Below are positions 1-64,000 of a stretch of 64,000 nt of DNA, one piece after another. Positions within the stretch are counted from its first letter, which is position 1. The number at the start of each line of letters is the position of its first letter. Source of the DNA: Sphingobacterium sp. R2 (lineage in GTDB: Bacteria; Bacteroidota; Bacteroidia; Sphingobacteriales; Sphingobacteriaceae); NCBI RefSeq assembly GCF_040760075.1, contig NZ_CP142884.1, positions 3,100,001 through 3,164,000 of the forward strand. Reading direction: 5' to 3'. The position numbers were made by a program, and so were the translations under genes. Under the pieces are notes generated by a model. That model saw only the letters and a program-made list of their open reading frames with translations. It was not told the DNA's origin and did no database searches.

Positions 1-264
1 GAACGCTACGAAGTATTCAAGAATGGTAAAAATGTTGATCTATCTCCCAAAGAATTTAAGCTATTGAAGTATCTGATTGAAAATCGCAATAAAACTCTTT
101 CGCGAACAGCAATATTACAGGCTGTTTGGGGCATTGATTTTGATAATAATACCAATGTAGTAGATGTGTATGTTTCTTATCTAAGAGGTAAGGTCGACAC
201 TGGTCATGTGGCTTCCATTATCAAAACAGTGAAAGGTGTGGGGTACATGCTTACAACGGACTGA
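1..264 (+). CDS. OmpR-family response regulator, C-terminal part (5' end outside window)
   Basis: The reading frame is open from base 1 and ends at a stop at 264, so only about 87 C-terminal residues are present. They form a winged-helix DNA-binding domain of the OmpR/PhoB type: the LSPKEFKLLKYL start, the VWG segment, the VDVYVSYLRGKV recognition helix and the terminal IKTVKGVGYML wing are all visible. The receiver domain lies outside the window. The gene is followed 2 bases later by a histidine kinase and then a metal-type RND efflux operon, so it probably activates that pump. This pairing is inferred from gene order; the inducing metal cannot be read from the sequence. Confidence 0.93.
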   Translation, partial: ERYEVFKNGKNVDLSPKEFKLLKYLIENRNKTLSRTAILQAVWGIDFDNNTNVVDVYVSYLRGKVDTGHVASIIKTVKGVGYMLTTD

Positions 265-266
265 TT

Positions 267-1613
267 ATGAATTTAAAGATTCGGCTTACACTTTTTTCGA
301 CGTTGGTATTCACCATCATTTTCGCACTTGCAACCGTAGTTATTTACTGGATGTTTTATAATTCATCTGAACGACATCTAGTAAGCTCGCTGGAAAAAAA
401 TGCTAAGATTGCGGGTATTTATTACCTAGAAGCGGATGAACAGAGTCCATTAAAGCATTTGGAATCTAAAAATCAATATGAAAGTTTGGTCAAACGTGCT
501 ATGGTAGCAGTTTACAATGCCGCAGGAAAAGTAAGTTACGGTGGTATGCGGTTCGATAGTCTGATTACTAAGGATTTATTAAGCCAGCTGAAAAAAGATA
601 AAACAATCTATTTAAAAACAGAAGATAGCTTTTATTTTGGGTTGTATTATCCCGATAATCAAGGCGATTTCTTTGTGTTTGTAAAAGAATCAAGTGCTGA
701 CTTTGATCATCAATTAAATCGTTTGCTCATGACACTTGTCCTTGTATTTCTTGTAGCATTGATCAGTATTGCCCTGTTGTCAGTTTGGTTAAGTAAGTAT
801 GCCTATCTGCCCATTCGTAAAGTGATCCAGGAAATTCAGCACAAGGATTTAAGTACTATCCAAGAGCCCTTGACAGGTATAAACACCAAGGATGAGCTGC
901 AAGATCTTATTGAAAGTTATAATGCTCTTCTGCGGCGGATTAGTGAAAACATGATTATTAGAAAGAACTTTGTAAGTTATGTTTCACATGAATTTCGAAC
1001 GCCTCTGGCAGGTATACTAGGGTCAATGGAGGTTTTCGGGGCAAAAGTGAGAAGCGAAGAAGAATATCGTGAATTGGCTGAAACTATTACCGACCATGTC
1101 AATTTTCTTAATCAGCTTATAGGTAATTTTCTTTTACTCACAGATGATCAGGCCGTGAAACGTTCCCAAGAACTTTTTCGGATCGATGAGGTGGTTTGGG
1201 ATCTTGTACCTAAGCTTTCCCGATCGTTCACTGCGCCTTTAAAGATTGATGTAAAGGTCGATGAACCGCAATATTTTAATTTTTGGGGAAATAAGATGCT
1301 TGTCACACTTTCTATCTCCAATTTAATAGAGAATGCACTCAAATATGCAAATGGGCAAGAAGTACTTGTCCAAATGACAAATGCAAATGGCAGATTGTCT
1401 TTGCAGATTATAGACCACGGCATTGGCATTCCAGCAGCCGAACTGGAGTCTGTAAAGCAGACTTTTTATCGTGGCTCTAATGTAGGTAACGTCAAGGGCA
1501 GCGGTATAGGTCTTTCTTTTGCGCAAATTGTGTTTAAGGATCAAGGGGTTGACTTTGATATCCATTCAACCGATTTGGGTACAACGGTATCGCTACTATT
1601 CCCTAAATTCTAA
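267..1613 (+). CDS. Sensor histidine kinase (HAMP/HisKA/HATPase)
   Basis: A 448-residue membrane kinase. Two transmembrane segments (about residues 8-28 and 149-171) bracket a periplasmic sensor region of about 120 residues. A HAMP-like linker follows, then a HisKA box with VSHEFRTPL (phospho-acceptor His at residue 241), an N box (NLIENALKYANG) and the glycine-rich ATP-binding motifs DHGIGIP and GSGIGLSFA. It starts 2 bases after the response regulator, so the two form one operon. The efflux genes start 90 bases downstream behind their own putative promoter. Heavy-metal sensing (CusS-like) is inferred only from the neighbouring RND pump. Confidence 0.93.
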   Translation: MNLKIRLTLFSTLVFTIIFALATVVIYWMFYNSSERHLVSSLEKNAKIAGIYYLEADEQSPLKHLESKNQYESLVKRAMVAVYNAAGKVSYGGMRFDSLITKDLLSQLKKDKTIYLKTEDSFYFGLYYPDNQGDFFVFVKESSADFDHQLNRLLMTLVLVFLVALISIALLSVWLSKYAYLPIRKVIQEIQHKDLSTIQEPLTGINTKDELQDLIESYNALLRRISENMIIRKNFVSYVSHEFRTPLAGILGSMEVFGAKVRSEEEYRELAETITDHVNFLNQLIGNFLLLTDDQAVKRSQELFRIDEVVWDLVPKLSRSFTAPLKIDVKVDEPQYFNFWGNKMLVTLSISNLIENALKYANGQEVLVQMTNANGRLSLQIIDHGIGIPAAELESVKQTFYRGSNVGNVKGSGIGLSFAQIVFKDQGVDFDIHSTDLGTTVSLLFPKF

Positions 1614-1618
1614 CCGTT

Positions 1619-1649
1619 TTCTAATCTCTTCTAATCAAACTTTAATTTC
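1619..1649 (+). promoter_or_regulatory. Direct-repeat operator, putative response-regulator site
   Basis: TTCTAATC occurs at 1619-1626 and again at 1629-1636, exactly 10 bases apart, and a looser third repeat (ACTTTAATTT) starts at 1639. One-helical-turn direct repeats are typical of OmpR/PhoB-family binding sites. The site lies just upstream of the efflux operon promoter and downstream of the regulator and kinase genes. Assignment to the upstream regulator is inference. Confidence 0.5.
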
Positions 1650-1678
1650 CCCTAAAGTTACCTGTAATCCTCGCCAGT

Positions 1679-1686
1679 TAGTTTTG
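1679..1686 (+). promoter_or_regulatory. Putative -7 box of the RND efflux operon
   Basis: TAGTTTTG matches the Bacteroidota -7 consensus TAnnTTTG. A -33 box is weak (TTA around 1658-1660), as expected if an activator bound at the upstream direct repeats is needed. Transcription would start only about 10 bases before the GTG start at 1704. Confidence 0.5.
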
Positions 1687-1703
1687 TAGAAATTCAAAAT
1701 TAG

Positions 1704-2975
1704 GTGAGAAAACTACAGATTACATTATTGCTACTACTAGGCCTGAATAGTAAGCTATTTTCACAGGAAGCCGGAGAAAACCGTTTACAAAAATCGGAGA
1801 TAGAACAAATTTTCCTGGCCCATAACCTGAACTTAATGGCTCAACGTTTTCATATGCAACAAGCCGAGGCAGCTGTGCTTCAGCAAAAGTTGTGGCCCAA
1901 TCCAACGATCTCAATTTCTGAGTTCAATCTTTGGAAAAATTCCTCCAGCGAATCGCTTCCAGCGTTGGTCGGTAATTACGGTAAATATCAACAGGTGTCG
2001 GTCGAATTGGAACAGACCATTGAAATGGCTGGTAAACGAAAGAAAAGGGTGCAACTGCAGCTGCTTGAAAAAGAGAATGCGCAGCTTCAGTTCCAAGAAT
2101 TGTTGCGGAACCTGAAATATGATCTTCGGAGTCAGTGTCTCGAATTACAGATCTTGCAGGAGAAAGAAAAGTTATATGGTAATCAAGTCAATATCTTTCA
2201 GACATTGGCTCAATCCTATCAAAATCAATGGAGAGAAGGTAATGTAAGTGAGATGGACTACCTCAGGATTCAAAGTGAATCTATCGCGTTTGGGAACAAA
2301 TTGAATGAAATTCAACAGGAGAAAATTGAAAAAATGAATGCAGTTGCACAATACCTCGGGAATAAGGGAGCTGCACTCACAATAGCAGATACGATTGACG
2401 TGCCACATTTTTTGCAGGGAAAAAAACAGGAGTGGAAAATGATGGCCCTTGATAATCGAAGCGACTATAAAATCGTCCAAAACGAATTCAAGAAAAGCGA
2501 TGCTCAGCTGAAAATAGAAAAGGCAGAACGTATTCCGGATTTGAAGGTATCAATCAATTATGACCGCGGTGGAAATATTATGCGTGATTTCGTAGGGTTG
2601 GGGGTGGCTATGGATCTTCCTTTATTTAATCGAAATCAGGGCAATATCAAAATCGCTAAACTGGAACTTGAGAAAAATAAAGTAGAAATCGAGCAATTTC
2701 GTATCGACATCGAACGCGAAATTGATTTCCTTTCGGCGCGCTTGACCAATCTTGAAGCGAGTTTGAAAACGATGAACACAGGGTTTGATCATAATCTGGA
2801 TGTAGCGCTGGAGCGCTATGTACGAAATTTTCAAGAGCGAAGATTGACCATTGTTGAATTTATAGACTTTATCAATAATTATATGGAAAATAAGGAATCG
2901 ATATTGGAGCGTAGGGTCAAATACCTACAGTATAAAGAAGAGTTGATGTATTTAATCGGAAAGGATATTGTCTAA
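1704..2975 (+). CDS. TolC-family outer-membrane efflux channel (CusC/CzcC type)
   Basis: This 423-residue protein begins at a GTG that is followed directly by a signal peptide (hydrophobic LLLLLGLN core, cleavage near LFSQ); no in-frame ATG would preserve it. The rest is rich in long alpha-helical heptads (for example residues 100-170 and 330-400) and matches the duplicated OEP fold of TolC-like channels in length and in the late AxxYVRNFQERRLTIVEFIDF segment. It overlaps the adaptor gene by one base (TAATG) and forms the outer-membrane part of the tripartite pump with the next two genes. Metal specificity is not visible. Confidence 0.88.
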   Translation: MRKLQITLLLLLGLNSKLFSQEAGENRLQKSEIEQIFLAHNLNLMAQRFHMQQAEAAVLQQKLWPNPTISISEFNLWKNSSSESLPALVGNYGKYQQVSVELEQTIEMAGKRKKRVQLQLLEKENAQLQFQELLRNLKYDLRSQCLELQILQEKEKLYGNQVNIFQTLAQSYQNQWREGNVSEMDYLRIQSESIAFGNKLNEIQQEKIEKMNAVAQYLGNKGAALTIADTIDVPHFLQGKKQEWKMMALDNRSDYKIVQNEFKKSDAQLKIEKAERIPDLKVSINYDRGGNIMRDFVGLGVAMDLPLFNRNQGNIKIAKLELEKNKVEIEQFRIDIEREIDFLSARLTNLEASLKTMNTGFDHNLDVALERYVRNFQERRLTIVEFIDFINNYMENKESILERRVKYLQYKEELMYLIGKDIV

Positions 2976-4081
2976 TGAAAAGAAACTTATTGATGCCATT
3001 GACCTTGATGTCCATCTGTGTAATTTGGGGATGTCAGTCAACAAAGAATGAAGAGCAGGCTATCCTGTCAACCAAAGGTTTCTGCCTTAGTGCTGATTTC
3101 AAAAACCAAATCAAAATTGATTCTATAAAGAAGAGGGCGGTATCTGAACAGATTGCTTTGAATGGTGTGATCCAATACGATCAGGATGAACTTGCAGCGC
3201 TGAAGAGTCCGATACCTGGTATCGTACAGTCTGTCTCGTTCAAAATGGGTGATTACGTGGAGAAAGGACAGGTTCTCGTGTCGCTCAAAGGCACATCAGT
3301 CAATGATTTAGGAAAGGAGCTGCGTGAACTCGAAAATAGTAAGCGCCTGACGGAGCGTAAATTGGAAAGTCTGCACAGCCTGCTGAAAGATGGTATGGCT
3401 TCTCAACGCGAACTGGAAGAGATGGAAAGTGAACTGAAAGCCATAGAGATCGGAATTCGCAATGTAAAGGCCAATATGAATCTGCTCAATGGGTCATTAG
3501 AAAACGGTATGTTTTACATCCGTGCGCCTAAAGCTGGTTATATTGTAGATAAAAAGGTGAGCCCCGGTATGACAGTTGGTGATGATACGGAGTTACTGTC
3601 GGTTAGTAAACTGAATGAAGTATGGGTTTCGGTCAATATTTATGCAAATAACCTGCCTTTTGTAAAAAATGGTGCTTCTGTCAAGGTCACAACATTAGCT
3701 TATAAAGGAGAATCTTTTGAAGGTTACATTGATCAAGTAGCGAATTTTTTTGATCCCGATGAACGTGTTGTTAAAGCGCGTATAAAATTGTTGAACAAAG
3801 ACTTGAGATTAAAGCCCGGGATGAGTGTAGACGTATTGGTAGAAAAAGCCGTGTCTGGACAAGAAGAGCACATGTTGGCAATACCCAAAGATGCAATTAT
3901 CCTTCACAACAATCAGAATTTTGTAGTTCTCTACAAGAATGATTGTGATTTAGCTGTAAAGCCAGTAGACATTGTTGCTGAGAATGAAACCTATGCTTTC
4001 ATCAAAACAGGAATGGCTGAGGGGGATCAGGTGGTGACTGAAAATGAGCTAATTGTATTTGATGAATTGATAAATAAATAG
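2975..4081 (+). CDS. RND efflux periplasmic adaptor (CusB/CzcB type) lipoprotein
   Basis: A 368-residue membrane-fusion protein. An SPII signal with the lipobox WGC (Cys at residue 20) anchors it to a membrane. The barrel-sandwich half motif SPIPGIVQSVSFKMGDYVEKGQVLVSL is followed by a coiled-coil hairpin (about residues 113-165), the second lipoyl half (YIRAPKAGYIVDKKVSPGM) and a beta-barrel domain containing the LKPGMSVDVLVE signature. It lies between the channel and the pump gene with a 1-base overlap upstream and a 1-base gap downstream. It links the inner-membrane pump to the channel; no methionine- or histidine-rich metal-binding extension is evident. Confidence 0.9.
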   Translation: MKRNLLMPLTLMSICVIWGCQSTKNEEQAILSTKGFCLSADFKNQIKIDSIKKRAVSEQIALNGVIQYDQDELAALKSPIPGIVQSVSFKMGDYVEKGQVLVSLKGTSVNDLGKELRELENSKRLTERKLESLHSLLKDGMASQRELEEMESELKAIEIGIRNVKANMNLLNGSLENGMFYIRAPKAGYIVDKKVSPGMTVGDDTELLSVSKLNEVWVSVNIYANNLPFVKNGASVKVTTLAYKGESFEGYIDQVANFFDPDERVVKARIKLLNKDLRLKPGMSVDVLVEKAVSGQEEHMLAIPKDAIILHNNQNFVVLYKNDCDLAVKPVDIVAENETYAFIKTGMAEGDQVVTENELIVFDELINK

Positions 4082-4082
4082 G

Positions 4083-7000
4083 ATGAAGAAAGTTGTACAA
4101 AATATTGTTTCATTCTCATTGAAACACTCCTTGGTCGTCCTTTTTTTTACGATGGCATTGTTATTTGGCGGTATATATGCCTATTTACATACACCCATTG
4201 AAGCTTTTCCCGATGTGACCAATACAAGGGTTAGGATTATCACGCAATGGCCGGGACGCAGTGCTGAGGAAATAGAAAAGTTCGTCACACTGCCAGTGAC
4301 CAAAGAAATGAATACGATTCCAAAGAAAACGGATGTTCGCTCAATATCACTATTTGGTTTATCTGTTGTAACAATTCAATTTGAAGATGGTGTAGCAGAC
4401 TTTTACGCACAGCAGTATGCAGGTAATAAAATGCGTTCTATTGAATTGCCAGAAGGTGCTGAAAGTTCGATTGAACCACCCTCTGGCGCAACAGGAGAAA
4501 TTTTTCGCTATGTGGTGAAGAGTAATCTTCCGATTAAAGAGGTCTCTGCCATTCAGGATTGGGTGATTGAACGCGAACTCGTTGGTGTGCCTGGAGTGGC
4601 AGACGTAGTTAGTTTTGGGGGCGAGGAAAAGATTTATGAAATAAAAATCAATCCAACAGAGCTGGCCAATTATAACCTTTCGCCGTTGGATGTATATGAG
4701 GCCGTATCGCGGTCAAATATCAACGTGGGCGGAGATGTTATCCAAAAAGGTAATCAGGCCTATGTGGTACGAGGTGTCGGTTTGTTAGATAAAATCGATG
4801 ATATAGGCAATATCTTAATTAAAGTGGTGGGTAATACACCGATACTAGTGAAGCATGTCGCAGAAGTAGAATTAGGGGCCAAGCCTAGGCTCGGTCAGGT
4901 AGGTCTCAATCAAGAAGATGATCTTGTCCAAGGAATTGTCATTATGCTTAGGGGAGAAAATCCATCTGCAGTCGTGACAAAGTTAAAAGAAAAAATAACG
5001 GAACTGAATGAACGTATTTTACCCGAAAATGTCAAGATTGAACCCGTCATAGATCGTACGAAATTGGTGAACAATACCGTACATACAGTCTCTAAAAATC
5101 TGATAGAGGGGGTCCTGCTCGTTTCGATCATCGTCTTTATCTTTTTAAACAACTGGAAGACAACTTTTATCGTAGCATCTGTTATTCCATTGGCCTTCCT
5201 ATTTGCGATTATTTTATTGAAAATACAGGGGCTGCCTGCAAATTTGATCTCCATGGGAGCCCTAGACTTTGGACTGCTGCTCGAAGGTACGCTGGTCATT
5301 GTAGAAACTGTTTTCGTGTCTCTGGAAAAAGAGGCACATCGGCTTGGGACAGCACGTTTTAATAAGATATCAAAGTTAGGAATTATCAAAAAAAGTGCAG
5401 GTTCAGTAGCCGGATATATCTTTTTTGCCCTGTTGATTTTAATCGTTGCGTTGACTCCCATCTTCTCTTTTCAAAAGGTGGAAGGAAAGATGTTCTCACC
5501 ATTGGCTTTTACACTCGGTTATGCTTTGTTGGGTTCATTGATCCTGAGTTTGACCTATGTACCCGCCATGTGTAAATACTTGCTGAAAAAAAATATCAAA
5601 GAGGATGAAAATAAGATCACTAAAGTTAGTCGTAATGCCATTTTTAAAGGTTTTAAGAGAGCTTTTGATCATCCAAAATGGACGTTATCTATTTTTGTCT
5701 GTGTGTTGTTAGTTTGTATTGTTCGATTTAGCCACTATGGTTCTGAGTTTCTTCCTAAATTGAATGAGGGAGCAATTTATGTTCGTGCAACTCTACCCAA
5801 CAGTGTCAATCTGGAAGAATCGGTCAAATTAACCAAAACCATGAAAACAAAATTGATGAAGCAGTTTGATGAGATTGAGTTTATTATGACGCAGACAGGT
5901 CGCCCCAATGATGGAACAGATCCAACAGGTTTTTTTAATATAGAATTCAATATTGAATTAAAACCTCAGGGTGAGTGGAAACGTAAACTGTCAAAAGAGA
6001 AATTGATCGGTCAAATGCGGGATAGCCTACAGACTTTTCCTGGAATCAACTTTGGTTTTAGCCAGCCGATTCAAGATAATGTAGAGGAGTATGTAGCAGG
6101 AGTAAAAAGTCCACTAGTGATCAAAATTTTTGGTGAAAACTTACAAGATTTAGAAAATAAAGCTAATAAATTTGCAGAGTCACTTAAAAAGGTGGATGGC
6201 ATCACAGATGTCAATGTTTTTAAAAATATAGGCCTTCCTGAGTTGCGTATCCAATTGCATGATTCAAAGATGGCAAAATATGGTGTTTCAACCAAAGATG
6301 TACAGTCTGTTATTGAAATGACTATTGGTGGGCAATCTGTTACACATTTCTACGAAAATGAGCGGATTTTTGATGTTCGCCTACGCTTCCAAAAATCATA
6401 TCGTGATAATCCAGAAAAGATCGGAAATATCATCATTCCGACAATGAATGATCAGAAAGTCCCACTACGCGAGATCGCAACAATAGATTATCATACCGGC
6501 CCGGCTTTTATTTATAGAGAAGGTAATTCCCGTTATATTGGCGTTGGTTTTAACATTGAAGGACGAGACTTGGGAAGTACTATTGCCGATGCAAAAAAGC
6601 AGATAGATAAGGATATTCAGTTGCCTAAATCCTATAAAGTGATATGGGCTGGTGAATTTGAAAGCAAAGAACGGGCAACCAAACAGTTGATGAATGTCGT
6701 TCCTATTTCTTTGATTTTAATTTTGTTATTACTTTATGCCAATTTCGGCAATGTAAAAGATACACTGATATCATCGCTGACCCTCGCCTTTGCATTTATT
6801 GGCGGATTTATTTCCTTGTGGGGCACCGGAACAACTTTTGGGATTTCGGCAGGCATTGGATTTATTATTCTTTTTGGTGTAGCGACGATTGACGGTATTG
6901 TTTTAATTGGAGTTATGAAAGAAAATCTGTTGTATAAAATGAGTTTAAAGCCTGCTATTTATGAAGCTGTAAAGAGCCGTATACGACCCATTTTAATGAT

Positions 7001-7178
7001 CGCTTTAATGGGTGCAATGGGATTATTGCCAGCGGCGCTTTCCAATGGAATGGGATCCGAAATTCAAAAGCCACTAGCGATCATGATTGTGGGCGGATTA
7101 ATTATGTGTATGATACTGTCCTTTTCAATATTACCAATAGTTTTTTATTACGCATATAAGAAGGAGAGCAGCGATTAG
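4083..7178 (+). CDS. Heavy-metal RND efflux pump (CusA/CzcA family)
   Basis: A full-length (1031-residue) HME-RND transporter of the inner membrane. It shows the N-terminal TM helix, the IEAFPDVTNTRVRI porter segment, two large periplasmic loops and two groups of membrane helices, including the pump signature SMGALDFGLLLEGTLVIVE. In CzcA the second acidic residue of this proton-relay motif is Asp (VDG); here D395 is kept but the second position is E401. It ends the operon begun at 1704. Cation choice (Cu/Ag, Co/Zn/Cd or Ni) cannot be decided by eye. Confidence 0.93.
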   Translation: MKKVVQNIVSFSLKHSLVVLFFTMALLFGGIYAYLHTPIEAFPDVTNTRVRIITQWPGRSAEEIEKFVTLPVTKEMNTIPKKTDVRSISLFGLSVVTIQFEDGVADFYAQQYAGNKMRSIELPEGAESSIEPPSGATGEIFRYVVKSNLPIKEVSAIQDWVIERELVGVPGVADVVSFGGEEKIYEIKINPTELANYNLSPLDVYEAVSRSNINVGGDVIQKGNQAYVVRGVGLLDKIDDIGNILIKVVGNTPILVKHVAEVELGAKPRLGQVGLNQEDDLVQGIVIMLRGENPSAVVTKLKEKITELNERILPENVKIEPVIDRTKLVNNTVHTVSKNLIEGVLLVSIIVFIFLNNWKTTFIVASVIPLAFLFAIILLKIQGLPANLISMGALDFGLLLEGTLVIVETVFVSLEKEAHRLGTARFNKISKLGIIKKSAGSVAGYIFFALLILIVALTPIFSFQKVEGKMFSPLAFTLGYALLGSLILSLTYVPAMCKYLLKKNIKEDENKITKVSRNAIFKGFKRAFDHPKWTLSIFVCVLLVCIVRFSHYGSEFLPKLNEGAIYVRATLPNSVNLEESVKLTKTMKTKLMKQFDEIEFIMTQTGRPNDGTDPTGFFNIEFNIELKPQGEWKRKLSKEKLIGQMRDSLQTFPGINFGFSQPIQDNVEEYVAGVKSPLVIKIFGENLQDLENKANKFAESLKKVDGITDVNVFKNIGLPELRIQLHDSKMAKYGVSTKDVQSVIEMTIGGQSVTHFYENERIFDVRLRFQKSYRDNPEKIGNIIIPTMNDQKVPLREIATIDYHTGPAFIYREGNSRYIGVGFNIEGRDLGSTIADAKKQIDKDIQLPKSYKVIWAGEFESKERATKQLMNVVPISLILILLLLYANFGNVKDTLISSLTLAFAFIGGFISLWGTGTTFGISAGIGFIILFGVATIDGIVLIGVMKENLLYKMSLKPAIYEAVKSRIRPILMIALMGAMGLLPAALSNGMGSEIQKPLAIMIVGGLIMCMILSFSILPIVFYYAYKKESSD

Positions 7179-7206
7179 TTACCCATTTTTAATTATTATA
7201 TACGAT

Positions 7207-7240
7207 ACAAAGGTTGCCTGTTAGACAGTGCAACCTTTGT
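7207..7240 (+). terminator. Hairpin after the RND operon
   Basis: ACAAAGGTTGC (7207-7217) pairs perfectly with GCAACCTTTGT (7230-7240) across a 12-base loop, 28 bases after the pump stop codon. No long T-run follows, so termination may be weak or the hairpin may protect the 3' end. Confidence 0.6.
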
Positions 7241-7547
7241 TGGTTAAAGCCATCGCGTCCCCCATGAATTGAAAATATACTTTTTATAGCCCATTTTTTG
7301 TAAATTTTATTATAAATGTTGAACTTACATTTGAGTTTTTCATGCCGAATTGTATCTTAAAATAGTTACATCTCCTGCTAAAAAGAATTCCATGTCGCCA
7401 TTTAAGTTAAAAAGCCCTTCTTCAGCTTTGTCAGGGATAATTTTTACTGGAAAAGGTCAATATTAGGTCAGTGTTGATTAATTCATAAGAAGACTGTATA
7501 TCTTATTTCAGATAGATTTGTGATAAAGAAATAATAAAATATACGCT
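7241..7547. other. Intergenic region before the hydroxyproline genes
   Basis: An AT-rich spacer between the RND pump hairpin and the deaminase gene. It contains a minus-strand gene remnant (7340-7456, listed separately), a TACATTTG box at 7327-7334 and a TAGATTTG box at 7513-7520. The latter matches TAnnTTTG, lies 27 bases before the start at 7548 and is the better candidate promoter for the downstream gene, though no TTG is seen at the usual -33 distance. Confidence 0.4.
7340..7456 (-). pseudogene. Possible C-terminal remnant of an unknown protein
   Basis: The minus strand has 38 open codons with no plausible start, ending in a stop at 7340-7342. The translation is protein-like, with the segment EEGLFNLNGDMEFFLAGDV followed by TILRYNSA, and is less AT-biased than the flanks. 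I do not recognise the family. It may be the tail of a deleted gene; chance openness in 117 bases is a real alternative. Confidence 0.3.
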
Positions 7548-8447
7548 ATGGCACAATTTAAATGGGAAGGAATTTACCCTGCAATGTTATCTCCATTTGA
7601 TGAAAATGGAAATTTGGATTTTGATATGTTTGGTAAAAACATTGAAGCACAATTGGATGGAGGTGTTCACGGTCTAATTATCGCTGGATCGTTGGGAGAG
7701 GCAAGTGTTTTAAGTACGGAAGAAAAATATGATTTATTGACATATGCGTTGAAACTTGTCGATGGACGTGTACCTGTGTTGCTAAATATTGCAGAAAATA
7801 CAACCGCTGCTGCGATCAAAGTAGCTCAGACCAGTGAAGAGTTGGGCGCAGATGGCTTGATGTTATTGCCACCGATGCGCTATAGAGCAGATGACAGAGA
7901 GGCCGTTGCTTATTTCCGTGCTGTTGCACAAAGCACCAAACTTCCAATTCTAATCTATAATAACCCTGTTGACTATAGTACTTATGTGTCATTGGATATG
8001 TTTGAAGAACTCTTATTAGAACCAAATATTCAGGCGGTGAAAGAGTCTACACGCGATTTGACCAATATCACGCGTTTGAAAAATCGTTTTGGAGATCGAT
8101 TAAAGATTATGGCTGGTGTAGATACATTAGGGCTCGAGTCTTTGATGTTAGGGGCTGATGGTTTAGTTGCTGGACTGGTCGACGCATTTCCAAGAGAAAC
8201 CGTCGTCATGTACGATCTTGTAAAAGCTGGCGAGTACAGTAAAGCTGTAGAAATATACCGGTGGTTTATGCCTTTATTGGAATTGGATATCCATCCTAAA
8301 TTGGTCCAATATATTAAATTGGCGGCGACGGCAGAAGGAATTTCAACACCCTATACACGCGCTCCTCGATTACCATTGATCGGTGAGGAAGAACAACGGG
8401 TGAAGAAAATTATTGCAGATTCAATCGCAACTAGACCACAACTATAG
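7548..8447 (+). CDS. DHDPS-family lyase, probable 1-pyrroline-4-hydroxy-2-carboxylate deaminase
   Basis: A 299-residue (beta/alpha)8 aldolase of the DapA/NAL family. The Schiff-base Lys is K165 (QAVKEST), the assisting Tyr is Y137 (ILIYNNP), and GSLGEA at 48-53 replaces the GTTGE loop of true DapA. The family includes the hydroxyproline-pathway deaminase, which converts pyrroline-4-hydroxy-2-carboxylate to 2-oxoglutarate semialdehyde plus ammonia. The next three genes encode the other hydroxyproline steps, which makes this role far more likely than lysine biosynthesis. A weak hairpin separates it from the dehydrogenase gene, so it may be expressed at a different level from the rest. Confidence 0.83.
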   Translation: MAQFKWEGIYPAMLSPFDENGNLDFDMFGKNIEAQLDGGVHGLIIAGSLGEASVLSTEEKYDLLTYALKLVDGRVPVLLNIAENTTAAAIKVAQTSEELGADGLMLLPPMRYRADDREAVAYFRAVAQSTKLPILIYNNPVDYSTYVSLDMFEELLLEPNIQAVKESTRDLTNITRLKNRFGDRLKIMAGVDTLGLESLMLGADGLVAGLVDAFPRETVVMYDLVKAGEYSKAVEIYRWFMPLLELDIHPKLVQYIKLAATAEGISTPYTRAPRLPLIGEEEQRVKKIIADSIATRPQL

Positions 8448-8458
8448 GGGCTTTTCTG

Positions 8459-8495
8459 AACTTTCTGGAAGAAGGTTTAGAAAGTTTCCTTTTTA
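8459..8495 (+). terminator. Weak hairpin with T-tract after the deaminase gene
   Basis: AACTTTCT (8459-8466) pairs with AGAAAGTT (8479-8486) and is followed by TCCTTTTT. It lies just 12 bases after the stop codon. The stem is short and AT-rich, so partial termination or attenuation within the operon is more likely than a full stop. Confidence 0.45.
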
Positions 8496-8580
8496 GGTCG
8501 GTTAATAATAGACACAAAGAACCTTCTTATTTATATTCAAGTCATAAGGATGAAAATATAGGGAAGGTTTTTATTGATTT

Positions 8581-10071
8581 TTGAAGATACTACTAACAAT
8601 AACAACAAAAGGAATGGATAGAACGGAAAATGATATTGATTACGTCGTAAAACAGGCGGAGGCTGGATATCAGTTTCTTCAGAAAACTGATGTCACTGAA
8701 AGAGCGGAATTAATGTATGCTATTGCCGCTGAGATTGAGGGATTGGGCGAAATATTGATTGAAACAGCTCATCTGGAAACGGCACTTCCTTTGGCAAGGC
8801 TGCAAGGGGAAAAGGCGAGAACTGTCAATCAGTGGCGTAGGTATGCCGATGCCGTCCGCACAGGTTTATACAGTGAAGCTCGGATAGATCGGGATCCAAA
8901 TGGCCAATTTGATTTAAGGAAATATAACAAAGGACTCGGTCCCGTTGTCGTCTTTGGCGCAAGCAACTTTCCTTTTGCTTTTTCAACGGCAGGTGGGGAT
9001 ACAGCAAGTGCCATTGGTGCAGGCTGTTCGGTTATCATAAAAGCGCATCCCGCTCATCTTAAAACCTCGCAATTAATGGCTGACGCTATTGATCGTGCGG
9101 TTTCAAAACAGGGCGTTCCAACTGGTGTTTTTAATCATGTGGTGTCGGATTCTTTTGATACTGGGCAGCAGTTGGTTCGCCATAGCTGTGTGAAAGCGGT
9201 CGCATTTACAGGCTCTTTTCATGGCGGTAAAGCCTTGTTTGATCTTGGACAGTCAAGAACCGATCCTATTCCGGTATTTGCTGAAATGGGGAGCGTAAAT
9301 CCGGTTTTTCTTTTACCGGATTACCTTGCTAACAATCTTGAAGCATTTGCAAAGCAATATATTGCCTCATTACTTTTAGGTGTTGGTCAATTTTGTACCA
9401 ATCCAGGTGTTTTGGTAAGTGTCGCAAGCCAACAGCTGAATCGACTTAAAGCAGAGCTGAAAAAAGAACTTCAAGCTACCGCCACTGGTAAAATGCTGCA
9501 CGCAGGAATTTTGGATAGCTACAACCGTTTAAAAGAGCAAATGATTCAATACGATGGTGTTCGTATATTGGAAGAAGGGCAGGATAATACAGCGCAAGAA
9601 TTTGCGCAGGCAATCCTTCTAGAAACGGACGCAAGTGAAGTTTTGGCTAATCCTAAGTTATTGGATGAAGTCTTTGGACCTTTTGGGCTAATTATATCCT
9701 GTGCGGATCTCAACGAAATGAGACAGGTAATGGAGCAGCTTGCAGGGCAGATAACCATCACTTTCGCGGCATCGACGCATGATATTGGCGAATGTCAGCA
9801 TCTTTTTGCGTTGGCACAGGATAGATGCGGAAGGCTTTTATTCCAGGGTATGCCAACGGGCGTGGAAGTACAATATGCGATGCAGCATGGTGGCCCTTTT
9901 CCAGCAACCACAGATGCGCGTTTCACTTCTGTCGGACCCGATGCCGTAAAGCGTTTCCTCCGACCTTTTAGCTTTCAGAATTGGCCAAATGAATTTTTAC
10001 CTAAAGAATTGCAAGATGGAAATCCATTACAAATTGACCGTTTGGTCAATCAGCAATGGACAAAAGCATAA
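8581..10071 (+). CDS. 2-oxoglutarate semialdehyde (2,5-dioxovalerate) dehydrogenase
   Basis: An aldehyde dehydrogenase of up to 496 residues. The catalytic Glu is E235 (PVFAEMGSVNP) and the nucleophile is C272 (GQFCTNPG). The signatures FGASNFPFAF and the C-terminal TGVEVQYAMQHGGPFPAT typify the alpha-ketoglutaric semialdehyde dehydrogenase branch, which oxidises the product of the preceding gene to 2-oxoglutarate. The frame opens at a TTG (8581); an in-frame ATG at 8614 is the alternative start. Either way the protein lacks the roughly 25-residue N-terminal strand region seen in many family members. It belongs to the hydroxyproline degradation cluster. Confidence 0.87.
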   Translation: MKILLTITTKGMDRTENDIDYVVKQAEAGYQFLQKTDVTERAELMYAIAAEIEGLGEILIETAHLETALPLARLQGEKARTVNQWRRYADAVRTGLYSEARIDRDPNGQFDLRKYNKGLGPVVVFGASNFPFAFSTAGGDTASAIGAGCSVIIKAHPAHLKTSQLMADAIDRAVSKQGVPTGVFNHVVSDSFDTGQQLVRHSCVKAVAFTGSFHGGKALFDLGQSRTDPIPVFAEMGSVNPVFLLPDYLANNLEAFAKQYIASLLLGVGQFCTNPGVLVSVASQQLNRLKAELKKELQATATGKMLHAGILDSYNRLKEQMIQYDGVRILEEGQDNTAQEFAQAILLETDASEVLANPKLLDEVFGPFGLIISCADLNEMRQVMEQLAGQITITFAASTHDIGECQHLFALAQDRCGRLLFQGMPTGVEVQYAMQHGGPFPATTDARFTSVGPDAVKRFLRPFSFQNWPNEFLPKELQDGNPLQIDRLVNQQWTKA

Positions 10072-10109
10072 TTTAAACGAATGAGCATATCAACAACAAG
10101 GAATCAGAA

Positions 10110-11108
10110 ATGAAGAAAACTTTTTTTTGTATTGATTCGCATACCTGTGGTTGTCCCGTGCGATTGGTAGCCGGGGGAGCCCCGTTATTAGCGGGAAATT
10201 CCATGATGGAGCGCAGATTACATTTTATACGTGACTACGATTGGATCCGTATGGGATTGATGTTTGAGCCAAGAGGGCACGACATGATGAGCGGAAGTAT
10301 GCTTTATCCCCCCTTTGATCCGCAAAATGATATCGGTGTCCTTTACATTGAGACCAGCGGCTGTCTGCCGATGTGTGGACATGGAACGATCGGCACCGTG
10401 ACGATTGCCATTGAGGAGGGGCTCGTTCAACCTAAAGTTCCCGGAAAATTAAGGCTGGAAACTCCGGCTGGACTTGTACATATCGATTATGTTCAAGAGG
10501 GACCTAAGGTGAAAAGTGTAAAGCTTACGAACGTCAAATCCTTTTTATATGCTGAAGCCTTAACGGTCGATTGCCCGGATCTAGGCAACATCAGCGTCGA
10601 TGTGGCCTACGGTGGAAACTTCTACGGTATTATTGATCCGCAGACTAATTTTCAAGATATCAGTTTTTATTCGGCCAGCCAGCTCATTCATTATGGAAAA
10701 ATAATCCGGCAGCTGCTGAACGAAAAATATTCTTTTATTCATCCCGAAGATGCCAATATCCATGGGTTGACACACATCCAATGGACGGGCAATCCAAAGC
10801 TTTCAAATTCATCCGGACGCAATGCGGTACTGGTTGGCGACAATGCATTGGACCGTTCACCATGTGGTACAGGCACATCAGCCCGTATGGCACAGTGGTA
10901 TGCAAAGGGAAAACTCAAAAAAGGAACCGAATTTATACATGAAAGCTATATAGGTTCGCAATTTACCGGTAAAATTGAAGCGGAGACATCCGTGGATGGT
11001 CGGCCGGCTATTGTCCCATCGATCGAAGGATGGGCACGCATAACGGGCTATAATACCATTTTTTTGGATGATGAAGATCCTTATTTTGGCGGTTTTCAGG
11101 TGATTTAA
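10110..11108 (+). CDS. 4-hydroxyproline 2-epimerase (proline racemase family)
   Basis: A 332-residue proline racemase-fold enzyme. Both catalytic cysteines are present: C89 in MCGHGTIG and C252 in DRSPCGTGTSA. Trans-3-hydroxy-L-proline dehydratases have Thr at the first position, so two Cys indicate an epimerase/racemase. With its neighbours the expected reaction is trans-4-hydroxy-L-proline to cis-4-hydroxy-D-proline. It follows the dehydrogenase by 38 bases and precedes the FAD oxidoreductase that would consume its product. Proline racemase activity cannot be excluded by motif alone, but gene context favours hydroxyproline. Confidence 0.9.
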   Translation: MKKTFFCIDSHTCGCPVRLVAGGAPLLAGNSMMERRLHFIRDYDWIRMGLMFEPRGHDMMSGSMLYPPFDPQNDIGVLYIETSGCLPMCGHGTIGTVTIAIEEGLVQPKVPGKLRLETPAGLVHIDYVQEGPKVKSVKLTNVKSFLYAEALTVDCPDLGNISVDVAYGGNFYGIIDPQTNFQDISFYSASQLIHYGKIIRQLLNEKYSFIHPEDANIHGLTHIQWTGNPKLSNSSGRNAVLVGDNALDRSPCGTGTSARMAQWYAKGKLKKGTEFIHESYIGSQFTGKIEAETSVDGRPAIVPSIEGWARITGYNTIFLDDEDPYFGGFQVI

Positions 11109-11149
11109 TATAGTTGAGGTGATTTAGAAATTAATAAGACAATAGCAAC

Positions 11150-12415
11150 GTGAAAGAAAACAATAGAGGTACAGTTGTCGTCATTGGCGCTGGAATTGCA
11201 GGACTTGCTTCGGCCTATTACCTGGTGAGAGACGGATGGGATGTGAAAATCCTGGAAAAAAATACCTTGGATGATAACTGTTCTTATGGCAATGCCGGCA
11301 TGATTGTCCCCAGTCATTTCACGCCTTTGGCTGCCCCCGGTATTGTAGCGCAAGGGATAAAGTGGATGTTTAATAGTAAAAGCCCTTTTTATGTACGGCC
11401 TTCGCTAAATCCACGGTTGGTAAACTGGGGATTAAAGTTTTTAAAACATGCTAATCGCTCACACGTAGAACAGCACGCGGCAGCAATACGTGATTTGAAT
11501 CTCTACAGTAGCAGATTATATGATGAATTAGCACAGGAAGAAGGGTTTGATTTTGAATTGAAACAGAACGGTATCCTGATGATGTATAAATCCAAGGAAA
11601 TGCAACATGAAGAGATTGAACTGGCCCATCGTGCCCAGGATCTTGGACTGGATGTCGATATTCTGGAAGGGAACGCTGTCCAGGATTTAGAACCAAATAT
11701 GAAGCTGGATGTTTTAGGTGCTATACTGTATCGTTGTGACGGAAAATTATATCCGCAAAAGTTAATGCGGCAATTGATTGAATATTTGAAAGCGGCTGGC
11801 GTAGCTTTTTTTGAAAAAACTGAAGTCCATAAATTTATTACGTCCGGAAGTAAGGTGAAAGAGGCAATCAGTGATAAGGGAAGTTTTCAAGCAGATGCTT
11901 TTGTATTGACTGGTGGTGCTTATTTGCCACAACTGACTTCAAAATTGCAGTTAAATACACCGCTTATGCCAGGAAAAGGGTACTCATTTATGTATCAGCC
12001 CGAGAAAGATAATATACTGAATCATGCGGCATTACTACTAGAGGCTCGTGTTGCTGTAACCCCCATGAATGGCCAGATCCGATTCAGCGGTACGATGGAA
12101 TTGGGACCAGCAAATGACAAAATTTATGAAAATCGTGTCCGCGGAATTGTAGAATCCATTCCAAAATATTATCCAGAATTGAAGGTCGATTATCCAAGCG
12201 AAAAAATATGGTATGGTTACAGACCCTGCTCGCCTGATGGATTGCCCTATCTGGGAAGATTGAAAAAACTTGATAATGTCTTTGTTGCCGGCGGGGGTGG
12301 TATGATGGGGTTGAGCTTGGGCCCTGCCTATGGGAAAGTTGTTGCAGATTTATTGGCAGGACAGAAAATAGAGGCTGAAATCGCTGGTTTTAGGCCGGAT
12401 CGTTTTGACCGATAA
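11150..12415 (+). CDS. FAD-dependent D-amino-acid (cis-4-hydroxy-D-proline) dehydrogenase
   Basis: A 421-residue DadA-type (DAO superfamily) flavoprotein starting at GTG. The N-terminal ADP-binding motif is VVVIGAGIAGLASAYYL, followed by the acidic ILEKN strand end; the C-terminal FAD-contact segment VFVAGGGGMMGLSLGPAYG is intact. It is predicted to oxidise cis-4-hydroxy-D-proline to the pyrroline acted on by the deaminase at 7548. There is no signal peptide. It sits 41 bases after the epimerase, and all genes up to 17866 are on the same strand with short gaps. Confidence 0.87.
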   Translation: MKENNRGTVVVIGAGIAGLASAYYLVRDGWDVKILEKNTLDDNCSYGNAGMIVPSHFTPLAAPGIVAQGIKWMFNSKSPFYVRPSLNPRLVNWGLKFLKHANRSHVEQHAAAIRDLNLYSSRLYDELAQEEGFDFELKQNGILMMYKSKEMQHEEIELAHRAQDLGLDVDILEGNAVQDLEPNMKLDVLGAILYRCDGKLYPQKLMRQLIEYLKAAGVAFFEKTEVHKFITSGSKVKEAISDKGSFQADAFVLTGGAYLPQLTSKLQLNTPLMPGKGYSFMYQPEKDNILNHAALLLEARVAVTPMNGQIRFSGTMELGPANDKIYENRVRGIVESIPKYYPELKVDYPSEKIWYGYRPCSPDGLPYLGRLKKLDNVFVAGGGGMMGLSLGPAYGKVVADLLAGQKIEAEIAGFRPDRFDR

Positions 12416-12444
12416 AATAGAGATATAAAACCGACGCCCGAATT

Positions 12445-14217
12445 ATGAATCGTTCTTTTTCTTTTAAAGCTTCCAAAACTTTGTTTTATGGACTACTCTT
12501 TCTATTTCCCATCTCCATGCATGCACAGAAGATGAAATTATACGAGCATACAACCCCTATAGAACCTTTTATTGTGCAATATAAGCATGATGTTGAGGCG
12601 ATAAACTATTTTTATGGCCCTATGCCCAAAGGCTGGGGTAATCAGCAGGCTGCCGCTTCGCCCGAACAGTTAGCACGTCTTCAGCGTTTGGATAACGAAT
12701 ATTTGAACAAGCTGGACAAGTTCCCTTATGAAGAACTCGAAACATCGGGGCAGGTCGATTTTATCTTACTGAAGCGCAAACTAAAAAGTGATCTCCTTTC
12801 ATTGAAAGAAGATGAGTCGAATTACAACCGGTTATCTGTGTATTTACCTTTCGCACAGCGAATTTTTGCACTTGAAAAGGAACGCCGTAGGGGGAAGCGT
12901 CTGGCAGGAGAAGATGTCGCGAAAGAGCTGACGCTGGTTGCCGGTGAAATCGATCGGTCAATAGCTGCGCTTCAGGAAAAGACCAACATTCCTTATTCAG
13001 ATGTTAACTTTCTGGTTGCCTTATTAAATTCACTGGACTTAAGGATCACCAGCACCTTCGATTTTTATAATGGATACGACCCTGAATTTACATGGTGGGT
13101 ACCCGCCATATATCAGCAAGTGAAAAGCAAGCTCTCGGATTATAAGGAGAAATTGGCAGCAAAAAGTGATTGGAAAGTGTTTGATGACGGTAGTCAGATT
13201 GCTGGTTGGCCTATTGGGGAAAAAGAGATAAACCGAAGGCTCAAAGCAGAAATGATCAGTTACACCGCTGCCGATCTTTTAAAACTGGCTGATCAAGAGT
13301 TTAAATGGTGTGAGGCCGAGTTATTGAAAGCGAGCCGTGAAATGGGGTTTGGCAATGACTGGCGGGCTGCACAGGAAAAAGTTAAAAACTCCTACGTACC
13401 CATTGGACAACAGCCGGAGCTCATCATGAGATTGTATAACGATGCACAGCAATTTATTGAACAAAATAAACTCATGACTATTCCTGAGCTGGCAGATGAG
13501 ACTTGGGGCATGATCATGATGACACCTGAACGGCAGCGGGTCAATCCCTTTTTTACAGGCGGACGGGAAATTAGCATATCCTATCCGACAAACACGATGG
13601 ATCAGCAGGCGAAACTGATGAGTATGCGTGGCAATAATCCTTATTTCTCCCGTGGCACAGTCCAACATGAATTGATTCCTGGTCATCATCTTCAATATTT
13701 TATGAATAGGCGTTACAAGCCTTACCGCGAAGAGGCATTTAACACGCCATTTTGGACGGAAGGATGGACATTGTACTGGGAATTGCTGCTGTATAGCAAG
13801 GGATTTGCAAAAACTCCGGAGGAGCGAATCGGAATGTTATTTTGGCGCATGCATCGCTGTGCAAGAATAACCTTTAGTATTAAATTTCATTTAGGGGAGT
13901 GGACGCCGCAGCAATGCATCGATTATCTGGTAAACCGCGTGGGATTTGAGTCGGCTAATGCGCACGGTGAAGTAAAGAGATCGTTTGAAGGTTCCTATGA
14001 TCCTCTATATCAGCTGGCCTATCTCGTAGGCGGCTTGCAATTGATGCGTATCAAAGAGGAGGTCGTAGATCAAGGGAAAATGTCATTTGCTGCATTCCAC
14101 GACCGTGTGATCAAAGAAAATTATCTACCGATGGAAATGTTGAGAGCGATTATCAAGGGCGAGAAGTTAACCCCCGATTATGAGACAAACTGGAAGTTTT
14201 ATCATTTTAATAACTAG
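12445..14217 (+). CDS. DUF885-family exported zinc metallopeptidase
   Basis: A 590-residue protein with a signal peptide (hydrophobic LFYGLLFLFPIS, cleavage near HAQ). It belongs to the DUF885 family and carries a zinc-binding HELIPGH motif (H408, E409, H414) with the downstream EGW element (E439) as likely third ligand. Members are thought to be carboxypeptidase-like or oligopeptidases; the true substrate is unknown. It is 29 bases after the D-hydroxyproline dehydrogenase and 6 bases before an amino-acid permease, so it probably releases amino acids or short peptides from proline-rich peptides in the periplasm. The peptide role is inferred from context. Confidence 0.8.
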   Translation: MNRSFSFKASKTLFYGLLFLFPISMHAQKMKLYEHTTPIEPFIVQYKHDVEAINYFYGPMPKGWGNQQAAASPEQLARLQRLDNEYLNKLDKFPYEELETSGQVDFILLKRKLKSDLLSLKEDESNYNRLSVYLPFAQRIFALEKERRRGKRLAGEDVAKELTLVAGEIDRSIAALQEKTNIPYSDVNFLVALLNSLDLRITSTFDFYNGYDPEFTWWVPAIYQQVKSKLSDYKEKLAAKSDWKVFDDGSQIAGWPIGEKEINRRLKAEMISYTAADLLKLADQEFKWCEAELLKASREMGFGNDWRAAQEKVKNSYVPIGQQPELIMRLYNDAQQFIEQNKLMTIPELADETWGMIMMTPERQRVNPFFTGGREISISYPTNTMDQQAKLMSMRGNNPYFSRGTVQHELIPGHHLQYFMNRRYKPYREEAFNTPFWTEGWTLYWELLLYSKGFAKTPEERIGMLFWRMHRCARITFSIKFHLGEWTPQQCIDYLVNRVGFESANAHGEVKRSFEGSYDPLYQLAYLVGGLQLMRIKEEVVDQGKMSFAAFHDRVIKENYLPMEMLRAIIKGEKLTPDYETNWKFYHFNN

Positions 14218-14223
14218 GTTTTT

Positions 14224-15648
14224 ATGAGTGAGTCGAAACAAACTTTTCAAAAGTCTCTCGGGTTACTGGATGCCACTATGCTGGTGGTTGGAAGTATGAT
14301 CGGTTCTGGGATTTTTATTGTATCTGCGGATATTGCGCGCAACACGGGATCTGCAGGCTGGATGATGGTCGTATGGCTGATTTGTGGTTTTATGACTTTG
14401 ACTGCAGCGTTGAGCTATGGAGAATTGAGTGCGATGTTTCCAAAGGCAGGAGGACAATACATTTACCTACGGGAGGCTTATGGGCCAGTGTTGAGTTTTG
14501 TATTTGGCTGGACATTTTTTGCCGTTATACAAACTGCGACTATAGCGGCTGTGGGGGTGGCTTTTGCTAAATTTACAGCCTATCTCTTCCCTTCTATGGA
14601 TGAAGATGTTTACCTGCTAGAATGGTCAGATTATCGGGTATCGGCAGCGCAACTGCTGGCAATTGCCGTCATTATTGTATTAACCTATATTAATTCAAGA
14701 GGCGTAAATAGCGGAAAGCGCGTACAGACATCCATCACATTGATCAAGATCGGGAGTCTGCTGCTCTTGTTGCTCTTTGGATTCCTGGCTTTGAAACATG
14801 AAGTTTGGACTTTGAACTGGGACAATATATCACTTTGGTCAATGCGCCGTTTAAATACGGATGGAACGTACACATCTTATGATGGATTTTCAGCAATGGG
14901 CGCTTTTTCTGCGGCTATGGTCGGTGCACTCTTCAGCAGCGATTCCTGGCACTCATCTTCCGCTGTAGCTGGCGAAATTAAAAATCCACAACGTAATATC
15001 GGGTTGAGTCTAGCATTAGGGACTTTACTGGTTACCGTAATCTATCTCCTGACTAATTTGATGTACACCGGCATTTTGCCTTTGGAAGCTATGGTCAATG
15101 CACCAAAAGATCGTGTAGCCATGAGTGTCGCACAAGAAGTTTTTGGCCCTTTTGGGATTACTATTATAGCCATTATGATCATGATCAGCACATTTGGTTG
15201 CAATAATGGGATTATCCTGGCAGGAGCGAGGGTGTATTATTCTATGGCCAAAGATGGTTTGTTTTTTAAAAGGGCGGGTAAGCTCAATGCGCATGCGGTA
15301 CCTGCCTGGGCACTCTGGATACAATGTGTTGCTGCGTCAATATGGTGTTTAAGCGGAAAATATGGTGATTTATTGGACATGATTACCTGTGTGGTCGTTA
15401 TATTTTATGTACTCGCGATTGCGGGTATTATTCGTCTCCGTATCACACGTCCAGATTTGAACAGACCCTATAAAGCATTTGGCTATCCTTTTCTTCCCAT
15501 TCTTTACATTCTGATGGGACTTGCCTTTATTGGGTTGATGGTTATTTTTAAACCCAACTATACCTGGCCCGGCATTATCATTGCACTATTGGGTATCCCG
15601 ATCTATTATTTAATCAATCCTAAGCGAAGAAAGCATGAAGTTTCTTAG
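14224..15648 (+). CDS. APC-superfamily amino-acid permease
   Basis: A 474-residue inner-membrane transporter with about 12 hydrophobic helices. The TM1 signature VVGSMIGSGIFIVSADIARN contains the GSGIF loop that binds the amino-acid backbone in the APC superfamily, and the TM6 region has SSDSWHSSSAVAGEIKNPQRN. It resembles the LAT/serine-threonine exchanger branch in general layout. Position inside the hydroxyproline/peptidase operon suggests uptake of hydroxyproline, proline or related amino acids. The last 14 bases overlap the following peptidase gene, indicating translational coupling. Confidence 0.87.
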   Translation: MSESKQTFQKSLGLLDATMLVVGSMIGSGIFIVSADIARNTGSAGWMMVVWLICGFMTLTAALSYGELSAMFPKAGGQYIYLREAYGPVLSFVFGWTFFAVIQTATIAAVGVAFAKFTAYLFPSMDEDVYLLEWSDYRVSAAQLLAIAVIIVLTYINSRGVNSGKRVQTSITLIKIGSLLLLLLFGFLALKHEVWTLNWDNISLWSMRRLNTDGTYTSYDGFSAMGAFSAAMVGALFSSDSWHSSSAVAGEIKNPQRNIGLSLALGTLLVTVIYLLTNLMYTGILPLEAMVNAPKDRVAMSVAQEVFGPFGITIIAIMIMISTFGCNNGIILAGARVYYSMAKDGLFFKRAGKLNAHAVPAWALWIQCVAASIWCLSGKYGDLLDMITCVVVIFYVLAIAGIIRLRITRPDLNRPYKAFGYPFLPILYILMGLAFIGLMVIFKPNYTWPGIIIALLGIPIYYLINPKRRKHEVS

Positions 15649-17866
15649 TACAGCGGTTTTGTTGTTGTCGGCACAGTTTCTGTTTGGTCAAGGAACTTTG
15701 GCAGATTATACACGTGCACAAAACCTAAAAAAACAATTGACCAACAAAATTGAAAATCAGCCCGGCCAATTTTATTGGAATGATAAGGGGGATCTCTTTT
15801 GGTACGATCGAAATACGTTGCAGGGAAAAGAGTATATTTTGGTCAATCCCCAGGCAAAAACAAAAGAACAGCTGTTTGATCTGACGAAAGTATTTTCGTT
15901 AGTGGATGAAAAATTGGGAAAGAAAATCGAAAATCGTGTTATTTCCAATGATCAGATAAAATTGCTGGACGAGGATCAAGTGTCGCTCGATATCGCGGGC
16001 TACCTGTGGATCTGGAACCGCCGTTCCTCGCAATTGAGCCAAGGCGCTGCAAGTGGAAACAAAGATCGAAATACGCGATATTGGGGGCAGCGTGAGCAGG
16101 GAAATGCCTATAGGGAAGTCGAATCTCCAGATAAAAAACATGTGGCATTTATCCGCAATAATAATGTATTCCTGGCAAAAAAAGGAAACACAAACGAGGC
16201 GCGACAAATTACCTTTGATGGCAACACGGCAAATTATTATAGCAATGATATTCAATGGGCACCAGATAGCCGTAAGCTGGCTACAGTAAAAACTCAAAAA
16301 ATAGAGATCAGGCAACTGACGCTTATTGAATCTTCTCCGAAAGATCAGCTGCAGCCTAAAATTCAGACACGCGATTACGTGAAGCCCGGAGATGAGCTGG
16401 CGCAAAAGCTACCCATCTTATATGATCTTGAAAAAGATCGGCTGTCGGTGTTTGATGCCGCGCTCATACCAAATCAATTTTACCTTTCGGATCTTTCCTG
16501 GCGCGATGACAGCAGAGCATTTACCTTCGAGTATAACAAACGGGGGCATCAAGTCTATGGCGTTATGCAGATGGATGCAAATAGCGGTACCTCGAGTTTT
16601 CTGATTCAGGAGCAGAATAAGACCTTTATTGATTATAGCGGTAAGAAATACCGGGAGGATCTGGCCGATGGAAAGGAGATTGTATGGAGCTCCGAACGTG
16701 ATGGTTGGAACCACCTGTATCTCTATGATGGAATTACTGGGAAAATAAAGAACCAGATAACGAAAGGAAACTGGGTTGTTCGGAAAGTTGTGCATGTTGA
16801 TGCTGAAAGACGAACGGTTATTTTCGAAGGCAGCGGAGTGAATGCTGCAGAAGATCCCTATTTGGTCCACTATTATGCTATCGGTTTAGACGGAAAGGGC
16901 TTAAAACTGCTGACCGAAGAAAATGCAAATCATCAAGCTTTTTTCAATAAAGACTATTCGCAGTTTGTGGATACGTATTCCCGGGTCGATCAGCCACCAA
17001 TTTCAGTATTGCGCGACAAAAATGGCCGTCTTATCATGGAACTAGAGAAAACAAACAGTAGTCTGCTCGAAGCTGCAGGATGGCGTGCACCGGAAGTTTT
17101 TAAAGCCAAGGGACGTGATGGCGCAACGGATATCTGGGGGATTATTATTCGGCCGACGAATTTTGATCCTGCTAAAAGCTATCCTGTCATCGAATACATT
17201 TATGCGGGACCGCATAGTTCTTTCGTGCCAAAATCATTTTACAGCAATCCGAGCGGGATGTACGAACTCGCTGAATTGGGCTTTATTGTGGTGCAGATCG
17301 ACGGGATGGGGACCTCAAATCGTTCGAAGGCTTTCCATGATGTCTGTTGGAAAAATCTGAAAGATGCGGGCTTTCCGGATCGAATTGCCTGGATGCAGGC
17401 TGCGTCAAAACAATATAAATACATGGATATCGGCAGGGTAGGGATCTATGGTACATCTGCTGGGGGGCAAAGTTCAACTGGCGCGCTGTTATTCCATCCC
17501 GAGTTTTACAAAGTTGGCGTTTCCTCCTGTGGTTGTCACGATAACCGAATGGATAAAATATGGTGGAACGAACAATGGATGGGCTGGCCTGTAGGTCCTG
17601 AATATGCGGCTAGCTCTAATATTGAAAATGCCGCTAAGCTGGAAGGAAATCTTTTGCTGATTGTTGGAGAACTTGATGATAATGTGGATCCTTCATCCAC
17701 TTTCCAATTGGTTGATGCGTTGATCAAAGCGCGTAAGAATCATGATTTTATCATGGTTCCTGGAATGGGGCATTCTTCCGGGGGAGATTATGGTGAACGA
17801 AAAAGAAGGGACTATTTTGTAAAACATCTTCTTGGCGTAGATCCACCTGCCTGGAATCAGTATTGA
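15635..17866 (+). CDS. S9 family dipeptidyl peptidase IV-like serine peptidase (paralogue 1)
   Basis: A 743-residue exported peptidase: signal peptide ending near LFGQ, an N-terminal beta-propeller (DPPIV_N, about residues 80-430) and a C-terminal alpha/beta-hydrolase. The catalytic triad is visible as S608 (YGTSAGGQ), D681/D682 (ELDDNVDP) and H713 (GMGHSSGG). DPP IV enzymes remove X-Pro dipeptides from N-termini, fitting the hydroxyproline context. It overlaps the permease gene by 14 bases and ends the forward operon. A second paralogue lies in the opposed operon at 19815. X-Pro specificity is inferred from family and context. Confidence 0.87.
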   Translation: MKFLSTAVLLLSAQFLFGQGTLADYTRAQNLKKQLTNKIENQPGQFYWNDKGDLFWYDRNTLQGKEYILVNPQAKTKEQLFDLTKVFSLVDEKLGKKIENRVISNDQIKLLDEDQVSLDIAGYLWIWNRRSSQLSQGAASGNKDRNTRYWGQREQGNAYREVESPDKKHVAFIRNNNVFLAKKGNTNEARQITFDGNTANYYSNDIQWAPDSRKLATVKTQKIEIRQLTLIESSPKDQLQPKIQTRDYVKPGDELAQKLPILYDLEKDRLSVFDAALIPNQFYLSDLSWRDDSRAFTFEYNKRGHQVYGVMQMDANSGTSSFLIQEQNKTFIDYSGKKYREDLADGKEIVWSSERDGWNHLYLYDGITGKIKNQITKGNWVVRKVVHVDAERRTVIFEGSGVNAAEDPYLVHYYAIGLDGKGLKLLTEENANHQAFFNKDYSQFVDTYSRVDQPPISVLRDKNGRLIMELEKTNSSLLEAAGWRAPEVFKAKGRDGATDIWGIIIRPTNFDPAKSYPVIEYIYAGPHSSFVPKSFYSNPSGMYELAELGFIVVQIDGMGTSNRSKAFHDVCWKNLKDAGFPDRIAWMQAASKQYKYMDIGRVGIYGTSAGGQSSTGALLFHPEFYKVGVSSCGCHDNRMDKIWWNEQWMGWPVGPEYAASSNIENAAKLEGNLLLIVGELDDNVDPSSTFQLVDALIKARKNHDFIMVPGMGHSSGGDYGERKRRDYFVKHLLGVDPPAWNQY

Positions 17867-18049
17867 TCTTTCATCAGGACAATAATCCGCTAATGCAGGT
17901 CTATTTCCTGTTTTTTCTGAACGAGTCTGATCTTATTGTTCAGAAAGAACCTTCAATTTGCTTTTATTGCTATAGATGTCTGCGAAATCATAAAGGTTTT
18001 ATTCGAATTTGGAAGAGGTATGAAGCGATAAGAGTGGCTCAGAAATATA

Positions 18050-18082
18050 GCGCCCCGGAAAGTAACTAACTTTCTGGGGCGC
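18050..18082. terminator. Terminator hairpin between convergent peptidase operons
   Basis: A 14-base-pair stem, GCGCCCCGGAAAGT (18050-18063) with ACTTTCTGGGGCGC (18069-18082), one G-U pair and a 5-base loop. It lies between the forward operon ending at 17866 and the reverse operon ending at 18119, so it can serve both directions. A second weaker stem (TTCTGAAC with GTTCAGAA, 17915-17945) lies upstream; otherwise 17867-18118 shows no gene. Confidence 0.8.
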
Positions 18083-18118
18083 TGTGTTTATTTCATGTTA
18101 GTAACGTTGAAGTTGTTT

Positions 18119-19792
18119 TTATTCGACCAATACGCCTACATAATAGTTAAACGTATCAATATCGATATTCTCTTTCGTTAAACCGGCTACTTTAATCGGT
18201 CTGAAATGTTGGTCCAACTGGATAAGTTCTCTTTTTTGACCTTTTACGCCAATATGTATGGGCATATGGAAGCCTTTGACTTCGCTGATCCAGCGGCCTA
18301 ATATTCTGCCTGAAGGATCTTGCTTGATTTCCAGTATAGGGATGGCGGTGTGCTGTACATATTGTTCAAATACTTTTAACAAGTCTAATCCAGACTGCTG
18401 GGTCACGTAGTTGACAATATCATGATAATCGACTTGTTGGTGATAAAACTTGCTGTTTAATCCCCGGAGGATATCCCGCCACTTTTCATCATTGTCGATC
18501 ATCGTACGGATCATGTTGAGCATAACTCCGCCTTTGGGATACATATCCCCAGATCCCTCTTTATTGACATGGTAAGGGCCCTGGATGGGGCTATCATTTT
18601 GGATCCCGCTCCGGATACCATGGGCGTAAGCTTGGCTGGCTTCCTTACCATAGAAATAGTCGATGAATAAGCCTTCGGAATAATTAGTGAAGCTTTCATG
18701 GATCCACATATCGGCCAAGTCGGCAGACGTAATATTGTTGCCAAACCATTCATGACCAGATTCGTGAACCACAATAAAATCCCATTTATTTCCCCAACCG
18801 GTTTCTGAAGCATCTCTGCCACGATAGCCATTCTGATAATGGTTTCCGTAGGCGACGGCACTTTGGTGTTCCATGCCAGTATGGTATGTTTCCACCAGTT
18901 TATAGCCATCTTCATAGAATGGATATGGACCAAACCAATGTTCAAAGGCTTCTAAGGTCTGTTTGGCGTTTTTTTGAAGATGGGCTTTTTTTTCTGCCGT
19001 ATCGTTTTCGCGCAAAATATAGTAGTCTATATCCAATGGCCCTTTTTCACCTTTGTATTTTTCCTTAAAATGAACGTAGTCACCGATGTTGATGGCGACA
19101 TTATAGTTGTTGATGGGATTGGCAACTTTCCAGTGGTATTTGGTGTAACCATCCTTCATCTTTTCTACCTTGACCAAACGTCCATTGGATACATTCATCA
19201 CCTCTTTTGGGACAGCGATGGAAATCAGCATGCTATCCACTTCATCGGATTGATGGTCTTTGTTTGGCCACCAGACACTCGCGCCCATACCCTGGCAGGC
19301 CGTGGCCACCCATGGCTTTCCATTGCTATCTTCTTTCCAGTCGAAGCCGCCGTCCCAGGGAGCTTTGACAGCTTCTGTAGGATGGCCTTCGTAATAGACT
19401 GTAAATTCTTCCTGTGTTCCTTTTTTGATAGCCGTTGGAAATTCGACAAAGACAGCATTGTGTTCTCTGGTAAAGGGAAGTTCTTTTCCCTTATATACGA
19501 CTTTGTCTACGTTGAGATTGGCAAAAAGATCAAATTGCAGGCGATTAAAATCAGTCGTGGCCTTGAAGCGGAAAAGGTTTGAACCCGAAATAAATTTATT
19601 GTCTATATCTACCTTCACATCCAAATGATAATATTGGATATCGTAGCAGGTTCGCAGCGGTGACAGATATCCGCGCAGTGAATCCGCTCTTGTAAATTCA
19701 TTTTTTTCTTTCATCAGCTGCGCCGCTGATTGCTGTATACCTGCGGTCAGTAGACCGCAGGTTCCCAATGCATATACTAGTATTCTTTTCAT
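18119..19792 (-). CDS. M1-type zinc aminopeptidase
   Basis: A 557-residue exported gluzincin with a signal peptide (cleavage near SAAQ). The M1 exopeptidase motif appears as TGMEHQS (residues 306-311), and the zinc site is H343-E344-x2-H347 with third ligand E366 (HESFTNY). At 557 residues it contains the beta-sandwich and catalytic domains but lacks the long C-terminal helical domain of classic 850-residue M1 enzymes, like other short Bacteroidota members. It is the last gene of a reverse operon with DPP IV and Xaa-Pro aminopeptidase, and probably trims peptides from the N-terminus. Confidence 0.88.
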   Translation of the reverse strand: MKRILVYALGTCGLLTAGIQQSAAQLMKEKNEFTRADSLRGYLSPLRTCYDIQYYHLDVKVDIDNKFISGSNLFRFKATTDFNRLQFDLFANLNVDKVVYKGKELPFTREHNAVFVEFPTAIKKGTQEEFTVYYEGHPTEAVKAPWDGGFDWKEDSNGKPWVATACQGMGASVWWPNKDHQSDEVDSMLISIAVPKEVMNVSNGRLVKVEKMKDGYTKYHWKVANPINNYNVAINIGDYVHFKEKYKGEKGPLDIDYYILRENDTAEKKAHLQKNAKQTLEAFEHWFGPYPFYEDGYKLVETYHTGMEHQSAVAYGNHYQNGYRGRDASETGWGNKWDFIVVHESGHEWFGNNITSADLADMWIHESFTNYSEGLFIDYFYGKEASQAYAHGIRSGIQNDSPIQGPYHVNKEGSGDMYPKGGVMLNMIRTMIDNDEKWRDILRGLNSKFYHQQVDYHDIVNYVTQQSGLDLLKVFEQYVQHTAIPILEIKQDPSGRILGRWISEVKGFHMPIHIGVKGQKRELIQLDQHFRPIKVAGLTKENIDIDTFNYYVGVLVE

Positions 19793-19814
19793 CTGTAAAT
19801 ATTAGCTATTCAGT

Positions 19815-21989
19815 CTATCTTCCTCCGGGAGGGCAATGCAATTTTAGATAGTTTGTAAATAATGTTTTTAAATGCTCATGTGTACCTTGTCCCTCGCTGA
19901 TCGAATGGCTGCGGTTGGGGTAAGACATCAACTGGAACTGCACGTTATTTTTGATCAGTTCATTGATCAGGACTTCTGCATTTTGATAATGCACATTGTC
20001 ATCTCCGGTTCCATGAATATAGAGTAAATTACCTTTGATGTTTTTTGCATATCTCAGCGGGGAGCCATTTTCAAAGTCGGCAAGATTTTCCTGGGGTAGG
20101 CCCATGTAGCGTTCTTGGTATACGTTATCGTAAAGTAACTGATTTGCTACAGCTGCAATGGCTATGCCTGTTTTATAGATTTGCGGATATTGGCCAAGTA
20201 GGTTAAGCGTGCTTGATCCGCCACCGCTCCAGCCCCAGACGGCCACACGTGAATTGTCGACAAACGGCCATTTCAGTATTTCTTGTGTTGCTAAAGCCTG
20301 GTCGCGGATATTGAGCTGTCCGATATTGCGGTAGATGCTTTTTCGCCACAAGCTGCCTTTAGGAGCGGGAGTTCCGCGATTATCCAGAGAAATATAAATG
20401 TAGCCATCCTGCGCCATGTTTCCTTTATAAAGACTGTTATAACCTGCACCAAAATTGTCTAATACAGTTTGTGATGCTGGTTCGCCGTACACCATAAAGA
20501 CGACAGGATACTTTTTATTGGGATCGAAATCAAGTGGTTTTACCATCCAGCCGTCTAACTCAATACCGTCGGTTGTTTTAACTTTAAAAAACTCGGCAAT
20601 ACCATCGCTGACTTTCTTTTCACGTTTAAAATCAAAATCTACGAGCACTTTATGTGTCGGTAACTCAATAACGGCATTGTGTTTTAATGTTGCCCGGTTG
20701 CTAAAGTTAAAGATGGCAATTTTACCGTTTTTTGAAATATCATACTCGCAGGTTCCTTCGAATGATGCTGGTGTCAGTCTTTTTGGAACGCCGCCCTTAG
20801 TAGAAACACTATATAGATATTTTTGTGTCGCATTGCTTGGAGAGGCCGTAAAATAAATCGTTTCATTTTTCGGATCGAAAAAGTCAAGATTGATCATATC
20901 ATAGTCCGCTTTCATCACCAGCTTCTCGTTGCCCGATAAATCAATCTGATAGATTTTGCGCCAGCCGTCCTTTTCAGATACCCAGATGAAGGCCTTGCCG
21001 CCTTGAACCCAGTCCCATCCCGAAGGATCGTTGTTGTTCCACCGAGCTTTGATATCAATCCACGAGTCGCTTTGCTCCTGGTGTATGTTTTGCGCTTTAT
21101 TATCGGAGAGAGCGACGGTATAGATTTTACTCTCATTTTGTTTTCTGTTGAGCTGCTCTAGGATAACCTGCTTGCTATCAAGACACCATTCCATGCGAGG
21201 GATATAGTGCTGGTTGGGATCTCCCGGGATATTCAGCATGGTATTTTTTCCAGTGGCAATTTCATAGGTCCATATCGAACAGGCACTCGGCGATTGTCCA
21301 ACTTTAGGATACTCCACTGGAATGGTATAGGAGTAGAGGCTATCCGTATTGTTGATCATCAGAAAATTACGGATGTTACGGGCATCAAGCTTCCAATAAG
21401 CAATGGAAGCACCGTCCGGCGACCAGCGGAAACCATCTTTACAGCCAAATTCTTCCTCGTATACCCAGTCGAAAGTACCATTGATTAAACGGTCTGTTCC
21501 ATCTTTGGTAACGGAAACGATGCGGCCATTCGTAAGATCTTCCACGTAAATATTATGGTCGGCTTTATTGACGTAAGCTACTTTATCTGCTTGTGGGTTA
21601 AATTTCGCAAACATCAGTTGCGAAGCCGGGAATTGCATGCCGAGCTGCTGTAATTGACTGGACTTTTTATTATAGACCCAATAATCGCCTCTTGTATTCT
21701 CGCGCCAGACTCTCTTGCTATTGGTATACAGTAAAATAAGTTCCTTGTTTTTGGAAATCGAAAAATTCTCAACTTTAAGCGCTGTAGTTACCCCTTTTGG
21801 AATAAGCGATTGCTGTGAAAGAAAGATGGATCTCATCCCATTTTTAGGGTTGACCATTTCTATTCCCTTGTCAGAAAATTCATAATACTGATCACCCTGA
21901 TCTGTCCAGAGTCGCTGCGCAAAAATGGAAGCTGGAACCTGAAAAATCAGTAATAAAATAATAAAAATCGACTGTTTAATGCTGTTCAT
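19815..21989 (-). CDS. S9 family dipeptidyl peptidase IV-like serine peptidase (paralogue 2)
   Basis: A DPP IV-type enzyme of about 724 residues. The frame extends upstream to 22034, but the Met at 21989 begins a good signal peptide (hydrophobic IFIILLLIF, cleavage near IFAQ), so that start is preferred. It has a propeller domain with the Glu-containing DWVYEEEF segment typical of DPP IV (binding of the peptide N-terminus), then a hydrolase domain with GWSGGGS nucleophile, DDNVHYQN acid and NRSHSISEG histidine. It is closer to classical DPP IV than the paralogue at 15635, which lacks an obvious EE motif. Lies between the M1 and M24 genes. Confidence 0.88.
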   Translation of the reverse strand: MNSIKQSIFIILLLIFQVPASIFAQRLWTDQGDQYYEFSDKGIEMVNPKNGMRSIFLSQQSLIPKGVTTALKVENFSISKNKELILLYTNSKRVWRENTRGDYWVYNKKSSQLQQLGMQFPASQLMFAKFNPQADKVAYVNKADHNIYVEDLTNGRIVSVTKDGTDRLINGTFDWVYEEEFGCKDGFRWSPDGASIAYWKLDARNIRNFLMINNTDSLYSYTIPVEYPKVGQSPSACSIWTYEIATGKNTMLNIPGDPNQHYIPRMEWCLDSKQVILEQLNRKQNESKIYTVALSDNKAQNIHQEQSDSWIDIKARWNNNDPSGWDWVQGGKAFIWVSEKDGWRKIYQIDLSGNEKLVMKADYDMINLDFFDPKNETIYFTASPSNATQKYLYSVSTKGGVPKRLTPASFEGTCEYDISKNGKIAIFNFSNRATLKHNAVIELPTHKVLVDFDFKREKKVSDGIAEFFKVKTTDGIELDGWMVKPLDFDPNKKYPVVFMVYGEPASQTVLDNFGAGYNSLYKGNMAQDGYIYISLDNRGTPAPKGSLWRKSIYRNIGQLNIRDQALATQEILKWPFVDNSRVAVWGWSGGGSSTLNLLGQYPQIYKTGIAIAAVANQLLYDNVYQERYMGLPQENLADFENGSPLRYAKNIKGNLLYIHGTGDDNVHYQNAEVLINELIKNNVQFQLMSYPNRSHSISEGQGTHEHLKTLFTNYLKLHCPPGGR

Positions 21990-22069
21990 TTGTTTATCTA
22001 TTTGAGCGTTGTCCCTAAAGTGATCTAAGTTCACTTTTCGGGTTCATTGCTATGTCCGTTATCTGTTTT

Positions 22070-23458
22070 TTAATTAATTGGATTGTCTTTAAGCTGATAT
22101 ATTTCCTGTAATTCACGTTCAAGGTATTTTCCCAAACGGCGATATCCATCTGTTTCAATAAGATAATTATCTTCAATACGAACCCCGCCGAAATCGAGAT
22201 GTTTTTTTAAGAAATCATAATTGATAAAGTCTTTGTGTAAATTTTGCTGTTCCCAAAGCTGCGTTAATTCCGGGATAATATAGATGCCGGGTTCAACGGT
22301 TAGCACATTGCCAGCCTCCAATTTCTTACCTAGCCGCAGTGATTTGATTCCAAAAGTCTTGGTCTCTTTTGGCTCAGCTTCGGTATAACCTACATATTGT
22401 TCACCAAGATCCTCCATATCATGCACATCAAGACCGAGCATATGGCCAAGTCCACATTGAAAGAAAAGCGCATGCGCGTGATTCATGACCGCATCTTGCG
22501 CGTTGCCTTTCATAAATCCGGTTTGGATAAGTCCGTCTACAAGTGCTTCACAGGCTTTTAGATGTATTTCTTTAAAACGTATTCCGGATGTCAGCAGCTG
22601 TTCAGCAGATTTAAAAGAATGTAAAACAATCTGATAAATTTCTTCTTGCAAACCTGTAAATCGTTTTCCTACAGGAAAGGTTCTGGTTAGATCAGAAGCA
22701 TATCCCATAGCAGTTTCAACGCCGGAATCATTGAGGAGAATATTACCTTCATCAAGTTGGTGAAATTGCATATGATTGTGCAGAATTTCACCTCGTTTTG
22801 TAACTATCGGAGGATAGGAAAATGGGGCTCCTTGATCTTGCGCAAAATGTTGCATAGCATTGCTGATCTGATATTCATAACAACCAGGTTTTGTCATTCG
22901 CATAGCTATGCGATGCATATCGACAGCGATATCTACCGCCTTTTCTAGTTCAGCGATCTCTTCTTCCGATTTGATGCTACGTTGAGCAACCACGGCTTTA
23001 ATTAAAGCGACCGAAGGTTCTAACTGACTGACAGATCGGCCAGTTATTTGTTGAAGTAATAATTTGTTGTGCGATTGATAAGGAGGAAGGTAGTGAATTC
23101 CTGCTGGCGTTTTCTTGTTAAGATAGTCGAAGAGTTGATTGAATGGGAGGACTGTACGAATACCCGACAGTTCTGCTTTTTCCGCTAAAGTTTGCTGCTG
23201 GCCCATCCACACAATATCGTCGATCGTCATTTCGTCCCCAAATAGGATAGTCTCATTTTTTTCAATATCCAATACAGCAGCCAAACCTGGACTTTTTATT
23301 CCTATATAATATAAAAAGCTGCTGTCCTGACGAAAAGGATAGGTGTTGTGCTCAAAATTAATCGGGTTTTCAATGTTGCCTAACAAAAGAATTTTGCCAG
23401 AACTGACGGATGATAACAGTTTATTTCGGCGGTGAAGATATATTTCTTTTTTGAACAT
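22070..23458 (-). CDS. Xaa-Pro aminopeptidase (M24B, PepP-like)
   Basis: A 462-residue cytoplasmic pita-bread metallopeptidase without a signal peptide. An N-terminal aminopeptidase-P domain (residues 1-150) precedes the catalytic domain; the dinuclear-metal ligands D244, D256, H339, E389 and E429 are all identifiable (NDSG, SDLTRTF, GLGHMLGLDVHD, VEPGIYI, GVRIEDNYL). Aminopeptidase P removes the residue before proline, so with two DPP IV paralogues and the hydroxyproline pathway it forms a consistent set for proline-rich peptides. It is the first gene of the reverse operon. Confidence 0.92.
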   Translation of the reverse strand: MFKKEIYLHRRNKLLSSVSSGKILLLGNIENPINFEHNTYPFRQDSSFLYYIGIKSPGLAAVLDIEKNETILFGDEMTIDDIVWMGQQQTLAEKAELSGIRTVLPFNQLFDYLNKKTPAGIHYLPPYQSHNKLLLQQITGRSVSQLEPSVALIKAVVAQRSIKSEEEIAELEKAVDIAVDMHRIAMRMTKPGCYEYQISNAMQHFAQDQGAPFSYPPIVTKRGEILHNHMQFHQLDEGNILLNDSGVETAMGYASDLTRTFPVGKRFTGLQEEIYQIVLHSFKSAEQLLTSGIRFKEIHLKACEALVDGLIQTGFMKGNAQDAVMNHAHALFFQCGLGHMLGLDVHDMEDLGEQYVGYTEAEPKETKTFGIKSLRLGKKLEAGNVLTVEPGIYIIPELTQLWEQQNLHKDFINYDFLKKHLDFGGVRIEDNYLIETDGYRRLGKYLERELQEIYQLKDNPIN

Positions 23459-23962
23459 AAATTTTGGAAATTTTAGAATGTAATGCTTTTTATTTTGTTA
23501 AAGCCATAGATTTTTGAAATACTTGTGATTTGCAATTGGCTTGCCCCTTAGATGTAAATTGTCGAATACGAATATCGTAAAATTTAAGCGCTTCAAAACG
23601 ATTTATTTAAGAGGTTTATCTTTGATAGTGCAATTTTTGCTATTGTTACAAACGAATAAGATTCATTTTTATACACTTTAAAGAATCAAAAATGAAATTT
23701 AATAAAGTTCTATGTTTCTGTGGAATTCTAATTATCACAATTTATCAAAGTCTAATTGTATTTTAACCCATTTTTTTAATATTAAAACGTTTTTAATAAC
23801 AATTATACTTTTCTTTAGAAGATTTGTTAAGGATTATTAAATATTGTCGGATTCTAAACATATTTTAGTATTGTAATTTTAAGAACAAACTAAATAGATT
23901 GTTGTTGCTTTGCAGTTGCTATATTTATGTTAACTAAACAGTAACATAAACTAAACATACCT
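23459..23962. other. Divergent intergenic region between pepP and araC genes
   Basis: About 500 bases, very AT-rich, with no credible gene. On the plus strand TATCTTTG (23617-23624) matches a -7 box without a clear -33. Nearer to the AraC gene, TTG, 18 bases, TATATTTA ends about 40 bases before the start at 23963 and is a better candidate. I found no convincing minus-strand promoter for the pepP operon, which fits activator-dependent expression. Confidence 0.4.
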
Positions 23963-24847
23963 ATGAAAACGCTCCAATTTAATGTTCCTACCATGCGAGG
24001 CCAAAGCCTTACTATTCAAGAAGATGTTTTGGAAAATTTCTACCCTCATTTTCATCGACATCAAGAAGCTCAATTAATGTGGATAAAAAAAGGCAAAGGA
24101 GTTTTGATTGTTGAAGATACCTTACACCCCTTTAAGGAAAATGATATTTTCTTTTTGGGTGCAAACCAACCGCATGTGTTTAAATCGGTCTCTCAGGAAG
24201 GTTTTTCAAATGAATCTCGCTCTGTTTCCATTTTTTTCGATCCAAACGGAAAGCTTAAATCCCTGTTTTCCCTGGACGAATTTGAATCGCTGCATCAATT
24301 TATCTGTAGTAACTCCAGAGGATTTAAAGTCCCCGAACCTTATTTTGACCAGATATCACAACGAGTTTGTCAGTTGAAATCTGCGGATCAAATGGACATG
24401 TTGATGCATTTTTTTTATCTATTGAGAACGTTAGCAAATATTTCAAGGGGCGCCGATGCGCTTTGTAACGAGCGTGTGGAAGCAGGCTTTGAAACAGTGC
24501 ATGGATCAAATCGCATTCATTTTATCTGCAACTATATCAGAGAACATTATAGAGATGAACTGACGTTGGAAGAAGTTGCTGATCACGCCAATCTTACGCC
24601 ACAAGCTTTTTGTCGCTATTTTAAAAAGCATTGTGGGGTTACATTTGTCACTTATCTTAATCGCATAAGGGTCAAAGAAGTGTGTAACCAGTTAAATGAA
24701 GACCACTTGGACAGTGTTTCGTTTATTGCCTACAACTGTGGCTTCAATAGCATTACCAACTTTAATCGCGTATTTAAACAAATCGTCGGCTGCAATCCAA
24801 AAGAGTATGTCCAGCAGTACAAACAAACGCTATATGCTATGATCTAA
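23963..24847 (+). CDS. AraC-family transcriptional regulator with cupin sensor domain
   Basis: A 294-residue regulator. The N-terminal cupin (residues 20-100; FYPHFHRHQEAQLMWIKKG) is the ligand-binding domain, and residues about 190-290 hold two helix-turn-helix motifs (LTLEEVADHANLTPQAFCRYFKK and VSFIAYNCGFNSITNFNRVFKQ with the FKQIVGCNPKEY ending). It stands between the peptidase operon and a SusC/SusD pair and is the only regulator in 7.5-30.2 kb, so it probably controls both in response to an amino acid or peptide signal. The ligand is unknown; hydroxyproline or proline is an inference. Confidence 0.9.
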   Translation: MKTLQFNVPTMRGQSLTIQEDVLENFYPHFHRHQEAQLMWIKKGKGVLIVEDTLHPFKENDIFFLGANQPHVFKSVSQEGFSNESRSVSIFFDPNGKLKSLFSLDEFESLHQFICSNSRGFKVPEPYFDQISQRVCQLKSADQMDMLMHFFYLLRTLANISRGADALCNERVEAGFETVHGSNRIHFICNYIREHYRDELTLEEVADHANLTPQAFCRYFKKHCGVTFVTYLNRIRVKEVCNQLNEDHLDSVSFIAYNCGFNSITNFNRVFKQIVGCNPKEYVQQYKQTLYAMI

Positions 24848-25437
24848 TGTTAGTCGAAAAGACAGGATGAAGGATATTTAAGCTATTAAATATTCTTCTA
24901 TTTGCTCGCTTTGATTAGATAGCTATTAAAATCCAACGGTACTAAAATCTCATTAAATTGAAATGCTAAAGTTCTATTTAATGGGATTTTCAGCTTCTTA
25001 TTGATCTATCTATTTCGTAAGGAACGCATGTAGTTTACAAATTTGATGGTAGCAATTAGTCGTCTCTACCTATTGTTTTTTAAAAAAAAATATTATTTTC
25101 TTTCTTAAAAATCTTCAAAGAAGTAAAGTTTTTATTTTTTTTTGTTGTTTTCTTTGAAAAATAGCTTGTGAGATTAATGTGTTTTAATGTGCTCTAGTAA
25201 ATCTGTGCTTTTATTAGTTGTTTTATATAAGGAAAAAGCTATTTAATGCCTTTTGGAGTGTCTTTTTTGGGATATGTAAGTGGTACGGAGCTTTTTTTGT
25301 TGCGAACATGTTAGTTATTTAACACTTTGGGTTAAAAATCGGGTAATAATGATCAATATTCGGTTATCAATGCAGACTAAGTACCCCTAACTTAGTTTTT
25401 ATAAAAACACTAAAAACTAACATCTGAAACTAAACTT
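24848..25437. other. Long leader region upstream of the susC-like gene
   Basis: About 590 AT-rich bases without a gene. Contains the 15-base-pair hairpin at 24944-24990 (listed separately) and a short inverted repeat ACTAAG-N9-CTTAGT at about 25376-25396, 40 bases before the SusC start, which could be an operator. No good TAnnTTTG box was found on the plus strand, consistent with activation by the adjacent AraC protein. Confidence 0.4.
24944..24990 (+). terminator. Hairpin downstream of the AraC gene
   Basis: AAAATCTCATTAAAT (24944-24958) pairs with ATTTAATGGGATTTT (24976-24990), 14 Watson-Crick pairs and one wobble, with a 17-base loop. It lies about 100 bases after the araC stop. It may end the regulator transcript or act in the long region before susC; there is no clear T-run after it. 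Confidence 0.45.
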
Positions 25438-28400
25438 ATGAACAGAAGAAGCATTGCTATGCTAGCCGCTACCGTTTTGGTAAGCTCGGCGGTATATGCG
25501 CAAACAGTTTTAAAGGGGAAGGTGGTCGACCAAGACGGAAAGCCAATACCCGGAGTTACACTGACACTCAAGGACGGAACAGCGACACAAACAGGACAAA
25601 ACGGCGAGTTTACGATTAACTACAAGCAGGCAGGGACTTTAAGCGTTTCGGCTATCGGTTATGGTCGTAAAGAAGTGAATTTAACCAATCAGAGTACAAT
25701 TCAGGTTACATTAACGACCGATGAGCGCAGTTTGGACGAAGTTGTGGTAACTGCGATGGGCATTACCCGGGAAAAAAAATCGTTAGGATATGCGACTCAG
25801 GAATTGAAAGCTGCAGTTTTGACTGACGCAGGAGCAAACAGTTTAACAGGAGCTTTGGCGGGTAAGGCTGCTGGTGTCCAAGTAAACCAATTTGGTGGAG
25901 CAATAGGATCCTCAGCTCGTATTTCCATTCGGGGAAACTCTTCTCTGCAGGCAGATCAACAGCCGTTAATTGTTGTCGATGGAGTGCCAATTACAAATAA
26001 TGCGCAACGTTCGGGTGATAATACCTACTCTGGGGTGGATTATGGTTCGGGATTAAATGATATTAATCCGGATGATATCGAAAGTATCAATATTCTGAAA
26101 GGTGGAGCTGCTGCACTTTATGGTATGCGTGCCGGTACAGGCGTTATTATGATTACAACGAAATCGGGAAAGCGGGCGGAGAATGGAGTACAAATATCCT
26201 ATGATGGAAATTTTTCCATTGATCGAGCAGCTAATTTACCCAAATATCAAAATTTATATGGCCAAGGTTCCAGAGGGGATGAATACAGTTATAAAATTAA
26301 TGGCGCTGGCATGTCGTATCAGGATTATGTATTGAAGAAATCATTTAGTTATGTTGATGGGACAGGAAGTTTTGGTACAAATGACAATATAGATGAATCC
26401 TGGGGAGCAAGATTGGATATCGGATTAAAGGTTCCTCAATTTAATAGTCCTGTCAATAATGGGGTGCGCGAAGCTACTGATTGGATTTCCCATAAAAATA
26501 ACGTTAAGGATTTTTTTCAGACAGGTTTTTCCCAAAATCACAACGTTTCTTTACTTTCAAAAACAGATCGTTCATCCACGAGAGCTTCCATTTCTTTTCG
26601 TGATCAACGCGGAACAGTGCCCAATACCGATCAAAAGAAATATACGGCACAAATAAATAATAATTATAAAATCAGTGATAAAGTTTCATATGATATTATG
26701 AGTAATTTCACACGTACTGAAAGTAATAACTTAGTCACGCAAGGTTACGACGGTGCCAATCCAATGAATGGCTTGATTTGGTTCGGCCGCCAGGTAGATA
26801 TGCAAGACCTGAAGAATAATTGGGATCAGGTAGATGAGCAGGGTAACTATACCTATTACAATTGGAATTCCGTGTACCATATGAATCCTTACTTCACGAT
26901 GAATAAATCGCAAAATGCCTTGAAGATAAATCGTGTATTTGGAAAGACATCTTTATACTATCAACCTTTTGATTTCTTAAAATTTGAAGGTCGAGTCGGC
27001 TTAGATTATTATAATACGAATATATTTGAAACCACCTATTTTAACTATGACAATAAAAACGGTAAATTCAATCAAATAAAAAATAGTAATTCTGAATTTA
27101 ATGCCGATTTTATTGCAAACTTTAATAAACAATTTGGCGATTTAAGTTTGACGGGAATTTTAGGCGCCAACTATCGGGATTATCAATATGAAACCAACAC
27201 CTTGGGTGCTAAGGGGCTAAATGTGTTAGGGGTTTATACCATTACCAATAAAATTGGAGATGCTTATACCGTTATGGACCATTCGAAAGGCCGGTCAAAT
27301 TCTGTTTATGCACAGGCTAGTTTAGGCTGGCGTGACGAATTATATCTGGATTTGACAGCGCGGAATGATTGGTCTTCAACCTTGACGAAATCCTTCTTTT
27401 ACCCTTCGGCGAGTTTAAGCTGGCTGCCAACAGCAAGTTTTGAAGGGCTAAAAAGTGATTATTTAAATTTCTGGAAATTGCGCTTAAATGTAGTTAAGGT
27501 TGGTAATGCAACGCGTCCGTATCAAAACGGAAATTACTACTATGCGCAGACCGATTCCTATAATAATTTAGCGCAGATGTATAAGAGCATGACGTATGCA
27601 ATTGAGGGCTTAGAACCCGAAGCAATTACTTCATACGAAATCGGAACGGAGCTGGGCTTATTCAAAGATCGCTTACATCTTGATTTTACTTATTATAATA
27701 AAACAAATAAAAACCAACTACTTCAAGTATCCACATCCAATGTGGTGGGTTTTAGTTCGATATTCCTAAACGCTGGTGAAATTAAAAGCAAAGGCGTTGA
27801 ATTGCAATTAAGAGGCGATATCCTCAAAGGTGGTGACGGTTTGAATTGGACAACAACAGTTAATTTTTCTAAAGACAATAATTTAGTTGTTGAACTATAT
27901 CCACAATTGGATTTAAAAGATTATAGGCTTGGCTGGACTTGGGGGATCTCCAATATGGCATCTGTTGGAAAGCCATGGGGCACTTTAGTCGGATCTGGTT
28001 TTGATCGTGTTGAAGACGGACCAATGAAAGGAGCAATTAAAATTGGAAAAGAAGGAACAATTGCTAATTCTTTAGATGCTCAAGATATCGGTAACGTGGT
28101 ACCTGATTTCTTGGCTTCTATGCGAAATGATTTTACCATCAAGGATTTTAGATTTGGCTTTATGCTTGATTTTCGAAAAGGTGGCGATATTTGGTCTCAA
28201 ACAATGGCGCATGGGTATAATACAGGGATAGCATCAATTACCGCAGCAGATGGAATTCGTGAACGTGCTATTTTGGCAGGTAGAGATGTAATGAAAAATG
28301 AACGCTTTGCTATGTCGGACGGAAATAATGGATGGATAGAAAACACCATTGAAACTAATGCACAAGACTGGTATGAAAATAATAGCATTGCAGAAACATT

Positions 28401-28671
28401 TGTTTTTGATGGTTCATTCTTAAAGTTGAGAGAAGCTTATATATCCTATAATTTACCAAAAACTTTATACAGCAGAATAAAAGGGATAAAACGCGCAAGT
28501 GTTTCAGTTACCGGGACAAATTTAGCGCTTTTATGGGTGCACAAAAGCAATACGATGCGCTTGGATCCGGAAGGAGGTGGTGTATCAAGTGATTCAAGAG
28601 GAGTTGGTTTTGAACAAGCAGGCGTGCCAAATTCAAGAAGTATAGGTCTTAAACTGGGTTTTACATTTTAA
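25438..28671 (+). CDS. SusC/RagA-family TonB-dependent outer-membrane transporter
   Basis: A 1077-residue transporter. A signal peptide (cleavage near VYAQ) is followed by a carboxypeptidase-regulatory-like domain (residues 24-95), a TonB-box-like EVVVTAMG segment, the plug (LTGALAGKAAGVQVNQFGG to IMITTKSGK) and a 22-strand barrel ending in an aromatic GLKLGFTF. It is 47 bases upstream of a SusD partner. Such pairs import oligosaccharides or, as in RagAB, oligopeptides. Because all surrounding enzymes act on proline-rich peptides, peptide import is more likely here than glycan import; no glycoside hydrolase is nearby. Confidence 0.92.
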   Translation: MNRRSIAMLAATVLVSSAVYAQTVLKGKVVDQDGKPIPGVTLTLKDGTATQTGQNGEFTINYKQAGTLSVSAIGYGRKEVNLTNQSTIQVTLTTDERSLDEVVVTAMGITREKKSLGYATQELKAAVLTDAGANSLTGALAGKAAGVQVNQFGGAIGSSARISIRGNSSLQADQQPLIVVDGVPITNNAQRSGDNTYSGVDYGSGLNDINPDDIESINILKGGAAALYGMRAGTGVIMITTKSGKRAENGVQISYDGNFSIDRAANLPKYQNLYGQGSRGDEYSYKINGAGMSYQDYVLKKSFSYVDGTGSFGTNDNIDESWGARLDIGLKVPQFNSPVNNGVREATDWISHKNNVKDFFQTGFSQNHNVSLLSKTDRSSTRASISFRDQRGTVPNTDQKKYTAQINNNYKISDKVSYDIMSNFTRTESNNLVTQGYDGANPMNGLIWFGRQVDMQDLKNNWDQVDEQGNYTYYNWNSVYHMNPYFTMNKSQNALKINRVFGKTSLYYQPFDFLKFEGRVGLDYYNTNIFETTYFNYDNKNGKFNQIKNSNSEFNADFIANFNKQFGDLSLTGILGANYRDYQYETNTLGAKGLNVLGVYTITNKIGDAYTVMDHSKGRSNSVYAQASLGWRDELYLDLTARNDWSSTLTKSFFYPSASLSWLPTASFEGLKSDYLNFWKLRLNVVKVGNATRPYQNGNYYYAQTDSYNNLAQMYKSMTYAIEGLEPEAITSYEIGTELGLFKDRLHLDFTYYNKTNKNQLLQVSTSNVVGFSSIFLNAGEIKSKGVELQLRGDILKGGDGLNWTTTVNFSKDNNLVVELYPQLDLKDYRLGWTWGISNMASVGKPWGTLVGSGFDRVEDGPMKGAIKIGKEGTIANSLDAQDIGNVVPDFLASMRNDFTIKDFRFGFMLDFRKGGDIWSQTMAHGYNTGIASITAADGIRERAILAGRDVMKNERFAMSDGNNGWIENTIETNAQDWYENNSIAETFVFDGSFLKLREAYISYNLPKTLYSRIKGIKRASVSVTGTNLALLWVHKSNTMRLDPEGGGVSSDSRGVGFEQAGVPNSRSIGLKLGFTF

Positions 28672-28718
28672 TTTTTAAAGATATTTTGAAACTTGAAAAT
28701 CGAAAACCAAAAAAAAAT

Positions 28719-30239
28719 ATGAATATGAATGCTTTAATAAAAAAACTAAAATATACACCTATCCTAGTCGCTCTTTTAGTATCTGGATGTACCAAGAATT
28801 TTGAAAAAATAAATACAGATCCGGACGCTTTACACGATGTTCCTCCTCAAAATATGTTGGTGAATGTGATGCGCTATGCCGGAGACCAATTCGGTGGCGA
28901 TGTAGATGGCTATGGTACCTTTGCCGGCTATATTGTTAAAATTCAATATCCGGACGATTTAAGCGGGTTAACACCTTCGAATAATACGTATGGAAATCGT
29001 TGGGCAGCCTGTTATTATAATATTACCCAAATGCTTGATTTGTTGAAAAAAACGGAAAAAAATGCTGAAGGGTATAAAAATACCCGCCTCATTGCCAGAA
29101 TATGGAATAATTATATGTGGTCGTATTTATTGGACGGTTGGGGAGATATTCCATACTCAGAAGCATTTCAAGGACGTCCCGAGGATGGCTCGATCTTGAA
29201 AGCCAAATATGATAAACAGGAAGATATCTTCCCTGCAGTATTGGCCGACCTTAAATCAATTGCGGATGAAATGGCGGCAGGGATAGGGACGGATGAAATG
29301 GGGGATTATGATGTGATCTATGGAAAAACCAATAGTGGAAGTGCGGATATAAAGGAGCAAATGCTAAGGTGGCAAAAATTCTGTAACGCGTTGCGCTTAC
29401 GGATGGCCATGCGTATTTCTTCTGTTGCGCCAGCATTAGCTAAATCGACTATTGAGGAAATTGCCGGTAATAAAGAGAAATATCCTGTTATTGAAACAAA
29501 TGCAGAAAGTTGCCAAATGTTTTTCCCTGGCACCTTACCTTATATGGAACCCTGGTATGAATCCGGCATTTACGGTAGTCGTATTAACAATTGGGGAATG
29601 TTTGATATTTTTATCAATCATTTATTAGAGACCAAAGATCCACGTATAGCAGCCATTGCACAAAAGAATAACGCAGGTAAGTATATAGGATTTATAAATG
29701 GTTCAAAAGACAATCCGTCGCCAGCAACCTCAATCTCTTGGATTGGTCTACATTATATTAATGATCCTGCCGGAGCAGTACCCTTCTTTAAAGCCTGTGA
29801 AACCTACTATATTTTAGCGGAAGCAGCTTTATTAGGATATAATGTAGGGTCGCTCACAGCGAAGGATGCGTATGAAAAAGCCGTTACACTTTCGATGGAA
29901 GATAATAACGTAGCAGCAAGTGATGTAGCAAATTACTTGGCTGGTGAGGGTAAGTTTAACAATACCAAAGAACGTGTTTATTGGGATATGTGGGTGGCTT
30001 TATTTAAAGAGAATTATGAAGCTTGGAGCTTATATCGCCGTACGGGTATTCCAAATACAAACTATCCTTCGCTAATTCAGAAGTTTAAAGAACCTCACAC
30101 CGATCAGCCGTTCCGTTTACCGTATCCAAATAATGAATATTTGTATAATGCAGAAAATGTTAAAGCTGCAGCGGCTGGAACAGTCGATTACAATTGGGGT
30201 AAGCGGTTATGGTGGGCTAAAGATAATGGCAAAAAATAG
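28719..30239 (+). CDS. SusD/RagB-family surface lipoprotein
   Basis: About 506 residues from the ATG at 28719 (an in-frame TTG at 28686 would add 11 charged residues before the signal peptide and is less likely). The signal peptide ends in the lipobox VSGC, giving a lipid-anchored protein. The sequence NFEKINTDPDALHDVPPQ and the C-terminal WWAKDNGKK match the SusD-like family with nutrient-binding role (SusD-like_2 type). It caps the SusC barrel encoded just upstream and captures substrate on the cell surface. Followed by a strong terminator. Confidence 0.9.
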   Translation: MNMNALIKKLKYTPILVALLVSGCTKNFEKINTDPDALHDVPPQNMLVNVMRYAGDQFGGDVDGYGTFAGYIVKIQYPDDLSGLTPSNNTYGNRWAACYYNITQMLDLLKKTEKNAEGYKNTRLIARIWNNYMWSYLLDGWGDIPYSEAFQGRPEDGSILKAKYDKQEDIFPAVLADLKSIADEMAAGIGTDEMGDYDVIYGKTNSGSADIKEQMLRWQKFCNALRLRMAMRISSVAPALAKSTIEEIAGNKEKYPVIETNAESCQMFFPGTLPYMEPWYESGIYGSRINNWGMFDIFINHLLETKDPRIAAIAQKNNAGKYIGFINGSKDNPSPATSISWIGLHYINDPAGAVPFFKACETYYILAEAALLGYNVGSLTAKDAYEKAVTLSMEDNNVAASDVANYLAGEGKFNNTKERVYWDMWVALFKENYEAWSLYRRTGIPNTNYPSLIQKFKEPHTDQPFRLPYPNNEYLYNAENVKAAAAGTVDYNWGKRLWWAKDNGKK

Positions 30240-30260
30240 TTTCACATGTTTATTTTTACG

Positions 30261-30296
30261 CAGCGGGGTAACTTCGGTTATCCCGCTGTTTTTTTA
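30261..30296 (+). terminator. Strong intrinsic terminator of the susCD operon
   Basis: CAGCGGGGTAAC (30261-30272), a TTCG tetraloop, GTTATCCCGCTG (30277-30288, one G-U pair), then a run of T. It lies 21 bases after the SusD stop codon. Confidence 0.93.
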
Positions 30297-30307
30297 TGAT
30301 TTCTTTT

Positions 30308-30460
30308 GATTCGACACCGTTCAGGAGTTGCAAGAATAAGCGGATTAAGGCGAACAGAGGGTATTTAAAGGAATAGCCGAAGTTGGAAAATCTACAATGG
30401 GATGGCTACAAGCTTCATTTAGTCATCAATGATAGGGGCGGGATTTTGAATGTTCTGATT
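30308..30460 (+). pseudogene. Decayed IS982-family transposase fragment
   Basis: Three short stretches in two reading frames give an IS982-like transposase core: DSTPFRSCKNKRIKANR (from 30308), then VFKGIAEVGKSTMGW (from 30361), then YKLHLVINDRGGILNVLI (from 30407). The usual linking residues (MGWFYGxKLHL) are missing at 30406, consistent with a small deletion, and a frameshift precedes 30361. N- and C-terminal parts and recognisable end repeats are absent. It is a dead remnant inserted just behind the susCD terminator. Family assignment is by memory of the motif order. Confidence 0.72.
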
Positions 30461-30546
30461 ATGGCATGGACGCAAGACCTCTGCTTCGCTATCGTTTCGT
30501 GTCTCCTCCGATACTTCATCGTATCAGAGTCTGGGTGTATCCGTGG

Positions 30547-30626
30547 TAAGAGCGACATGAGTCCGTGGTGAGTCCGAGTTATACTCGGAGATAAGACAGT
30601 AGCATGGCTGTCAGAAAACGCTCTTA
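30547..30626. repeat. Nested inverted repeats forming a branched structure
   Basis: An outer stem TAAGAGCG (30547-30554) with CGCTCTTA (30619-30626) encloses two hairpins: TCCGAGT-TAT-ACTCGGA (30573-30589) and GACAGT with GCTGTC (30595-30612). A further hairpin, CTCCGATAC with GTATCAGAG (30506-30529, one mismatch), lies just before. No coding potential. It follows the IS982 remnant and may be part of the same degenerate insertion or a separate structured repeat; the remaining sequence to 30815 shows nothing I recognise. Confidence 0.5.
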
Positions 30627-30816
30627 TCTGCTCTTAAGTACGAATAAGACCCGAAGATTCGTCGAATGATCTTCGAAGAAGGGGGTAAATAGTAGACACT
30701 ATTGAAGCTTCTCAACGGATTTATATCTGGTAAATGGATAAATGGGCCAAATAGTTTTGTCGTATCGGTTAAAAATAAAAATTCTAGTTTGCTGATAACA
30801 AAAATTGAACAGGCAT

Positions 30817-30881
30817 AAAAAAAGGTTTTCAAACGGGGAGAATGAAAACCTTAAATAACCAATTATAAACCTAAATTATGA
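30817..30881 (-). ncRNA. Small RNA gene, copy 1 (about 65 nt, terminator-ended)
   Basis: On the minus strand a short transcript is defined by a promoter (30887-30917) and an intrinsic terminator: AAGGTTTTC, a 13-base loop, GAAAACCTT, then a run of seven T. The 66 bases 30817-30882 are identical to 53960-54025, while the flanking promoters share only the consensus positions. No open reading frame of useful length lies in it. The RNA starts near CATAATTTAGG, so its 5' part is single-stranded and AT-rich. It could instead be only a terminator for the upstream KAS gene, but the separate promoter and the identical second copy argue for an RNA gene. Function unknown. Confidence 0.68.
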
Positions 30882-30886
30882 TAGAA

Positions 30887-30917
30887 CAAAGATAGTGTGT
30901 TTAATACACTTTGTCAA
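30887..30917 (-). promoter_or_regulatory. Promoter of small RNA copy 1
   Basis: On the minus strand: TTG (30917-30915), exactly 20 bases, then TATCTTTG (30894-30887). This is an excellent match to the Bacteroidota -33/-7 promoter. The spacer contains an inverted repeat (AGTGT and ACACT on the plus strand), which the second copy lacks. Confidence 0.75.
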
Positions 30918-30934
30918 GAATTATTTCAAAAAAA

Positions 30935-32173
30935 TTAAATCTTTTTGAAAACTACACTCGAATTGTGTCCTCCAAACCCAAATGCATTGCTCATTGCTGT
31001 ATTTACGGTTTTTTCCAGAGGCTGATTGATCACAATATTTACCCCATCTGGAATCTCGGGATCGATATTTTCGATATTAATTGTTGCCGGAATTACATTA
31101 TTGTTGATAGATTTTATGGCAATGATTGCTTCAATAGCTCCCGCAGCACCAAGTAAATGTCCTGTCATTGATTTGGTAGAACTGACCCATAGATTATTTA
31201 GATTTCCAAAAGCTCGTTGTACGGCTTTAAGTTCGGCGATATCTCCCACTGGCGTAGAAGTCGCGTGGAGATTTAAATAGTCGAGCTCACTGGTATTAAT
31301 TCTAGCCTCCTCCAAAGCCAGAGTCATGGCTTTTGCTGCGGCTACCCCTTCGGGATGGGGCGAGGTCATATGGTAAGCATCTGCGGTCATTGAAGCTCCG
31401 ACAAGCTCTGCGTAAATTTTTGCACCTCTTTGCTTGGCATGTTCGTATTCTTCGAGGATAAGCGCACCTGCACCTTCTCCCATCACAAAGCCGTCGCGAT
31501 CACGGTCAAATGGTCTGCTTGCGGTCTGGGGGCTATCATGCCGGCTCGACATGGCTTTCATGGCAGAAAAACCGCCAACGGAAGCCGGGGTAATGGGGGC
31601 TTCGGAACCGCCGCTTATAAAGACTTTGGCTTTGCCGAGCCTAATGTAATTAAAAGCATCCATAAAGGCCGTATTGGATGTGGCGCAAGCCGATACGGTA
31701 GTGTAATTGATTCCTTTTAAACCATACTTCATTGAAATCATGCCTGAAGCCATATTGACGATAAGTCTAGGAACAAAGAAAGGGCTGAATCGTGGTTTGT
31801 AATCTCCTGTCACGTAGCCTTCTACTTCTTTCTCGAAAGTTTCCATGCCGCCCTGACCAACACCCCAGATGACACCGATATCAAATGGATCTATGGCATC
31901 GAGATCTAGTCCCGAATCTTCCATTGCCTGCGCTGCACTGTATAAAGCATATTGCGTAAAGAGATCACTCCGTTTAATCTCATTTCTATCTAAGTATTTT
32001 TCAGGTTGAAAGTGTTTAATTTCACTTGCAATCTGTGTTCGAAACAACGAAGCATCAAAACGGCTAATAAGTGTTGTGTGGTTTTCGCCTCGCAAAATGT
32101 TATCCCAAAATATGTCTATGTTTTCGCCCAGCGGGTTAATTGTTCCCATGCCAGTTATTACAACTCTTTTCAT
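30935..32173 (-). CDS. Beta-ketoacyl-ACP synthase II (FabF/KAS II family)
   Basis: A 412-residue thiolase-fold condensing enzyme. The Cys-His-His active site is C163 (SACATSN), H303 (NLHATSTPVGD) and H339 (KSMTGHLLGAAG), the KAS I/II arrangement. It elongates acyl-ACP with malonyl-ACP in the cytoplasm. It stands alone, without acpP or other fab genes, next to a TetR regulator, and has the regulator's palindrome in front of it; so it is probably an accessory, inducible KAS and not the housekeeping FabF. Confidence 0.92.
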   Translation of the reverse strand: MKRVVITGMGTINPLGENIDIFWDNILRGENHTTLISRFDASLFRTQIASEIKHFQPEKYLDRNEIKRSDLFTQYALYSAAQAMEDSGLDLDAIDPFDIGVIWGVGQGGMETFEKEVEGYVTGDYKPRFSPFFVPRLIVNMASGMISMKYGLKGINYTTVSACATSNTAFMDAFNYIRLGKAKVFISGGSEAPITPASVGGFSAMKAMSSRHDSPQTASRPFDRDRDGFVMGEGAGALILEEYEHAKQRGAKIYAELVGASMTADAYHMTSPHPEGVAAAKAMTLALEEARINTSELDYLNLHATSTPVGDIAELKAVQRAFGNLNNLWVSSTKSMTGHLLGAAGAIEAIIAIKSINNNVIPATINIENIDPEIPDGVNIVINQPLEKTVNTAMSNAFGFGGHNSSVVFKKI

Positions 32174-32202
32174 CTTTTTTATTTTAATATAAACTTATAA
32201 AT

Positions 32203-32216
32203 ATACCAATTGGTAT
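32203..32216. promoter_or_regulatory. TetR-type operator in front of the KAS gene
   Basis: ATACCAATTGGTAT is a perfect 14-base palindrome 30 bases upstream of the KAS start, next to a TATATTTA box on the minus strand. A related site (11 of 14 bases) precedes the tetR gene. Repression of the KAS gene by the neighbouring TetR protein is inferred. Confidence 0.68.
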
Positions 32217-32233
32217 TTGTTTTTGTAAAAAAA

Positions 32234-32827
32234 TTAAGCCTTGATCTCCCGATCCACCATTTCCTTCATTTTATCCAATACAATGGCAAGATCTTTTCCT
32301 CGGCCGGAAATCTTGGAAAGCAAGATTCCGCCTTCGACCATCGCCATAAAGGTGATGGCATAATTTTCAGCAGAAATATGCTGTTTAAATTCACCGCTGG
32401 CAATTCCTTCTTCAAGAATTAGAATTAGCCGCTGTCTCCAAAGGTCAAAGGAACGTCTGACTTTGGGGGTTAAAAAAGATAGCGAATCATCGGCTTCCAC
32501 GGCCGCATTCATCATGGGACAACCTCCTGAAGCTGCGATGTTTTTGAAATTATCTTTGTAAAAATCAAAAAAAGACAATAGCTTCTTTAAGGATGTTTTT
32601 TGCTGCATAATCTGCTGATTAACAGCTTCTGAAATTTTTCTGCTCTGATAGGTATAGACATGGGTAGCTAGGTCATCCTTGTCCTTGAAATTACCGTAGA
32701 TACTTCCTTTTGTTAAACCTGTCGCTGTCGTAATGTCCGAGAGTGAAGTTGCAAAGTAACCTTTTTTATTAAAGATGGGCGCGGTTTTCTCAATGATAAA
32801 TTGCCGTGTCTGTTCTGCTTTTGACAT
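32234..32827 (-). CDS. TetR/AcrR-family transcriptional regulator
   Basis: A 197-residue protein. The N-terminal helix-turn-helix (residues 24-50: SLSDITTATGLTKGSIYGNFKDKDDL) is the TetR signature; the C-terminal all-helical domain binds an unknown ligand. It sits 60 bases upstream of the KAS II gene on the same strand, with similar palindromes before both genes, so it probably represses itself and the KAS gene. The inducer may be a fatty acid or a lipophilic compound, which is an inference from its target. Confidence 0.92.
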   Translation of the reverse strand: MSKAEQTRQFIIEKTAPIFNKKGYFATSLSDITTATGLTKGSIYGNFKDKDDLATHVYTYQSRKISEAVNQQIMQQKTSLKKLLSFFDFYKDNFKNIAASGGCPMMNAAVEADDSLSFLTPKVRRSFDLWRQRLILILEEGIASGEFKQHISAENYAITFMAMVEGGILLSKISGRGKDLAIVLDKMKEMVDREIKA

Positions 32828-32848
32828 GTAATTCCTGTTCTTTTAATG

Positions 32849-32874
32849 CAAATATAAAAAATACTTTTTGGTAT
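32849..32874 (-). promoter_or_regulatory. tetR promoter and overlapping operator
   Basis: On the minus strand TATATTTG (32856-32849) is a perfect -7 box about 22 bases before the start at 32827. ATACTTTTTGGTAT (32861-32874), an imperfect copy of the palindrome before the KAS gene, lies within the promoter spacer, as expected for autorepression. Confidence 0.62.
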
Positions 32875-32911
32875 ATTAATAATTTATGCTGAAATGCCTT
32901 AGAAATTGGAT

Positions 32912-33538
32912 TTATTTCGCTTTTGAAATACGATAGGTACAGCGGGGGGCGTTTTCGATGATGTATTCTGTTCTACAGATACGATAAGCCGGACCGATGA
33001 GTTGCTGAAAATTATTCAGTTCGGAGCGGCAGAATCCCTGACATTCGGTTGCTGCTGCACATATGGGACAATGATTTTCAATGAGAAGATAATCGTCAGC
33101 CTCTTTTTTCCATTCTGCCATATAACCTTCCGCCGTTCTTTTTGCGGCAATAACTTCAAGTTTTTTTTCGATGGATTCAATATCCGATAGCGCTTCAGTA
33201 TATTTTTGATATACTTTGGACTCCCGATCACTAATAAGTAGATCCAAAGCATTCTCGCCAAGCACTTGTTTAATCGACTGCAACAGTTGTACTGTAATGT
33301 CGGCGTGACTATCTGGAAATCTTGCCATGCCCTGTGGTGACAAACTGTAATAAGTCGAAGGGCGGCCTATACCTTCGCTCCGGGCATTGGAGACAATCAG
33401 GTTTTGATTCGCGAGATTCAATAAATGTTTACGGGCCCCTTCTTTTGTTATAGCCAACTCTGTTGCAATCAAAGCTGCAGTGCCTTCTCGGCGCATTTTT
33501 AATAACATTAATATTCGATCAGCTGGATTCTTCTGCAT
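32912..33538 (-). CDS. SufR-like Fe-S-sensing transcriptional repressor
   Basis: A 208-residue winged-helix regulator. Residues 6-70 form the DNA-binding domain (ATELAITKEGARKHLLNLANQ, then the GRPSTYYSLS wing). The C-terminal third carries six cysteines (157, 160, 166, 170, 188, 200) in a pattern CPIC-x5-C-x3-C-x17-C-x11-C with the closing APRCTYRI, as in SufR-family proteins that hold a [4Fe-4S] cluster. It is divergent from a superoxide dismutase gene, and a CAAC-N6-GTTG palindrome, the site reported for cyanobacterial SufR, lies on the sod promoter. It probably derepresses the SOD operon when its cluster is lost. No suf genes are in the window. Confidence 0.82.
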   Translation of the reverse strand: MQKNPADRILMLLKMRREGTAALIATELAITKEGARKHLLNLANQNLIVSNARSEGIGRPSTYYSLSPQGMARFPDSHADITVQLLQSIKQVLGENALDLLISDRESKVYQKYTEALSDIESIEKKLEVIAAKRTAEGYMAEWKKEADDYLLIENHCPICAAATECQGFCRSELNNFQQLIGPAYRICRTEYIIENAPRCTYRISKAK

Positions 33539-33572
33539 TTGACAATAAAAAAGTTGTTTTATATAACATCAG

Positions 33573-33603
33573 CAAAGATAGTGTTTTTATTTTTTGTCCT
33601 AAA
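33573..33603 (-). promoter_or_regulatory. Putative promoter of the SufR-like gene
   Basis: On the minus strand TTT (33603-33601), 20 bases, TATCTTTG (33580-33573), about 35 bases before the start. A GTTGTTTTAT half-site, identical to one arm of the sod operator, lies at 33553-33562 just downstream and could mediate autoregulation. Confidence 0.55.
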
Positions 33604-33650
33604 ATGTGTTTCAAAAATAGGTTTATCCTTTTTGATTTATTTTTATGACT

Positions 33651-33682
33651 TTAATAAAACAACTATTTGGTTGTTTTATTAA
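33651..33682. promoter_or_regulatory. SufR-type operator (CAAC-N6-GTTG) in the sod promoter
   Basis: TTAATAAAACAAC (33651-33663), TATTTG, GTTGTTTTATTAA (33670-33682): a perfect 13-base inverted repeat with CAAC-N6-GTTG at its centre. The right arm overlaps the -33 TTG (33671-33673) of the sod promoter, so bound regulator would block RNA polymerase. Confidence 0.8.
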
Positions 33683-33701
33683 GTTTGATTCTCTAGTTTT
33701 G
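33671..33701 (+). promoter_or_regulatory. Promoter of the superoxide dismutase operon
   Basis: TTG (33671-33673), exactly 20 bases, TAGTTTTG (33694-33701), ending 24 bases before the ATG at 33726. Both boxes match the Bacteroidota consensus. The site shows that the upstream in-frame ATG at 33645 cannot be the start. Confidence 0.8.
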
Positions 33702-33725
33702 ACTTATCATAAAAACAATAAAACT

Positions 33726-34352
33726 ATGCACAAATTTCAATTACCCCAGTTAGAATATGCCTATACGGCGCTTGAACCATATTTTGATCGCGAGACCATG
33801 ACGATTCATCATCAAAAGCATCATCAAGCTTATGTTGACAATCTAAATAAGGCATTGGAAGGAACAGCAGGCGAAGCTGACGATCTATTGGATATATTAA
33901 CAAGCGTAAGTAAATATAGCCCAGCAGTACGCAATAACGGCGGCGGTCACTTTAACCATACGCTATTTTGGGAAATTTTATCGCCCAATCCAAAAACGGT
34001 ACCCACAGGGAAGTTAGCCGATGAGATAAACGCTGCCTTTGGTTCTTTGGAAGAGCTCAAAGCCCAGATCAAAAATGCTGGACTTGGGCAGTTTGGTTCG
34101 GGCTGGTCTTGGCTGTATGTAAAGCATTCCGGCGCCTTAGCTATCGTAGCTACTCCCAATCAGGATAATCCGCTGATGGATACACAATCGATCGGCAGAG
34201 GTTTCCCTATTTTGGGGGTCGATGTTTGGGAGCATGCGTATTATTTGAAATATCAAAATAAAAGAGCCGATTATTTGGATGCATTTTGGTCGCTTTTGGA
34301 TTGGTCTGTTGTTGAACAAAAATACGATACTGTGATTGCAGGCTTGGTTTGA
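33726..34352 (+). CDS. Superoxide dismutase, Mn-type signature
   Basis: A 208-residue Fe/Mn-family SOD converting superoxide to peroxide and oxygen. Metal ligands are H28, H78, D166 and H170 (TIHHQKHH, GGHFNHTLFW, DVWEHAYY). Two features favour Mn: Gly before the His in NNGGGHFNH, and Gln146 within PNQDNP, where Fe enzymes place the Gln elsewhere; cambialistic use is possible. The start at 33726 is chosen because the frame upstream (to 33645) runs through the promoter and operator. No signal peptide. First gene of a three-gene operon opposed to the SufR-like regulator. Confidence 0.93.
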   Translation: MHKFQLPQLEYAYTALEPYFDRETMTIHHQKHHQAYVDNLNKALEGTAGEADDLLDILTSVSKYSPAVRNNGGGHFNHTLFWEILSPNPKTVPTGKLADEINAAFGSLEELKAQIKNAGLGQFGSGWSWLYVKHSGALAIVATPNQDNPLMDTQSIGRGFPILGVDVWEHAYYLKYQNKRADYLDAFWSLLDWSVVEQKYDTVIAGLV

Positions 34353-34353
34353 T

Positions 34354-34851
34354 ATGTTTATCAATAAAGTTGAAAACACGGGTATATTGGCTTTAGATCT
34401 AATTGATTTTAAGACCAATCTTGCTATCCTAAGTTTTGATATCAAAACATTGTTGTATCAGGAAGCAATCGTTAAAGAAAAAGAATTCAGAGAAGCTTTG
34501 GCGGCGGTGGACTGGTCTGCTTTTCGAAATAAGGCGGTTGCCATTAGCTGTTCTGTGGACGCAATTATCCCGCCTTGGGTCTATATGGCCCTGGCGGAAA
34601 AACTTCATCCTGTTGCAGCGTATTACGATTTTAAGGCGATGGAGGATTTGGAAATAGACCTGTGGATGCAGGCTTTGCAAGCGATGGATTTGTCGCATTT
34701 TCAGCAGCAAAAAGTTGTCATAAGGGCCCGCCCTAATATTCCGGCGTCACTTTATATGTTGGCGACAGAACGTTTGATTCCTATTGTCCAGACGTTGATG
34801 TATGGTGAGGTTGGTATGCCAAAAGTTATTTTTAAAAAAGGGAAAGTATAA
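34354..34851 (+). CDS. DUF2480-family protein
   Basis: A 165-residue soluble protein matching my memory of the DUF2480 family common in Bacteroidota, with the conserved openings MFINKVENTGILALDL and the middle segment SVDAIIPPWVYMALAEKL. There are no membrane segments and no catalytic motif I can name. It starts 1 base after the sod stop and its stop overlaps the next start (TAATG), so it is co-expressed with sod and the flavin reductase; a role in redox stress or Fe-S homeostasis is suggested only by that. Confidence 0.75.
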   Translation: MFINKVENTGILALDLIDFKTNLAILSFDIKTLLYQEAIVKEKEFREALAAVDWSAFRNKAVAISCSVDAIIPPWVYMALAEKLHPVAAYYDFKAMEDLEIDLWMQALQAMDLSHFQQQKVVIRARPNIPASLYMLATERLIPIVQTLMYGEVGMPKVIFKKGKV

Positions 34852-35405
34852 TGAAAGCATTACTATTCAATGGCGCCTTGGAAAGAAGGCAAGAATCTAC
34901 ATCGGGAAAATTGTCACACTATTTTTCCGACCAACTGAACCAAAGGGGTGTTGAAAATACTATTTTTAATTTGGCTGATAGCGGAATACCCTTATTTGAT
35001 TTGAGCCTCAATCGGGTACCCAATGCGGTCAAGATTATGAATAACTTATTTCTTGAGGCAGATATACATTTTTGGTTGTCTCCGCTTTATCATGGAAGTA
35101 TTCCCGGTGTCATGAAAAACTGTTTGGATTGGCTTGAAGTCAGTGCTAAAAATAAACCGGCTTACCTGACGGATAAACATATCGGACTGGTTTGTTGGGC
35201 CGATGGTGTACATGCACTACAGGGCATTAATGCAATGGATGCTATCGCGAAGTCGCTCCGCGCCTGGACATTGCCCTTTAGTGTGCCCATCATGAAATCT
35301 GCGCTTTTTGAGTCCGACAATCCAAATGTGCTGTCTTCGGCTTACCAGTGTAAGCTGGACTTGCTGATCGATATTGCTACGAAAAAGAGTAGCGAATATC
35401 GTTAA
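34851..35405 (+). CDS. NADPH-dependent FMN reductase / flavodoxin-fold oxidoreductase
   Basis: A 184-residue flavodoxin-fold protein. The N-terminal strand and phosphate loop (LLFNGALERRQESTSGKL), the PLYHGSIPGVMKNCLDWL motif for the FMN isoalloxazine and the strand GLVCWADG match the NADPH-dependent FMN reductase family. It uses NAD(P)H and FMN; the physiological acceptor (flavin, quinone, ferric iron) is unknown. It is translationally coupled to the DUF2480 gene and ends the sod operon before a strong terminator. Confidence 0.85.
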   Translation: MKALLFNGALERRQESTSGKLSHYFSDQLNQRGVENTIFNLADSGIPLFDLSLNRVPNAVKIMNNLFLEADIHFWLSPLYHGSIPGVMKNCLDWLEVSAKNKPAYLTDKHIGLVCWADGVHALQGINAMDAIAKSLRAWTLPFSVPIMKSALFESDNPNVLSSAYQCKLDLLIDIATKKSSEYR

Positions 35406-35406
35406 T

Positions 35407-35440
35407 AAAAAAGCCTCTCGAATTATCGAGAGGCTTTTTT
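35407..35440 (+). terminator. Intrinsic terminator of the sod operon
   Basis: AAGCCTCTCGA (35411-35421), loop ATTA, TCGAGAGGCTT (35426-35436), then T residues. The preceding A-run allows function on either strand. Confidence 0.92.
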
Positions 35441-35759
35441 ATTAACGAGAAATGTTTTAGCCTATATTTAAATAGATTAGCCAAGCCCTATCTGGAAAAT
35501 TAATTTCAAAAAAGTAAAAGAATGTCTTTAGCAATTCATCGCGGAGATATATCTTTGTTTTTTGGACCCGCCATTTGATTACGCGGTTTTCCGATCTATA
35601 TTTTCTATTGTCGACTTTGAAGAAGCCTCATCGACGGCAAATTTAGAGGTAGAGAGAAGTCTTTAACCACCATAAGACTTTCTTATTACATATTATGAAA
35701 CCATTGGCTGAAAAGGCCCCATTTAGTTTAATTGTTTAAATGATTAAGATATTGGATTA
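35441..35759 (+). promoter_or_regulatory. Intergenic region with putative promoter of the two-component system
   Basis: About 320 bases without a gene. TATCTTTG at 35550-35557 matches the -7 consensus, with TTTA 19 bases upstream as a weak -33. It would give a 5' leader of about 195 bases before the kinase gene at 35760. No recognisable riboswitch or repeat was seen in that leader. Confidence 0.45.
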
Positions 35760-37727
35760 ATGATGTTTCAGTTGAAAGAGTTAACGAAGATAATTGCATT
35801 TTTTATAGTATACTTTACTGTACATGCTGTAGCTGCACAGAGTTTTTTGCCATTGGATGAAAATAAATATCGATCTGATGCGGAAAAATTATTGCTATCG
35901 AGCTCGGGGGACAGTGTGAAAGCAATGCAGCATTTTTATTTGGCAGATTACTATAGATTTAGAGATACGACCGAATTTTGGGATCATATGCAACAGGGGG
36001 AGCGGTTAGCCAAACCGTTCCGGAGCTTACAGGCGATGGGGGCACTTTATAAAAGCTATTATTATGGGCAATTTCTAGATAGTAAAAATGCAGGAGTTGA
36101 AGCCCAACGATGTGTAGACCTCCTTGGAAATGCACAAAAGCCTTTTCAGCAGGGGCTTTTGGCCAAAGCTTGGTATAATCTGGGCTTAATTCGATTTCCT
36201 AAAAAAGGATTTGCTGATTTTCTGGATATCCTCAATGGGAAGTGTTTGCCATACGCCAAAGCACACGATCCTATTATGGAAGGTAGTATAAATACGATGA
36301 TCGGCATGGCATTTATGTCGTCCAACCAGCTTGCAAAAGCGGACGAATACCATCAATTGGCTATAAAACAGCTCGAGCAGCAACCGCCGAGTGCTGCACT
36401 TGTGGTGGCTTATCTCAATACAGTCAGTAATTATTGTTATCAGGTGAAATCCAAAGAAGCAAGAGTACTGTTGGATAAAGTCAAACAACTATTAAACAAG
36501 TATCCAAATTCCACTCAGCTGCCCAATTACTACTACAACGAGGCTCTTTACGCTACAACAAAGCAGCAAACGGATGAGGCGTTACGGTTATTGGATATCG
36601 GCTTGGATTGGTCGGTGAAGATGAACAATTGGAAATTATTTCAGATGATGCGGTTCAGAAAATTTAATGTGTATCTCTTGCAGAAAAAGTATGCTGATGC
36701 TAAACTGCAGTTGGAGGAAATCGTGAAAAATGGATTATTAACGCGAGATCTCTACAACAGTAAAATTGTGTACAGTCAACTGGCGGGTGTGAATGAGCTG
36801 ATGGGTAATTATCAGGATGCGTTGAAGATGTCCAATATGGCAAATAAACTATCCGATAGCATACAGCAGGTCCAATTGCTGGAAAAAATGAATGAGATGG
36901 AGACGAAATATAAGACCGTTGAAAAAGAAAAAGAAATTTTGAATTTACGCGCAGAAAAGGACCGTAACCAATTTCGGATTTTTCTCGTTTTGGGTATTGC
37001 CGTTTTGCTTTTTTGTATTGTGCTTTTTGTTGCTTTTTTCTATCGAAAACAACGGAAGCTCAATACACAGATTCAGCTCAACCACGAAATCGTGTTGGAC
37101 AAATTGGAAAAGGAAAAACAGCTGCAAATTTCGGAATCTATGCTCAAGGGGGAGCAGCAGGAGCGTCAGCGTATAGCCCAAGATCTGCATGACAGCATAG
37201 GTGGTATGTTAACAGGTCTAAAATTTAAGATTGCCGGCGATGTAGGAAAGGGTACACTCTTGACTGATGAAGTGCCGCAGAAGTTGAACGACATCTTAGG
37301 CGAAGTAAGGCGTATATCCCATAATCTAATGCCCGAATCGTTGCGTCAGTTTGGATTGATAGCAGCATTGGAGCAATTGTGTATAGCAATGAAAAATAGT
37401 CATGTTTCGATCCAATTTGAAAACTATGAACCTGAATTGAATGTGGATTTTCAAAAAGGATTGGCCATATATCGAATTGTTCAAGAGGCCATTTCAAATG
37501 CATTAAAGTATGCAAACGCAGATGCAATTATCGTTCAGGTAAGTAAATCGGACGAAGTACTGCATATCCTCGTTGAGGATAATGGCAAAGGCTTTGATTC
37601 CGCTGTGTTAAATTATGGATTGGGTTTAAATAATATGGTCAATAGAGTGAAATGGATCAATGGATCAATTGATATTCAGAGTAAGCTCGGATCTGGAACT
37701 CAAATCGAAATTGGTGTAACTGTTTAA
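35760..37727 (+). CDS. NarL-system sensor histidine kinase with TPR-like periplasmic domain
   Basis: A 655-residue kinase. A signal/anchor at the N-terminus is followed by about 370 residues of helical repeats (TPR-like, e.g. AKADEYHQLAIKQL), one membrane helix (about 404-428), a coiled coil, then HisKA_3 with ERQRIAQDLHDSIGG (phospho-acceptor H477) and a HATPase domain (NALKYANA, VEDNGKGF, GLGLNNM). This architecture is typical of Bacteroidota kinases paired with LuxR-type regulators. Its partner starts 12 bases downstream. Whether it controls the convergent cydAB genes is unknown. Confidence 0.9.
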   Translation: MMFQLKELTKIIAFFIVYFTVHAVAAQSFLPLDENKYRSDAEKLLLSSSGDSVKAMQHFYLADYYRFRDTTEFWDHMQQGERLAKPFRSLQAMGALYKSYYYGQFLDSKNAGVEAQRCVDLLGNAQKPFQQGLLAKAWYNLGLIRFPKKGFADFLDILNGKCLPYAKAHDPIMEGSINTMIGMAFMSSNQLAKADEYHQLAIKQLEQQPPSAALVVAYLNTVSNYCYQVKSKEARVLLDKVKQLLNKYPNSTQLPNYYYNEALYATTKQQTDEALRLLDIGLDWSVKMNNWKLFQMMRFRKFNVYLLQKKYADAKLQLEEIVKNGLLTRDLYNSKIVYSQLAGVNELMGNYQDALKMSNMANKLSDSIQQVQLLEKMNEMETKYKTVEKEKEILNLRAEKDRNQFRIFLVLGIAVLLFCIVLFVAFFYRKQRKLNTQIQLNHEIVLDKLEKEKQLQISESMLKGEQQERQRIAQDLHDSIGGMLTGLKFKIAGDVGKGTLLTDEVPQKLNDILGEVRRISHNLMPESLRQFGLIAALEQLCIAMKNSHVSIQFENYEPELNVDFQKGLAIYRIVQEAISNALKYANADAIIVQVSKSDEVLHILVEDNGKGFDSAVLNYGLGLNNMVNRVKWINGSIDIQSKLGSGTQIEIGVTV

Positions 37728-37739
37728 ATAGGCTGAGTC

Positions 37740-38366
37740 ATGAAGATAATTGCAGTGTTAGACGATCATCCTTTATTGTTGGAAGGTGTTGCCTCTTTTC
37801 TCAATAATCAGGATGGGTATCTTGTATATCCCTTTTTGGAAGAAATTTCGTTAATTGAATTTTTAAAGGTCACGAAGGCGGATCTCCTACTTATGGATAT
37901 GCAACTGTTGCAGACAAATGGAGTAGATGTCTGTACTCAGGTGAGGAAGCTGTTTCCTATGATTCCTATTGTTGCATTGAGCAATTTGGCCGATGGTAAT
38001 CTTATTTTTCAGTTTATGCAGGCTGGCGGAAATGGCTATATCTTAAAGGATGTTAGCAACGAAGAATTTCTGGGCTGTGTACAGCTCGGCCTGGACGGCA
38101 AAGAAGCAATTTGTGATCGGGCAAAAGAACTTTATCGTGGTGCAATTTCTACGATCAGCAGTCTCCCTAGGCTTACACAGCGCGAAAAAGAGATTTTGAC
38201 GTTGATCTCCAATGGACTTACCACGAACCAAATCGCCGAGCAGTTATTTTTAAGTCCAGTTACTGTGGAAACGCATCGGCGCAATCTCCTGACTAAATTT
38301 AAAGTTAAAAATATGATTGAACTTGTACAGCTTGCGATGAAACATAAGTTGTTGGGACTCGAATAG
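37740..38366 (+). CDS. NarL/LuxR-family response regulator
   Basis: A 208-residue regulator with a receiver domain (acidic pocket D8/D9, phospho-acceptor D53 in LLLMDMQ, conserved K103 in YILKD) and a LuxR-type helix-turn-helix (residues 143-205: LTQREKEILTLISNGLTTNQIAEQLFLSPVTVETHRRNL). It partners the kinase 12 bases upstream. Its 3' end lies only 9 bases from the convergent cydB stop with no terminator visible, so the transcripts probably overlap. Confidence 0.92.
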   Translation: MKIIAVLDDHPLLLEGVASFLNNQDGYLVYPFLEEISLIEFLKVTKADLLLMDMQLLQTNGVDVCTQVRKLFPMIPIVALSNLADGNLIFQFMQAGGNGYILKDVSNEEFLGCVQLGLDGKEAICDRAKELYRGAISTISSLPRLTQREKEILTLISNGLTTNQIAEQLFLSPVTVETHRRNLLTKFKVKNMIELVQLAMKHKLLGLE

Positions 38367-38375
38367 AGGCCGCTC

Positions 38376-39452
38376 TTAGTGGTCACCGTAACCGACGTCA
38401 TCAAGCTTACCTTTGAAGACCCTAAATTGGATAATAAAATAAGCAACCACCAGAATTGCTGCAAACATAAACCAGCCTAAACCAACTGAAAGACCATATT
38501 CATGTGCTGCAGCATTTTGAATCGTCAAGGAAGGATTTACGTCATTCGTTGAAGGCAATAATATAGGGAACATGGAAGCAACGGTCGTGGCAAAGCTCCC
38601 CAGTATAAACAGGGATGAAAATAGGAAGCCAATACCATCTTTCTTAAAGGTCTTGATCCAAAATTGTCCAAGTAATCCAACAGCAGCAATCAAAGGAAAT
38701 ATCCACAGCCAATAATGATTTTGGAGATTGTTTAAGGAGATGGGTTTCACATAATGCCATACATAGGCCGATAGTAGGACAAGAATAAGCAAGACAAAGT
38801 TGAGTTTAAAAACAATATTCTTTAATCTAGTATTTAGTGTGCTGGATGTTTTCAGAATGACCCAGCCTGCACCGTGGATTGTTAATGTAACGACGGCAAC
38901 TAAACCTAATATGATGGTGAACCAGTCTATAATGCCTTGATGTTGGGCTAATGGGTCAAATGTCGGGTTCCAAAGTGCTAAGAAGAAATAATGTGGCTCT
39001 TGGGTCGATACACCATTTTCTACCATACCTAGGTTTACTCCGCGAACGACATTGCCTAGGGCAGCGCCAAAGAAAAGTGCCAGCAACAGGCTTGCTAGAC
39101 CAAAAGCTTTATCCCATAAAGCCTCCCAAAGCCGATGGTGAACCTGCCCCCTGAGTTCAAGACTTATCGCTCTAAAAATAAGTAACCATAATACAAGCAT
39201 GAGCGGTAAGTAAAATCCACTGAAAGAGGAGGCATAAAGCGTTGGGAAAGCAAAGAATAGGACACCGCCGGAAGCGATGAGCCAGACTTCATTGGCATCC
39301 CAAAACGGCCCAATCGCGTTAGTCACAGCTTTTTTCTCCTGTTCGGTTTTAGCAAAGAATAGATGGACAATTCCCGCCCCAAAATCGTACCCATCGAGTA
39401 CGATATAAATTCCCAACATAAAAGTTAATACGATAAACCAGAATATTTCCAT
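38376..39452 (-). CDS. cydB: Cytochrome bd ubiquinol oxidase subunit II
   Basis: A 358-residue inner-membrane protein with eight to nine hydrophobic helices. The N-terminal VLDGYDFGAGIVHLFF and PFWDANEVWLIASGGVLFFAFPTLYA segments are characteristic CydB signatures. It forms the bd oxidase heterodimer with CydA, six bases upstream on the same strand. The enzyme reduces oxygen to water with high affinity, without proton pumping, supporting microaerobic growth and peroxide/NO tolerance. Confidence 0.93.
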   Translation of the reverse strand: MEIFWFIVLTFMLGIYIVLDGYDFGAGIVHLFFAKTEQEKKAVTNAIGPFWDANEVWLIASGGVLFFAFPTLYASSFSGFYLPLMLVLWLLIFRAISLELRGQVHHRLWEALWDKAFGLASLLLALFFGAALGNVVRGVNLGMVENGVSTQEPHYFFLALWNPTFDPLAQHQGIIDWFTIILGLVAVVTLTIHGAGWVILKTSSTLNTRLKNIVFKLNFVLLILVLLSAYVWHYVKPISLNNLQNHYWLWIFPLIAAVGLLGQFWIKTFKKDGIGFLFSSLFILGSFATTVASMFPILLPSTNDVNPSLTIQNAAAHEYGLSVGLGWFMFAAILVVAYFIIQFRVFKGKLDDVGYGDH

Positions 39453-39458
39453 AGCTAA

Positions 39459-40796
39459 TTAGGTTGATGCAACTGTCGTTTCAGGACCTTTTCTAATGAT
39501 CTTCAAGACTAACATCAGAAATAACAAACCCAAAAGAATGTATAAACCAACGAAGCCGAGAAAGGTAAATAATGTATTTCCAGAAGATACGGTAGGGGAT
39601 ACACCGTCTACCATGCGCATGAGATTATAAACTAGCCAAGGTTGTCGTCCCAGTTCCGCCGTATACCAGCCTGCAGTATTCGCGATGTAGGGGAAAGGAA
39701 TCATAAACATAATGATCCACAACAACCATTTCGTTTGATACAACCTGTTCCGCCAAAGCAGTAGCGCTCCTAGGACCATAATGCCAATGAATATGGTACC
39801 CAAACCTACCATGATGTGATAACTATAATAAAGCCCAGGCACGTTCGTTGGGTGTAACGATTGGTCAAATTCATTTAATCCTTTAATTTCTGCATCCCAA
39901 CGCTGGTAGGTCAGGAAGCTCAATACATTCGGTACGGCTATCTTATTGTCCAATTTTTTGTTTTCCATGTCCGGTTGACCGATCAGAACAATCTCTGAAC
40001 CGCCTTTTTCTGTTTTGAAAATTCCCTCCATGCCAGCAAAGGCAGCGGGTTGGTATTTTACCACATTTTTTGCGGCCAGATCTCCTGTAGGAAAGGCAAG
40101 CATCACCGACGATATTGCACCAAAGATGACCCCACTTTTAATGAATATCTTACCAAATTTGCTATGCCTGTCACTGAGCAGATAAAATGCGCCAATAGAG
40201 GCAACGAAAAACGAGCTAGTCACCAATGAAGCGGCTTGATTATGTAGATAAGATGGCCATAACCATGGATTACTGAATAATGCACTAAAATTGTTCAGTA
40301 CAAATTTGCCATTTTCGAGAATCTCATACCCAACAGGATGCTGCATCCAGGAATGCGTGGCGATAATCAGGAAACCACTGGCCCAAGATCCAATAAAGAC
40401 CATCAGTCCAGCTAAAAAGTGCAGCTTATGGCCGAGCAACTTTTCTCCAAAAAGGAACATTCCTAGAAACGAAGATTCTAGGAAAAAGGAAAACATGCCC
40501 TCCATAGCTAGGGTCTGTCCAATAATTCCACCAGTAAGTTCCGAAAACTTCGCCCAGTTTGTGCCAAACTGAAACTCCATCGGGATGCCGGTGACAACGC
40601 CCATGGTAAAATTAAGGGCAAAGATTTTCATCCAAAATTTTGAAGCATGGTTGTAATCTTCGTTTTGAGTCTGAAGAAATTTCCATTTAAAGTATACGAT
40701 CATCAGCGATAAACCCATGGTCAATTGGGGGAAAAGATAATGAAATGTAATAGTAAATGCGAACTGAAGCCGATTGTAGAGAATCATATCTTCCAT
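39459..40796 (-). CDS. cydA: Cytochrome bd ubiquinol oxidase subunit I
   Basis: A 445-residue haem-bearing subunit. The N-terminal RLQFAFTITFHYLFPQLTMG contains the His ligand of the high-spin haem, and GRQPWLVYNLMR is the conserved quinol-side motif. Length is about 75 residues below E. coli CydA, which marks the short Q-loop type. First gene of the cydAB operon, transcribed away from the diheme cytochrome gene; a TATATTTA box lies about 30 bases before the start on the minus strand, with no clear -33. No cydX or cydCD is nearby. Confidence 0.93.
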   Translation of the reverse strand: MEDMILYNRLQFAFTITFHYLFPQLTMGLSLMIVYFKWKFLQTQNEDYNHASKFWMKIFALNFTMGVVTGIPMEFQFGTNWAKFSELTGGIIGQTLAMEGMFSFFLESSFLGMFLFGEKLLGHKLHFLAGLMVFIGSWASGFLIIATHSWMQHPVGYEILENGKFVLNNFSALFSNPWLWPSYLHNQAASLVTSSFFVASIGAFYLLSDRHSKFGKIFIKSGVIFGAISSVMLAFPTGDLAAKNVVKYQPAAFAGMEGIFKTEKGGSEIVLIGQPDMENKKLDNKIAVPNVLSFLTYQRWDAEIKGLNEFDQSLHPTNVPGLYYSYHIMVGLGTIFIGIMVLGALLLWRNRLYQTKWLLWIIMFMIPFPYIANTAGWYTAELGRQPWLVYNLMRMVDGVSPTVSSGNTLFTFLGFVGLYILLGLLFLMLVLKIIRKGPETTVAST

Positions 40797-41022
40797 GGAT
40801 TCGAAGTTTTGGTTAAAAGACAGCTAAATATAGCCATTTTATTTCCCAATTTAGCGTGGAGACAATTTATTTTTGCTAAAAAATGGCGCATTTTTATCGT
40901 TTTCTGAGCTGATTGTAAAAATCAAAACGATAATCCCTCATGACTCACCATAATCCCTTATTTATCTTATCTTCGTCCGATTTAATGATGGACTAGAGGG
41001 GGAGAGAAGAATATATAGCGAA

Positions 41023-42009
41023 ATGAAGAAAATAATCATTTTGATGGGCGTTTTATTAATACCCGTACTTTTGATTGTCGTAAATAATATCGGTCGGGGA
41101 AGACCTGCTAAAGATAATACTGTATTTAGGAGCAAATTATCGGATTACAATTTGTTCAAAGGTAAATTGGCTGATCTTACGCCAAACGACCAAGGGATTT
41201 CCTATGAATTAGCATCTGCTTTATTCACAGACTATACTGATAAAAAGCGTGCAATCTTTCTTCCCAAAGGGAAAAAAATGACTGCATCGGACGATGGATT
41301 ACCTGAATTCCCCAATGGTACTATCATAGCCAAAACTTTTTTCTATTCGGCAGCAAGTGTGCTTAAAGGGACTAAAGTACTGCTGCTTGAGACTAGGCTT
41401 CTCATCAATAAAGATGGGCAATGGAATGCGGCTACCTATCAATGGAATGCGGCTCAAGATGAAGCTTTTCTACTAATGGACAGCGCTTCCGTTCATGTTT
41501 CGTTTCTAGACAGCAAAGGTGTTGAAAGACAGACAAATTATATCATTCCTTCCCGGGAGGATTGTTTTGCATGCCACCGTCAAGGGAATCATGTGCTTCC
41601 AATAGGTCCAAAAATAAGAAATATGAACCGTATTGTCCATGTAAATAAAGAACCCGTCCAGCAATTGGTATATTTGAGCGATAGAGGTATGCTTGATTTG
41701 ACATCGTTGGGTGATTATACAACTCTGCCAAGTTATGATGATGTGACTCGGTCGACAACTATGCGGGCACGTGCTTATTTAGATCTTAATTGCGCCCATT
41801 GTCATAATCCTAAAGGTACCGCTTATATGACGATGCTGGATCTCCGTTACGAAAGCCCCTTGAATGAAACTGGAATTTTGTTGAAACAGGCCAAGATGAT
41901 TGGAAGAATGTCTACATTAGGAGAGATGCATATGCCTCAAAAGGGAACCACAATACTGCATGATGATGGAATATCGTTGATTAAAACCTATTTGAGATCT
42001 TTAAAATAA
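41023..42009 (+). CDS. Diheme c-type cytochrome (SO2930-like family)
   Basis: A 328-residue exported protein with an N-terminal membrane anchor or signal (residues 3-22). Two haem c motifs are present, CFACH (181-185) and CAHCH (257-261), with a conserved intervening region (LPIGPKIRNMNR, RARAYLDLNCAHCH) as in the SO2930-type family. It probably carries electrons in the periplasm; the partner is unknown. A 15-base direct repeat (41419-41433 and 41440-41454) encodes QWNAATYQWNAAQ, an in-frame seven-codon duplication. It is monocistronic. Confidence 0.82.
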   Translation: MKKIIILMGVLLIPVLLIVVNNIGRGRPAKDNTVFRSKLSDYNLFKGKLADLTPNDQGISYELASALFTDYTDKKRAIFLPKGKKMTASDDGLPEFPNGTIIAKTFFYSAASVLKGTKVLLLETRLLINKDGQWNAATYQWNAAQDEAFLLMDSASVHVSFLDSKGVERQTNYIIPSREDCFACHRQGNHVLPIGPKIRNMNRIVHVNKEPVQQLVYLSDRGMLDLTSLGDYTTLPSYDDVTRSTTMRARAYLDLNCAHCHNPKGTAYMTMLDLRYESPLNETGILLKQAKMIGRMSTLGEMHMPQKGTTILHDDGISLIKTYLRSLK

Positions 42010-42064
42010 AAGATCTTTTAAAGATGAAGTTGTTAGCACCCAATGACCATCGCCACGGAAAAAT

Positions 42065-42096
42065 AAAGCGGCACTTATTTAATTAAGTGCCGCTTT
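42065..42096. terminator. Bidirectional terminator
   Basis: AAAGCGGCACTTA (42065-42077), loop TTTAAT, TAAGTGCCGCTTT (42084-42096): 13 perfect pairs with T-rich sequence on both sides. It separates the convergent diheme cytochrome and GH3 genes. Confidence 0.92.
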
Positions 42097-42117
42097 GTTT
42101 TTATTTAGAAAAATAGT

Positions 42118-44394
42118 TTAAAGCAGTTCAAATTCTTTTTCTTTGACATCGCGACTGTTGGGCCCAATGTACACTTTGAAATTTCCTGGCTCTGCGATAT
42201 ATTTCAGGCTGTTGTCAAAAAATTTCAGATCATCTACGTTAATTTTAAAGTTTACCGTTTTTTGTTCGCCTTTTTTAAGGAATATCTTCTGAAACCCTTT
42301 TAGTTCTTTTACGGGACGTGTAACTGATGCAACGACGTCTTGTATATACAGCTGTACAGTTTCCTCAGCATCATAGTTTCCGGTATTAGTGATGTCGATA
42401 CTCGCCTGTAACGTACCTTTTTCGTCGATTGTGTTTCGGTCAAGACGAATGTCACTATACGAAAAGGTCGTATAACTTAGACCATATCCAAAAGGGTAAA
42501 GTGGCGAATTACTTACATCGAGATAATTAGATTTGAATTTTTCAAAATCGCCCGAGTTTCCATAAGGTCTGCCGGTATTTTTGTGTGCATAATAGATCGG
42601 AATCTGACCAACATTGCGTGGGAAAGTGGCCGTAATTTTTCCTGAAGGAACGACATCCCCAAATAAAACATCGGCTACTGCTTTTCCTGTTTCCGTTCCA
42701 CCAAACCAAACATTTAATATCGCGGGAACATGAGCATCTTCCCACGTGAGCGTCAGTGGTCGGCCAGTGAATAGCACAAGGACAACTGGCTTACCTGTGG
42801 CCAACAATGCTTTTAACAGATTTTGTTGATTTTTTGGAATATCGAGTTCTGAGCGACTGGAGCTTTCTCCAGACATTTCCGAAGATTCGCCGAGCGCAGC
42901 GACGACTACATCGGACTGCTGGGCAACTTGCACGGCTTCTGCAATGATCTCCTCTTCTTTGCGGGAATCCCGTGCGATTGTACGGCCGAACATAGTTGCA
43001 TGTTTTTGGTAGTTCGGGTCTTCCAACAGATTGCTGCCTAGGTGTGTCAGGATATTTACTTTGTTGCCCAATACAGCTTTCATGCCCTCAACTAACGAGG
43101 CTGTTTTGTCTAGTTCAGCACTGACACTCCAGGTTCCCGGCATGTTTGGTCCTGAATTGGCTAAAGGTCCAATAACAGCGACTGTGCCTGTTTTTTTCAA
43201 TGGAAGCGCTTGGTTTTCATTTTTCAATAAGACAAATGATTTTGCCGCAATTTCTCTGGCTTTCGCATGATTGGCTTCAGATCCAATCACTGTTTTTGCC
43301 CGTTTTTCATCACAATAGCGGTATGGATCATCAAATAATCCTAATTTATACTTGGCTTCCAAAACATAGCGGCAGGCCCTGTCAATATCTACGATTTTGA
43401 CTTTTCCAGCGTCTAAAGATTTCTTTAGCGTCGTAAGAAACCCTTCACCCACCATATCCATATCAACACCTGCATTAAGACTTAAAGCAGAAACCTGCTG
43501 GAGGTCTCCTAGGCCATGTGCAGTTAATTCATTTACCGCTGTATAATCGGTTACAACCAATCCTTTAAAGCCCCATTGTTGGCGTAAAACATCTGTCATT
43601 AACCATTTGTTTGCCGAAGCAGGGACACCATTGATATCGTTAAAAGACGTCATGATACTTCCAGCTCCGGCGTCTATTGCTGCTTTGTAAGGAGGCAAGT
43701 ATTCATTGTACATCCGGTGGAGGCTCATATCCGTGCTGTTGTAATCACGACCACCTTCGGCTGCACCATATAGGGCAAAATGTTTGACGCAGGCCATCAT
43801 GGTGTTATGTGCTGCCAGGTTATCCCCTTGGAAGCCATGGACGATGGCTTCAGCAACCCGAGAGCTTAGATAGGTATCTTCACCCGCACCTTCGGAAATA
43901 CGGCCCCAGCGTGGATCGCGCGAGATATCTACCATGGGCGAAAATGCCCAATTAATCCCATCGGCGGTCGCTTCTTCGGCTGCTATACGTGCAGATTGTT
44001 GAATCAAGTTCATGTCCCAGGTGGCGGCAAGACCTAAAGGAATTGGGAACACCGTACGATACCCGTGAATAACATCCATCCCAAAAATGATGGGTATTTT
44101 TAACCGGGATTGTTTGATAGCTATTTCCTGTGTTTTGCGGATTTTCGCTGGTGTACTCATGCTGAAAATCCCGCCGATTTGACCATTTTTAATTTTCGCT
44201 TCTACACCCGTGGATACTGTGGTTCCAGTGGTCGCTTCACCACCGGTTACCAAGTTAAGTTGTCCAATCTTTTCGTCGACAGTCATCTTAGCCATAAGCT
44301 GATCAATGAACGTGTCCATTTTCTGATTGGATTGCGCTGGACTGGTATGCCAGGCGAGCAATGCAAGAAGGAAAGTACCTACTACTTTTTTCAT
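42118..44394 (-). CDS. GH3 beta-glucosidase (BglX-like)
   Basis: A 758-residue exported glycoside hydrolase family 3 enzyme. The signal peptide ends near SPAQ. The (beta/alpha)8 domain carries the nucleophile D283 (LVVTDYTAVNEL) and the KHFALYGAAEGGRDYN substrate loop; a second alpha/beta domain (GESSEMSGESSSRSELDIP) should supply the acid/base Glu; a C-terminal fibronectin-III-like domain ends the protein. It follows a GH144 endoglucanase, so it probably hydrolyses sophoro-oligosaccharides (beta-1,2-linked glucose), as described for a Bacteroides GH3 enzyme in a comparable locus. Linkage preference is inferred from context. Confidence 0.9.
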   Translation of the reverse strand: MKKVVGTFLLALLAWHTSPAQSNQKMDTFIDQLMAKMTVDEKIGQLNLVTGGEATTGTTVSTGVEAKIKNGQIGGIFSMSTPAKIRKTQEIAIKQSRLKIPIIFGMDVIHGYRTVFPIPLGLAATWDMNLIQQSARIAAEEATADGINWAFSPMVDISRDPRWGRISEGAGEDTYLSSRVAEAIVHGFQGDNLAAHNTMMACVKHFALYGAAEGGRDYNSTDMSLHRMYNEYLPPYKAAIDAGAGSIMTSFNDINGVPASANKWLMTDVLRQQWGFKGLVVTDYTAVNELTAHGLGDLQQVSALSLNAGVDMDMVGEGFLTTLKKSLDAGKVKIVDIDRACRYVLEAKYKLGLFDDPYRYCDEKRAKTVIGSEANHAKAREIAAKSFVLLKNENQALPLKKTGTVAVIGPLANSGPNMPGTWSVSAELDKTASLVEGMKAVLGNKVNILTHLGSNLLEDPNYQKHATMFGRTIARDSRKEEEIIAEAVQVAQQSDVVVAALGESSEMSGESSSRSELDIPKNQQNLLKALLATGKPVVLVLFTGRPLTLTWEDAHVPAILNVWFGGTETGKAVADVLFGDVVPSGKITATFPRNVGQIPIYYAHKNTGRPYGNSGDFEKFKSNYLDVSNSPLYPFGYGLSYTTFSYSDIRLDRNTIDEKGTLQASIDITNTGNYDAEETVQLYIQDVVASVTRPVKELKGFQKIFLKKGEQKTVNFKINVDDLKFFDNSLKYIAEPGNFKVYIGPNSRDVKEKEFELL

Positions 44395-44558
44395 CGTATT
44401 ATTTTTTTGTGCGCATGGATTTTGCTTCCCTCGCTACATGGTAAGTTTATGTAAAGCGCTCAAGATGACTCTTGAACCTCTTTTATGGGATGTCCTGTTG
44501 TTTTCGTGGAAGGAACCATTCTCAACGTGTGACGGATTGAAAATGATTCCACAGACCA

Positions 44559-45944
44559 CTATTTTAAATAAGGACTTGTAAAACCGAGTTTTTTTAGTCC
44601 TTGTTGAATTTCTGGGGCCTGCATAAATAGCTCCCAGATTTTACCTGTTCTATAGTTTTCGATCATGACAATAATAGGCCCCTGATCGATGGCTAGATAA
44701 CGTTGTGGGTACCAATTTGCCGTTTCACTGTAGGCATCATAGTAGCCATATTTACCCCAGACTTTATTGCCGAGTTGTTTGTCTAGGTATTGTGCAAACT
44801 GAATGCTTTCGTGTGGGGTGTAAGGCATGGATGACAAAGCTGCTGTCGGCGAGATCACGCCAGGGTCGTTGTCTGGGTGATGTGCATCGTAGCCGTTGAT
44901 GGAATAGCTGGCCGTCCAGCCCCAGCCTTTATCCGAACCGTAACCTTTATAGCCTTTTGGGTTTAGATCTGCATAAGCCAAATTTATCTTAGCATGGTTG
45001 CTTGTCGCTTCCCAATAATCTGCATATTGGTCTTTTAATCCTTTGGGACTCAATCCTAAATAGGAGTAATGTTCCCAGAATAGCGGCCCCACTTCACCTT
45101 CTTTGGCATTGTGCTTCAGTACGAGTGGAATGTCATATTTTTTAGCGGAGCTTTTAATTGCACCAGATCTTGCCCAACCCTCATGATACACTTGGGGTGC
45201 AATAGGGTAAGTGGGAGAGGAGGCTGCTAAAATATAAGTAATAAGACATTCGTCGTATCCTCTGACAGGGTGATTTTGTTGAAAGTTAAATTTAGGACTC
45301 CAATGCCAATAGATAACATTTTGCCCATTTGTATAATGATTCCAATTGATTTCTTTCCATAGTTTATCTGCTTTTTGGGCAACTAGTTGGGCAGAATCAT
45401 CTTTATCTTTTAGATATTCCCGAATGGCGATTAGGCCTTGGGCTAAGAATGCAGTTTCAACAATGTCACCGCCATTATCTTTTTCACTGAAGGGTTTCGC
45501 TGTCCCCAGTTCTCCATCGTACCAGTGTGCCCAGGCTCCTTTAAACCGTTCGATTTTGCCTAGATAATCCATGATGTGATCCAGCTTTTGAACGCCTTGA
45601 TCCTGGCTGATAAACCCGCGTTCCATCGCGACAATCATACCCATGAGTCCGAAGCCACTACCACCTATGGTCACGACATTACGGTCATTTTGAGGGTAAA
45701 CACCATCCATATGGATGCGTTCCCTGGCGAGACCGGAAGTAGGTTCGGCACCTTCCCAAAAATATTGAAATGTATGTTGCTGAATAGTTGTTAATAGCGA
45801 ATCTTCATTGATTTTGCTTCCATCGGTTGAATCAATCTTTGAGGGACTGTCTGGACTGCTATTAGTAGCATTTTGGCACGAACTGCTGAGAATAAGCGCC
45901 AAAGCTATACCGCTAAGTGCTGGATATGCTATTCGTTTTCTCAT
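44559..45944 (-). CDS. GH144 endo-beta-1,2-glucanase-like lipoprotein
   Basis: A 461-residue (alpha/alpha)6-barrel protein of the former 'glucoamylase family protein' group, now GH144. A lipobox (SSSC, Cys 23) indicates membrane attachment. Hallmarks are QHTFQYFWEGAEPTSGLARER, TIGGSGFGLMGMIVAMERGF and the C-terminal AIDQGPIIVMIENYRTG. GH144 enzymes cleave beta-1,2-glucans to sophoro-oligosaccharides. It lies between SusCD and the GH3 gene on the same strand, giving a coherent capture-cut-import-hydrolyse locus. A hairpin separates it from susD, so it may be transcribed at reduced level or from its own promoter. Confidence 0.85.
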   Translation of the reverse strand: MRKRIAYPALSGIALALILSSSCQNATNSSPDSPSKIDSTDGSKINEDSLLTTIQQHTFQYFWEGAEPTSGLARERIHMDGVYPQNDRNVVTIGGSGFGLMGMIVAMERGFISQDQGVQKLDHIMDYLGKIERFKGAWAHWYDGELGTAKPFSEKDNGGDIVETAFLAQGLIAIREYLKDKDDSAQLVAQKADKLWKEINWNHYTNGQNVIYWHWSPKFNFQQNHPVRGYDECLITYILAASSPTYPIAPQVYHEGWARSGAIKSSAKKYDIPLVLKHNAKEGEVGPLFWEHYSYLGLSPKGLKDQYADYWEATSNHAKINLAYADLNPKGYKGYGSDKGWGWTASYSINGYDAHHPDNDPGVISPTAALSSMPYTPHESIQFAQYLDKQLGNKVWGKYGYYDAYSETANWYPQRYLAIDQGPIIVMIENYRTGKIWELFMQAPEIQQGLKKLGFTSPYLK

Positions 45945-45972
45945 GGATATGTTGTTTAATTCTTGAAAAAAT

Positions 45973-45999
45973 GTTCAAACGACCATAGGTCGTTTGAAC
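45973..45999 (-). terminator. Terminator/attenuator after susD
   Basis: GTTCAAACGACC and GGTCGTTTGAAC form a perfect 12-base-pair stem with a 3-base loop, followed on the minus strand by ATTTTTTC. It lies 21 bases beyond the SusD stop and 28 bases before the GH144 start, so it may attenuate expression of the downstream hydrolases. Confidence 0.82.
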
Positions 46000-46020
46000 G
46001 GAGTTATTTTACTTATATAG

Positions 46021-47460
46021 TTACCAACCGGTATTTTGCGGCATTTCTGGTGTTTGGATACGTTGATTTTCCGGAATTGGGAAAAGCATCATTTTATCTT
46101 GGAAAGTTTTTCCATTGGCTGCCATAGCAGTTTTTCCCTGTTTTGTACGAATTAAATCAAACCAACGGTCATGCTCAAAAGCTAATTCAAGACGTCTTTC
46201 TTTCCAGATCAACTGACGGAGCTGTGCTTGATCCGTTGTCGTTACATTGGCTAATTTTACGCGTGTACGTACCATATTCAATGCATTCAGTGCTTCGCTG
46301 CTATTGCCAACCTCATTAGCTGCTTCGGCCAGGATAAGATAAATTTCACCTAGACGGAGGTAACGTACGTTCTTATCACCATCAGCGGCACCTCCATTTG
46401 CAGACGAATACGCTTTTTCATTATACATGGGGTTTTCTACACCATTGTCAATTAGACGGCCATCGTACAGGGTTTCGCCCCTGAAAATAATCGTTGCATC
46501 GCGACGGATATTGTCTTTTTCGGCATTGAAGGCATCCAATAAGTTTTGGCTTGGGATATTAAAACCCCAGCCTAAATTGACGGCTCCTCCACGAGGTGCC
46601 TGTACTTGACTATATTGTTGGATACCATGTGCGATAGAGGTACCCCTTGCTTGAAATTCAAATAATGATTCGGGACCATTTTCCCCAGCTAGACGCCAAA
46701 TTGTTGCGTAATCCGGTTCGAGACTGTATCCTCCAGATGTGATGACAGTTTTCGCCATATCAGCAGCTTGTTGCCATTTGCTTTGATACAAATAGACTTT
46801 TGACATTAATCCTTGTGCAGCCCCTTTGGTTGCTCTACCTAAATCTTTTGCAGCATAAGCAGATTTGAGTGGAAGATTGTCGATAGCAAATTGTAAATCA
46901 GCTTCAATATAAGCGTAAACTTCAGCTGCAGGTTCTCTTTTTATTAAATCACGTTCTTGAATAGGAACATCGCCCCATCCACGCACGAGATAGAAGTAGT
47001 TCAATGCACGCAGAAAACGGGCTTCGGCAATCAATCTGTTTTTATAAGCTTCGTCTGTCAATCCAAATTTTTCTGTGTATGCAATAGCTTGCGTAGCCCG
47101 CCCAATGGATTTATACCAACGTGTCCACATGGAAAGAAAGGAACCGGTTGTTGAAGTATAAGTCAACTCGTCTAAACTTAGTTTATCACCACCGGCATCT
47201 GTAGCTGAACTACCTTTATCCGCATTATCGGAAAGCATGTCCGTGATACCGATGTAAGAGAAAGAATAATCCCAGTCAGTAAACATTCCATATACACCAT
47301 TGACAAATTGCTCGGGTGTGTAGATTTCTTCACTGTCTTCGGCTTCAACATATTCTTTAGAAGGTACATCTAAGAAGTTGTTGTCTTTGCAGCTTTGCAA
47401 TGCAATGCCCCCACTAAGAAGAATTGCTATATAAAGTTTGTTAATTTTCATTGTCTTCAA
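46021..47460 (-). CDS. SusD/RagB-family outer-membrane lipoprotein
   Basis: A 479-residue lipoprotein with lipobox LQSC (Cys 23). The N-terminal SusD-like domain (FLDVPSKEYVEAEDSEEIYTPEQFVNGVYGMF) is followed by TPR-like helices (EARFLRALNYFYLVRGWGDVP) and the RagB/SusD C-terminal domain ending LFPIPENQRIQTPEMPQNTGW. This is the canonical SusD architecture. It begins 11 bases after the SusC gene and acts as the substrate-binding lid. Context points to beta-1,2-glucan or sophoro-oligosaccharides. Confidence 0.94.
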   Translation of the reverse strand: MKTMKINKLYIAILLSGGIALQSCKDNNFLDVPSKEYVEAEDSEEIYTPEQFVNGVYGMFTDWDYSFSYIGITDMLSDNADKGSSATDAGGDKLSLDELTYTSTTGSFLSMWTRWYKSIGRATQAIAYTEKFGLTDEAYKNRLIAEARFLRALNYFYLVRGWGDVPIQERDLIKREPAAEVYAYIEADLQFAIDNLPLKSAYAAKDLGRATKGAAQGLMSKVYLYQSKWQQAADMAKTVITSGGYSLEPDYATIWRLAGENGPESLFEFQARGTSIAHGIQQYSQVQAPRGGAVNLGWGFNIPSQNLLDAFNAEKDNIRRDATIIFRGETLYDGRLIDNGVENPMYNEKAYSSANGGAADGDKNVRYLRLGEIYLILAEAANEVGNSSEALNALNMVRTRVKLANVTTTDQAQLRQLIWKERRLELAFEHDRWFDLIRTKQGKTAMAANGKTFQDKMMLFPIPENQRIQTPEMPQNTGW

Positions 47461-47471
47461 AACTAAGGTGA

Positions 47472-50400
47472 TTAAAATTGCATGTTAAGTCCAAATAAGA
47501 AATTACGTGTCGTTGGATAAGCCGAAAGCTCAATACCAGAAGTTAAATTTGGACTACCGTCGCCCGCAAGTTCAGGAGAGAAACCACTATAATTCGTAAA
47601 CATAAATGGATTCTGTGCAGTAACATATAATCTTAGTTTAGATCTCGAGCTATATAAGTTGTTGAAAGTGTATCCTACGGTGATATTATTGATACGGAAA
47701 TAAGCGCCCGATTCAAGGAAATAACTCGAAGCCCAATATGCTCTTTCTGCACCAGGATGCTCATTGGTTGAACCTGCGCCAGTCCAGCGATTTTCAAAAG
47801 TTGACAACGCGATATTCTCACCCGCATTGGAACGAACACTATTTAAACCATTGTAAACCTTATTGCCTGCAACACCATATCCGGAGACATTAAAATCAAT
47901 AGCTTTGTAATTAACACCAACATTGATACCATATGTTGAAGTCGGTAAAAATGATCCAAAGAAAACCTTGTCGCGTGAATCAATGACACCATCTTCATTT
48001 TGATCCTTGTACTTCAGATAGCCAGGTTTTGCAGCACCAAACGATGGGTAATTTTTTACATCTTCAGCGTCTTGGAAGACACCATTTGCCTCAAACATCC
48101 ACCAGCCATAGATCGGTTGTCCAACGCGAAGCTGTTTGGTAATCTCCCCGTTATTTAAACTACCTCCAGTAGCACGGTCATAGGCAGGAACCACTTCTGT
48201 TACTTTGTTTTTGTTGTAGGCATAATTGACGCCGACGGTATAACTGAATTCAGGATTAATGCTTTTGTTCCAATTTAAAGCTACTTCAACTCCTTGATTT
48301 AACACTTTGGCACCATGCGCATAGAAATTTTTCTCTGAAGGAGAGGTGTAAGTTGGTGTTACATCAAGAATAGTATTGGTATTCAGCTTATGATAGTAGT
48401 CAATGGATCCTGAAAGCTGATTGTTTAGAAACGCAAAGTCTACGCCAGCGCCTGTTTCTCTAGTTACTTCCCATGTTAGATTCACGGCAGGAGTACCATA
48501 AGCACTACCATAGACCATATTCTGTTCAGGACCGAAAACATAGTTGTAATTTGAACTTTCTGGGCTTGTTAAAATTGTGGATACATTTAACGGGATATCT
48601 TGGTTACCTAATTTACCCCAGTTTCCGCGCACTTTCAATAAATTAATCCAGCTGGCATCTTTCATAAAGCTTTCGTTGGTTACCGTCCAGCCCAAGCCTA
48701 CTGATGGGAAGGTACCCCAGTATTTTCCTGTATTACGGAAAACACTTGATCCATCTCTACGCAATGTTGCCGTTAAATAATATTTGCTATCGTAATTGTA
48801 CTGTAATCGTCCGAAATAAGAAGCTAAGGCCCTTGGAGTATAATACGTTTGCAGCGCAACAATACCATAATTGGTTGTTCCTTTTGCAAGATTAATATTC
48901 CAGTATTGCTCTTGTTCAGGCACATTATAACCCGTTTGGCTGCTCATACTGTTAATGTCGTATTTCTCACGTGACATCCCCACAACCGCCTCAATATGAT
49001 GCTTGTCAAAACTCTTGTTAAAGGTCAAGAAATTCTCGATAGACCAACGGAATTGTTCCAGGTTTTCATATTTCAGACTATTGTCTACGTAGTCAAGGGC
49101 TTTTGGATTGTTTTCCTTTAATTTGATGAAATCAGATTCATTCAATAACGTATTTGCATTTAACCATTGATCTTTTACATTATTAAAAATCCGTTGTTTC
49201 GAATAAAATTTATTCCCGCCAATACGCGAATTGATTTTCAGATAATCGGTTATTTTGAATTCTCCCTCAAAACTTCCCTGTAGGCGGAGCGTATTTGTTC
49301 TTTCATTTTGACGTAAAACCTCATACACTGGATTTCCAATGGAATTTAAGTTTCCGATGGCTTGCCCAGGAGCTGCCTCAATACCGGCAACACCAGTTGT
49401 TGTATTTACACGACCTAAACCGTAACGGCCATTATCAAACATCACGGGAGCCAGTGGTGACTGACGATAAGCCGTGGTGAAAGCACTATAGGGCTTGGGG
49501 GTTGCGTTTGTTAATGTAAGATTTAAATTTTGGCTGAACTTTAGGCGATTGTTTAAAAATTTATATACGTTGTTATTGCGTATGGTATTTCTTACAAATT
49601 TGGAGCCATCAAGAATACCATTTTCGGTATAATTGTTTGCTGATACGAAGTAATCAACTTTCTCAGTTCCGCCAGAAATATTAACGGCATTATTAAATAC
49701 AGAACCTGTACGTAATAATTCGTCATACCAATCTGTATTATATTTTTGATTCTCTGCTAAACGGTAGGATCCATTGGTCGAGGTTAGGTATTCATTGGCA
49801 AATGTTCTAAACTGATCAGCGTTTGCCATTTTCACACGATTGAGGACATTTTTTATGCCTGCAAAGCTTTCATAATTAATGTTTGTCGTCCCCGTTTTAC
49901 CTTTCTTCGTGGTCACGATAATAACACCATTTGCAGCCCGAAGACCGTAAATAGATGCAGAGGATGCATCCTTCAAAACATCCATAGATTCAATATCCGA
50001 TGGGTTGATATTGTTAATATCTGTTTGTGCAATTCCGTCGACAATATAGAGTGGATTCCGTCCTGATAATGCCGTTCCTAAGCCCCTGATAATTACATTG
50101 GGTGACGATCCCGGAGCTTCGTTGGCAATGATATTGATCCCGGCAGCTTTACCTTGTATGGATTGCATAGCAGACATGGCCGGTTGCTTGGTGATATCCG
50201 ACGATTTCAATGAACTGATCGATCCGGTTAGATCGGCTTTCTTTTGTGTACCGTAACCGATAACCACAACCTCTTCCAATGCTTGATTCTCATTTTCTAA
50301 AAATACATTGAGTTGCGTTTGATTGCCAATGTATACAGTTTGTTTGCGATAACCAATAAAGTTAAAGACTAATGAATCGGTAGGAGCGGCATTAATCTGA

Positions 50401-50573
50401 AATTTCCCCGTTGCGTCGGTTTTCGTAGATACAGCTTTCCCTTTAATACTAATGGTTACGCCAGGCATGGATATCATGCTTGAGCCATCTTTGACCACTC
50501 CTTGTATAGAAGTTTGTCCATAGGCAACAGAGACGACCATGGAAGTCAAAAATAATGCGGATAGATTCCTCAT
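47472..50573 (-). CDS. SusC/RagA-family TonB-dependent transporter
   Basis: About 1033 residues from the ATG at 50573; an upstream in-frame ATG (50627) would place 18 polar residues before the signal peptide and overlap the promoter, so it is rejected. The signal ends near VAYGQ, then a carboxypeptidase-regulatory domain (SIQGVVKDGSSMISMPGVTI), EVVVIGYGTQKK, the plug (MSAMQSIQGKAAGINI to VIIVTTKKGK) and the barrel. It precedes susD by 11 bases and is the first gene of the glycan operon. Imports oligosaccharides powered by TonB. Confidence 0.94.
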   Translation of the reverse strand: MRNLSALFLTSMVVSVAYGQTSIQGVVKDGSSMISMPGVTISIKGKAVSTKTDATGKFQINAAPTDSLVFNFIGYRKQTVYIGNQTQLNVFLENENQALEEVVVIGYGTQKKADLTGSISSLKSSDITKQPAMSAMQSIQGKAAGINIIANEAPGSSPNVIIRGLGTALSGRNPLYIVDGIAQTDINNINPSDIESMDVLKDASSASIYGLRAANGVIIVTTKKGKTGTTNINYESFAGIKNVLNRVKMANADQFRTFANEYLTSTNGSYRLAENQKYNTDWYDELLRTGSVFNNAVNISGGTEKVDYFVSANNYTENGILDGSKFVRNTIRNNNVYKFLNNRLKFSQNLNLTLTNATPKPYSAFTTAYRQSPLAPVMFDNGRYGLGRVNTTTGVAGIEAAPGQAIGNLNSIGNPVYEVLRQNERTNTLRLQGSFEGEFKITDYLKINSRIGGNKFYSKQRIFNNVKDQWLNANTLLNESDFIKLKENNPKALDYVDNSLKYENLEQFRWSIENFLTFNKSFDKHHIEAVVGMSREKYDINSMSSQTGYNVPEQEQYWNINLAKGTTNYGIVALQTYYTPRALASYFGRLQYNYDSKYYLTATLRRDGSSVFRNTGKYWGTFPSVGLGWTVTNESFMKDASWINLLKVRGNWGKLGNQDIPLNVSTILTSPESSNYNYVFGPEQNMVYGSAYGTPAVNLTWEVTRETGAGVDFAFLNNQLSGSIDYYHKLNTNTILDVTPTYTSPSEKNFYAHGAKVLNQGVEVALNWNKSINPEFSYTVGVNYAYNKNKVTEVVPAYDRATGGSLNNGEITKQLRVGQPIYGWWMFEANGVFQDAEDVKNYPSFGAAKPGYLKYKDQNEDGVIDSRDKVFFGSFLPTSTYGINVGVNYKAIDFNVSGYGVAGNKVYNGLNSVRSNAGENIALSTFENRWTGAGSTNEHPGAERAYWASSYFLESGAYFRINNITVGYTFNNLYSSRSKLRLYVTAQNPFMFTNYSGFSPELAGDGSPNLTSGIELSAYPTTRNFLFGLNMQF

Positions 50574-50624
50574 ATCGTAAATTTTTGGTGTTTGTTTAAA
50601 ATACAGTTGGTTATTTCCCTGAGG

Positions 50625-50656
50625 CAAATATGTTGATGTAGTACAACTTTCCCAAA
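50625..50656 (-). promoter_or_regulatory. Promoter of the susCD-GH144-GH3 operon
   Basis: On the minus strand TTTG (50656-50653), 20 bases, CATATTTG (50632-50625; one mismatch to TAnnTTTG). Transcription would start near 50618, about 45 bases before the preferred susC start. Bases 50657-50839 between this promoter and the regulator gene hold an inverted repeat of ACTCTTT/AGAGTG type around 50775-50805 that might be an operator. Confidence 0.55.
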
Positions 50657-50839
50657 ATTTAACATTTGCACATCACTACTACACGAAAATTCCGCCTGCT
50701 CAAATGTATTTCATGTGTATCTTATATTTTTGATAGTCAGTTATTTAAATCAATTTTTTTGAGCAGATAATGCGCTCTTTAGTGTGTTTTGTACACTAAA
50801 GAGTGTGTGTGGTAATGATGTAGTGTTTGCAAGGGGAAT

Positions 50840-53737
50840 TTAACGTTCTAACAGGAATTCAGATAGGTTCTTGTCTGTTGGAAGTCCTAGTTTTTTGCGT
50901 AATCTATAGCGTCTGATCTCGACCCCGCGCGTACTAATGTTGAGCAGCGAAGCGATTTCCTTACTGGACATATTGAGCCGTAAATAGGCGCATAGCTTAA
51001 GATCATTGGGGACTAGATCAGGAAATTCTTGCTTCAATTTCTTGAAGAAGTTTTCATGCGATTCATTAAAACTTCTTTCAAATATATGCCAGTCACGGTC
51101 GTCATTATGGGCATCATCTATGAGCTTATTGATTTTTTTCAGCTCATCCGAACTCAATTTGTTTCCATCCGCATCTTTAAGCTGTTTAAGTTCGTCATGC
51201 AAGTTGTTCAACATCTCATTTTTGTAGACGATATTGAGGGCTGCATTCGCCAATTCTTTGTTTTTTAATTGAAGCTGGTCTTCCAATTGCTGGTTTTTCA
51301 GTTTGATCCAGTCCTTTTCCTTTTTTTCAGCTTCGCGTTCCAAAGCAATCTTTTTTTCTTCGAGCCATTTTCGCCGTATTTGAAACTGACGCCTACGCTC
51401 ACGTTGAACATTAAAGATATAGGCAAAATATAGCAGTATTAAAATGGCAAGCGTGTACAAAGCCTTTGCCCACCAGGATAGATACCAAGGGTGCTGAATG
51501 GTAAAGGAGTATGATTGGATTTCAGAAACCATCCCCATATTATTTTTTGCTCTTATTTTAATTTGGAATTTTCCATAGGGCAGGTTTGTGAAATCCTGGT
51601 AGGCCGTCTCACTCCATTCAGACCAATTGTCTGAGTATCCCTCCAGATAATATTGATATTGGAGTGGTGAAGATGAGTAATAGGGGCTCGAAAAGCTAAT
51701 TCTCAGGTTATTGTCTGAAGACGATAATTTAAACGTTGAATCTGGAAAGATAGCTTGTCCGGTGGTCAAGTTGAAGAGCTGCGCTATTTGCGGAAGTGGC
51801 AACCTATGTTTTTGTGATTTATCTGTATGTCGATAGATCGCAAACCCATCATCTAGACCGATGAGGTAATATTGATTTTCAATAGGAAGGATGTTTTCAT
51901 AATTATTCATCATTCGGTCCTGTAGTGGACTTAATAGGTTGGAGTCAATGCGTAACTTACCCTTGCTATCAAAATCTACTTTAGCAATTTTAGTCTTCTG
52001 AATCAACCAATAACTGTTTGTGTTGATCGGTATGATCTTATTGGAGTTTCTATAGGTACCTAATGCGGCGTTCAATTCATTTGCATAACTGAATCGCTTT
52101 ACGATATTGTCGAATTGGAGGAATCCGCTGTCGGTGGCGAATACAAGATTATTTTCTAACGTATAAACTCCTTTAAATTGTCTCTTCGAGGCAACACTGT
52201 CTTGTTTGGATGAGAATAATATATTTGCCTGTTGAAAACTTGGGTCAAATCCGATAAGTTGTAGTTGTCCCCAGTCTCCAATCCAAAAGGAATGAGTATC
52301 TTTTTGGGCTAAAAATCGAATGGGCTCCTTAATACCCTCAAATTGCTGCACAAATTGTAAGTGCATACCATCGAAGGTAAATTTTGAGAGACCAGTATAA
52401 TTTCCTTGGAGGATATTTCTCGTGCCAAATATAGGTTTGAAAATCCACCCGCCAGTGATCTGTGAAATCTTTTCCAGACGGCCGTCTAGTAGCTTAAAGG
52501 TCCCATCGTTGTGGCCACAGATGAGTTCATCACCGAATAATGCTAACGTCCAAACCTGGCCATTTGAATTTGGAACCTGAGAAAAGTTTAATGCATTGTA
52601 ATTGTTCAATCCCTTCCATTCACTGGAAAATAATCCTTTATTGGTGCCCAGGTAGATTTTTCCCTGATAGATAATAGATGTATAGACCGTTCCAATTTTT
52701 CCAATAAAATCTGTATAAAATGAAATAGGGGAATTGATTTCAATACGATCGATACCATTATCCAGCCCTACCCAGATGTTCTTTTGGTTGTCTTTTACGA
52801 TACTGAGCACCGTATTGTTTTGCAGACCATTGTTTTTATTGATGTGTTGAATGACTTTGCCATTTTTGTTGATGATGATAACGCCGTTCTGGATGGTTCC
52901 AAAAGCATATTGTCCATCATAGAGGTAGATGCCATTATTTACCTGTGATTGGCTCAATAGCTGATTTGCAGGAACAGACCAAGGTTCGATACTTCCGTCC
53001 GCTTTCATCAGATAAAGGCCATTTCTTGCGGTGGCAATGAGCGAAGTATTTGTGTCGAAAGGCAATAGGGCGAGTACATTTTTATCTCTTAAGACGTCTT
53101 TTCCTTTGATTGGAATCAATTTACCCTGTCTATATTCATGCAGACCACTTGGTAGTTGTTCGAAAAACAACTGGTCATTAAGCTGATGCGGAAATAAAAA
53201 AGGTTCTCCTTCTGCCGTTAACTGTCTTATCGTATTTTTTTCCCAAATATATGATTTGGAAAAGGTATGGAAAAATACGCGTTGGTCTTCTACAATGATT
53301 TTCCAGATTTCTTCGTTTGGAAAATAGGTCTTGTCACGTACAAGCTTCGAAAGACTATGATAAGTCAAGTTTCCAAAAGGCTTAGCAGTCCAATAACCAA
53401 ATTCTCCTCTGCCACCGGTATAAATCTTCCCATCTTTACCGATCGAAACACTTCGGACGGTGGAATGATTTGGAAGCGGAAAGATACGCCAATACTGTCC
53501 GTCAAATTGTAATAGACCTTCAGTATTTGCACTATAGATACGACCATCTTTATCTACTGCCAAGGACCAGTTTTGATTTCCAGCCTTGTATTGGTCTTTT
53601 TTGAATTGTTTTACAAAAGGTGTACCTGTAGGTATGATGGTCTGGCAATAGCTGCAGTTTGGAAAAATAAATAAAATGGTGCAAAACCAAAAGATATAGA
53701 CGCTCCTATATTTTTTTATTGTCATCGACTCCCTCAC
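50840..53737 (-). CDS. Membrane-spanning propeller (triple-tyrosine) regulator with LuxR-type HTH
   Basis: A 965-residue one-component regulator. After a signal/anchor there are two seven-bladed-type propeller repeats (motifs such as DKDGRIYSANTEGLLQFDG and KDNQKNIWVGLDNGIDRIE), a Y_Y_Y domain (residues about 680-745), one membrane helix (about 752-775, WAKALYTLAILILLYFAYIF), a long charged coiled coil and a C-terminal helix-turn-helix (LRLNMSSKEIASLLNISTRGVEIRRYRLRKKL). Unlike hybrid two-component systems of Bacteroides PULs it has no kinase or receiver domain. It is upstream of and on the same strand as the glucan operon and very probably activates it on binding the glycan in the periplasm. 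Confidence 0.9.
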   Translation of the reverse strand: MRESMTIKKYRSVYIFWFCTILFIFPNCSYCQTIIPTGTPFVKQFKKDQYKAGNQNWSLAVDKDGRIYSANTEGLLQFDGQYWRIFPLPNHSTVRSVSIGKDGKIYTGGRGEFGYWTAKPFGNLTYHSLSKLVRDKTYFPNEEIWKIIVEDQRVFFHTFSKSYIWEKNTIRQLTAEGEPFLFPHQLNDQLFFEQLPSGLHEYRQGKLIPIKGKDVLRDKNVLALLPFDTNTSLIATARNGLYLMKADGSIEPWSVPANQLLSQSQVNNGIYLYDGQYAFGTIQNGVIIINKNGKVIQHINKNNGLQNNTVLSIVKDNQKNIWVGLDNGIDRIEINSPISFYTDFIGKIGTVYTSIIYQGKIYLGTNKGLFSSEWKGLNNYNALNFSQVPNSNGQVWTLALFGDELICGHNDGTFKLLDGRLEKISQITGGWIFKPIFGTRNILQGNYTGLSKFTFDGMHLQFVQQFEGIKEPIRFLAQKDTHSFWIGDWGQLQLIGFDPSFQQANILFSSKQDSVASKRQFKGVYTLENNLVFATDSGFLQFDNIVKRFSYANELNAALGTYRNSNKIIPINTNSYWLIQKTKIAKVDFDSKGKLRIDSNLLSPLQDRMMNNYENILPIENQYYLIGLDDGFAIYRHTDKSQKHRLPLPQIAQLFNLTTGQAIFPDSTFKLSSSDNNLRISFSSPYYSSSPLQYQYYLEGYSDNWSEWSETAYQDFTNLPYGKFQIKIRAKNNMGMVSEIQSYSFTIQHPWYLSWWAKALYTLAILILLYFAYIFNVQRERRRQFQIRRKWLEEKKIALEREAEKKEKDWIKLKNQQLEDQLQLKNKELANAALNIVYKNEMLNNLHDELKQLKDADGNKLSSDELKKINKLIDDAHNDDRDWHIFERSFNESHENFFKKLKQEFPDLVPNDLKLCAYLRLNMSSKEIASLLNISTRGVEIRRYRLRKKLGLPTDKNLSEFLLER

Positions 53738-53959
53738 TTAAAATTGATTTGGGGTACAATATATCGATTTTATTGGAAAATTGGTAATCTCCGAGCTTGT
53801 ATAGCACGTTGAAAGGTCCTTACGGCATCCATTTTATTGGAGCAAAAACATCATTTGGTTGATTCTACGTATTTCATTCGATACTTTGATTTTTGATAGC
53901 TAGGGTGCGGCACAAAAGACCAGAACAAGTGCTATCCGGTAGACTAAAAAAATAGGATA

Positions 53960-54024
53960 AAAAAAAGGTTTTCAAACGGGGAGAATGAAAACCTTAAATA
54001 ACCAATTATAAACCTAAATTATGA
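53960..54024 (-). ncRNA. Small RNA gene, copy 2 (identical to copy 1)
   Basis: Bases 53960-54025 are identical, base for base over 66 positions, to 30817-30882. Again a minus-strand promoter (54030-54060) precedes it and the AAGGTTTTC/GAAAACCTT hairpin plus T-run (53960-53973 and 53987-53995) ends it. As at copy 1, it lies after the 3' end of a minus-strand gene (here the MFS exporter). The rest of 53738-54143 shows no other feature. Retention of the RNA sequence while promoters differ indicates selection on, or recent duplication of, the transcript unit. Confidence 0.68.
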
Positions 54025-54029
54025 TGATA

Positions 54030-54060
54030 CAAATATAGTTGTTTTTGATACTAAGTTAAA
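54030..54060 (-). promoter_or_regulatory. Promoter of small RNA copy 2
   Basis: On the minus strand TTT (54060-54058), 20 bases, TATATTTG (54037-54030). The -7 box is perfect and the spacing equals that of copy 1, while the spacer sequence is unrelated. Confidence 0.65.
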
Positions 54061-54143
54061 AACAATTTATCTTGTATGTGCGTTTTTGTGGACAAACGAC
54101 TACAGGTGAGCTGTGTTTTTTGTGTGCAAGACTCAATCAACAA

Positions 54144-55337
54144 CTAGCTGCTCTTGACGAGCTTACTAATCACATATAAAGTGATCAAACCCAATATGGA
54201 AAATATGCCATAACCTAATCCAATCTGAAACTGCGAAGAAGGGTTTACCAAGCTTACCGTGATGTAACTGAGTGAAGATGTGAGCAGGTAGGTTATTCCG
54301 CCTACTAACCCTCCGGCAATACCGGCCGACAATGGAAATCTTCCCAAACAATAGCTGAAATAATTGTTAAAAACGAATCCGGCAGTACAGTGTACCGCAA
54401 ATGCAAAGAACGTCAGCGTGTATAAATTCGCTTTATAAAGTGAAACGATCAGCATGCCTATGATAAGCAATATTTGAATAAAGTTTGCAATTCTCAGTTT
54501 GGGTATCAATGCCTTTTTGATCAATGCTTTTCCAATAAATCCACCACACATCCAGGCTAAACCCATAATAAGGGAGGTGTAGCCAGTGGTAATCGCGCTA
54601 TATCCCAGTTGATGCTCAATAAAGAAGGGGCCACTGAGATTGTAGAACATGACCAGGCCATAGGATATGCCGCACATGAATATGCCGAAGGTAAAATCGG
54701 TGCTTTTTAGCATCATTTTAAACTCGCTAATCAAATAATCGATGTGAAGGGGCTTTTTCTGTCTGATTGTTTCGCTGGAAAAGATCAGTTCAAGTACAAA
54801 GAGTACAGCACTATAGGCGGCCAGGACCATAAAGTTAGAACGCCAGCCAAATTGTGTTTGGAGATAACCACCGATAAATGGTGCCACAATCGGTCCGATC
54901 GACCAGACGATGGTCATGATACTCAGGTAGTGCTTACGCTGCTCACCGTCGTAGACATCCACAAAATAGGCTCTTTTGGAGATGACAACAAATGCCGATA
55001 AAATTCCCTGTAAAATCCGCATTAGGTAGATAACCCAGATATCCTGCGTGTGTGCCGTGACCCAAAAACTGATAATAAAAAGAAAAAGTGAAATGAGGTT
55101 TATGCGATACCTTCCCCAGGCATCCACCAAAGCTCCTGTGAAGAATTGAGCGACACCATAACTAATTAGAAAAAGCGAAAGCGTCAATTGGATCTTGCTT
55201 TCATTTAAGCCAAGTTCCTGCGCCATTTGTGGCATTGAAGGAAGATAAATATCTGTGGCAAGCCCAGTAATCGGAACAAGTGCAAATGCAAGTATCGTCG
55301 GTATAAGCGACTGTTGTGGGGTAGTGTTTTTTTCCAT
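54144..55337 (-). CDS. Bcr/CflA-type MFS drug exporter
   Basis: A 397-residue, 12-helix major facilitator. TM1 has ALVPITGLATDIYLPSMPQM, the hallmark of the DHA1 Bcr/CflA drug-resistance group; loop 2-3 has the motif GALVDAWGRYRI and TM5 contains the antiporter motif C-like SIGPIVAPFIGGYL. It probably exports small toxic compounds with proton antiport. It is monocistronic; its leader has a compact folded structure (55361-55412) and a TAACTTTG box at 55458-55451. Substrate unknown. Confidence 0.9.
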   Translation of the reverse strand: MEKNTTPQQSLIPTILAFALVPITGLATDIYLPSMPQMAQELGLNESKIQLTLSLFLISYGVAQFFTGALVDAWGRYRINLISLFLFIISFWVTAHTQDIWVIYLMRILQGILSAFVVISKRAYFVDVYDGEQRKHYLSIMTIVWSIGPIVAPFIGGYLQTQFGWRSNFMVLAAYSAVLFVLELIFSSETIRQKKPLHIDYLISEFKMMLKSTDFTFGIFMCGISYGLVMFYNLSGPFFIEHQLGYSAITTGYTSLIMGLAWMCGGFIGKALIKKALIPKLRIANFIQILLIIGMLIVSLYKANLYTLTFFAFAVHCTAGFVFNNYFSYCLGRFPLSAGIAGGLVGGITYLLTSSLSYITVSLVNPSSQFQIGLGYGIFSILGLITLYVISKLVKSS

Positions 55338-55360
55338 CCTTTATAAAATTTTTATTTATT

Positions 55361-55412
55361 TTCCGTCGCTGTGGACGTTCACGCTGCCTTGAATAGCAGG
55401 CTTGTCACGGAA
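55361..55412 (-). promoter_or_regulatory. Three-way-junction leader structure before the MFS gene
   Basis: In the predicted 5' leader, an outer stem (TTCCGT with ACGGAA, 55361-55366/55407-55412) encloses two hairpins: one at 55368-55384 (GC-bulge-GTG with CAC-GC) and one at 55386-55401 (GCCT with AGGC). It ends 24 bases before the start codon. I do not recognise it as a known riboswitch class; stems are short, so it could be chance. Confidence 0.35.
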
Positions 55413-55541
55413 GGCTGGAGGTTAATGCTATTTTCAAAAATTTCATGACGCAAAGTTATAAAAAGCAAACCTTTCGTTCTATCCACTATTTTCCTTGCTT
55501 GGTCATTGATTCGTCAAATAAGAATAGCAGGTAAAAGAAAA

Positions 55542-55586
55542 GGCCCATTGCTCTGGCAATCGTGACGAGCCTGGGGCAATGGGACC
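55542..55586 (-). terminator. Terminator of the 55.6-60.5 kb operon
   Basis: CCCATTGC pairs with GCAATGGG, extended by GG/CC across one bulge, and the minus strand continues with TTTTCTTTT. It lies 20 bases beyond the stop of the DHDPS-like gene. Confidence 0.85.
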
Positions 55587-55605
55587 TTTTGAAGAGATTA
55601 ACCTA

Positions 55606-56667
55606 TTAGGATCTCGATTTTAAAAATTCCTTGACAAATTCATCGTCGTTTAAGTCTGGGTAGTCTTTATATACACGGTCTATTTCTTCTTGCTGTCCGA
55701 TGGATAGATTTTCGTTGGGGTTTAGGCACCAGGTCCCTTTCATCAGGCCTTGTCTGCGGAGCACCTCATGTAAGCCTGGTATACAGCCATGGAATGCATT
55801 TGCTGGGTCAAAAAAAGCTGCATTGCTGTCTGTTACAGCAATCGCTTTGCTCAGGAGATGACTTGCATGGAGGTTATTGGGGTCCTGTTTGTATGTTTTT
55901 ATTTCCTGAAGGAGTTCAACAGCTTTTGCGGTCCAAACAGCCCAGTGGCCTAATAGTCCACCTTTAAATTCTATGGCGACGTTTTCTCCCGCTACGGGGA
56001 AATTATACACGCTCATCAGATCGTTGACAATATTGTCATCATTGCCCGTGTACATGGCAATTTGATCTCGTCGGCAGGAGTTGGCTATAGCACGCATAAC
56101 GTCTAATGTTTGGTAGCGGTTGAACGACGCACATTTGATAGCGACAACGTTGTCGATTTCGGCAAACTGCTGCCAAAAGGAATAGGAGAAAATACGGCCA
56201 CCAACGGCGGGTTGAAGATAGAATCCAAAGACAGGAATAATGGCTGCTATTGCTCTGACTCGATCTAATATGGCATTTTCAGTCCAGCTCTGCAGGCCGC
56301 CCATACTCAAAAGTCCAATATCATAACCGTATTTAAGTGCAGTCGTTGCCTCCTGTACCGCTTGTTCTGTGGCACCGCAGATGCCCGCAATTTTGATAAA
56401 TGGTCGTTGGAGTGCCGCTTTCTCGACTTCTTCGCTAGCCCATCTCAATACGGTTTCAAAAAGGTTGATCTCGGGGTCACGGATTTCAAATTGGGTTGAA
56501 TGTACAGCTACGGCGATTCCACCGGCTCCACTGGCTATGTAATATTGCGTCAGGAGCCGTTGATGCTTCTCGTCAATGCTGCGGTCCTCATTTAAGGCAA
56601 GGGGATGTGCCGGAATAACCGTTCCTTCCCAAAGCAACTGTTGTAATTTGTTGTCTAAAGTTTTCAT
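55606..56667 (-). CDS. DHDPS/NAL-superfamily lyase, substrate unknown
   Basis: A 353-residue class I aldolase-like protein, longer than DapA (about 295). The Schiff-base Lys is probably K178 (NVVAIKCASFNRYQ) and the partner Tyr Y150 (FGFYLQPAVGG); the GTTGE loop is replaced by AVAVHSTQFE. It therefore probably performs a retro-aldol or dehydration on a keto acid and not lysine synthesis. Last gene of an operon with an SDR, an Nramp-fold transporter and a PQQ-type dehydrogenase; its start overlaps the SDR stop by one base. Sugar-acid or uronate-like substrates are a guess from the neighbours. Confidence 0.8.
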   Translation of the reverse strand: MKTLDNKLQQLLWEGTVIPAHPLALNEDRSIDEKHQRLLTQYYIASGAGGIAVAVHSTQFEIRDPEINLFETVLRWASEEVEKAALQRPFIKIAGICGATEQAVQEATTALKYGYDIGLLSMGGLQSWTENAILDRVRAIAAIIPVFGFYLQPAVGGRIFSYSFWQQFAEIDNVVAIKCASFNRYQTLDVMRAIANSCRRDQIAMYTGNDDNIVNDLMSVYNFPVAGENVAIEFKGGLLGHWAVWTAKAVELLQEIKTYKQDPNNLHASHLLSKAIAVTDSNAAFFDPANAFHGCIPGLHEVLRRQGLMKGTWCLNPNENLSIGQQEEIDRVYKDYPDLNDDEFVKEFLKSRS

Positions 56668-57689
56668 TAGAATTTTCCTTTTCGTTCTTGAAAATGCGTG
56701 TCCTTATTCCATAGTTCGCCGCCTTGGGTCAACCATTTGGCAGTAATGTCTATCGCTTCGCGTATGGTTGTTTTCGGATAGCCAAATAAACGATGGCATT
56801 CGGACGCATTGTTGAGTAAAGCGGTTCCGGCGGGTTCATTTACAAATATCGGCCTGGTGTTGAAATGCTCGGCAAACCGCTCTGCGATCCATCGTGTAGA
56901 AAGGATTTCAGGTCCCGTGACATTCAGTATTTTGGCTGGAGACTGACAGTGCAGTAATGATCTTAAGGCAATTTCGTTGGCATCTCCCTGCCAGATGACG
57001 TTGACGTTTTCGGTTGTCAAATCTATTGGGAGCTGCCCTTTGACCGATTTGGCAATTTCTACGAGCACACCGTAGCGAAAATCCACCGCATAATTCAATC
57101 GGTAGATCAGGGTAGGTGTACCGTTTTTCTTCGAAAAATACTCGAATATCCGCTCTCTCCCCAAACAGGATTGTGCGTATTCGCCGACAGGCTCCGGAGT
57201 TTTTTCCTCAGAAACGCCGCCATTGCTTATCGGTACAAATGGAAGTACGTTACCCGAAGAAAAAGCAACAATGTTGGAATCTTGAAAATGAGAAGCCACC
57301 ATTCCGGGAAGATAGGTATTCATCGCCCAGGTAAAATCTTCATTTCCCGTGGTGCCGAATTTATGTCCTGCGAGGTAAATGACATTCGGAACCTGCGGGA
57401 TCTTTTTGAGTTCTTTCTCATTCAATAGGTCACAGGCGATTGTCTTTATGCCTAGATCCTCCAGTTCCTGTTGAAGTTCCTTGGTTGAAAAACGCGAAAC
57501 ACCAATGACCTTTTTGTCTATTCCTGCAGCTTGAATGGCCCGCATGGCTAGTTTTGCCATGCTTGGCCCCATTTTTCCGCCAATACCTAGGAAAAGGATA
57601 TCACCTTGTATCTTTTTTATATCTTCAATTAGATCTAATGATGGTGCAAGCAGCTGCTGTTCCAATTCCGCTAAATTGTTATGGTCCAT
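56667..57689 (-). CDS. NAD-dependent epimerase/dehydratase-like SDR with altered active site
   Basis: A 340-residue extended-SDR protein with a Rossmann glycine motif (LFLGIGGKMGPSMA, residues 33-44), SSGNV (143-147) supplying the catalytic Ser, and Y171. The invariant SDR Lys of YxxxK is Cys here (YAQSC, C175), so classical catalysis is doubtful, or another residue compensates. No membrane segments. It lies between the lyase (1-base overlap) and the Nramp-like gene (7-base gap). Substrate unknown. Confidence 0.82.
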   Translation of the reverse strand: MDHNNLAELEQQLLAPSLDLIEDIKKIQGDILFLGIGGKMGPSMAKLAMRAIQAAGIDKKVIGVSRFSTKELQQELEDLGIKTIACDLLNEKELKKIPQVPNVIYLAGHKFGTTGNEDFTWAMNTYLPGMVASHFQDSNIVAFSSGNVLPFVPISNGGVSEEKTPEPVGEYAQSCLGRERIFEYFSKKNGTPTLIYRLNYAVDFRYGVLVEIAKSVKGQLPIDLTTENVNVIWQGDANEIALRSLLHCQSPAKILNVTGPEILSTRWIAERFAEHFNTRPIFVNEPAGTALLNNASECHRLFGYPKTTIREAIDITAKWLTQGGELWNKDTHFQERKGKF

Positions 57690-57696
57690 GTCTGAA

Positions 57697-58929
57697 TTAT
57701 TTGATTAAATTATAGAGATTACTAAAAGCAAGAAAAACGAGTAATATAAGTCCGAGGATAGCCCATAATCGCGTTAAGGGGCTGTTTCTGAGCGCGCCCA
57801 TAATTTCTTTGTCGTTCGCGATCAGAAAGAGGATAATACCAATAAAGGGGACTAAAAAAATGGTGATGCTTTGCGCAAAAACAATAAGCTCCAAGGGAAG
57901 ATTTCCGAAGATAAGCGCGATGGCAGACCCAAAAATCATGACCAAAGAAATAAAGAGTTTCACTTTAGGGTGATTGAGATCGTTGCCGAAGCCAAAGGTG
58001 TCGCCCAGTAAGGATCCGCCTAAGACGGCATTGCCGATCAAGGAGGAAAAGGAGGCACCGAATAGACCGATAAAAAAGAGGTGTGAAGCATAGGTTCCCA
58101 AAAGCGGTTCCAGTGCACGGCCCATCTCAGCGGCAGAATTTAACTTGATCCCTTGGGGATGAAGCGTATTTGCCGCACAGACCATAACGGCTGCACTCAT
58201 GATGCCAAGAATAATAATACCTATTCGGCTACCGATTATCTGTCGTTCAGTACGCTGTTTGTTGGCCGATAATTTTCTTCTTGATTGAACAAGATAACTT
58301 TGATAAAATGCGCCCACAATCGAAAAGCAAGAAGCCGTAAAAGCGATGATCAAACCTACTGATGAAGGTGGTATGCTGGGAATAAAACCTAAGAAAAAGT
58401 CCTGTGCGGGTGTCTTTATCATAATGGCTGTAGAAAGAAAAGCAAATAACATCAGGATGATAAGTCCAAGCATAAGCTTTTCCAATAGCGCGTAGAAAGA
58501 CTTGAAGAACAACAGTAGGATACCGATGACATTAAAAACGATGATCCATATTTTGGGGTTTGTCCCCGTGGCTTCCGAAACGGAAATAGAGACACCTGTG
58601 GCATTTCCCGATTGAAAGCAGGTTGCAACGAGGAAGATTCCAAGGCCAATGATGATGGATGTTGTTTTACCAAATTTCTGGCGAATTAAAACAAGTAAAG
58701 ATTCGTCTCTCGCGATACCGATACGTGCCGCCATATTGGTGAAAACCATCATAAAAAAGATGGCGACGACGACAACCCATAATAGAGAGAAGCCATAGTC
58801 TGCACCCATTTTTGATGTGATGGTCATTTTGCTGGGCCCGAAAACCAGGGCGGCGGTAATGATGCCGGGACCTAAGATGGATAGCCAACTTTTCAATAAA
58901 GAGGGTTTTGGCTCGAGGTTATTTTCCAT
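57697..58929 (-). CDS. Nramp-fold membrane transporter lacking metal-binding residues
   Basis: A 410-residue, about 11-helix protein of the Nramp family by overall sequence (LGPGIITAALVF in TM1, DYGFSLLWVVVVA, SYLVQSRRK after TM6). In metal transporters TM1 has DPGN and TM6 has MPH; here TM1 reads GPSK (residues 31-34) and TM6 reads CFSIVGAFYQS (201-211), with no Asp, Asn, Met or His at those places. Mn/Fe transport is therefore unlikely. Embedded in a catabolic operon, it more probably imports an organic substrate of the neighbouring enzymes. It is separated from its neighbours by only 5-7 bases. Confidence 0.82.
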   Translation of the reverse strand: MENNLEPKPSLLKSWLSILGPGIITAALVFGPSKMTITSKMGADYGFSLLWVVVVAIFFMMVFTNMAARIGIARDESLLVLIRQKFGKTTSIIIGLGIFLVATCFQSGNATGVSISVSEATGTNPKIWIIVFNVIGILLLFFKSFYALLEKLMLGLIILMLFAFLSTAIMIKTPAQDFFLGFIPSIPPSSVGLIIAFTASCFSIVGAFYQSYLVQSRRKLSANKQRTERQIIGSRIGIIILGIMSAAVMVCAANTLHPQGIKLNSAAEMGRALEPLLGTYASHLFFIGLFGASFSSLIGNAVLGGSLLGDTFGFGNDLNHPKVKLFISLVMIFGSAIALIFGNLPLELIVFAQSITIFLVPFIGIILFLIANDKEIMGALRNSPLTRLWAILGLILLVFLAFSNLYNLIK

Positions 58930-58934
58930 GAAAT

Positions 58935-60455
58935 TTATCGTAATGAGGTTAAATGCTGTTGGTTGATTTTAGGGGCAGAATTGCCAAAGTGTGTGCGGAT
59001 ATAATTGGTGATTTCAATGACCTCTTCATTTTTCAGGAATGAAAAAGATGGCATTGCACTTTCGTATTTGACGTTGTTTATTGTTTTGTCTTTCAGTCCA
59101 TGGAGGATAACCTGCAATAGCGGTGCTGGGGCGCCTTTGACAAGAGATGAATTGGCTAATGGGGGAAAGGTATTTGTAAGTCCCTTTCCATCTGCTTTAT
59201 GACAAGATGCGCAATAGGCTTCGTATAATGCCTGACCACTTTTGGCAGGGGAGTTGGCCGTGTTGGCTGCAAGGGGTTTAATCATTGGTGCAGAGGCTTT
59301 ATCGGTAATACGGAGACGATAGATCACATCGTCATCGGGTTTTGGAAATCCCTTTTGCGGATTCCAGTCACGATTGCTTGAACAGAAGTAAATGTCTCCA
59401 TTGGGTAAGGTCAATACGGATCTTAGCCGGCCAAGTTGATCTTTGAATAGGATCTTCTCATCGATGATCTGTTGACCATCGGCGGATAATTTTAGAATAC
59501 GTAAAGACTGATTTTTTAAAGTCGCGAGCAATAGACTATGTTGCCATTCAGGGATAACATTGGAACTGTAATACGCCATACCGGATGGTGCAACGACCGG
59601 AGTCCACGATTTAATAGGCTCCTGTCTTGGGGAGTTTTTGGCAATAGTTTTTTCCTTTTCCGTATCAATCATACCTTCGATCTGCGGCCAGCCATAATTT
59701 TTTAGGGGTTGGATCAGGTTGATTTCATCCTCGATGGCATCGCCATGTTCGGACGTGTAAATTAAGCCTTTTGCATCATGGGTAAGTCCCTGCATGTTCC
59801 GAAATCCCCATGCATAGACATAGCTGTTTGCAATTGGATTGTCTTTTGGGATGCTCCCGTCGAGATTGAGGCGTAAGATTTTGCCATTTAATGAGGTGCT
59901 GTCTTGCGCAAAGGTATCACTCGCGGCATCTCCTGTAGCCCAATATACTTTTTTGTCTGTCGAAACAATAACCCTCGAACCGTTGTGTCCGGTGTTTCCA
60001 GGAATCTGTAAAAGCAATTTTGGGTTTGACAACTTGCCTACCGGACTATAATCGTAGCGGTATAAGTTGGAGAAAATGAGACTGTCCTTTTTGCTGGTGT
60101 AAGAAAGGTAAAGATAGGCCTGTTGCTGTTCGGGTTGATACAGTGCCATTCCCAATAGTCCCAACGTGCGCTGGTGGTAAACGTCGGTGAGGCTGTCCAC
60201 TAAAGTAACAGCTTTTGTTCTAGTATCCAGTTTTCGTATACTTCCTCCAATTTCAGAAAACAGAATGGCATCGTTGATCCGGTCATATTGTAAATCCCAT
60301 GGCACATGGAGTTTTGTAGCTTCTTTTGATAGCGATAGTATGCTGTGCTCCAGTTGGATGTTATTTATTGGCTTACTTTCTCTTTCCGTCTCGGAAGAAC
60401 AGGAGGATAGTAGCGGGATCAGCGATACAAGCCAAATATAGGTTTGTTTTTTCAT
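58935..60455 (-). CDS. PQQ-type (soluble aldose/sorbosone) sugar dehydrogenase fused to cytochrome c
   Basis: About 506 residues from the ATG at 60455; the frame extends upstream to 60548 but 60455 starts a lipoprotein signal (lipobox SSC), and the extension runs through the promoter. Residues about 35-400 form a six-bladed GSDH-type propeller (LHVPWDLQYDRINDAILFSE, YAWGFRNMQGL, TSEHGDAIEDEINLI, YGWPQIEG). The C-terminal 90 residues are a class I cytochrome c with CASCH and a distal Met in the ESAMPSFSF segment. It probably oxidises a sugar or polyol in the periplasm and passes electrons on. First gene of the reverse operon. Confidence 0.88.
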   Translation of the reverse strand: MKKQTYIWLVSLIPLLSSCSSETERESKPINNIQLEHSILSLSKEATKLHVPWDLQYDRINDAILFSEIGGSIRKLDTRTKAVTLVDSLTDVYHQRTLGLLGMALYQPEQQQAYLYLSYTSKKDSLIFSNLYRYDYSPVGKLSNPKLLLQIPGNTGHNGSRVIVSTDKKVYWATGDAASDTFAQDSTSLNGKILRLNLDGSIPKDNPIANSYVYAWGFRNMQGLTHDAKGLIYTSEHGDAIEDEINLIQPLKNYGWPQIEGMIDTEKEKTIAKNSPRQEPIKSWTPVVAPSGMAYYSSNVIPEWQHSLLLATLKNQSLRILKLSADGQQIIDEKILFKDQLGRLRSVLTLPNGDIYFCSSNRDWNPQKGFPKPDDDVIYRLRITDKASAPMIKPLAANTANSPAKSGQALYEAYCASCHKADGKGLTNTFPPLANSSLVKGAPAPLLQVILHGLKDKTINNVKYESAMPSFSFLKNEEVIEITNYIRTHFGNSAPKINQQHLTSLR

Positions 60456-60494
60456 ATAGGATCTACGGTTATTCCTTTGATTTATTTGGTTAGT

Positions 60495-60525
60495 CAAATG
60501 TAGTTGAATAAAAATAAATATACAA
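60495..60525 (-). promoter_or_regulatory. Promoter of the reverse operon 60455-55606
   Basis: On the minus strand TTG (60525-60523), exactly 20 bases, TACATTTG (60502-60495), with the start codon about 40 bases further. Both boxes match the Bacteroidota consensus. Confidence 0.75.
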
Positions 60526-60538
60526 AAAATAAGTAAAA

Positions 60539-60548
60539 TTGTATACAA
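60539..60548. promoter_or_regulatory. TTGTATACAA operator 1
   Basis: A perfect 10-base palindrome embedded in AAATTGTATACAAAAA, 13 bases upstream of the -33 box of the reverse operon. The TnGTATACnA form resembles sites of GntR-family (FadR-like) regulators. No such regulator gene is in the window. Confidence 0.65.
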
Positions 60549-60620
60549 AAATATTTTATCAGCCTAGGCTAAATACGATTTAGTTTATAATTACACAGCT
60601 AAAAGAGCGGTGTTGTGGAA

Positions 60621-60652
60621 TTGTCACGAACTTGTTCGCCAGCCTATTTTTG
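60621..60652 (+). promoter_or_regulatory. Promoter of the terminal susC gene
   Basis: TTG (60621-60623), 21 bases, TATTTTTG (60645-60652). It predicts a leader of about 175 bases before the ATG at 60832. The second palindrome lies just after the expected start site. Confidence 0.65.
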
Positions 60653-60676
60653 TAAAAAAGTAAAAAAAATATTGAA

Positions 60677-60686
60677 TTGTATACAA
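60677..60686. promoter_or_regulatory. TTGTATACAA operator 2
   Basis: The same palindrome in the same context (AATTGTATACAAAAA), about 20 bases after the expected transcription start of the susC gene, a position suited to repression. It lies 138 bases from operator 1; a TTGTATTCAC half-match follows at 60700. Confidence 0.65.
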
Positions 60687-60831
60687 AAAATATATATTAT
60701 TGTATTCACTATGATAGCGATGGAAATACAATTTAGACCATATTAGGGGCGAGCGTTATGTTTCCTGAAAAAATACCAATAAACTAAAGAGCTTATAAAT
60801 CATTTATTTAACCACTTTAACCTGAGTATTC

Positions 60832-63800
60832 ATGATACTAAAGCAGATTAAAATCCGGGATGTAATAAACAGGAGTTGCCTTTTGGTGGGGCTACCTTTT
60901 ATTTCGATGGCTGCATTGGCAAATGTACCTTCTTCCCTTAACAATGGAAAGATTCCGATCTCGGATGTTTTAAACCCTTCGTCGGGTTTAGCTAAATTTC
61001 AGCAGCAGCTTGTCGGGCAGGTGCTGGACGCCAAAGGGCAGCCACTGTCCGGTGTAGAAGTGCGTAACCTTAAAAATGCAACTGTTACCGTTACGGATCA
61101 AGAAGGCCGTTTTAAATTAACGGGGTCCGTTTCCGATCAGATTCAATTTCGGTTAATCGGTTTTAATACAAAAGTGGTGTCGGGGAAAGATGTGCAGGCT
61201 TTGGTGCTTGATGCGAGCGAAAATGCATTGGATGAGGTTGTTGTGGTGGGGTATGGTAAGCAGAAAAAAGGCAACTTGACTGGTGCTGTGGCCAGTGTCA
61301 ATTTTGATCAATCGACCTCGAGTCGGGGTCTTTCCAATGCCTCGCAGGCATTGCAAGGTGTTATTCCTGGTTTGGCCGTAAGTCAAAACTCCGGAATGGC
61401 CGGAAATAATGCAGCGGATCTTTTGATTCGGGGATTGGGGACGGTCAACAGTGCTGGACCGCTGATCGTGGTTGATGGAATGCCCGATGTCAATATGAAT
61501 CGTGTGAATGTGAATGATATTGAAAGTGTGACCGTACTGAAAGATGCTTCTTCCGCTGCTGTATACGGTTCCAGAGCGGCTAATGGGGTTGTATTGATCA
61601 CGACAAAGTCTGGTAAAAGAAACAGTAGGACGGCTATTTCCTTTAGTGCCAACAAATCGCTGGTGAAACCTACCCGCTCTTTTGATTTTGTCAATAATTA
61701 TGCAAAAGCAATGACGGCTACTCAAAGGGCACAGGCCTATAATACGGCCGCATCTGCATTCAATTTTAAGAATGGAACCATCGACGAATGGTTGGCTTTA
61801 AGTATGATCGACCCGAGATTATATCCAAGTATCGATTGGTGGGATGTTATTCTCCGCAATGGTCAAAGTGGGAATTATAATGTTTCCATTAATGGGGGGA
61901 CTGAAAATAATAATTACTATTTGTCTGTCGGTATGCTGGATGAGAAGGGGATACAGATCAATAATGATTTTAAACGTTATAATGCTGCATTTAACTTCGA
62001 AACCAAAGTAACCAACACCATCGGTGCTGGAGTGCGGTTCTCCGGAAACTGGTCCGATTACCGTTATAACTACGAAGACGGTATGACTGCCAACTCGACA
62101 AGTGGGATGGATCTGTTTACCTCACCAGCAGGTATATTGCCTTATGATCCTATTACCGGTTTTTATGGCGGTGCAATGTCTTACAATGAAAGTCCGCAGG
62201 CCAATAATATTTATGCCGATTACATGACGCGCAACCAAAACCACCTGAATCAAAAGCAGGCTTTGGTGAATGGTTATTTAAACTGGAAGCCATTTAAAGG
62301 ATTTGAGGCTAAAGTGGATTATGCCCTAAATTATGATACGCGTTTTCAATGGAAGGCAGATATGCCGACAAAATTATATAACATCCGGACGGGATTGTCT
62401 ATCCGGGATCTTGTGCCGACAAATGATGGGATATATAATACAGACCGAAACAATTACAAAACCCAGCTGAACTTCAAATTGAGTTACGATCATAAGTTTG
62501 GCGCTAACCATGATTTCTCTGCTTTGGCCGTGTATTCAGAAGAATATTGGAACAATCGTGTTTTGGCAGGTAGTCGCTTAGATCGTTTGCATCCTAGTTT
62601 ACATGAAATTGATGGCGCTTCTGAAGACGTGCAAAATGTGTCGGGATCATCATCGGCAGAAGGTTTGCGTTCTTATATTGGACGATTAAATTATACGGCC
62701 TTCGGAAAGTATATGTTTGAAGGGAACTTCCGGGTAGATGGTTCATCACGTTTCTTGCCGGGTGATCAATATGGCTTTTTTCCATCAGCGGCAGTGGGCT
62801 GGCGGATTTCAGACGAGGTATTTATGTCGGCATTCAAGGAAAAGATCAGGATGAGTTCGGCCAAATTTAGAGCTTCTTATGGTTCTTTGGGGAATAATAG
62901 TGGTGTCGGATTGTATGAGCAGAAGCAATCTTTGGTCTCTAGTCCTTATTATTTGATTGACAATAGTACAGGAACAGGGTCTGTTGTCAAAGGGTTGATC
63001 AATAAGAAACTGATCAACTATGATCTTACCTGGGAAAAGACACGTGTGTTTAATTTGGGTTTGGATCTTGGATTCTTTAAAAATAAACTGACTGCGGAGC
63101 TGGATTATTACGAAAGAAAGACGATCGGTATGAACAGGCCTTCGGATGTATCCATGCATCTGACGGGTTTATTCACTGCCCCCCGACGTAATATTGGTGA
63201 TATGATGAATAAAGGGCTGGAAGCAAATGTTACCTGGAATGACCGAAAGGGCGATGTGGGTTACATGCTGAACTTTAATGTTGGGTATAACAAGAACAAG
63301 CTGCTGTCCTGGAATGAGCAGTTGCAAAGAGGTTCGGTATTTATTGATATGCCTTATAATTTTATCTATGCTTTCGAATCGTTGGGCATTGCTCAGTCTT
63401 GGCAGGATGTCTATAATGCTGTTCCTCAGGGCGCTTCCCCGGGAGATATTTTGTTGAAAGATGTCAATGGTGATGGCAAATTGGATGCGAATGACCGTGT
63501 GGCATATCCAGCTTATCAACTGGGTAGACCAAAGGTGAATTACGGATTTAGAGGTTCGGTGGACTACAAAGGTTTTGATTTTTCTTTCCTGTTGCAGGCT
63601 GCCACAGGAAGAAAGGAATTTTGGATGAACAAAGCGAATTCGAACTTTTTAGGAACGGCAAATCAGGCTATTACTGAGGACCAGTGGAATAATATGTGGA
63701 GCCTGGACAATCGCGATGCTGATTATCCTAAGTTGCTTCCAAGTACATTAGGATCAACGAGTCCAAATGCGTATTTGAGCACATTTTGGCTGCAAAACAT

Positions 63801-64000
63801 GTCTTATTTAAGGGTGAAAAATCTGCAGCTTGGCTATACTTTTAAGAAAGAATTACTGATGAAGCTGGGCATCCAGAAGTTACGCGTATTTGGTTCGGTC
63901 GATAATTTAGCGGTATTGACGAGCTTTAAAGGCTTAGATCCGGAGAAAAGTACCTATACCAATGATGCTTATCCGATGACGAAGAGTTTTGTGGTTGGAC
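60832..64000 (+). CDS. SusC/RagA-family TonB-dependent transporter (3' end outside window)
   Basis: An open frame from the ATG at 60832 to the end of the window, 1056 codons. After a signal segment (LLVGLPFISMAALA) comes a carboxypeptidase-regulatory domain (VGQVLDAKGQPLSGVEVRN), the EVVVVGYGKQKKG box, the plug (NASQALQGVIPGLAV to GVVLITTKSGKR) and a full barrel. The last visible residues (YPMTKSFVVG) resemble the usual SusC C-terminus, so only a few residues are missing. A SusD partner should follow outside the window. It is divergent from the dehydrogenase operon and shares its operators, so both probably serve one substrate. Confidence 0.93.
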   Translation, partial: MILKQIKIRDVINRSCLLVGLPFISMAALANVPSSLNNGKIPISDVLNPSSGLAKFQQQLVGQVLDAKGQPLSGVEVRNLKNATVTVTDQEGRFKLTGSVSDQIQFRLIGFNTKVVSGKDVQALVLDASENALDEVVVVGYGKQKKGNLTGAVASVNFDQSTSSRGLSNASQALQGVIPGLAVSQNSGMAGNNAADLLIRGLGTVNSAGPLIVVDGMPDVNMNRVNVNDIESVTVLKDASSAAVYGSRAANGVVLITTKSGKRNSRTAISFSANKSLVKPTRSFDFVNNYAKAMTATQRAQAYNTAASAFNFKNGTIDEWLALSMIDPRLYPSIDWWDVILRNGQSGNYNVSINGGTENNNYYLSVGMLDEKGIQINNDFKRYNAAFNFETKVTNTIGAGVRFSGNWSDYRYNYEDGMTANSTSGMDLFTSPAGILPYDPITGFYGGAMSYNESPQANNIYADYMTRNQNHLNQKQALVNGYLNWKPFKGFEAKVDYALNYDTRFQWKADMPTKLYNIRTGLSIRDLVPTNDGIYNTDRNNYKTQLNFKLSYDHKFGANHDFSALAVYSEEYWNNRVLAGSRLDRLHPSLHEIDGASEDVQNVSGSSSAEGLRSYIGRLNYTAFGKYMFEGNFRVDGSSRFLPGDQYGFFPSAAVGWRISDEVFMSAFKEKIRMSSAKFRASYGSLGNNSGVGLYEQKQSLVSSPYYLIDNSTGTGSVVKGLINKKLINYDLTWEKTRVFNLGLDLGFFKNKLTAELDYYERKTIGMNRPSDVSMHLTGLFTAPRRNIGDMMNKGLEANVTWNDRKGDVGYMLNFNVGYNKNKLLSWNEQLQRGSVFIDMPYNFIYAFESLGIAQSWQDVYNAVPQGASPGDILLKDVNGDGKLDANDRVAYPAYQLGRPKVNYGFRGSVDYKGFDFSFLLQAATGRKEFWMNKANSNFLGTANQAITEDQWNNMWSLDNRDADYPKLLPSTLGSTSPNAYLSTFWLQNMSYLRVKNLQLGYTFKKELLMKLGIQKLRVFGSVDNLAVLTSFKGLDPEKSTYTNDAYPMTKSFVVG

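What the first reader, a model, noticed from the sequence alone, without database searches (positions are those of the whole stretch)
7548..30239. Complete hydroxyproline pathway joined to proline-specific peptidases, AraC regulator and SusCD: a collagen-peptide utilisation locus
All four steps from trans-4-hydroxy-L-proline to 2-oxoglutarate are encoded (epimerase with C89/C252, D-amino-acid dehydrogenase, DHDPS-type deaminase, semialdehyde dehydrogenase). Alongside are an APC permease, DUF885 peptidase, two DPP IV paralogues, a short M1 peptidase, aminopeptidase P, one AraC regulator and a SusC/SusD pair. Hydroxyproline is largely a collagen-type marker, and DPP IV and aminopeptidase P act at proline. 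Together they form a peptide equivalent of a polysaccharide utilisation locus, with outer-membrane import, trimming and catabolism in one place.
Basis: partly seen in the sequence, partly recalled or inferred. Interest (0 to 1): 0.75.

Follow-up and report, generated by a model that had tools for sequence, protein, structure and literature searches.

The report
Hydroxyproline-peptide uptake and breakdown regulon
A Sphingobacterium carries one jointly controlled set of genes that appears to import hydroxyproline-containing peptides, trim them and burn the hydroxyproline; partner genes elsewhere in its chromosome suggest that the peptides come from plant cell-wall glycoproteins rather than from animal collagen.

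Summary
The genes are as described: DHDPS-type deaminase, KGSA-type dehydrogenase, hydroxyproline epimerase (C89/C252), D-amino-acid dehydrogenase, DUF885, APC permease, S9 peptidase; convergent M1, DPP IV and aminopeptidase P; then AraC and SusCD. One correction: only 19815-22034 has DPP IV's double-Glu motif. The three transcription units look like one regulon. A tandem operator model (half-sites 21 bp apart), learned only from deaminase promoters outside the window's clade and run over the whole window, ranks three sites first: the SusC, deaminase and aminopeptidase P promoters. It also marks SusCD where SusCD lies far from the pathway. "Collagen" is not supported: a LamG-GH146-type beta-L-arabinofuranosidase is present in 44 of 46 epimerase-positive and 1 of 34 epimerase-negative Sphingobacterium genomes, and the operator precedes 5 of 15 such genes and 15 of 29 DUF5695 genes (p<=0.01). 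DUF5695's model best matches the lyase BACCELL_00875 (recalled as an arabinogalactan-protein enzyme). I read the locus as the peptide-and-hydroxyproline arm of a plant hydroxyproline-rich glycoprotein regulon (confidence 0.6; collagen 0.2). The parts are known kinds; the combination is a new variant. No expression, binding or enzyme data.

The parts
7456..7492 (+). predicted operator of the hydroxyproline operon, 92 bp upstream of the deaminase start
   Evidence: score 25.1 with the out-of-clade tandem model, second best in the whole window; conserved in 12 aligned loci, some of one genome; R1 genome hit E 1e-4 (this site is in R1's training set)
7548..8447 (+). DHDPS-family protein, predicted 1-pyrroline-4-hydroxy-2-carboxylate deaminase
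   Evidence: PF00701 5.6e-63; below the dapA and nanA cut-offs; AVKES and IYNNP motifs
8581..10071 (+). aldehyde dehydrogenase, predicted 2-oxoglutarate semialdehyde dehydrogenase
   Evidence: PF00171; closest solved 1eyy and 3v4c over nearly the full length; GQFC and AEMG motifs
10110..11108 (+). 4-hydroxyproline 2-epimerase, Cys89/Cys252
   Evidence: NF010578 568 bits, cut-off 376; only match in the genome
11150..12415 (+). FAD D-amino-acid dehydrogenase, predicted cis-4-hydroxy-D-proline dehydrogenase
   Evidence: PF01266 1.9e-66; NF001933 250 bits, below its cut-off 383
12445..14217 (+). DUF885 protein with signal-like N-terminus and HELIPGH motif, putative exported zinc peptidase
   Evidence: PF05960; motif; solved homologues uncharacterised; where the gene lies away from the pathway (L251, L255) an operator precedes it
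14224..15648 (+). APC-family amino-acid permease
   Evidence: PF13520 1.8e-63
15635..17866 (+). exported S9 serine peptidase (S9a), DPP IV-like domains but no double-Glu motif
   Evidence: PF00930 + PF00326; best solved match 2d5l; 0 of 63 orthologous frames with the motif
18119..19792 (-). short exported M1-family peptidase, HESGHEW...HESF
   Evidence: PF01433 4e-16; motifs; weak ERAP1-type matches
19815..22034 (-). exported dipeptidyl peptidase IV (S9b)
   Evidence: 5olj dipeptidyl peptidase IV 320 bits; EEEFG and S/D/H motifs
22070..23458 (-). M24 peptidase with AMP_N domain, Xaa-Pro aminopeptidase type, no signal peptide seen
   Evidence: PF00557 + PF05195; five metal-ligand motifs; no full-length paralogue in the genome
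23731..23767 (-). predicted operator of the M24-S9b-M1 unit, in the region divergent to AraC
   Evidence: score 20.5 with the out-of-clade tandem model, third best in the whole window; R1 genome hit E 1.5e-3 (in R1's training set)
23963..24847 (+). AraC-family regulator with cupin-type N-terminus
   Evidence: PF12833, PF07883, PF02311; 21-row starred clade, all Sphingobacterium
25331..25367 (+). predicted operator of SusCD, two half-sites 21 bp apart
   Evidence: best score in the whole window, 26.0; conserved in 22 aligned loci; R1 E 3e-6 (in R1's training set)
25438..28671 (+). SusC-type TonB-dependent transporter
   Evidence: TIGR04056 597 bits; closest solved BT_2264 338 bits, RagA 119
28686..30239 (+). 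SusD-type lipoprotein (PF12771)
   Evidence: PF12771 1.8e-67; closest solved are mixed-linkage glucan binders at 101 bits, BT_2263 at 75

Best explanation
A single AraC-type regulon for hydroxyproline-containing peptides, most likely those of plant hydroxyproline-rich glycoproteins (arabinogalactan proteins, extensins). Inferred route: exported glycan enzymes encoded elsewhere in the same genome (LamG-GH146, DUF5695) strip the arabinose-rich glycans; SusCD imports the peptides; periplasmic S9b (DPP IV), M1, S9a and DUF885 trim them; the APC permease takes up the products; cytoplasmic M24 frees the last Xaa-Pro/Hyp bonds; HypE, DadA, the DHDPS-type deaminase and the ALDH turn trans-4-hydroxy-L-proline into 2-oxoglutarate. 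AraC binds tandem half-sites 21 bp apart before DHDPS, M24 and SusC and induces all three units, with hydroxyproline, a pathway intermediate or a Hyp peptide as the signal. Shown here: gene content and residues, the operators and their conservation, presence of the operator at partners that lie elsewhere, co-occurrence. Inferred: AraC as the binder, the inducer, transport substrate, enzyme activities and the plant source.
For: Pathway and residues. Held-out operator test: motif found from random starts in 48 deaminase promoters outside the clade; the three best sites of a 38-row tandem model in 64 kb are the three promoters (26.0, 25.1, 20.5; next 12.0). A second site at +21 bp is the best lag in the SusC, DHDPS and M24 sets (z 3.5, 5.0, 4.1 over 60 lags). 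SusC promoters 22 of 23 at p<=0.01 with the held-out model; controls ALDH 0 of 39, APC 0 of 27, FabF 0 of 6, DadA 0 of 53, HypE 1 of 75. SusC promoters away from the pathway score 9.7 to 29.1 in 11 loci. DUF5695 15 of 29 and LamG-GH146 5 of 15 promoters at p<=0.01. Own genome: four profile sites at E<0.01, three of them here. Plant source: GH146-type protein with ExC and CC motifs, in 44 of 46 versus 1 of 34 genomes; GH146 includes Araf-Hyp hydrolases (PMC10850190 passages); DUF5695 model best matches BACCELL_00875 (Foldseek E 2e-22; Z 26.4).
Against: No expression, binding or enzyme data. Presence of AraC and of the site do not match fully: of 80 named loci, 62 of 68 with an AraC and 7 of 12 without one in the fetched stretch have a DHDPS site scoring 20 or more. 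The one-box 16-bp pattern is not enriched genome-wide (53 in G000, 57 for the reversed control). The profile R1 was trained on 31 sites that include the three window sites and SusC sites of relatives, so one search is not held out. Two SusC promoters (L005, L130, one genome) score only 3.2 with the held-out model. M24 is the weakest set (14 of 37 regions at p<=0.05, single site). The co-occurrence is not corrected for phylogeny. GH146 also includes a pectic-arabinan enzyme; 8 of 15 LamG-GH146 promoters show no site at p<=0.05, and own-genome scores of 10.0 (DUF5695) and 7.0 (second LamG-GH146) are reached by 11 and 21 of 637,030 own-genome positions. Two of the 15 DUF5695 sites are the DHDPS operator of a shared region (L009, L157). 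DUF5695: 14% identity, mean pLDDT 70.8; a shared fold shows no function; that BACCELL_00875 acts on arabinogalactan protein is recalled. In the Chryseobacterium and Elizabethkingia loci neither partner was found.
Confidence: 0.6

Rival explanations
1. Collagen or gelatin peptides are the substrate: SusCD imports collagen fragments, DPP IV and aminopeptidase P cut at Gly-Pro and Pro-Hyp, and the pathway burns the hydroxyproline.
For: Complete pathway, DPP IV, Xaa-Pro aminopeptidase and a SusC closest to BT_2264 under one operator; the core occurs without the glycan enzymes nearby in Chryseobacterium and Elizabethkingia loci.
Against: Operator and co-occurrence tie the regulon to a GH146-type beta-L-arabinofuranosidase and DUF5695 in Sphingobacterium. 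No collagenase is among the 26 of 55 listed window ORFs scanned here; collagenases in the rest of the genome were not searched, so this counts for little.
Confidence: 0.2
2. A general scavenging regulon for free hydroxyproline and Pro/Hyp dipeptides from any source; the glycan enzymes merely share habitat or serve pectic arabinan under the same regulator family.
For: The solved SusD-like proteins closest to this one are glucan binders; GH146 includes the pectin-locus enzyme BT0349 (PMC10850190 passages); a second AraC of the sister clade with a strong site lies beside another SusCD in the same genome.
Against: LamG-GH146 is present in 44 of 46 epimerase-positive but 1 of 34 epimerase-negative genomes and lies next to S9a or SusCD in many of the fetched Sphingobacterium loci.
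Confidence: 0.17
3. The three units are neighbours by chance or old synteny, with separate control; SusCD belongs to another system.
For: SusCD and the peptidase block occur apart from the hydroxyproline operon in other species; only 3 of 80 named loci have a SusC of 40% identity or more in the fetched stretch.
Against: Held-out operator test; SusCD pairs away from the pathway keep the operator; SusD orthologue (59% identity or more) in 31 of 46 epimerase-positive and 1 of 34 negative genomes.
Confidence: 0.03

Closest known systems
trans-4-hydroxy-L-proline operons with 4HypE, DAAO, DHDPS and ALDH members (PMC4113996, passages)
   Same: the four enzyme families and the route to 2-oxoglutarate
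   Different: here joined to prolyl peptidases, SusCD and an AraC operator system; that paper's main text holds 0 occurrences of AraC and collagen and 'Bacteroid' only in a reference
SusCD oligopeptide importers BT2263-BT2264 and RagAB; peptide loci such as F. collinsii TRV642_0198-0209 with S9, S37, M24 and M43 peptidases (PMC10132118, passages)
   Same: SusCD next to S9 and M24 peptidases; SusC closest to BT_2264
   Different: 0 occurrences of hydroxyproline in that main text; no hydroxyproline pathway described
Bifidobacterium longum HypBA1/HypBA2/HypAA cluster for plant hydroxyproline-rich glycoproteins (PMC7263609 and PMC10850190, passages)
   Same: beta-L-arabinofuranosidase for Hyp-linked arabinose
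   Different: takes the sugar through an ABC importer; the passages seen describe no use of the protein part; here the peptide and hydroxyproline arm is present and appears co-regulated
Latescibacteria glycoprotein degradation, in silico (PMC4454575, passages)
   Same: GH127 proposed to act on Hyp-arabinosides of extensins
   Different: genome inventory; no regulon or hydroxyproline catabolic operon in the passages seen
polysaccharide utilisation locus
   Same: SusCD, regulator and degradative enzymes in one locus
   Different: peptidases and amino-acid catabolism instead of glycosidases in the locus; the glycan enzymes lie elsewhere in this genome

Membership tests
4-hydroxyproline 2-epimerase | curated family score and Cys/Cys catalytic pair | tested here: met
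   568 bits, cut-off 376; C89 and C252
4-hydroxyproline 2-epimerase | substrate-site residues of HypE, not proline racemase (sites from PMC4364671) | tested here: inconclusive
   site 1 Ser and site 4 His as HypE; site 5 Val, neither class; positions found by offset from the catalytic motifs
4-hydroxyproline 2-epimerase | epimerises trans-4-hydroxy-L-proline | not testable with these tools
   needs an enzyme assay
DPP IV, 19815-22034 | S9 triad motifs and double-Glu motif | tested here: met
   GWSGGG, DDNVH, RSHS, EEEFG (motifs recalled)
DPP IV, 15635-17866 | double-Glu motif | tested here: not met
   absent in the protein and in 63 of 63 orthologous frames; gap at that loop in the alignment to 2d5l
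Xaa-Pro aminopeptidase (M24 with AMP_N) | AMP_N plus M24 domain and five metal-ligand motifs | tested here: met
   PF05195 + PF00557; DSG, SDLTRT, GLGHMLGLDVHD, VEPGIYI, RIEDN; but below the NCBIfam equivalog cut-offs
oligopeptide SusCD (BT2263-64 type) | closest solved SusC and SusD are an oligopeptide pair | tested here: inconclusive
   SusC yes (BT_2264 338 bits); SusD no (glucan binders first, BT_2263 75 bits)
oligopeptide SusCD (BT2263-64 type) | binds peptides | not testable with these tools
   needs binding data or a structure
AraC-regulated regulon | tandem direct half-sites about 21 bp apart at each promoter (spacing recalled) | tested here: met
   best lag +21 in three promoter sets; both half-sites at 21 bp in the window SusC and M24 promoters, the second half-site of DHDPS weak
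AraC-regulated regulon | the linked AraC binds these sites | not testable with these tools
   EMSA or DAP-seq needed; co-presence is imperfect
GH127/GH146 beta-L-arabinofuranosidase (LamG partner protein) | catalytic domain and ExC plus CC zinc-ligand motifs (PMC10850190 passages) | tested here: met
   PF07944; motifs in 6 of 6 proteins read, both own copies included
GH146 rather than GH127 (LamG partner protein) | closer to GH146 than to GH127 structures | tested here: inconclusive
   5opj 226, 8k7x 140, 6ex6 74, 4qjy (GH127) 56, 3wre 43 bits; that 5opj and 8k7x are GH146 is recalled
BACCELL_00875-type lyase (DUF5695) | same fold over both domains | tested here: inconclusive
   Foldseek E 2.1e-22 (first other protein 5.6e-6), TM 0.44/0.57, 14% identity; VIA Z 26.4, rmsd 7.5 over 599 residues; model pLDDT 70.8
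BACCELL_00875-type lyase (DUF5695) | catalytic residues | not tested
   paper not held

The most novel reading that the evidence does not exclude
Sphingobacterium has a dedicated regulon for whole plant hydroxyproline-rich glycoproteins: glycan removal (LamG-GH146, and DUF5695 as an unrecognised lyase or hydrolase family for arabinogalactan-protein glycans), peptide import by SusCD, trimming and full oxidation of the hydroxyproline backbone, all under one AraC operator that keeps its members together by regulation even when they are scattered over the chromosome.
Probability: 0.45. Interest if true: 0.78.

Novelty: new variant of a known kind. Interest (0 to 1): 0.62.

Why it matters
If true, the protein part of plant cell-wall glycoproteins, not only their sugars, has a dedicated bacterial utilisation system. 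The operator gives a ready handle: it can predict the regulon in related Bacteroidota genomes, puts SusCD pairs into a peptide regulon without linkage, and gives a testable context to DUF885 and DUF5695, both named as of unknown function. It also warns against reading hydroxyproline catabolism as a sign of collagen use.

Tried and rejected
Single 16-bp pattern genome-wide: not more frequent than its reversed control (53 against 57 in G000), so one box alone cannot predict the regulon. Of its 53 own-genome sites I fetched regions around 20; with the in-clade tandem model the two best regions scored 14.4 and 12.4 and the rest 8.0 or less. A first random-start motif search found the conserved end of the AraC coding region instead of a promoter motif, because 300 bp reached into it; it was repeated with 130 bp. 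Epimerase active mainly on proline: disfavoured by the family scores. Chance neighbourhood: disfavoured. The upstream kinase and RND efflux genes (267-7178; AcrB in 3 of 80 named loci) and FabF (3 of 80) are not conserved partners, and no comparable site lies before them. Matches other than BACCELL_00875 in the DUF5695 fold lists (phosphorylases, complement-type and rhamnogalacturonan-lyase helical domains) are much weaker; families absent from those lists are not excluded.

No search for collagenases in the genome was made. Ten paper searches (open-licence library only, judged by title and start of abstract) listed no paper on a Bacteroidota locus that joins hydroxyproline catabolism to SusCD, or hydroxyproline epimerase to extensin; the library lacks most subscription journals. 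A GntR-type regulator of hydroxyproline use in Streptomyces is in the listing (PMC6608401, listing only).

Rows dropped before counts: promoter regions sharing 35% or more of their 10-mers with a kept one, regions cut by locus ends, and matches that start late in the protein. Several named loci and G-genome loci are the same genomes, so locus counts are not genome counts. The co-occurrence uses E<=0.001 for the epimerase (one positive, G202, has a broken copy), E<=1e-200 for LamG-GH146 and 59% identity or more for SusD.

Full report
What is there. The window lies at 3.10-3.16 Mb of a single-contig 5.35-Mb genome of a Sphingobacterium; among named genomes the epimerase is closest to that of S. 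siyangense (97%). The epimerase passes the curated 4-hydroxyproline epimerase cut-off (568 against 376 bits) and not that of proline racemase. C89 and C252 are as stated; of the discriminating sites described in PMC4364671 (passages), site 1 is Ser and site 4 His as in HypE, and site 5 is Val, as in neither class. The ALDH is closest to the solved enzymes 1eyy and 3v4c, a class I recall as including the hydroxyproline-type KGSA dehydrogenase. One statement needs correction: only S9b (19815-22034) carries the DPP IV double-Glu motif (57 of 59 orthologous frames); S9a (15635-17866) lacks it (0 of 63; loci, not genomes).

Anatomy and location. DUF885, S9a, S9b, M1, SusC and SusD have signal-like N-termini (SusD with a lipobox), while M24 and the pathway enzymes show none (judged by eye). 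This fits outer-membrane import, periplasmic trimming, inner-membrane uptake and cytoplasmic completion. SusC is closest to BT_2264 (338 bits; RagA 119), of a pair reported to import oligopeptides (PMC10132118 passages). SusD is not specially close to BT_2263 (75 bits, behind glucan binders at 101).

Neighbourhood conservation. In 80 named loci fetched by the epimerase with flanks of up to 10 kb, at 40% identity or more, DHDPS is present in 80, ALDH in 79, DadA in 75, at least one of the five peptidases in 70 and at least two in 62, S9b with M24 in 38, SusC in 3 and SusD in 2; an AraC match of any identity is present in 68. Most Chryseobacterium and Elizabethkingia loci keep S9b and M24 divergent to AraC-DHDPS-ALDH-HypE-DadA. 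S. alkalisoli has M1-S9b-M24 divergent to AraC and the whole pathway operon through S9a (L042); the window order is a circular permutation of that, with SusCD in the place after AraC. SusCD also lies before AraC in S. paludis, S. deserti and relatives, and stands away from the pathway in others. In L112, L113 and L127 the peptidase-AraC-SusCD block exists without the pathway, which sits elsewhere in those genomes, in two of the three with an AraC of a sister clade beside it (L146, L155). So the parts are modular.

The operator. Aligned promoters showed conserved blocks before DHDPS (12 loci) and SusC (22 loci). A 16-bp matrix trained only on 63 non-redundant DHDPS promoters marked 23 of 24 SusC promoters at p<=0.05 (20 at 0.01), against ALDH 0 of 56, FabF 0 of 7, HypE 1 of 73, M1 1 of 13 and S9a 1 of 26 at p<=0.05; that one S9a is in a genome that has lost the pathway genes, so that S9a follows AraC. 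It marked 35 of 60 AraC and 14 of 37 M24 upstream regions. A second site is best at +21 bp in the SusC, DHDPS and M24 sets (z 3.5, 5.0, 4.1), the spacing I recall for AraC half-sites. The cleanest test is: the motif was found from 120 random starts in 48 promoters of deaminases under 77% identical to the window's, with no SusC or M24 promoter used; a 37-bp tandem model made from 38 of them was run over both strands of the 64-kb window. The three best sites are 25331-25367 (SusC, 26.0), 7456-7492 (DHDPS, 25.1) and 23731-23767 minus strand (M24, 20.5); the fourth is 12.0. Upstream of SusC the same model scores above 9 in 30 of 32 loci; the two exceptions (3.2) are one genome. Presence of AraC and site agree only in part: 62 of 68 named loci with an AraC, and 7 of 12 without one in the fetched stretch, have a DHDPS site of 20 or more; in four of those seven the window-type AraC would lie beyond the stretch, judging by the window's own order.

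Genome scale. A sequence profile of 31 such sites, the three window sites and sites of relatives included, finds four sites at E<0.01 in the 5.35-Mb genome: SusC, DHDPS, M24, and one beside a second AraC at 2.68 Mb. In G244 and G234 the SusCD pair is not near the pathway, yet its promoter is one of the four sites at E<0.01 in each genome. DUF885-APC-S9a, the distal part of the window operon, lies elsewhere in G234 and G244 and about 35 kb away in Olivibacter domesticus; sites of 35.6, 36.7 and 16.1 precede it, in G244 in front of a second deaminase gene that comes first. Against this, a single-box pattern is no more frequent than its control.

What the partners say about the substrate. These displaced copies led to two further candidates: a LamG protein with a GH127/GH146-type catalytic domain, and DUF5695. 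The LamG protein (65% identity or more) lies in 10 of the 80 named loci and DUF5695 (62% or more) in 25 of 80, none of them Chryseobacterium or Elizabethkingia. With the held-out model DUF5695 promoters score at p<=0.01 in 15 of 29 cases (two of these are the DHDPS operator of a shared region) and LamG-GH146 promoters in 5 of 15. The own-genome copies, none in the window, score 16.2 and 7.0 (LamG-GH146) and 10.0 (DUF5695, half-sites 21 bp apart); of 637,030 own-genome positions scanned, 7, 21 and 11 reach those scores, so the first is good and the other two are only suggestive. The LamG protein's best solved matches are 5opj and 8k7x, which I recall as GH146, ahead of GH127, and the ExC and CC motifs are kept in 6 of 6 copies read. 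GH146 includes enzymes that remove arabinose from hydroxyproline of plant glycoproteins and also a pectic-arabinan enzyme (PMC10850190 passages; see also PMC4454575 and PMC7263609 passages). Across 80 Sphingobacterium genomes it is present in 44 of 46 with HypE and 1 of 34 without (Fisher 6e-19, not corrected for phylogeny); in 20 of the 44 it lies within 20 kb of HypE on the same contig and in 24, the window's genome included, it does not. The one positive without HypE, G237, lacks the pathway but keeps SusCD, AraC, S9a and both partners. The DUF5695 model (pLDDT 70.8) matches BACCELL_00875 well above the rest; I recall that enzyme as a lyase of arabinogalactan-protein side chains, and could not read the paper. 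In the own genome DUF5695 is next to a GH43-LamG protein, another SusCD and a fucosidase.

Verdict. The collagen reading is not: in this genus the regulon's partners point to plant hydroxyproline-rich glycoproteins. The parts are known kinds and the combination is a new variant. What remains inferred is the binder, the inducer, the transported peptide and the source.

Noticed in passing
L168 11347-12329 (own genome C1:2.678 Mb): A second AraC of the sister clade has a strong tandem operator in front of it and is followed by another SusCD pair; possibly a paralogous regulon with the same or a similar site.
   Followed up: partly
L136 (G237): A genome without the hydroxyproline pathway genes that keeps SusCD, AraC, S9a, DUF5695 and LamG-GH146, so that S9a now follows the operator.
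   Followed up: partly
L144 (G202): The epimerase reads as two pieces, so this copy is broken or the assembly has an error.
   Followed up: no
G000 and G243, at least once in G226 (capped list): One 16-bp sequence, a direct repeat of GGTTA with 11-bp spacing, recurs at many places; perhaps the site of another regulator or a repeat.
   Followed up: no
L256 5367-5403 minus strand (own genome C1:5.244 Mb): Tandem operator score 20.9 within or just before a reading frame upstream of another SusC-like gene; profile E 0.06.
   Followed up: no
window 42118-50627: A separate locus with a BglX-type GH3 and a SusD-like gene beside a large ORF, probably SusC (not scanned); no strong operator of this type there.
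   Followed up: no
L259 8756-9649: Another AraC-family gene divergent to the own-genome LamG-GH146 gene, with an amidohydrolase beside it.
   Followed up: partly
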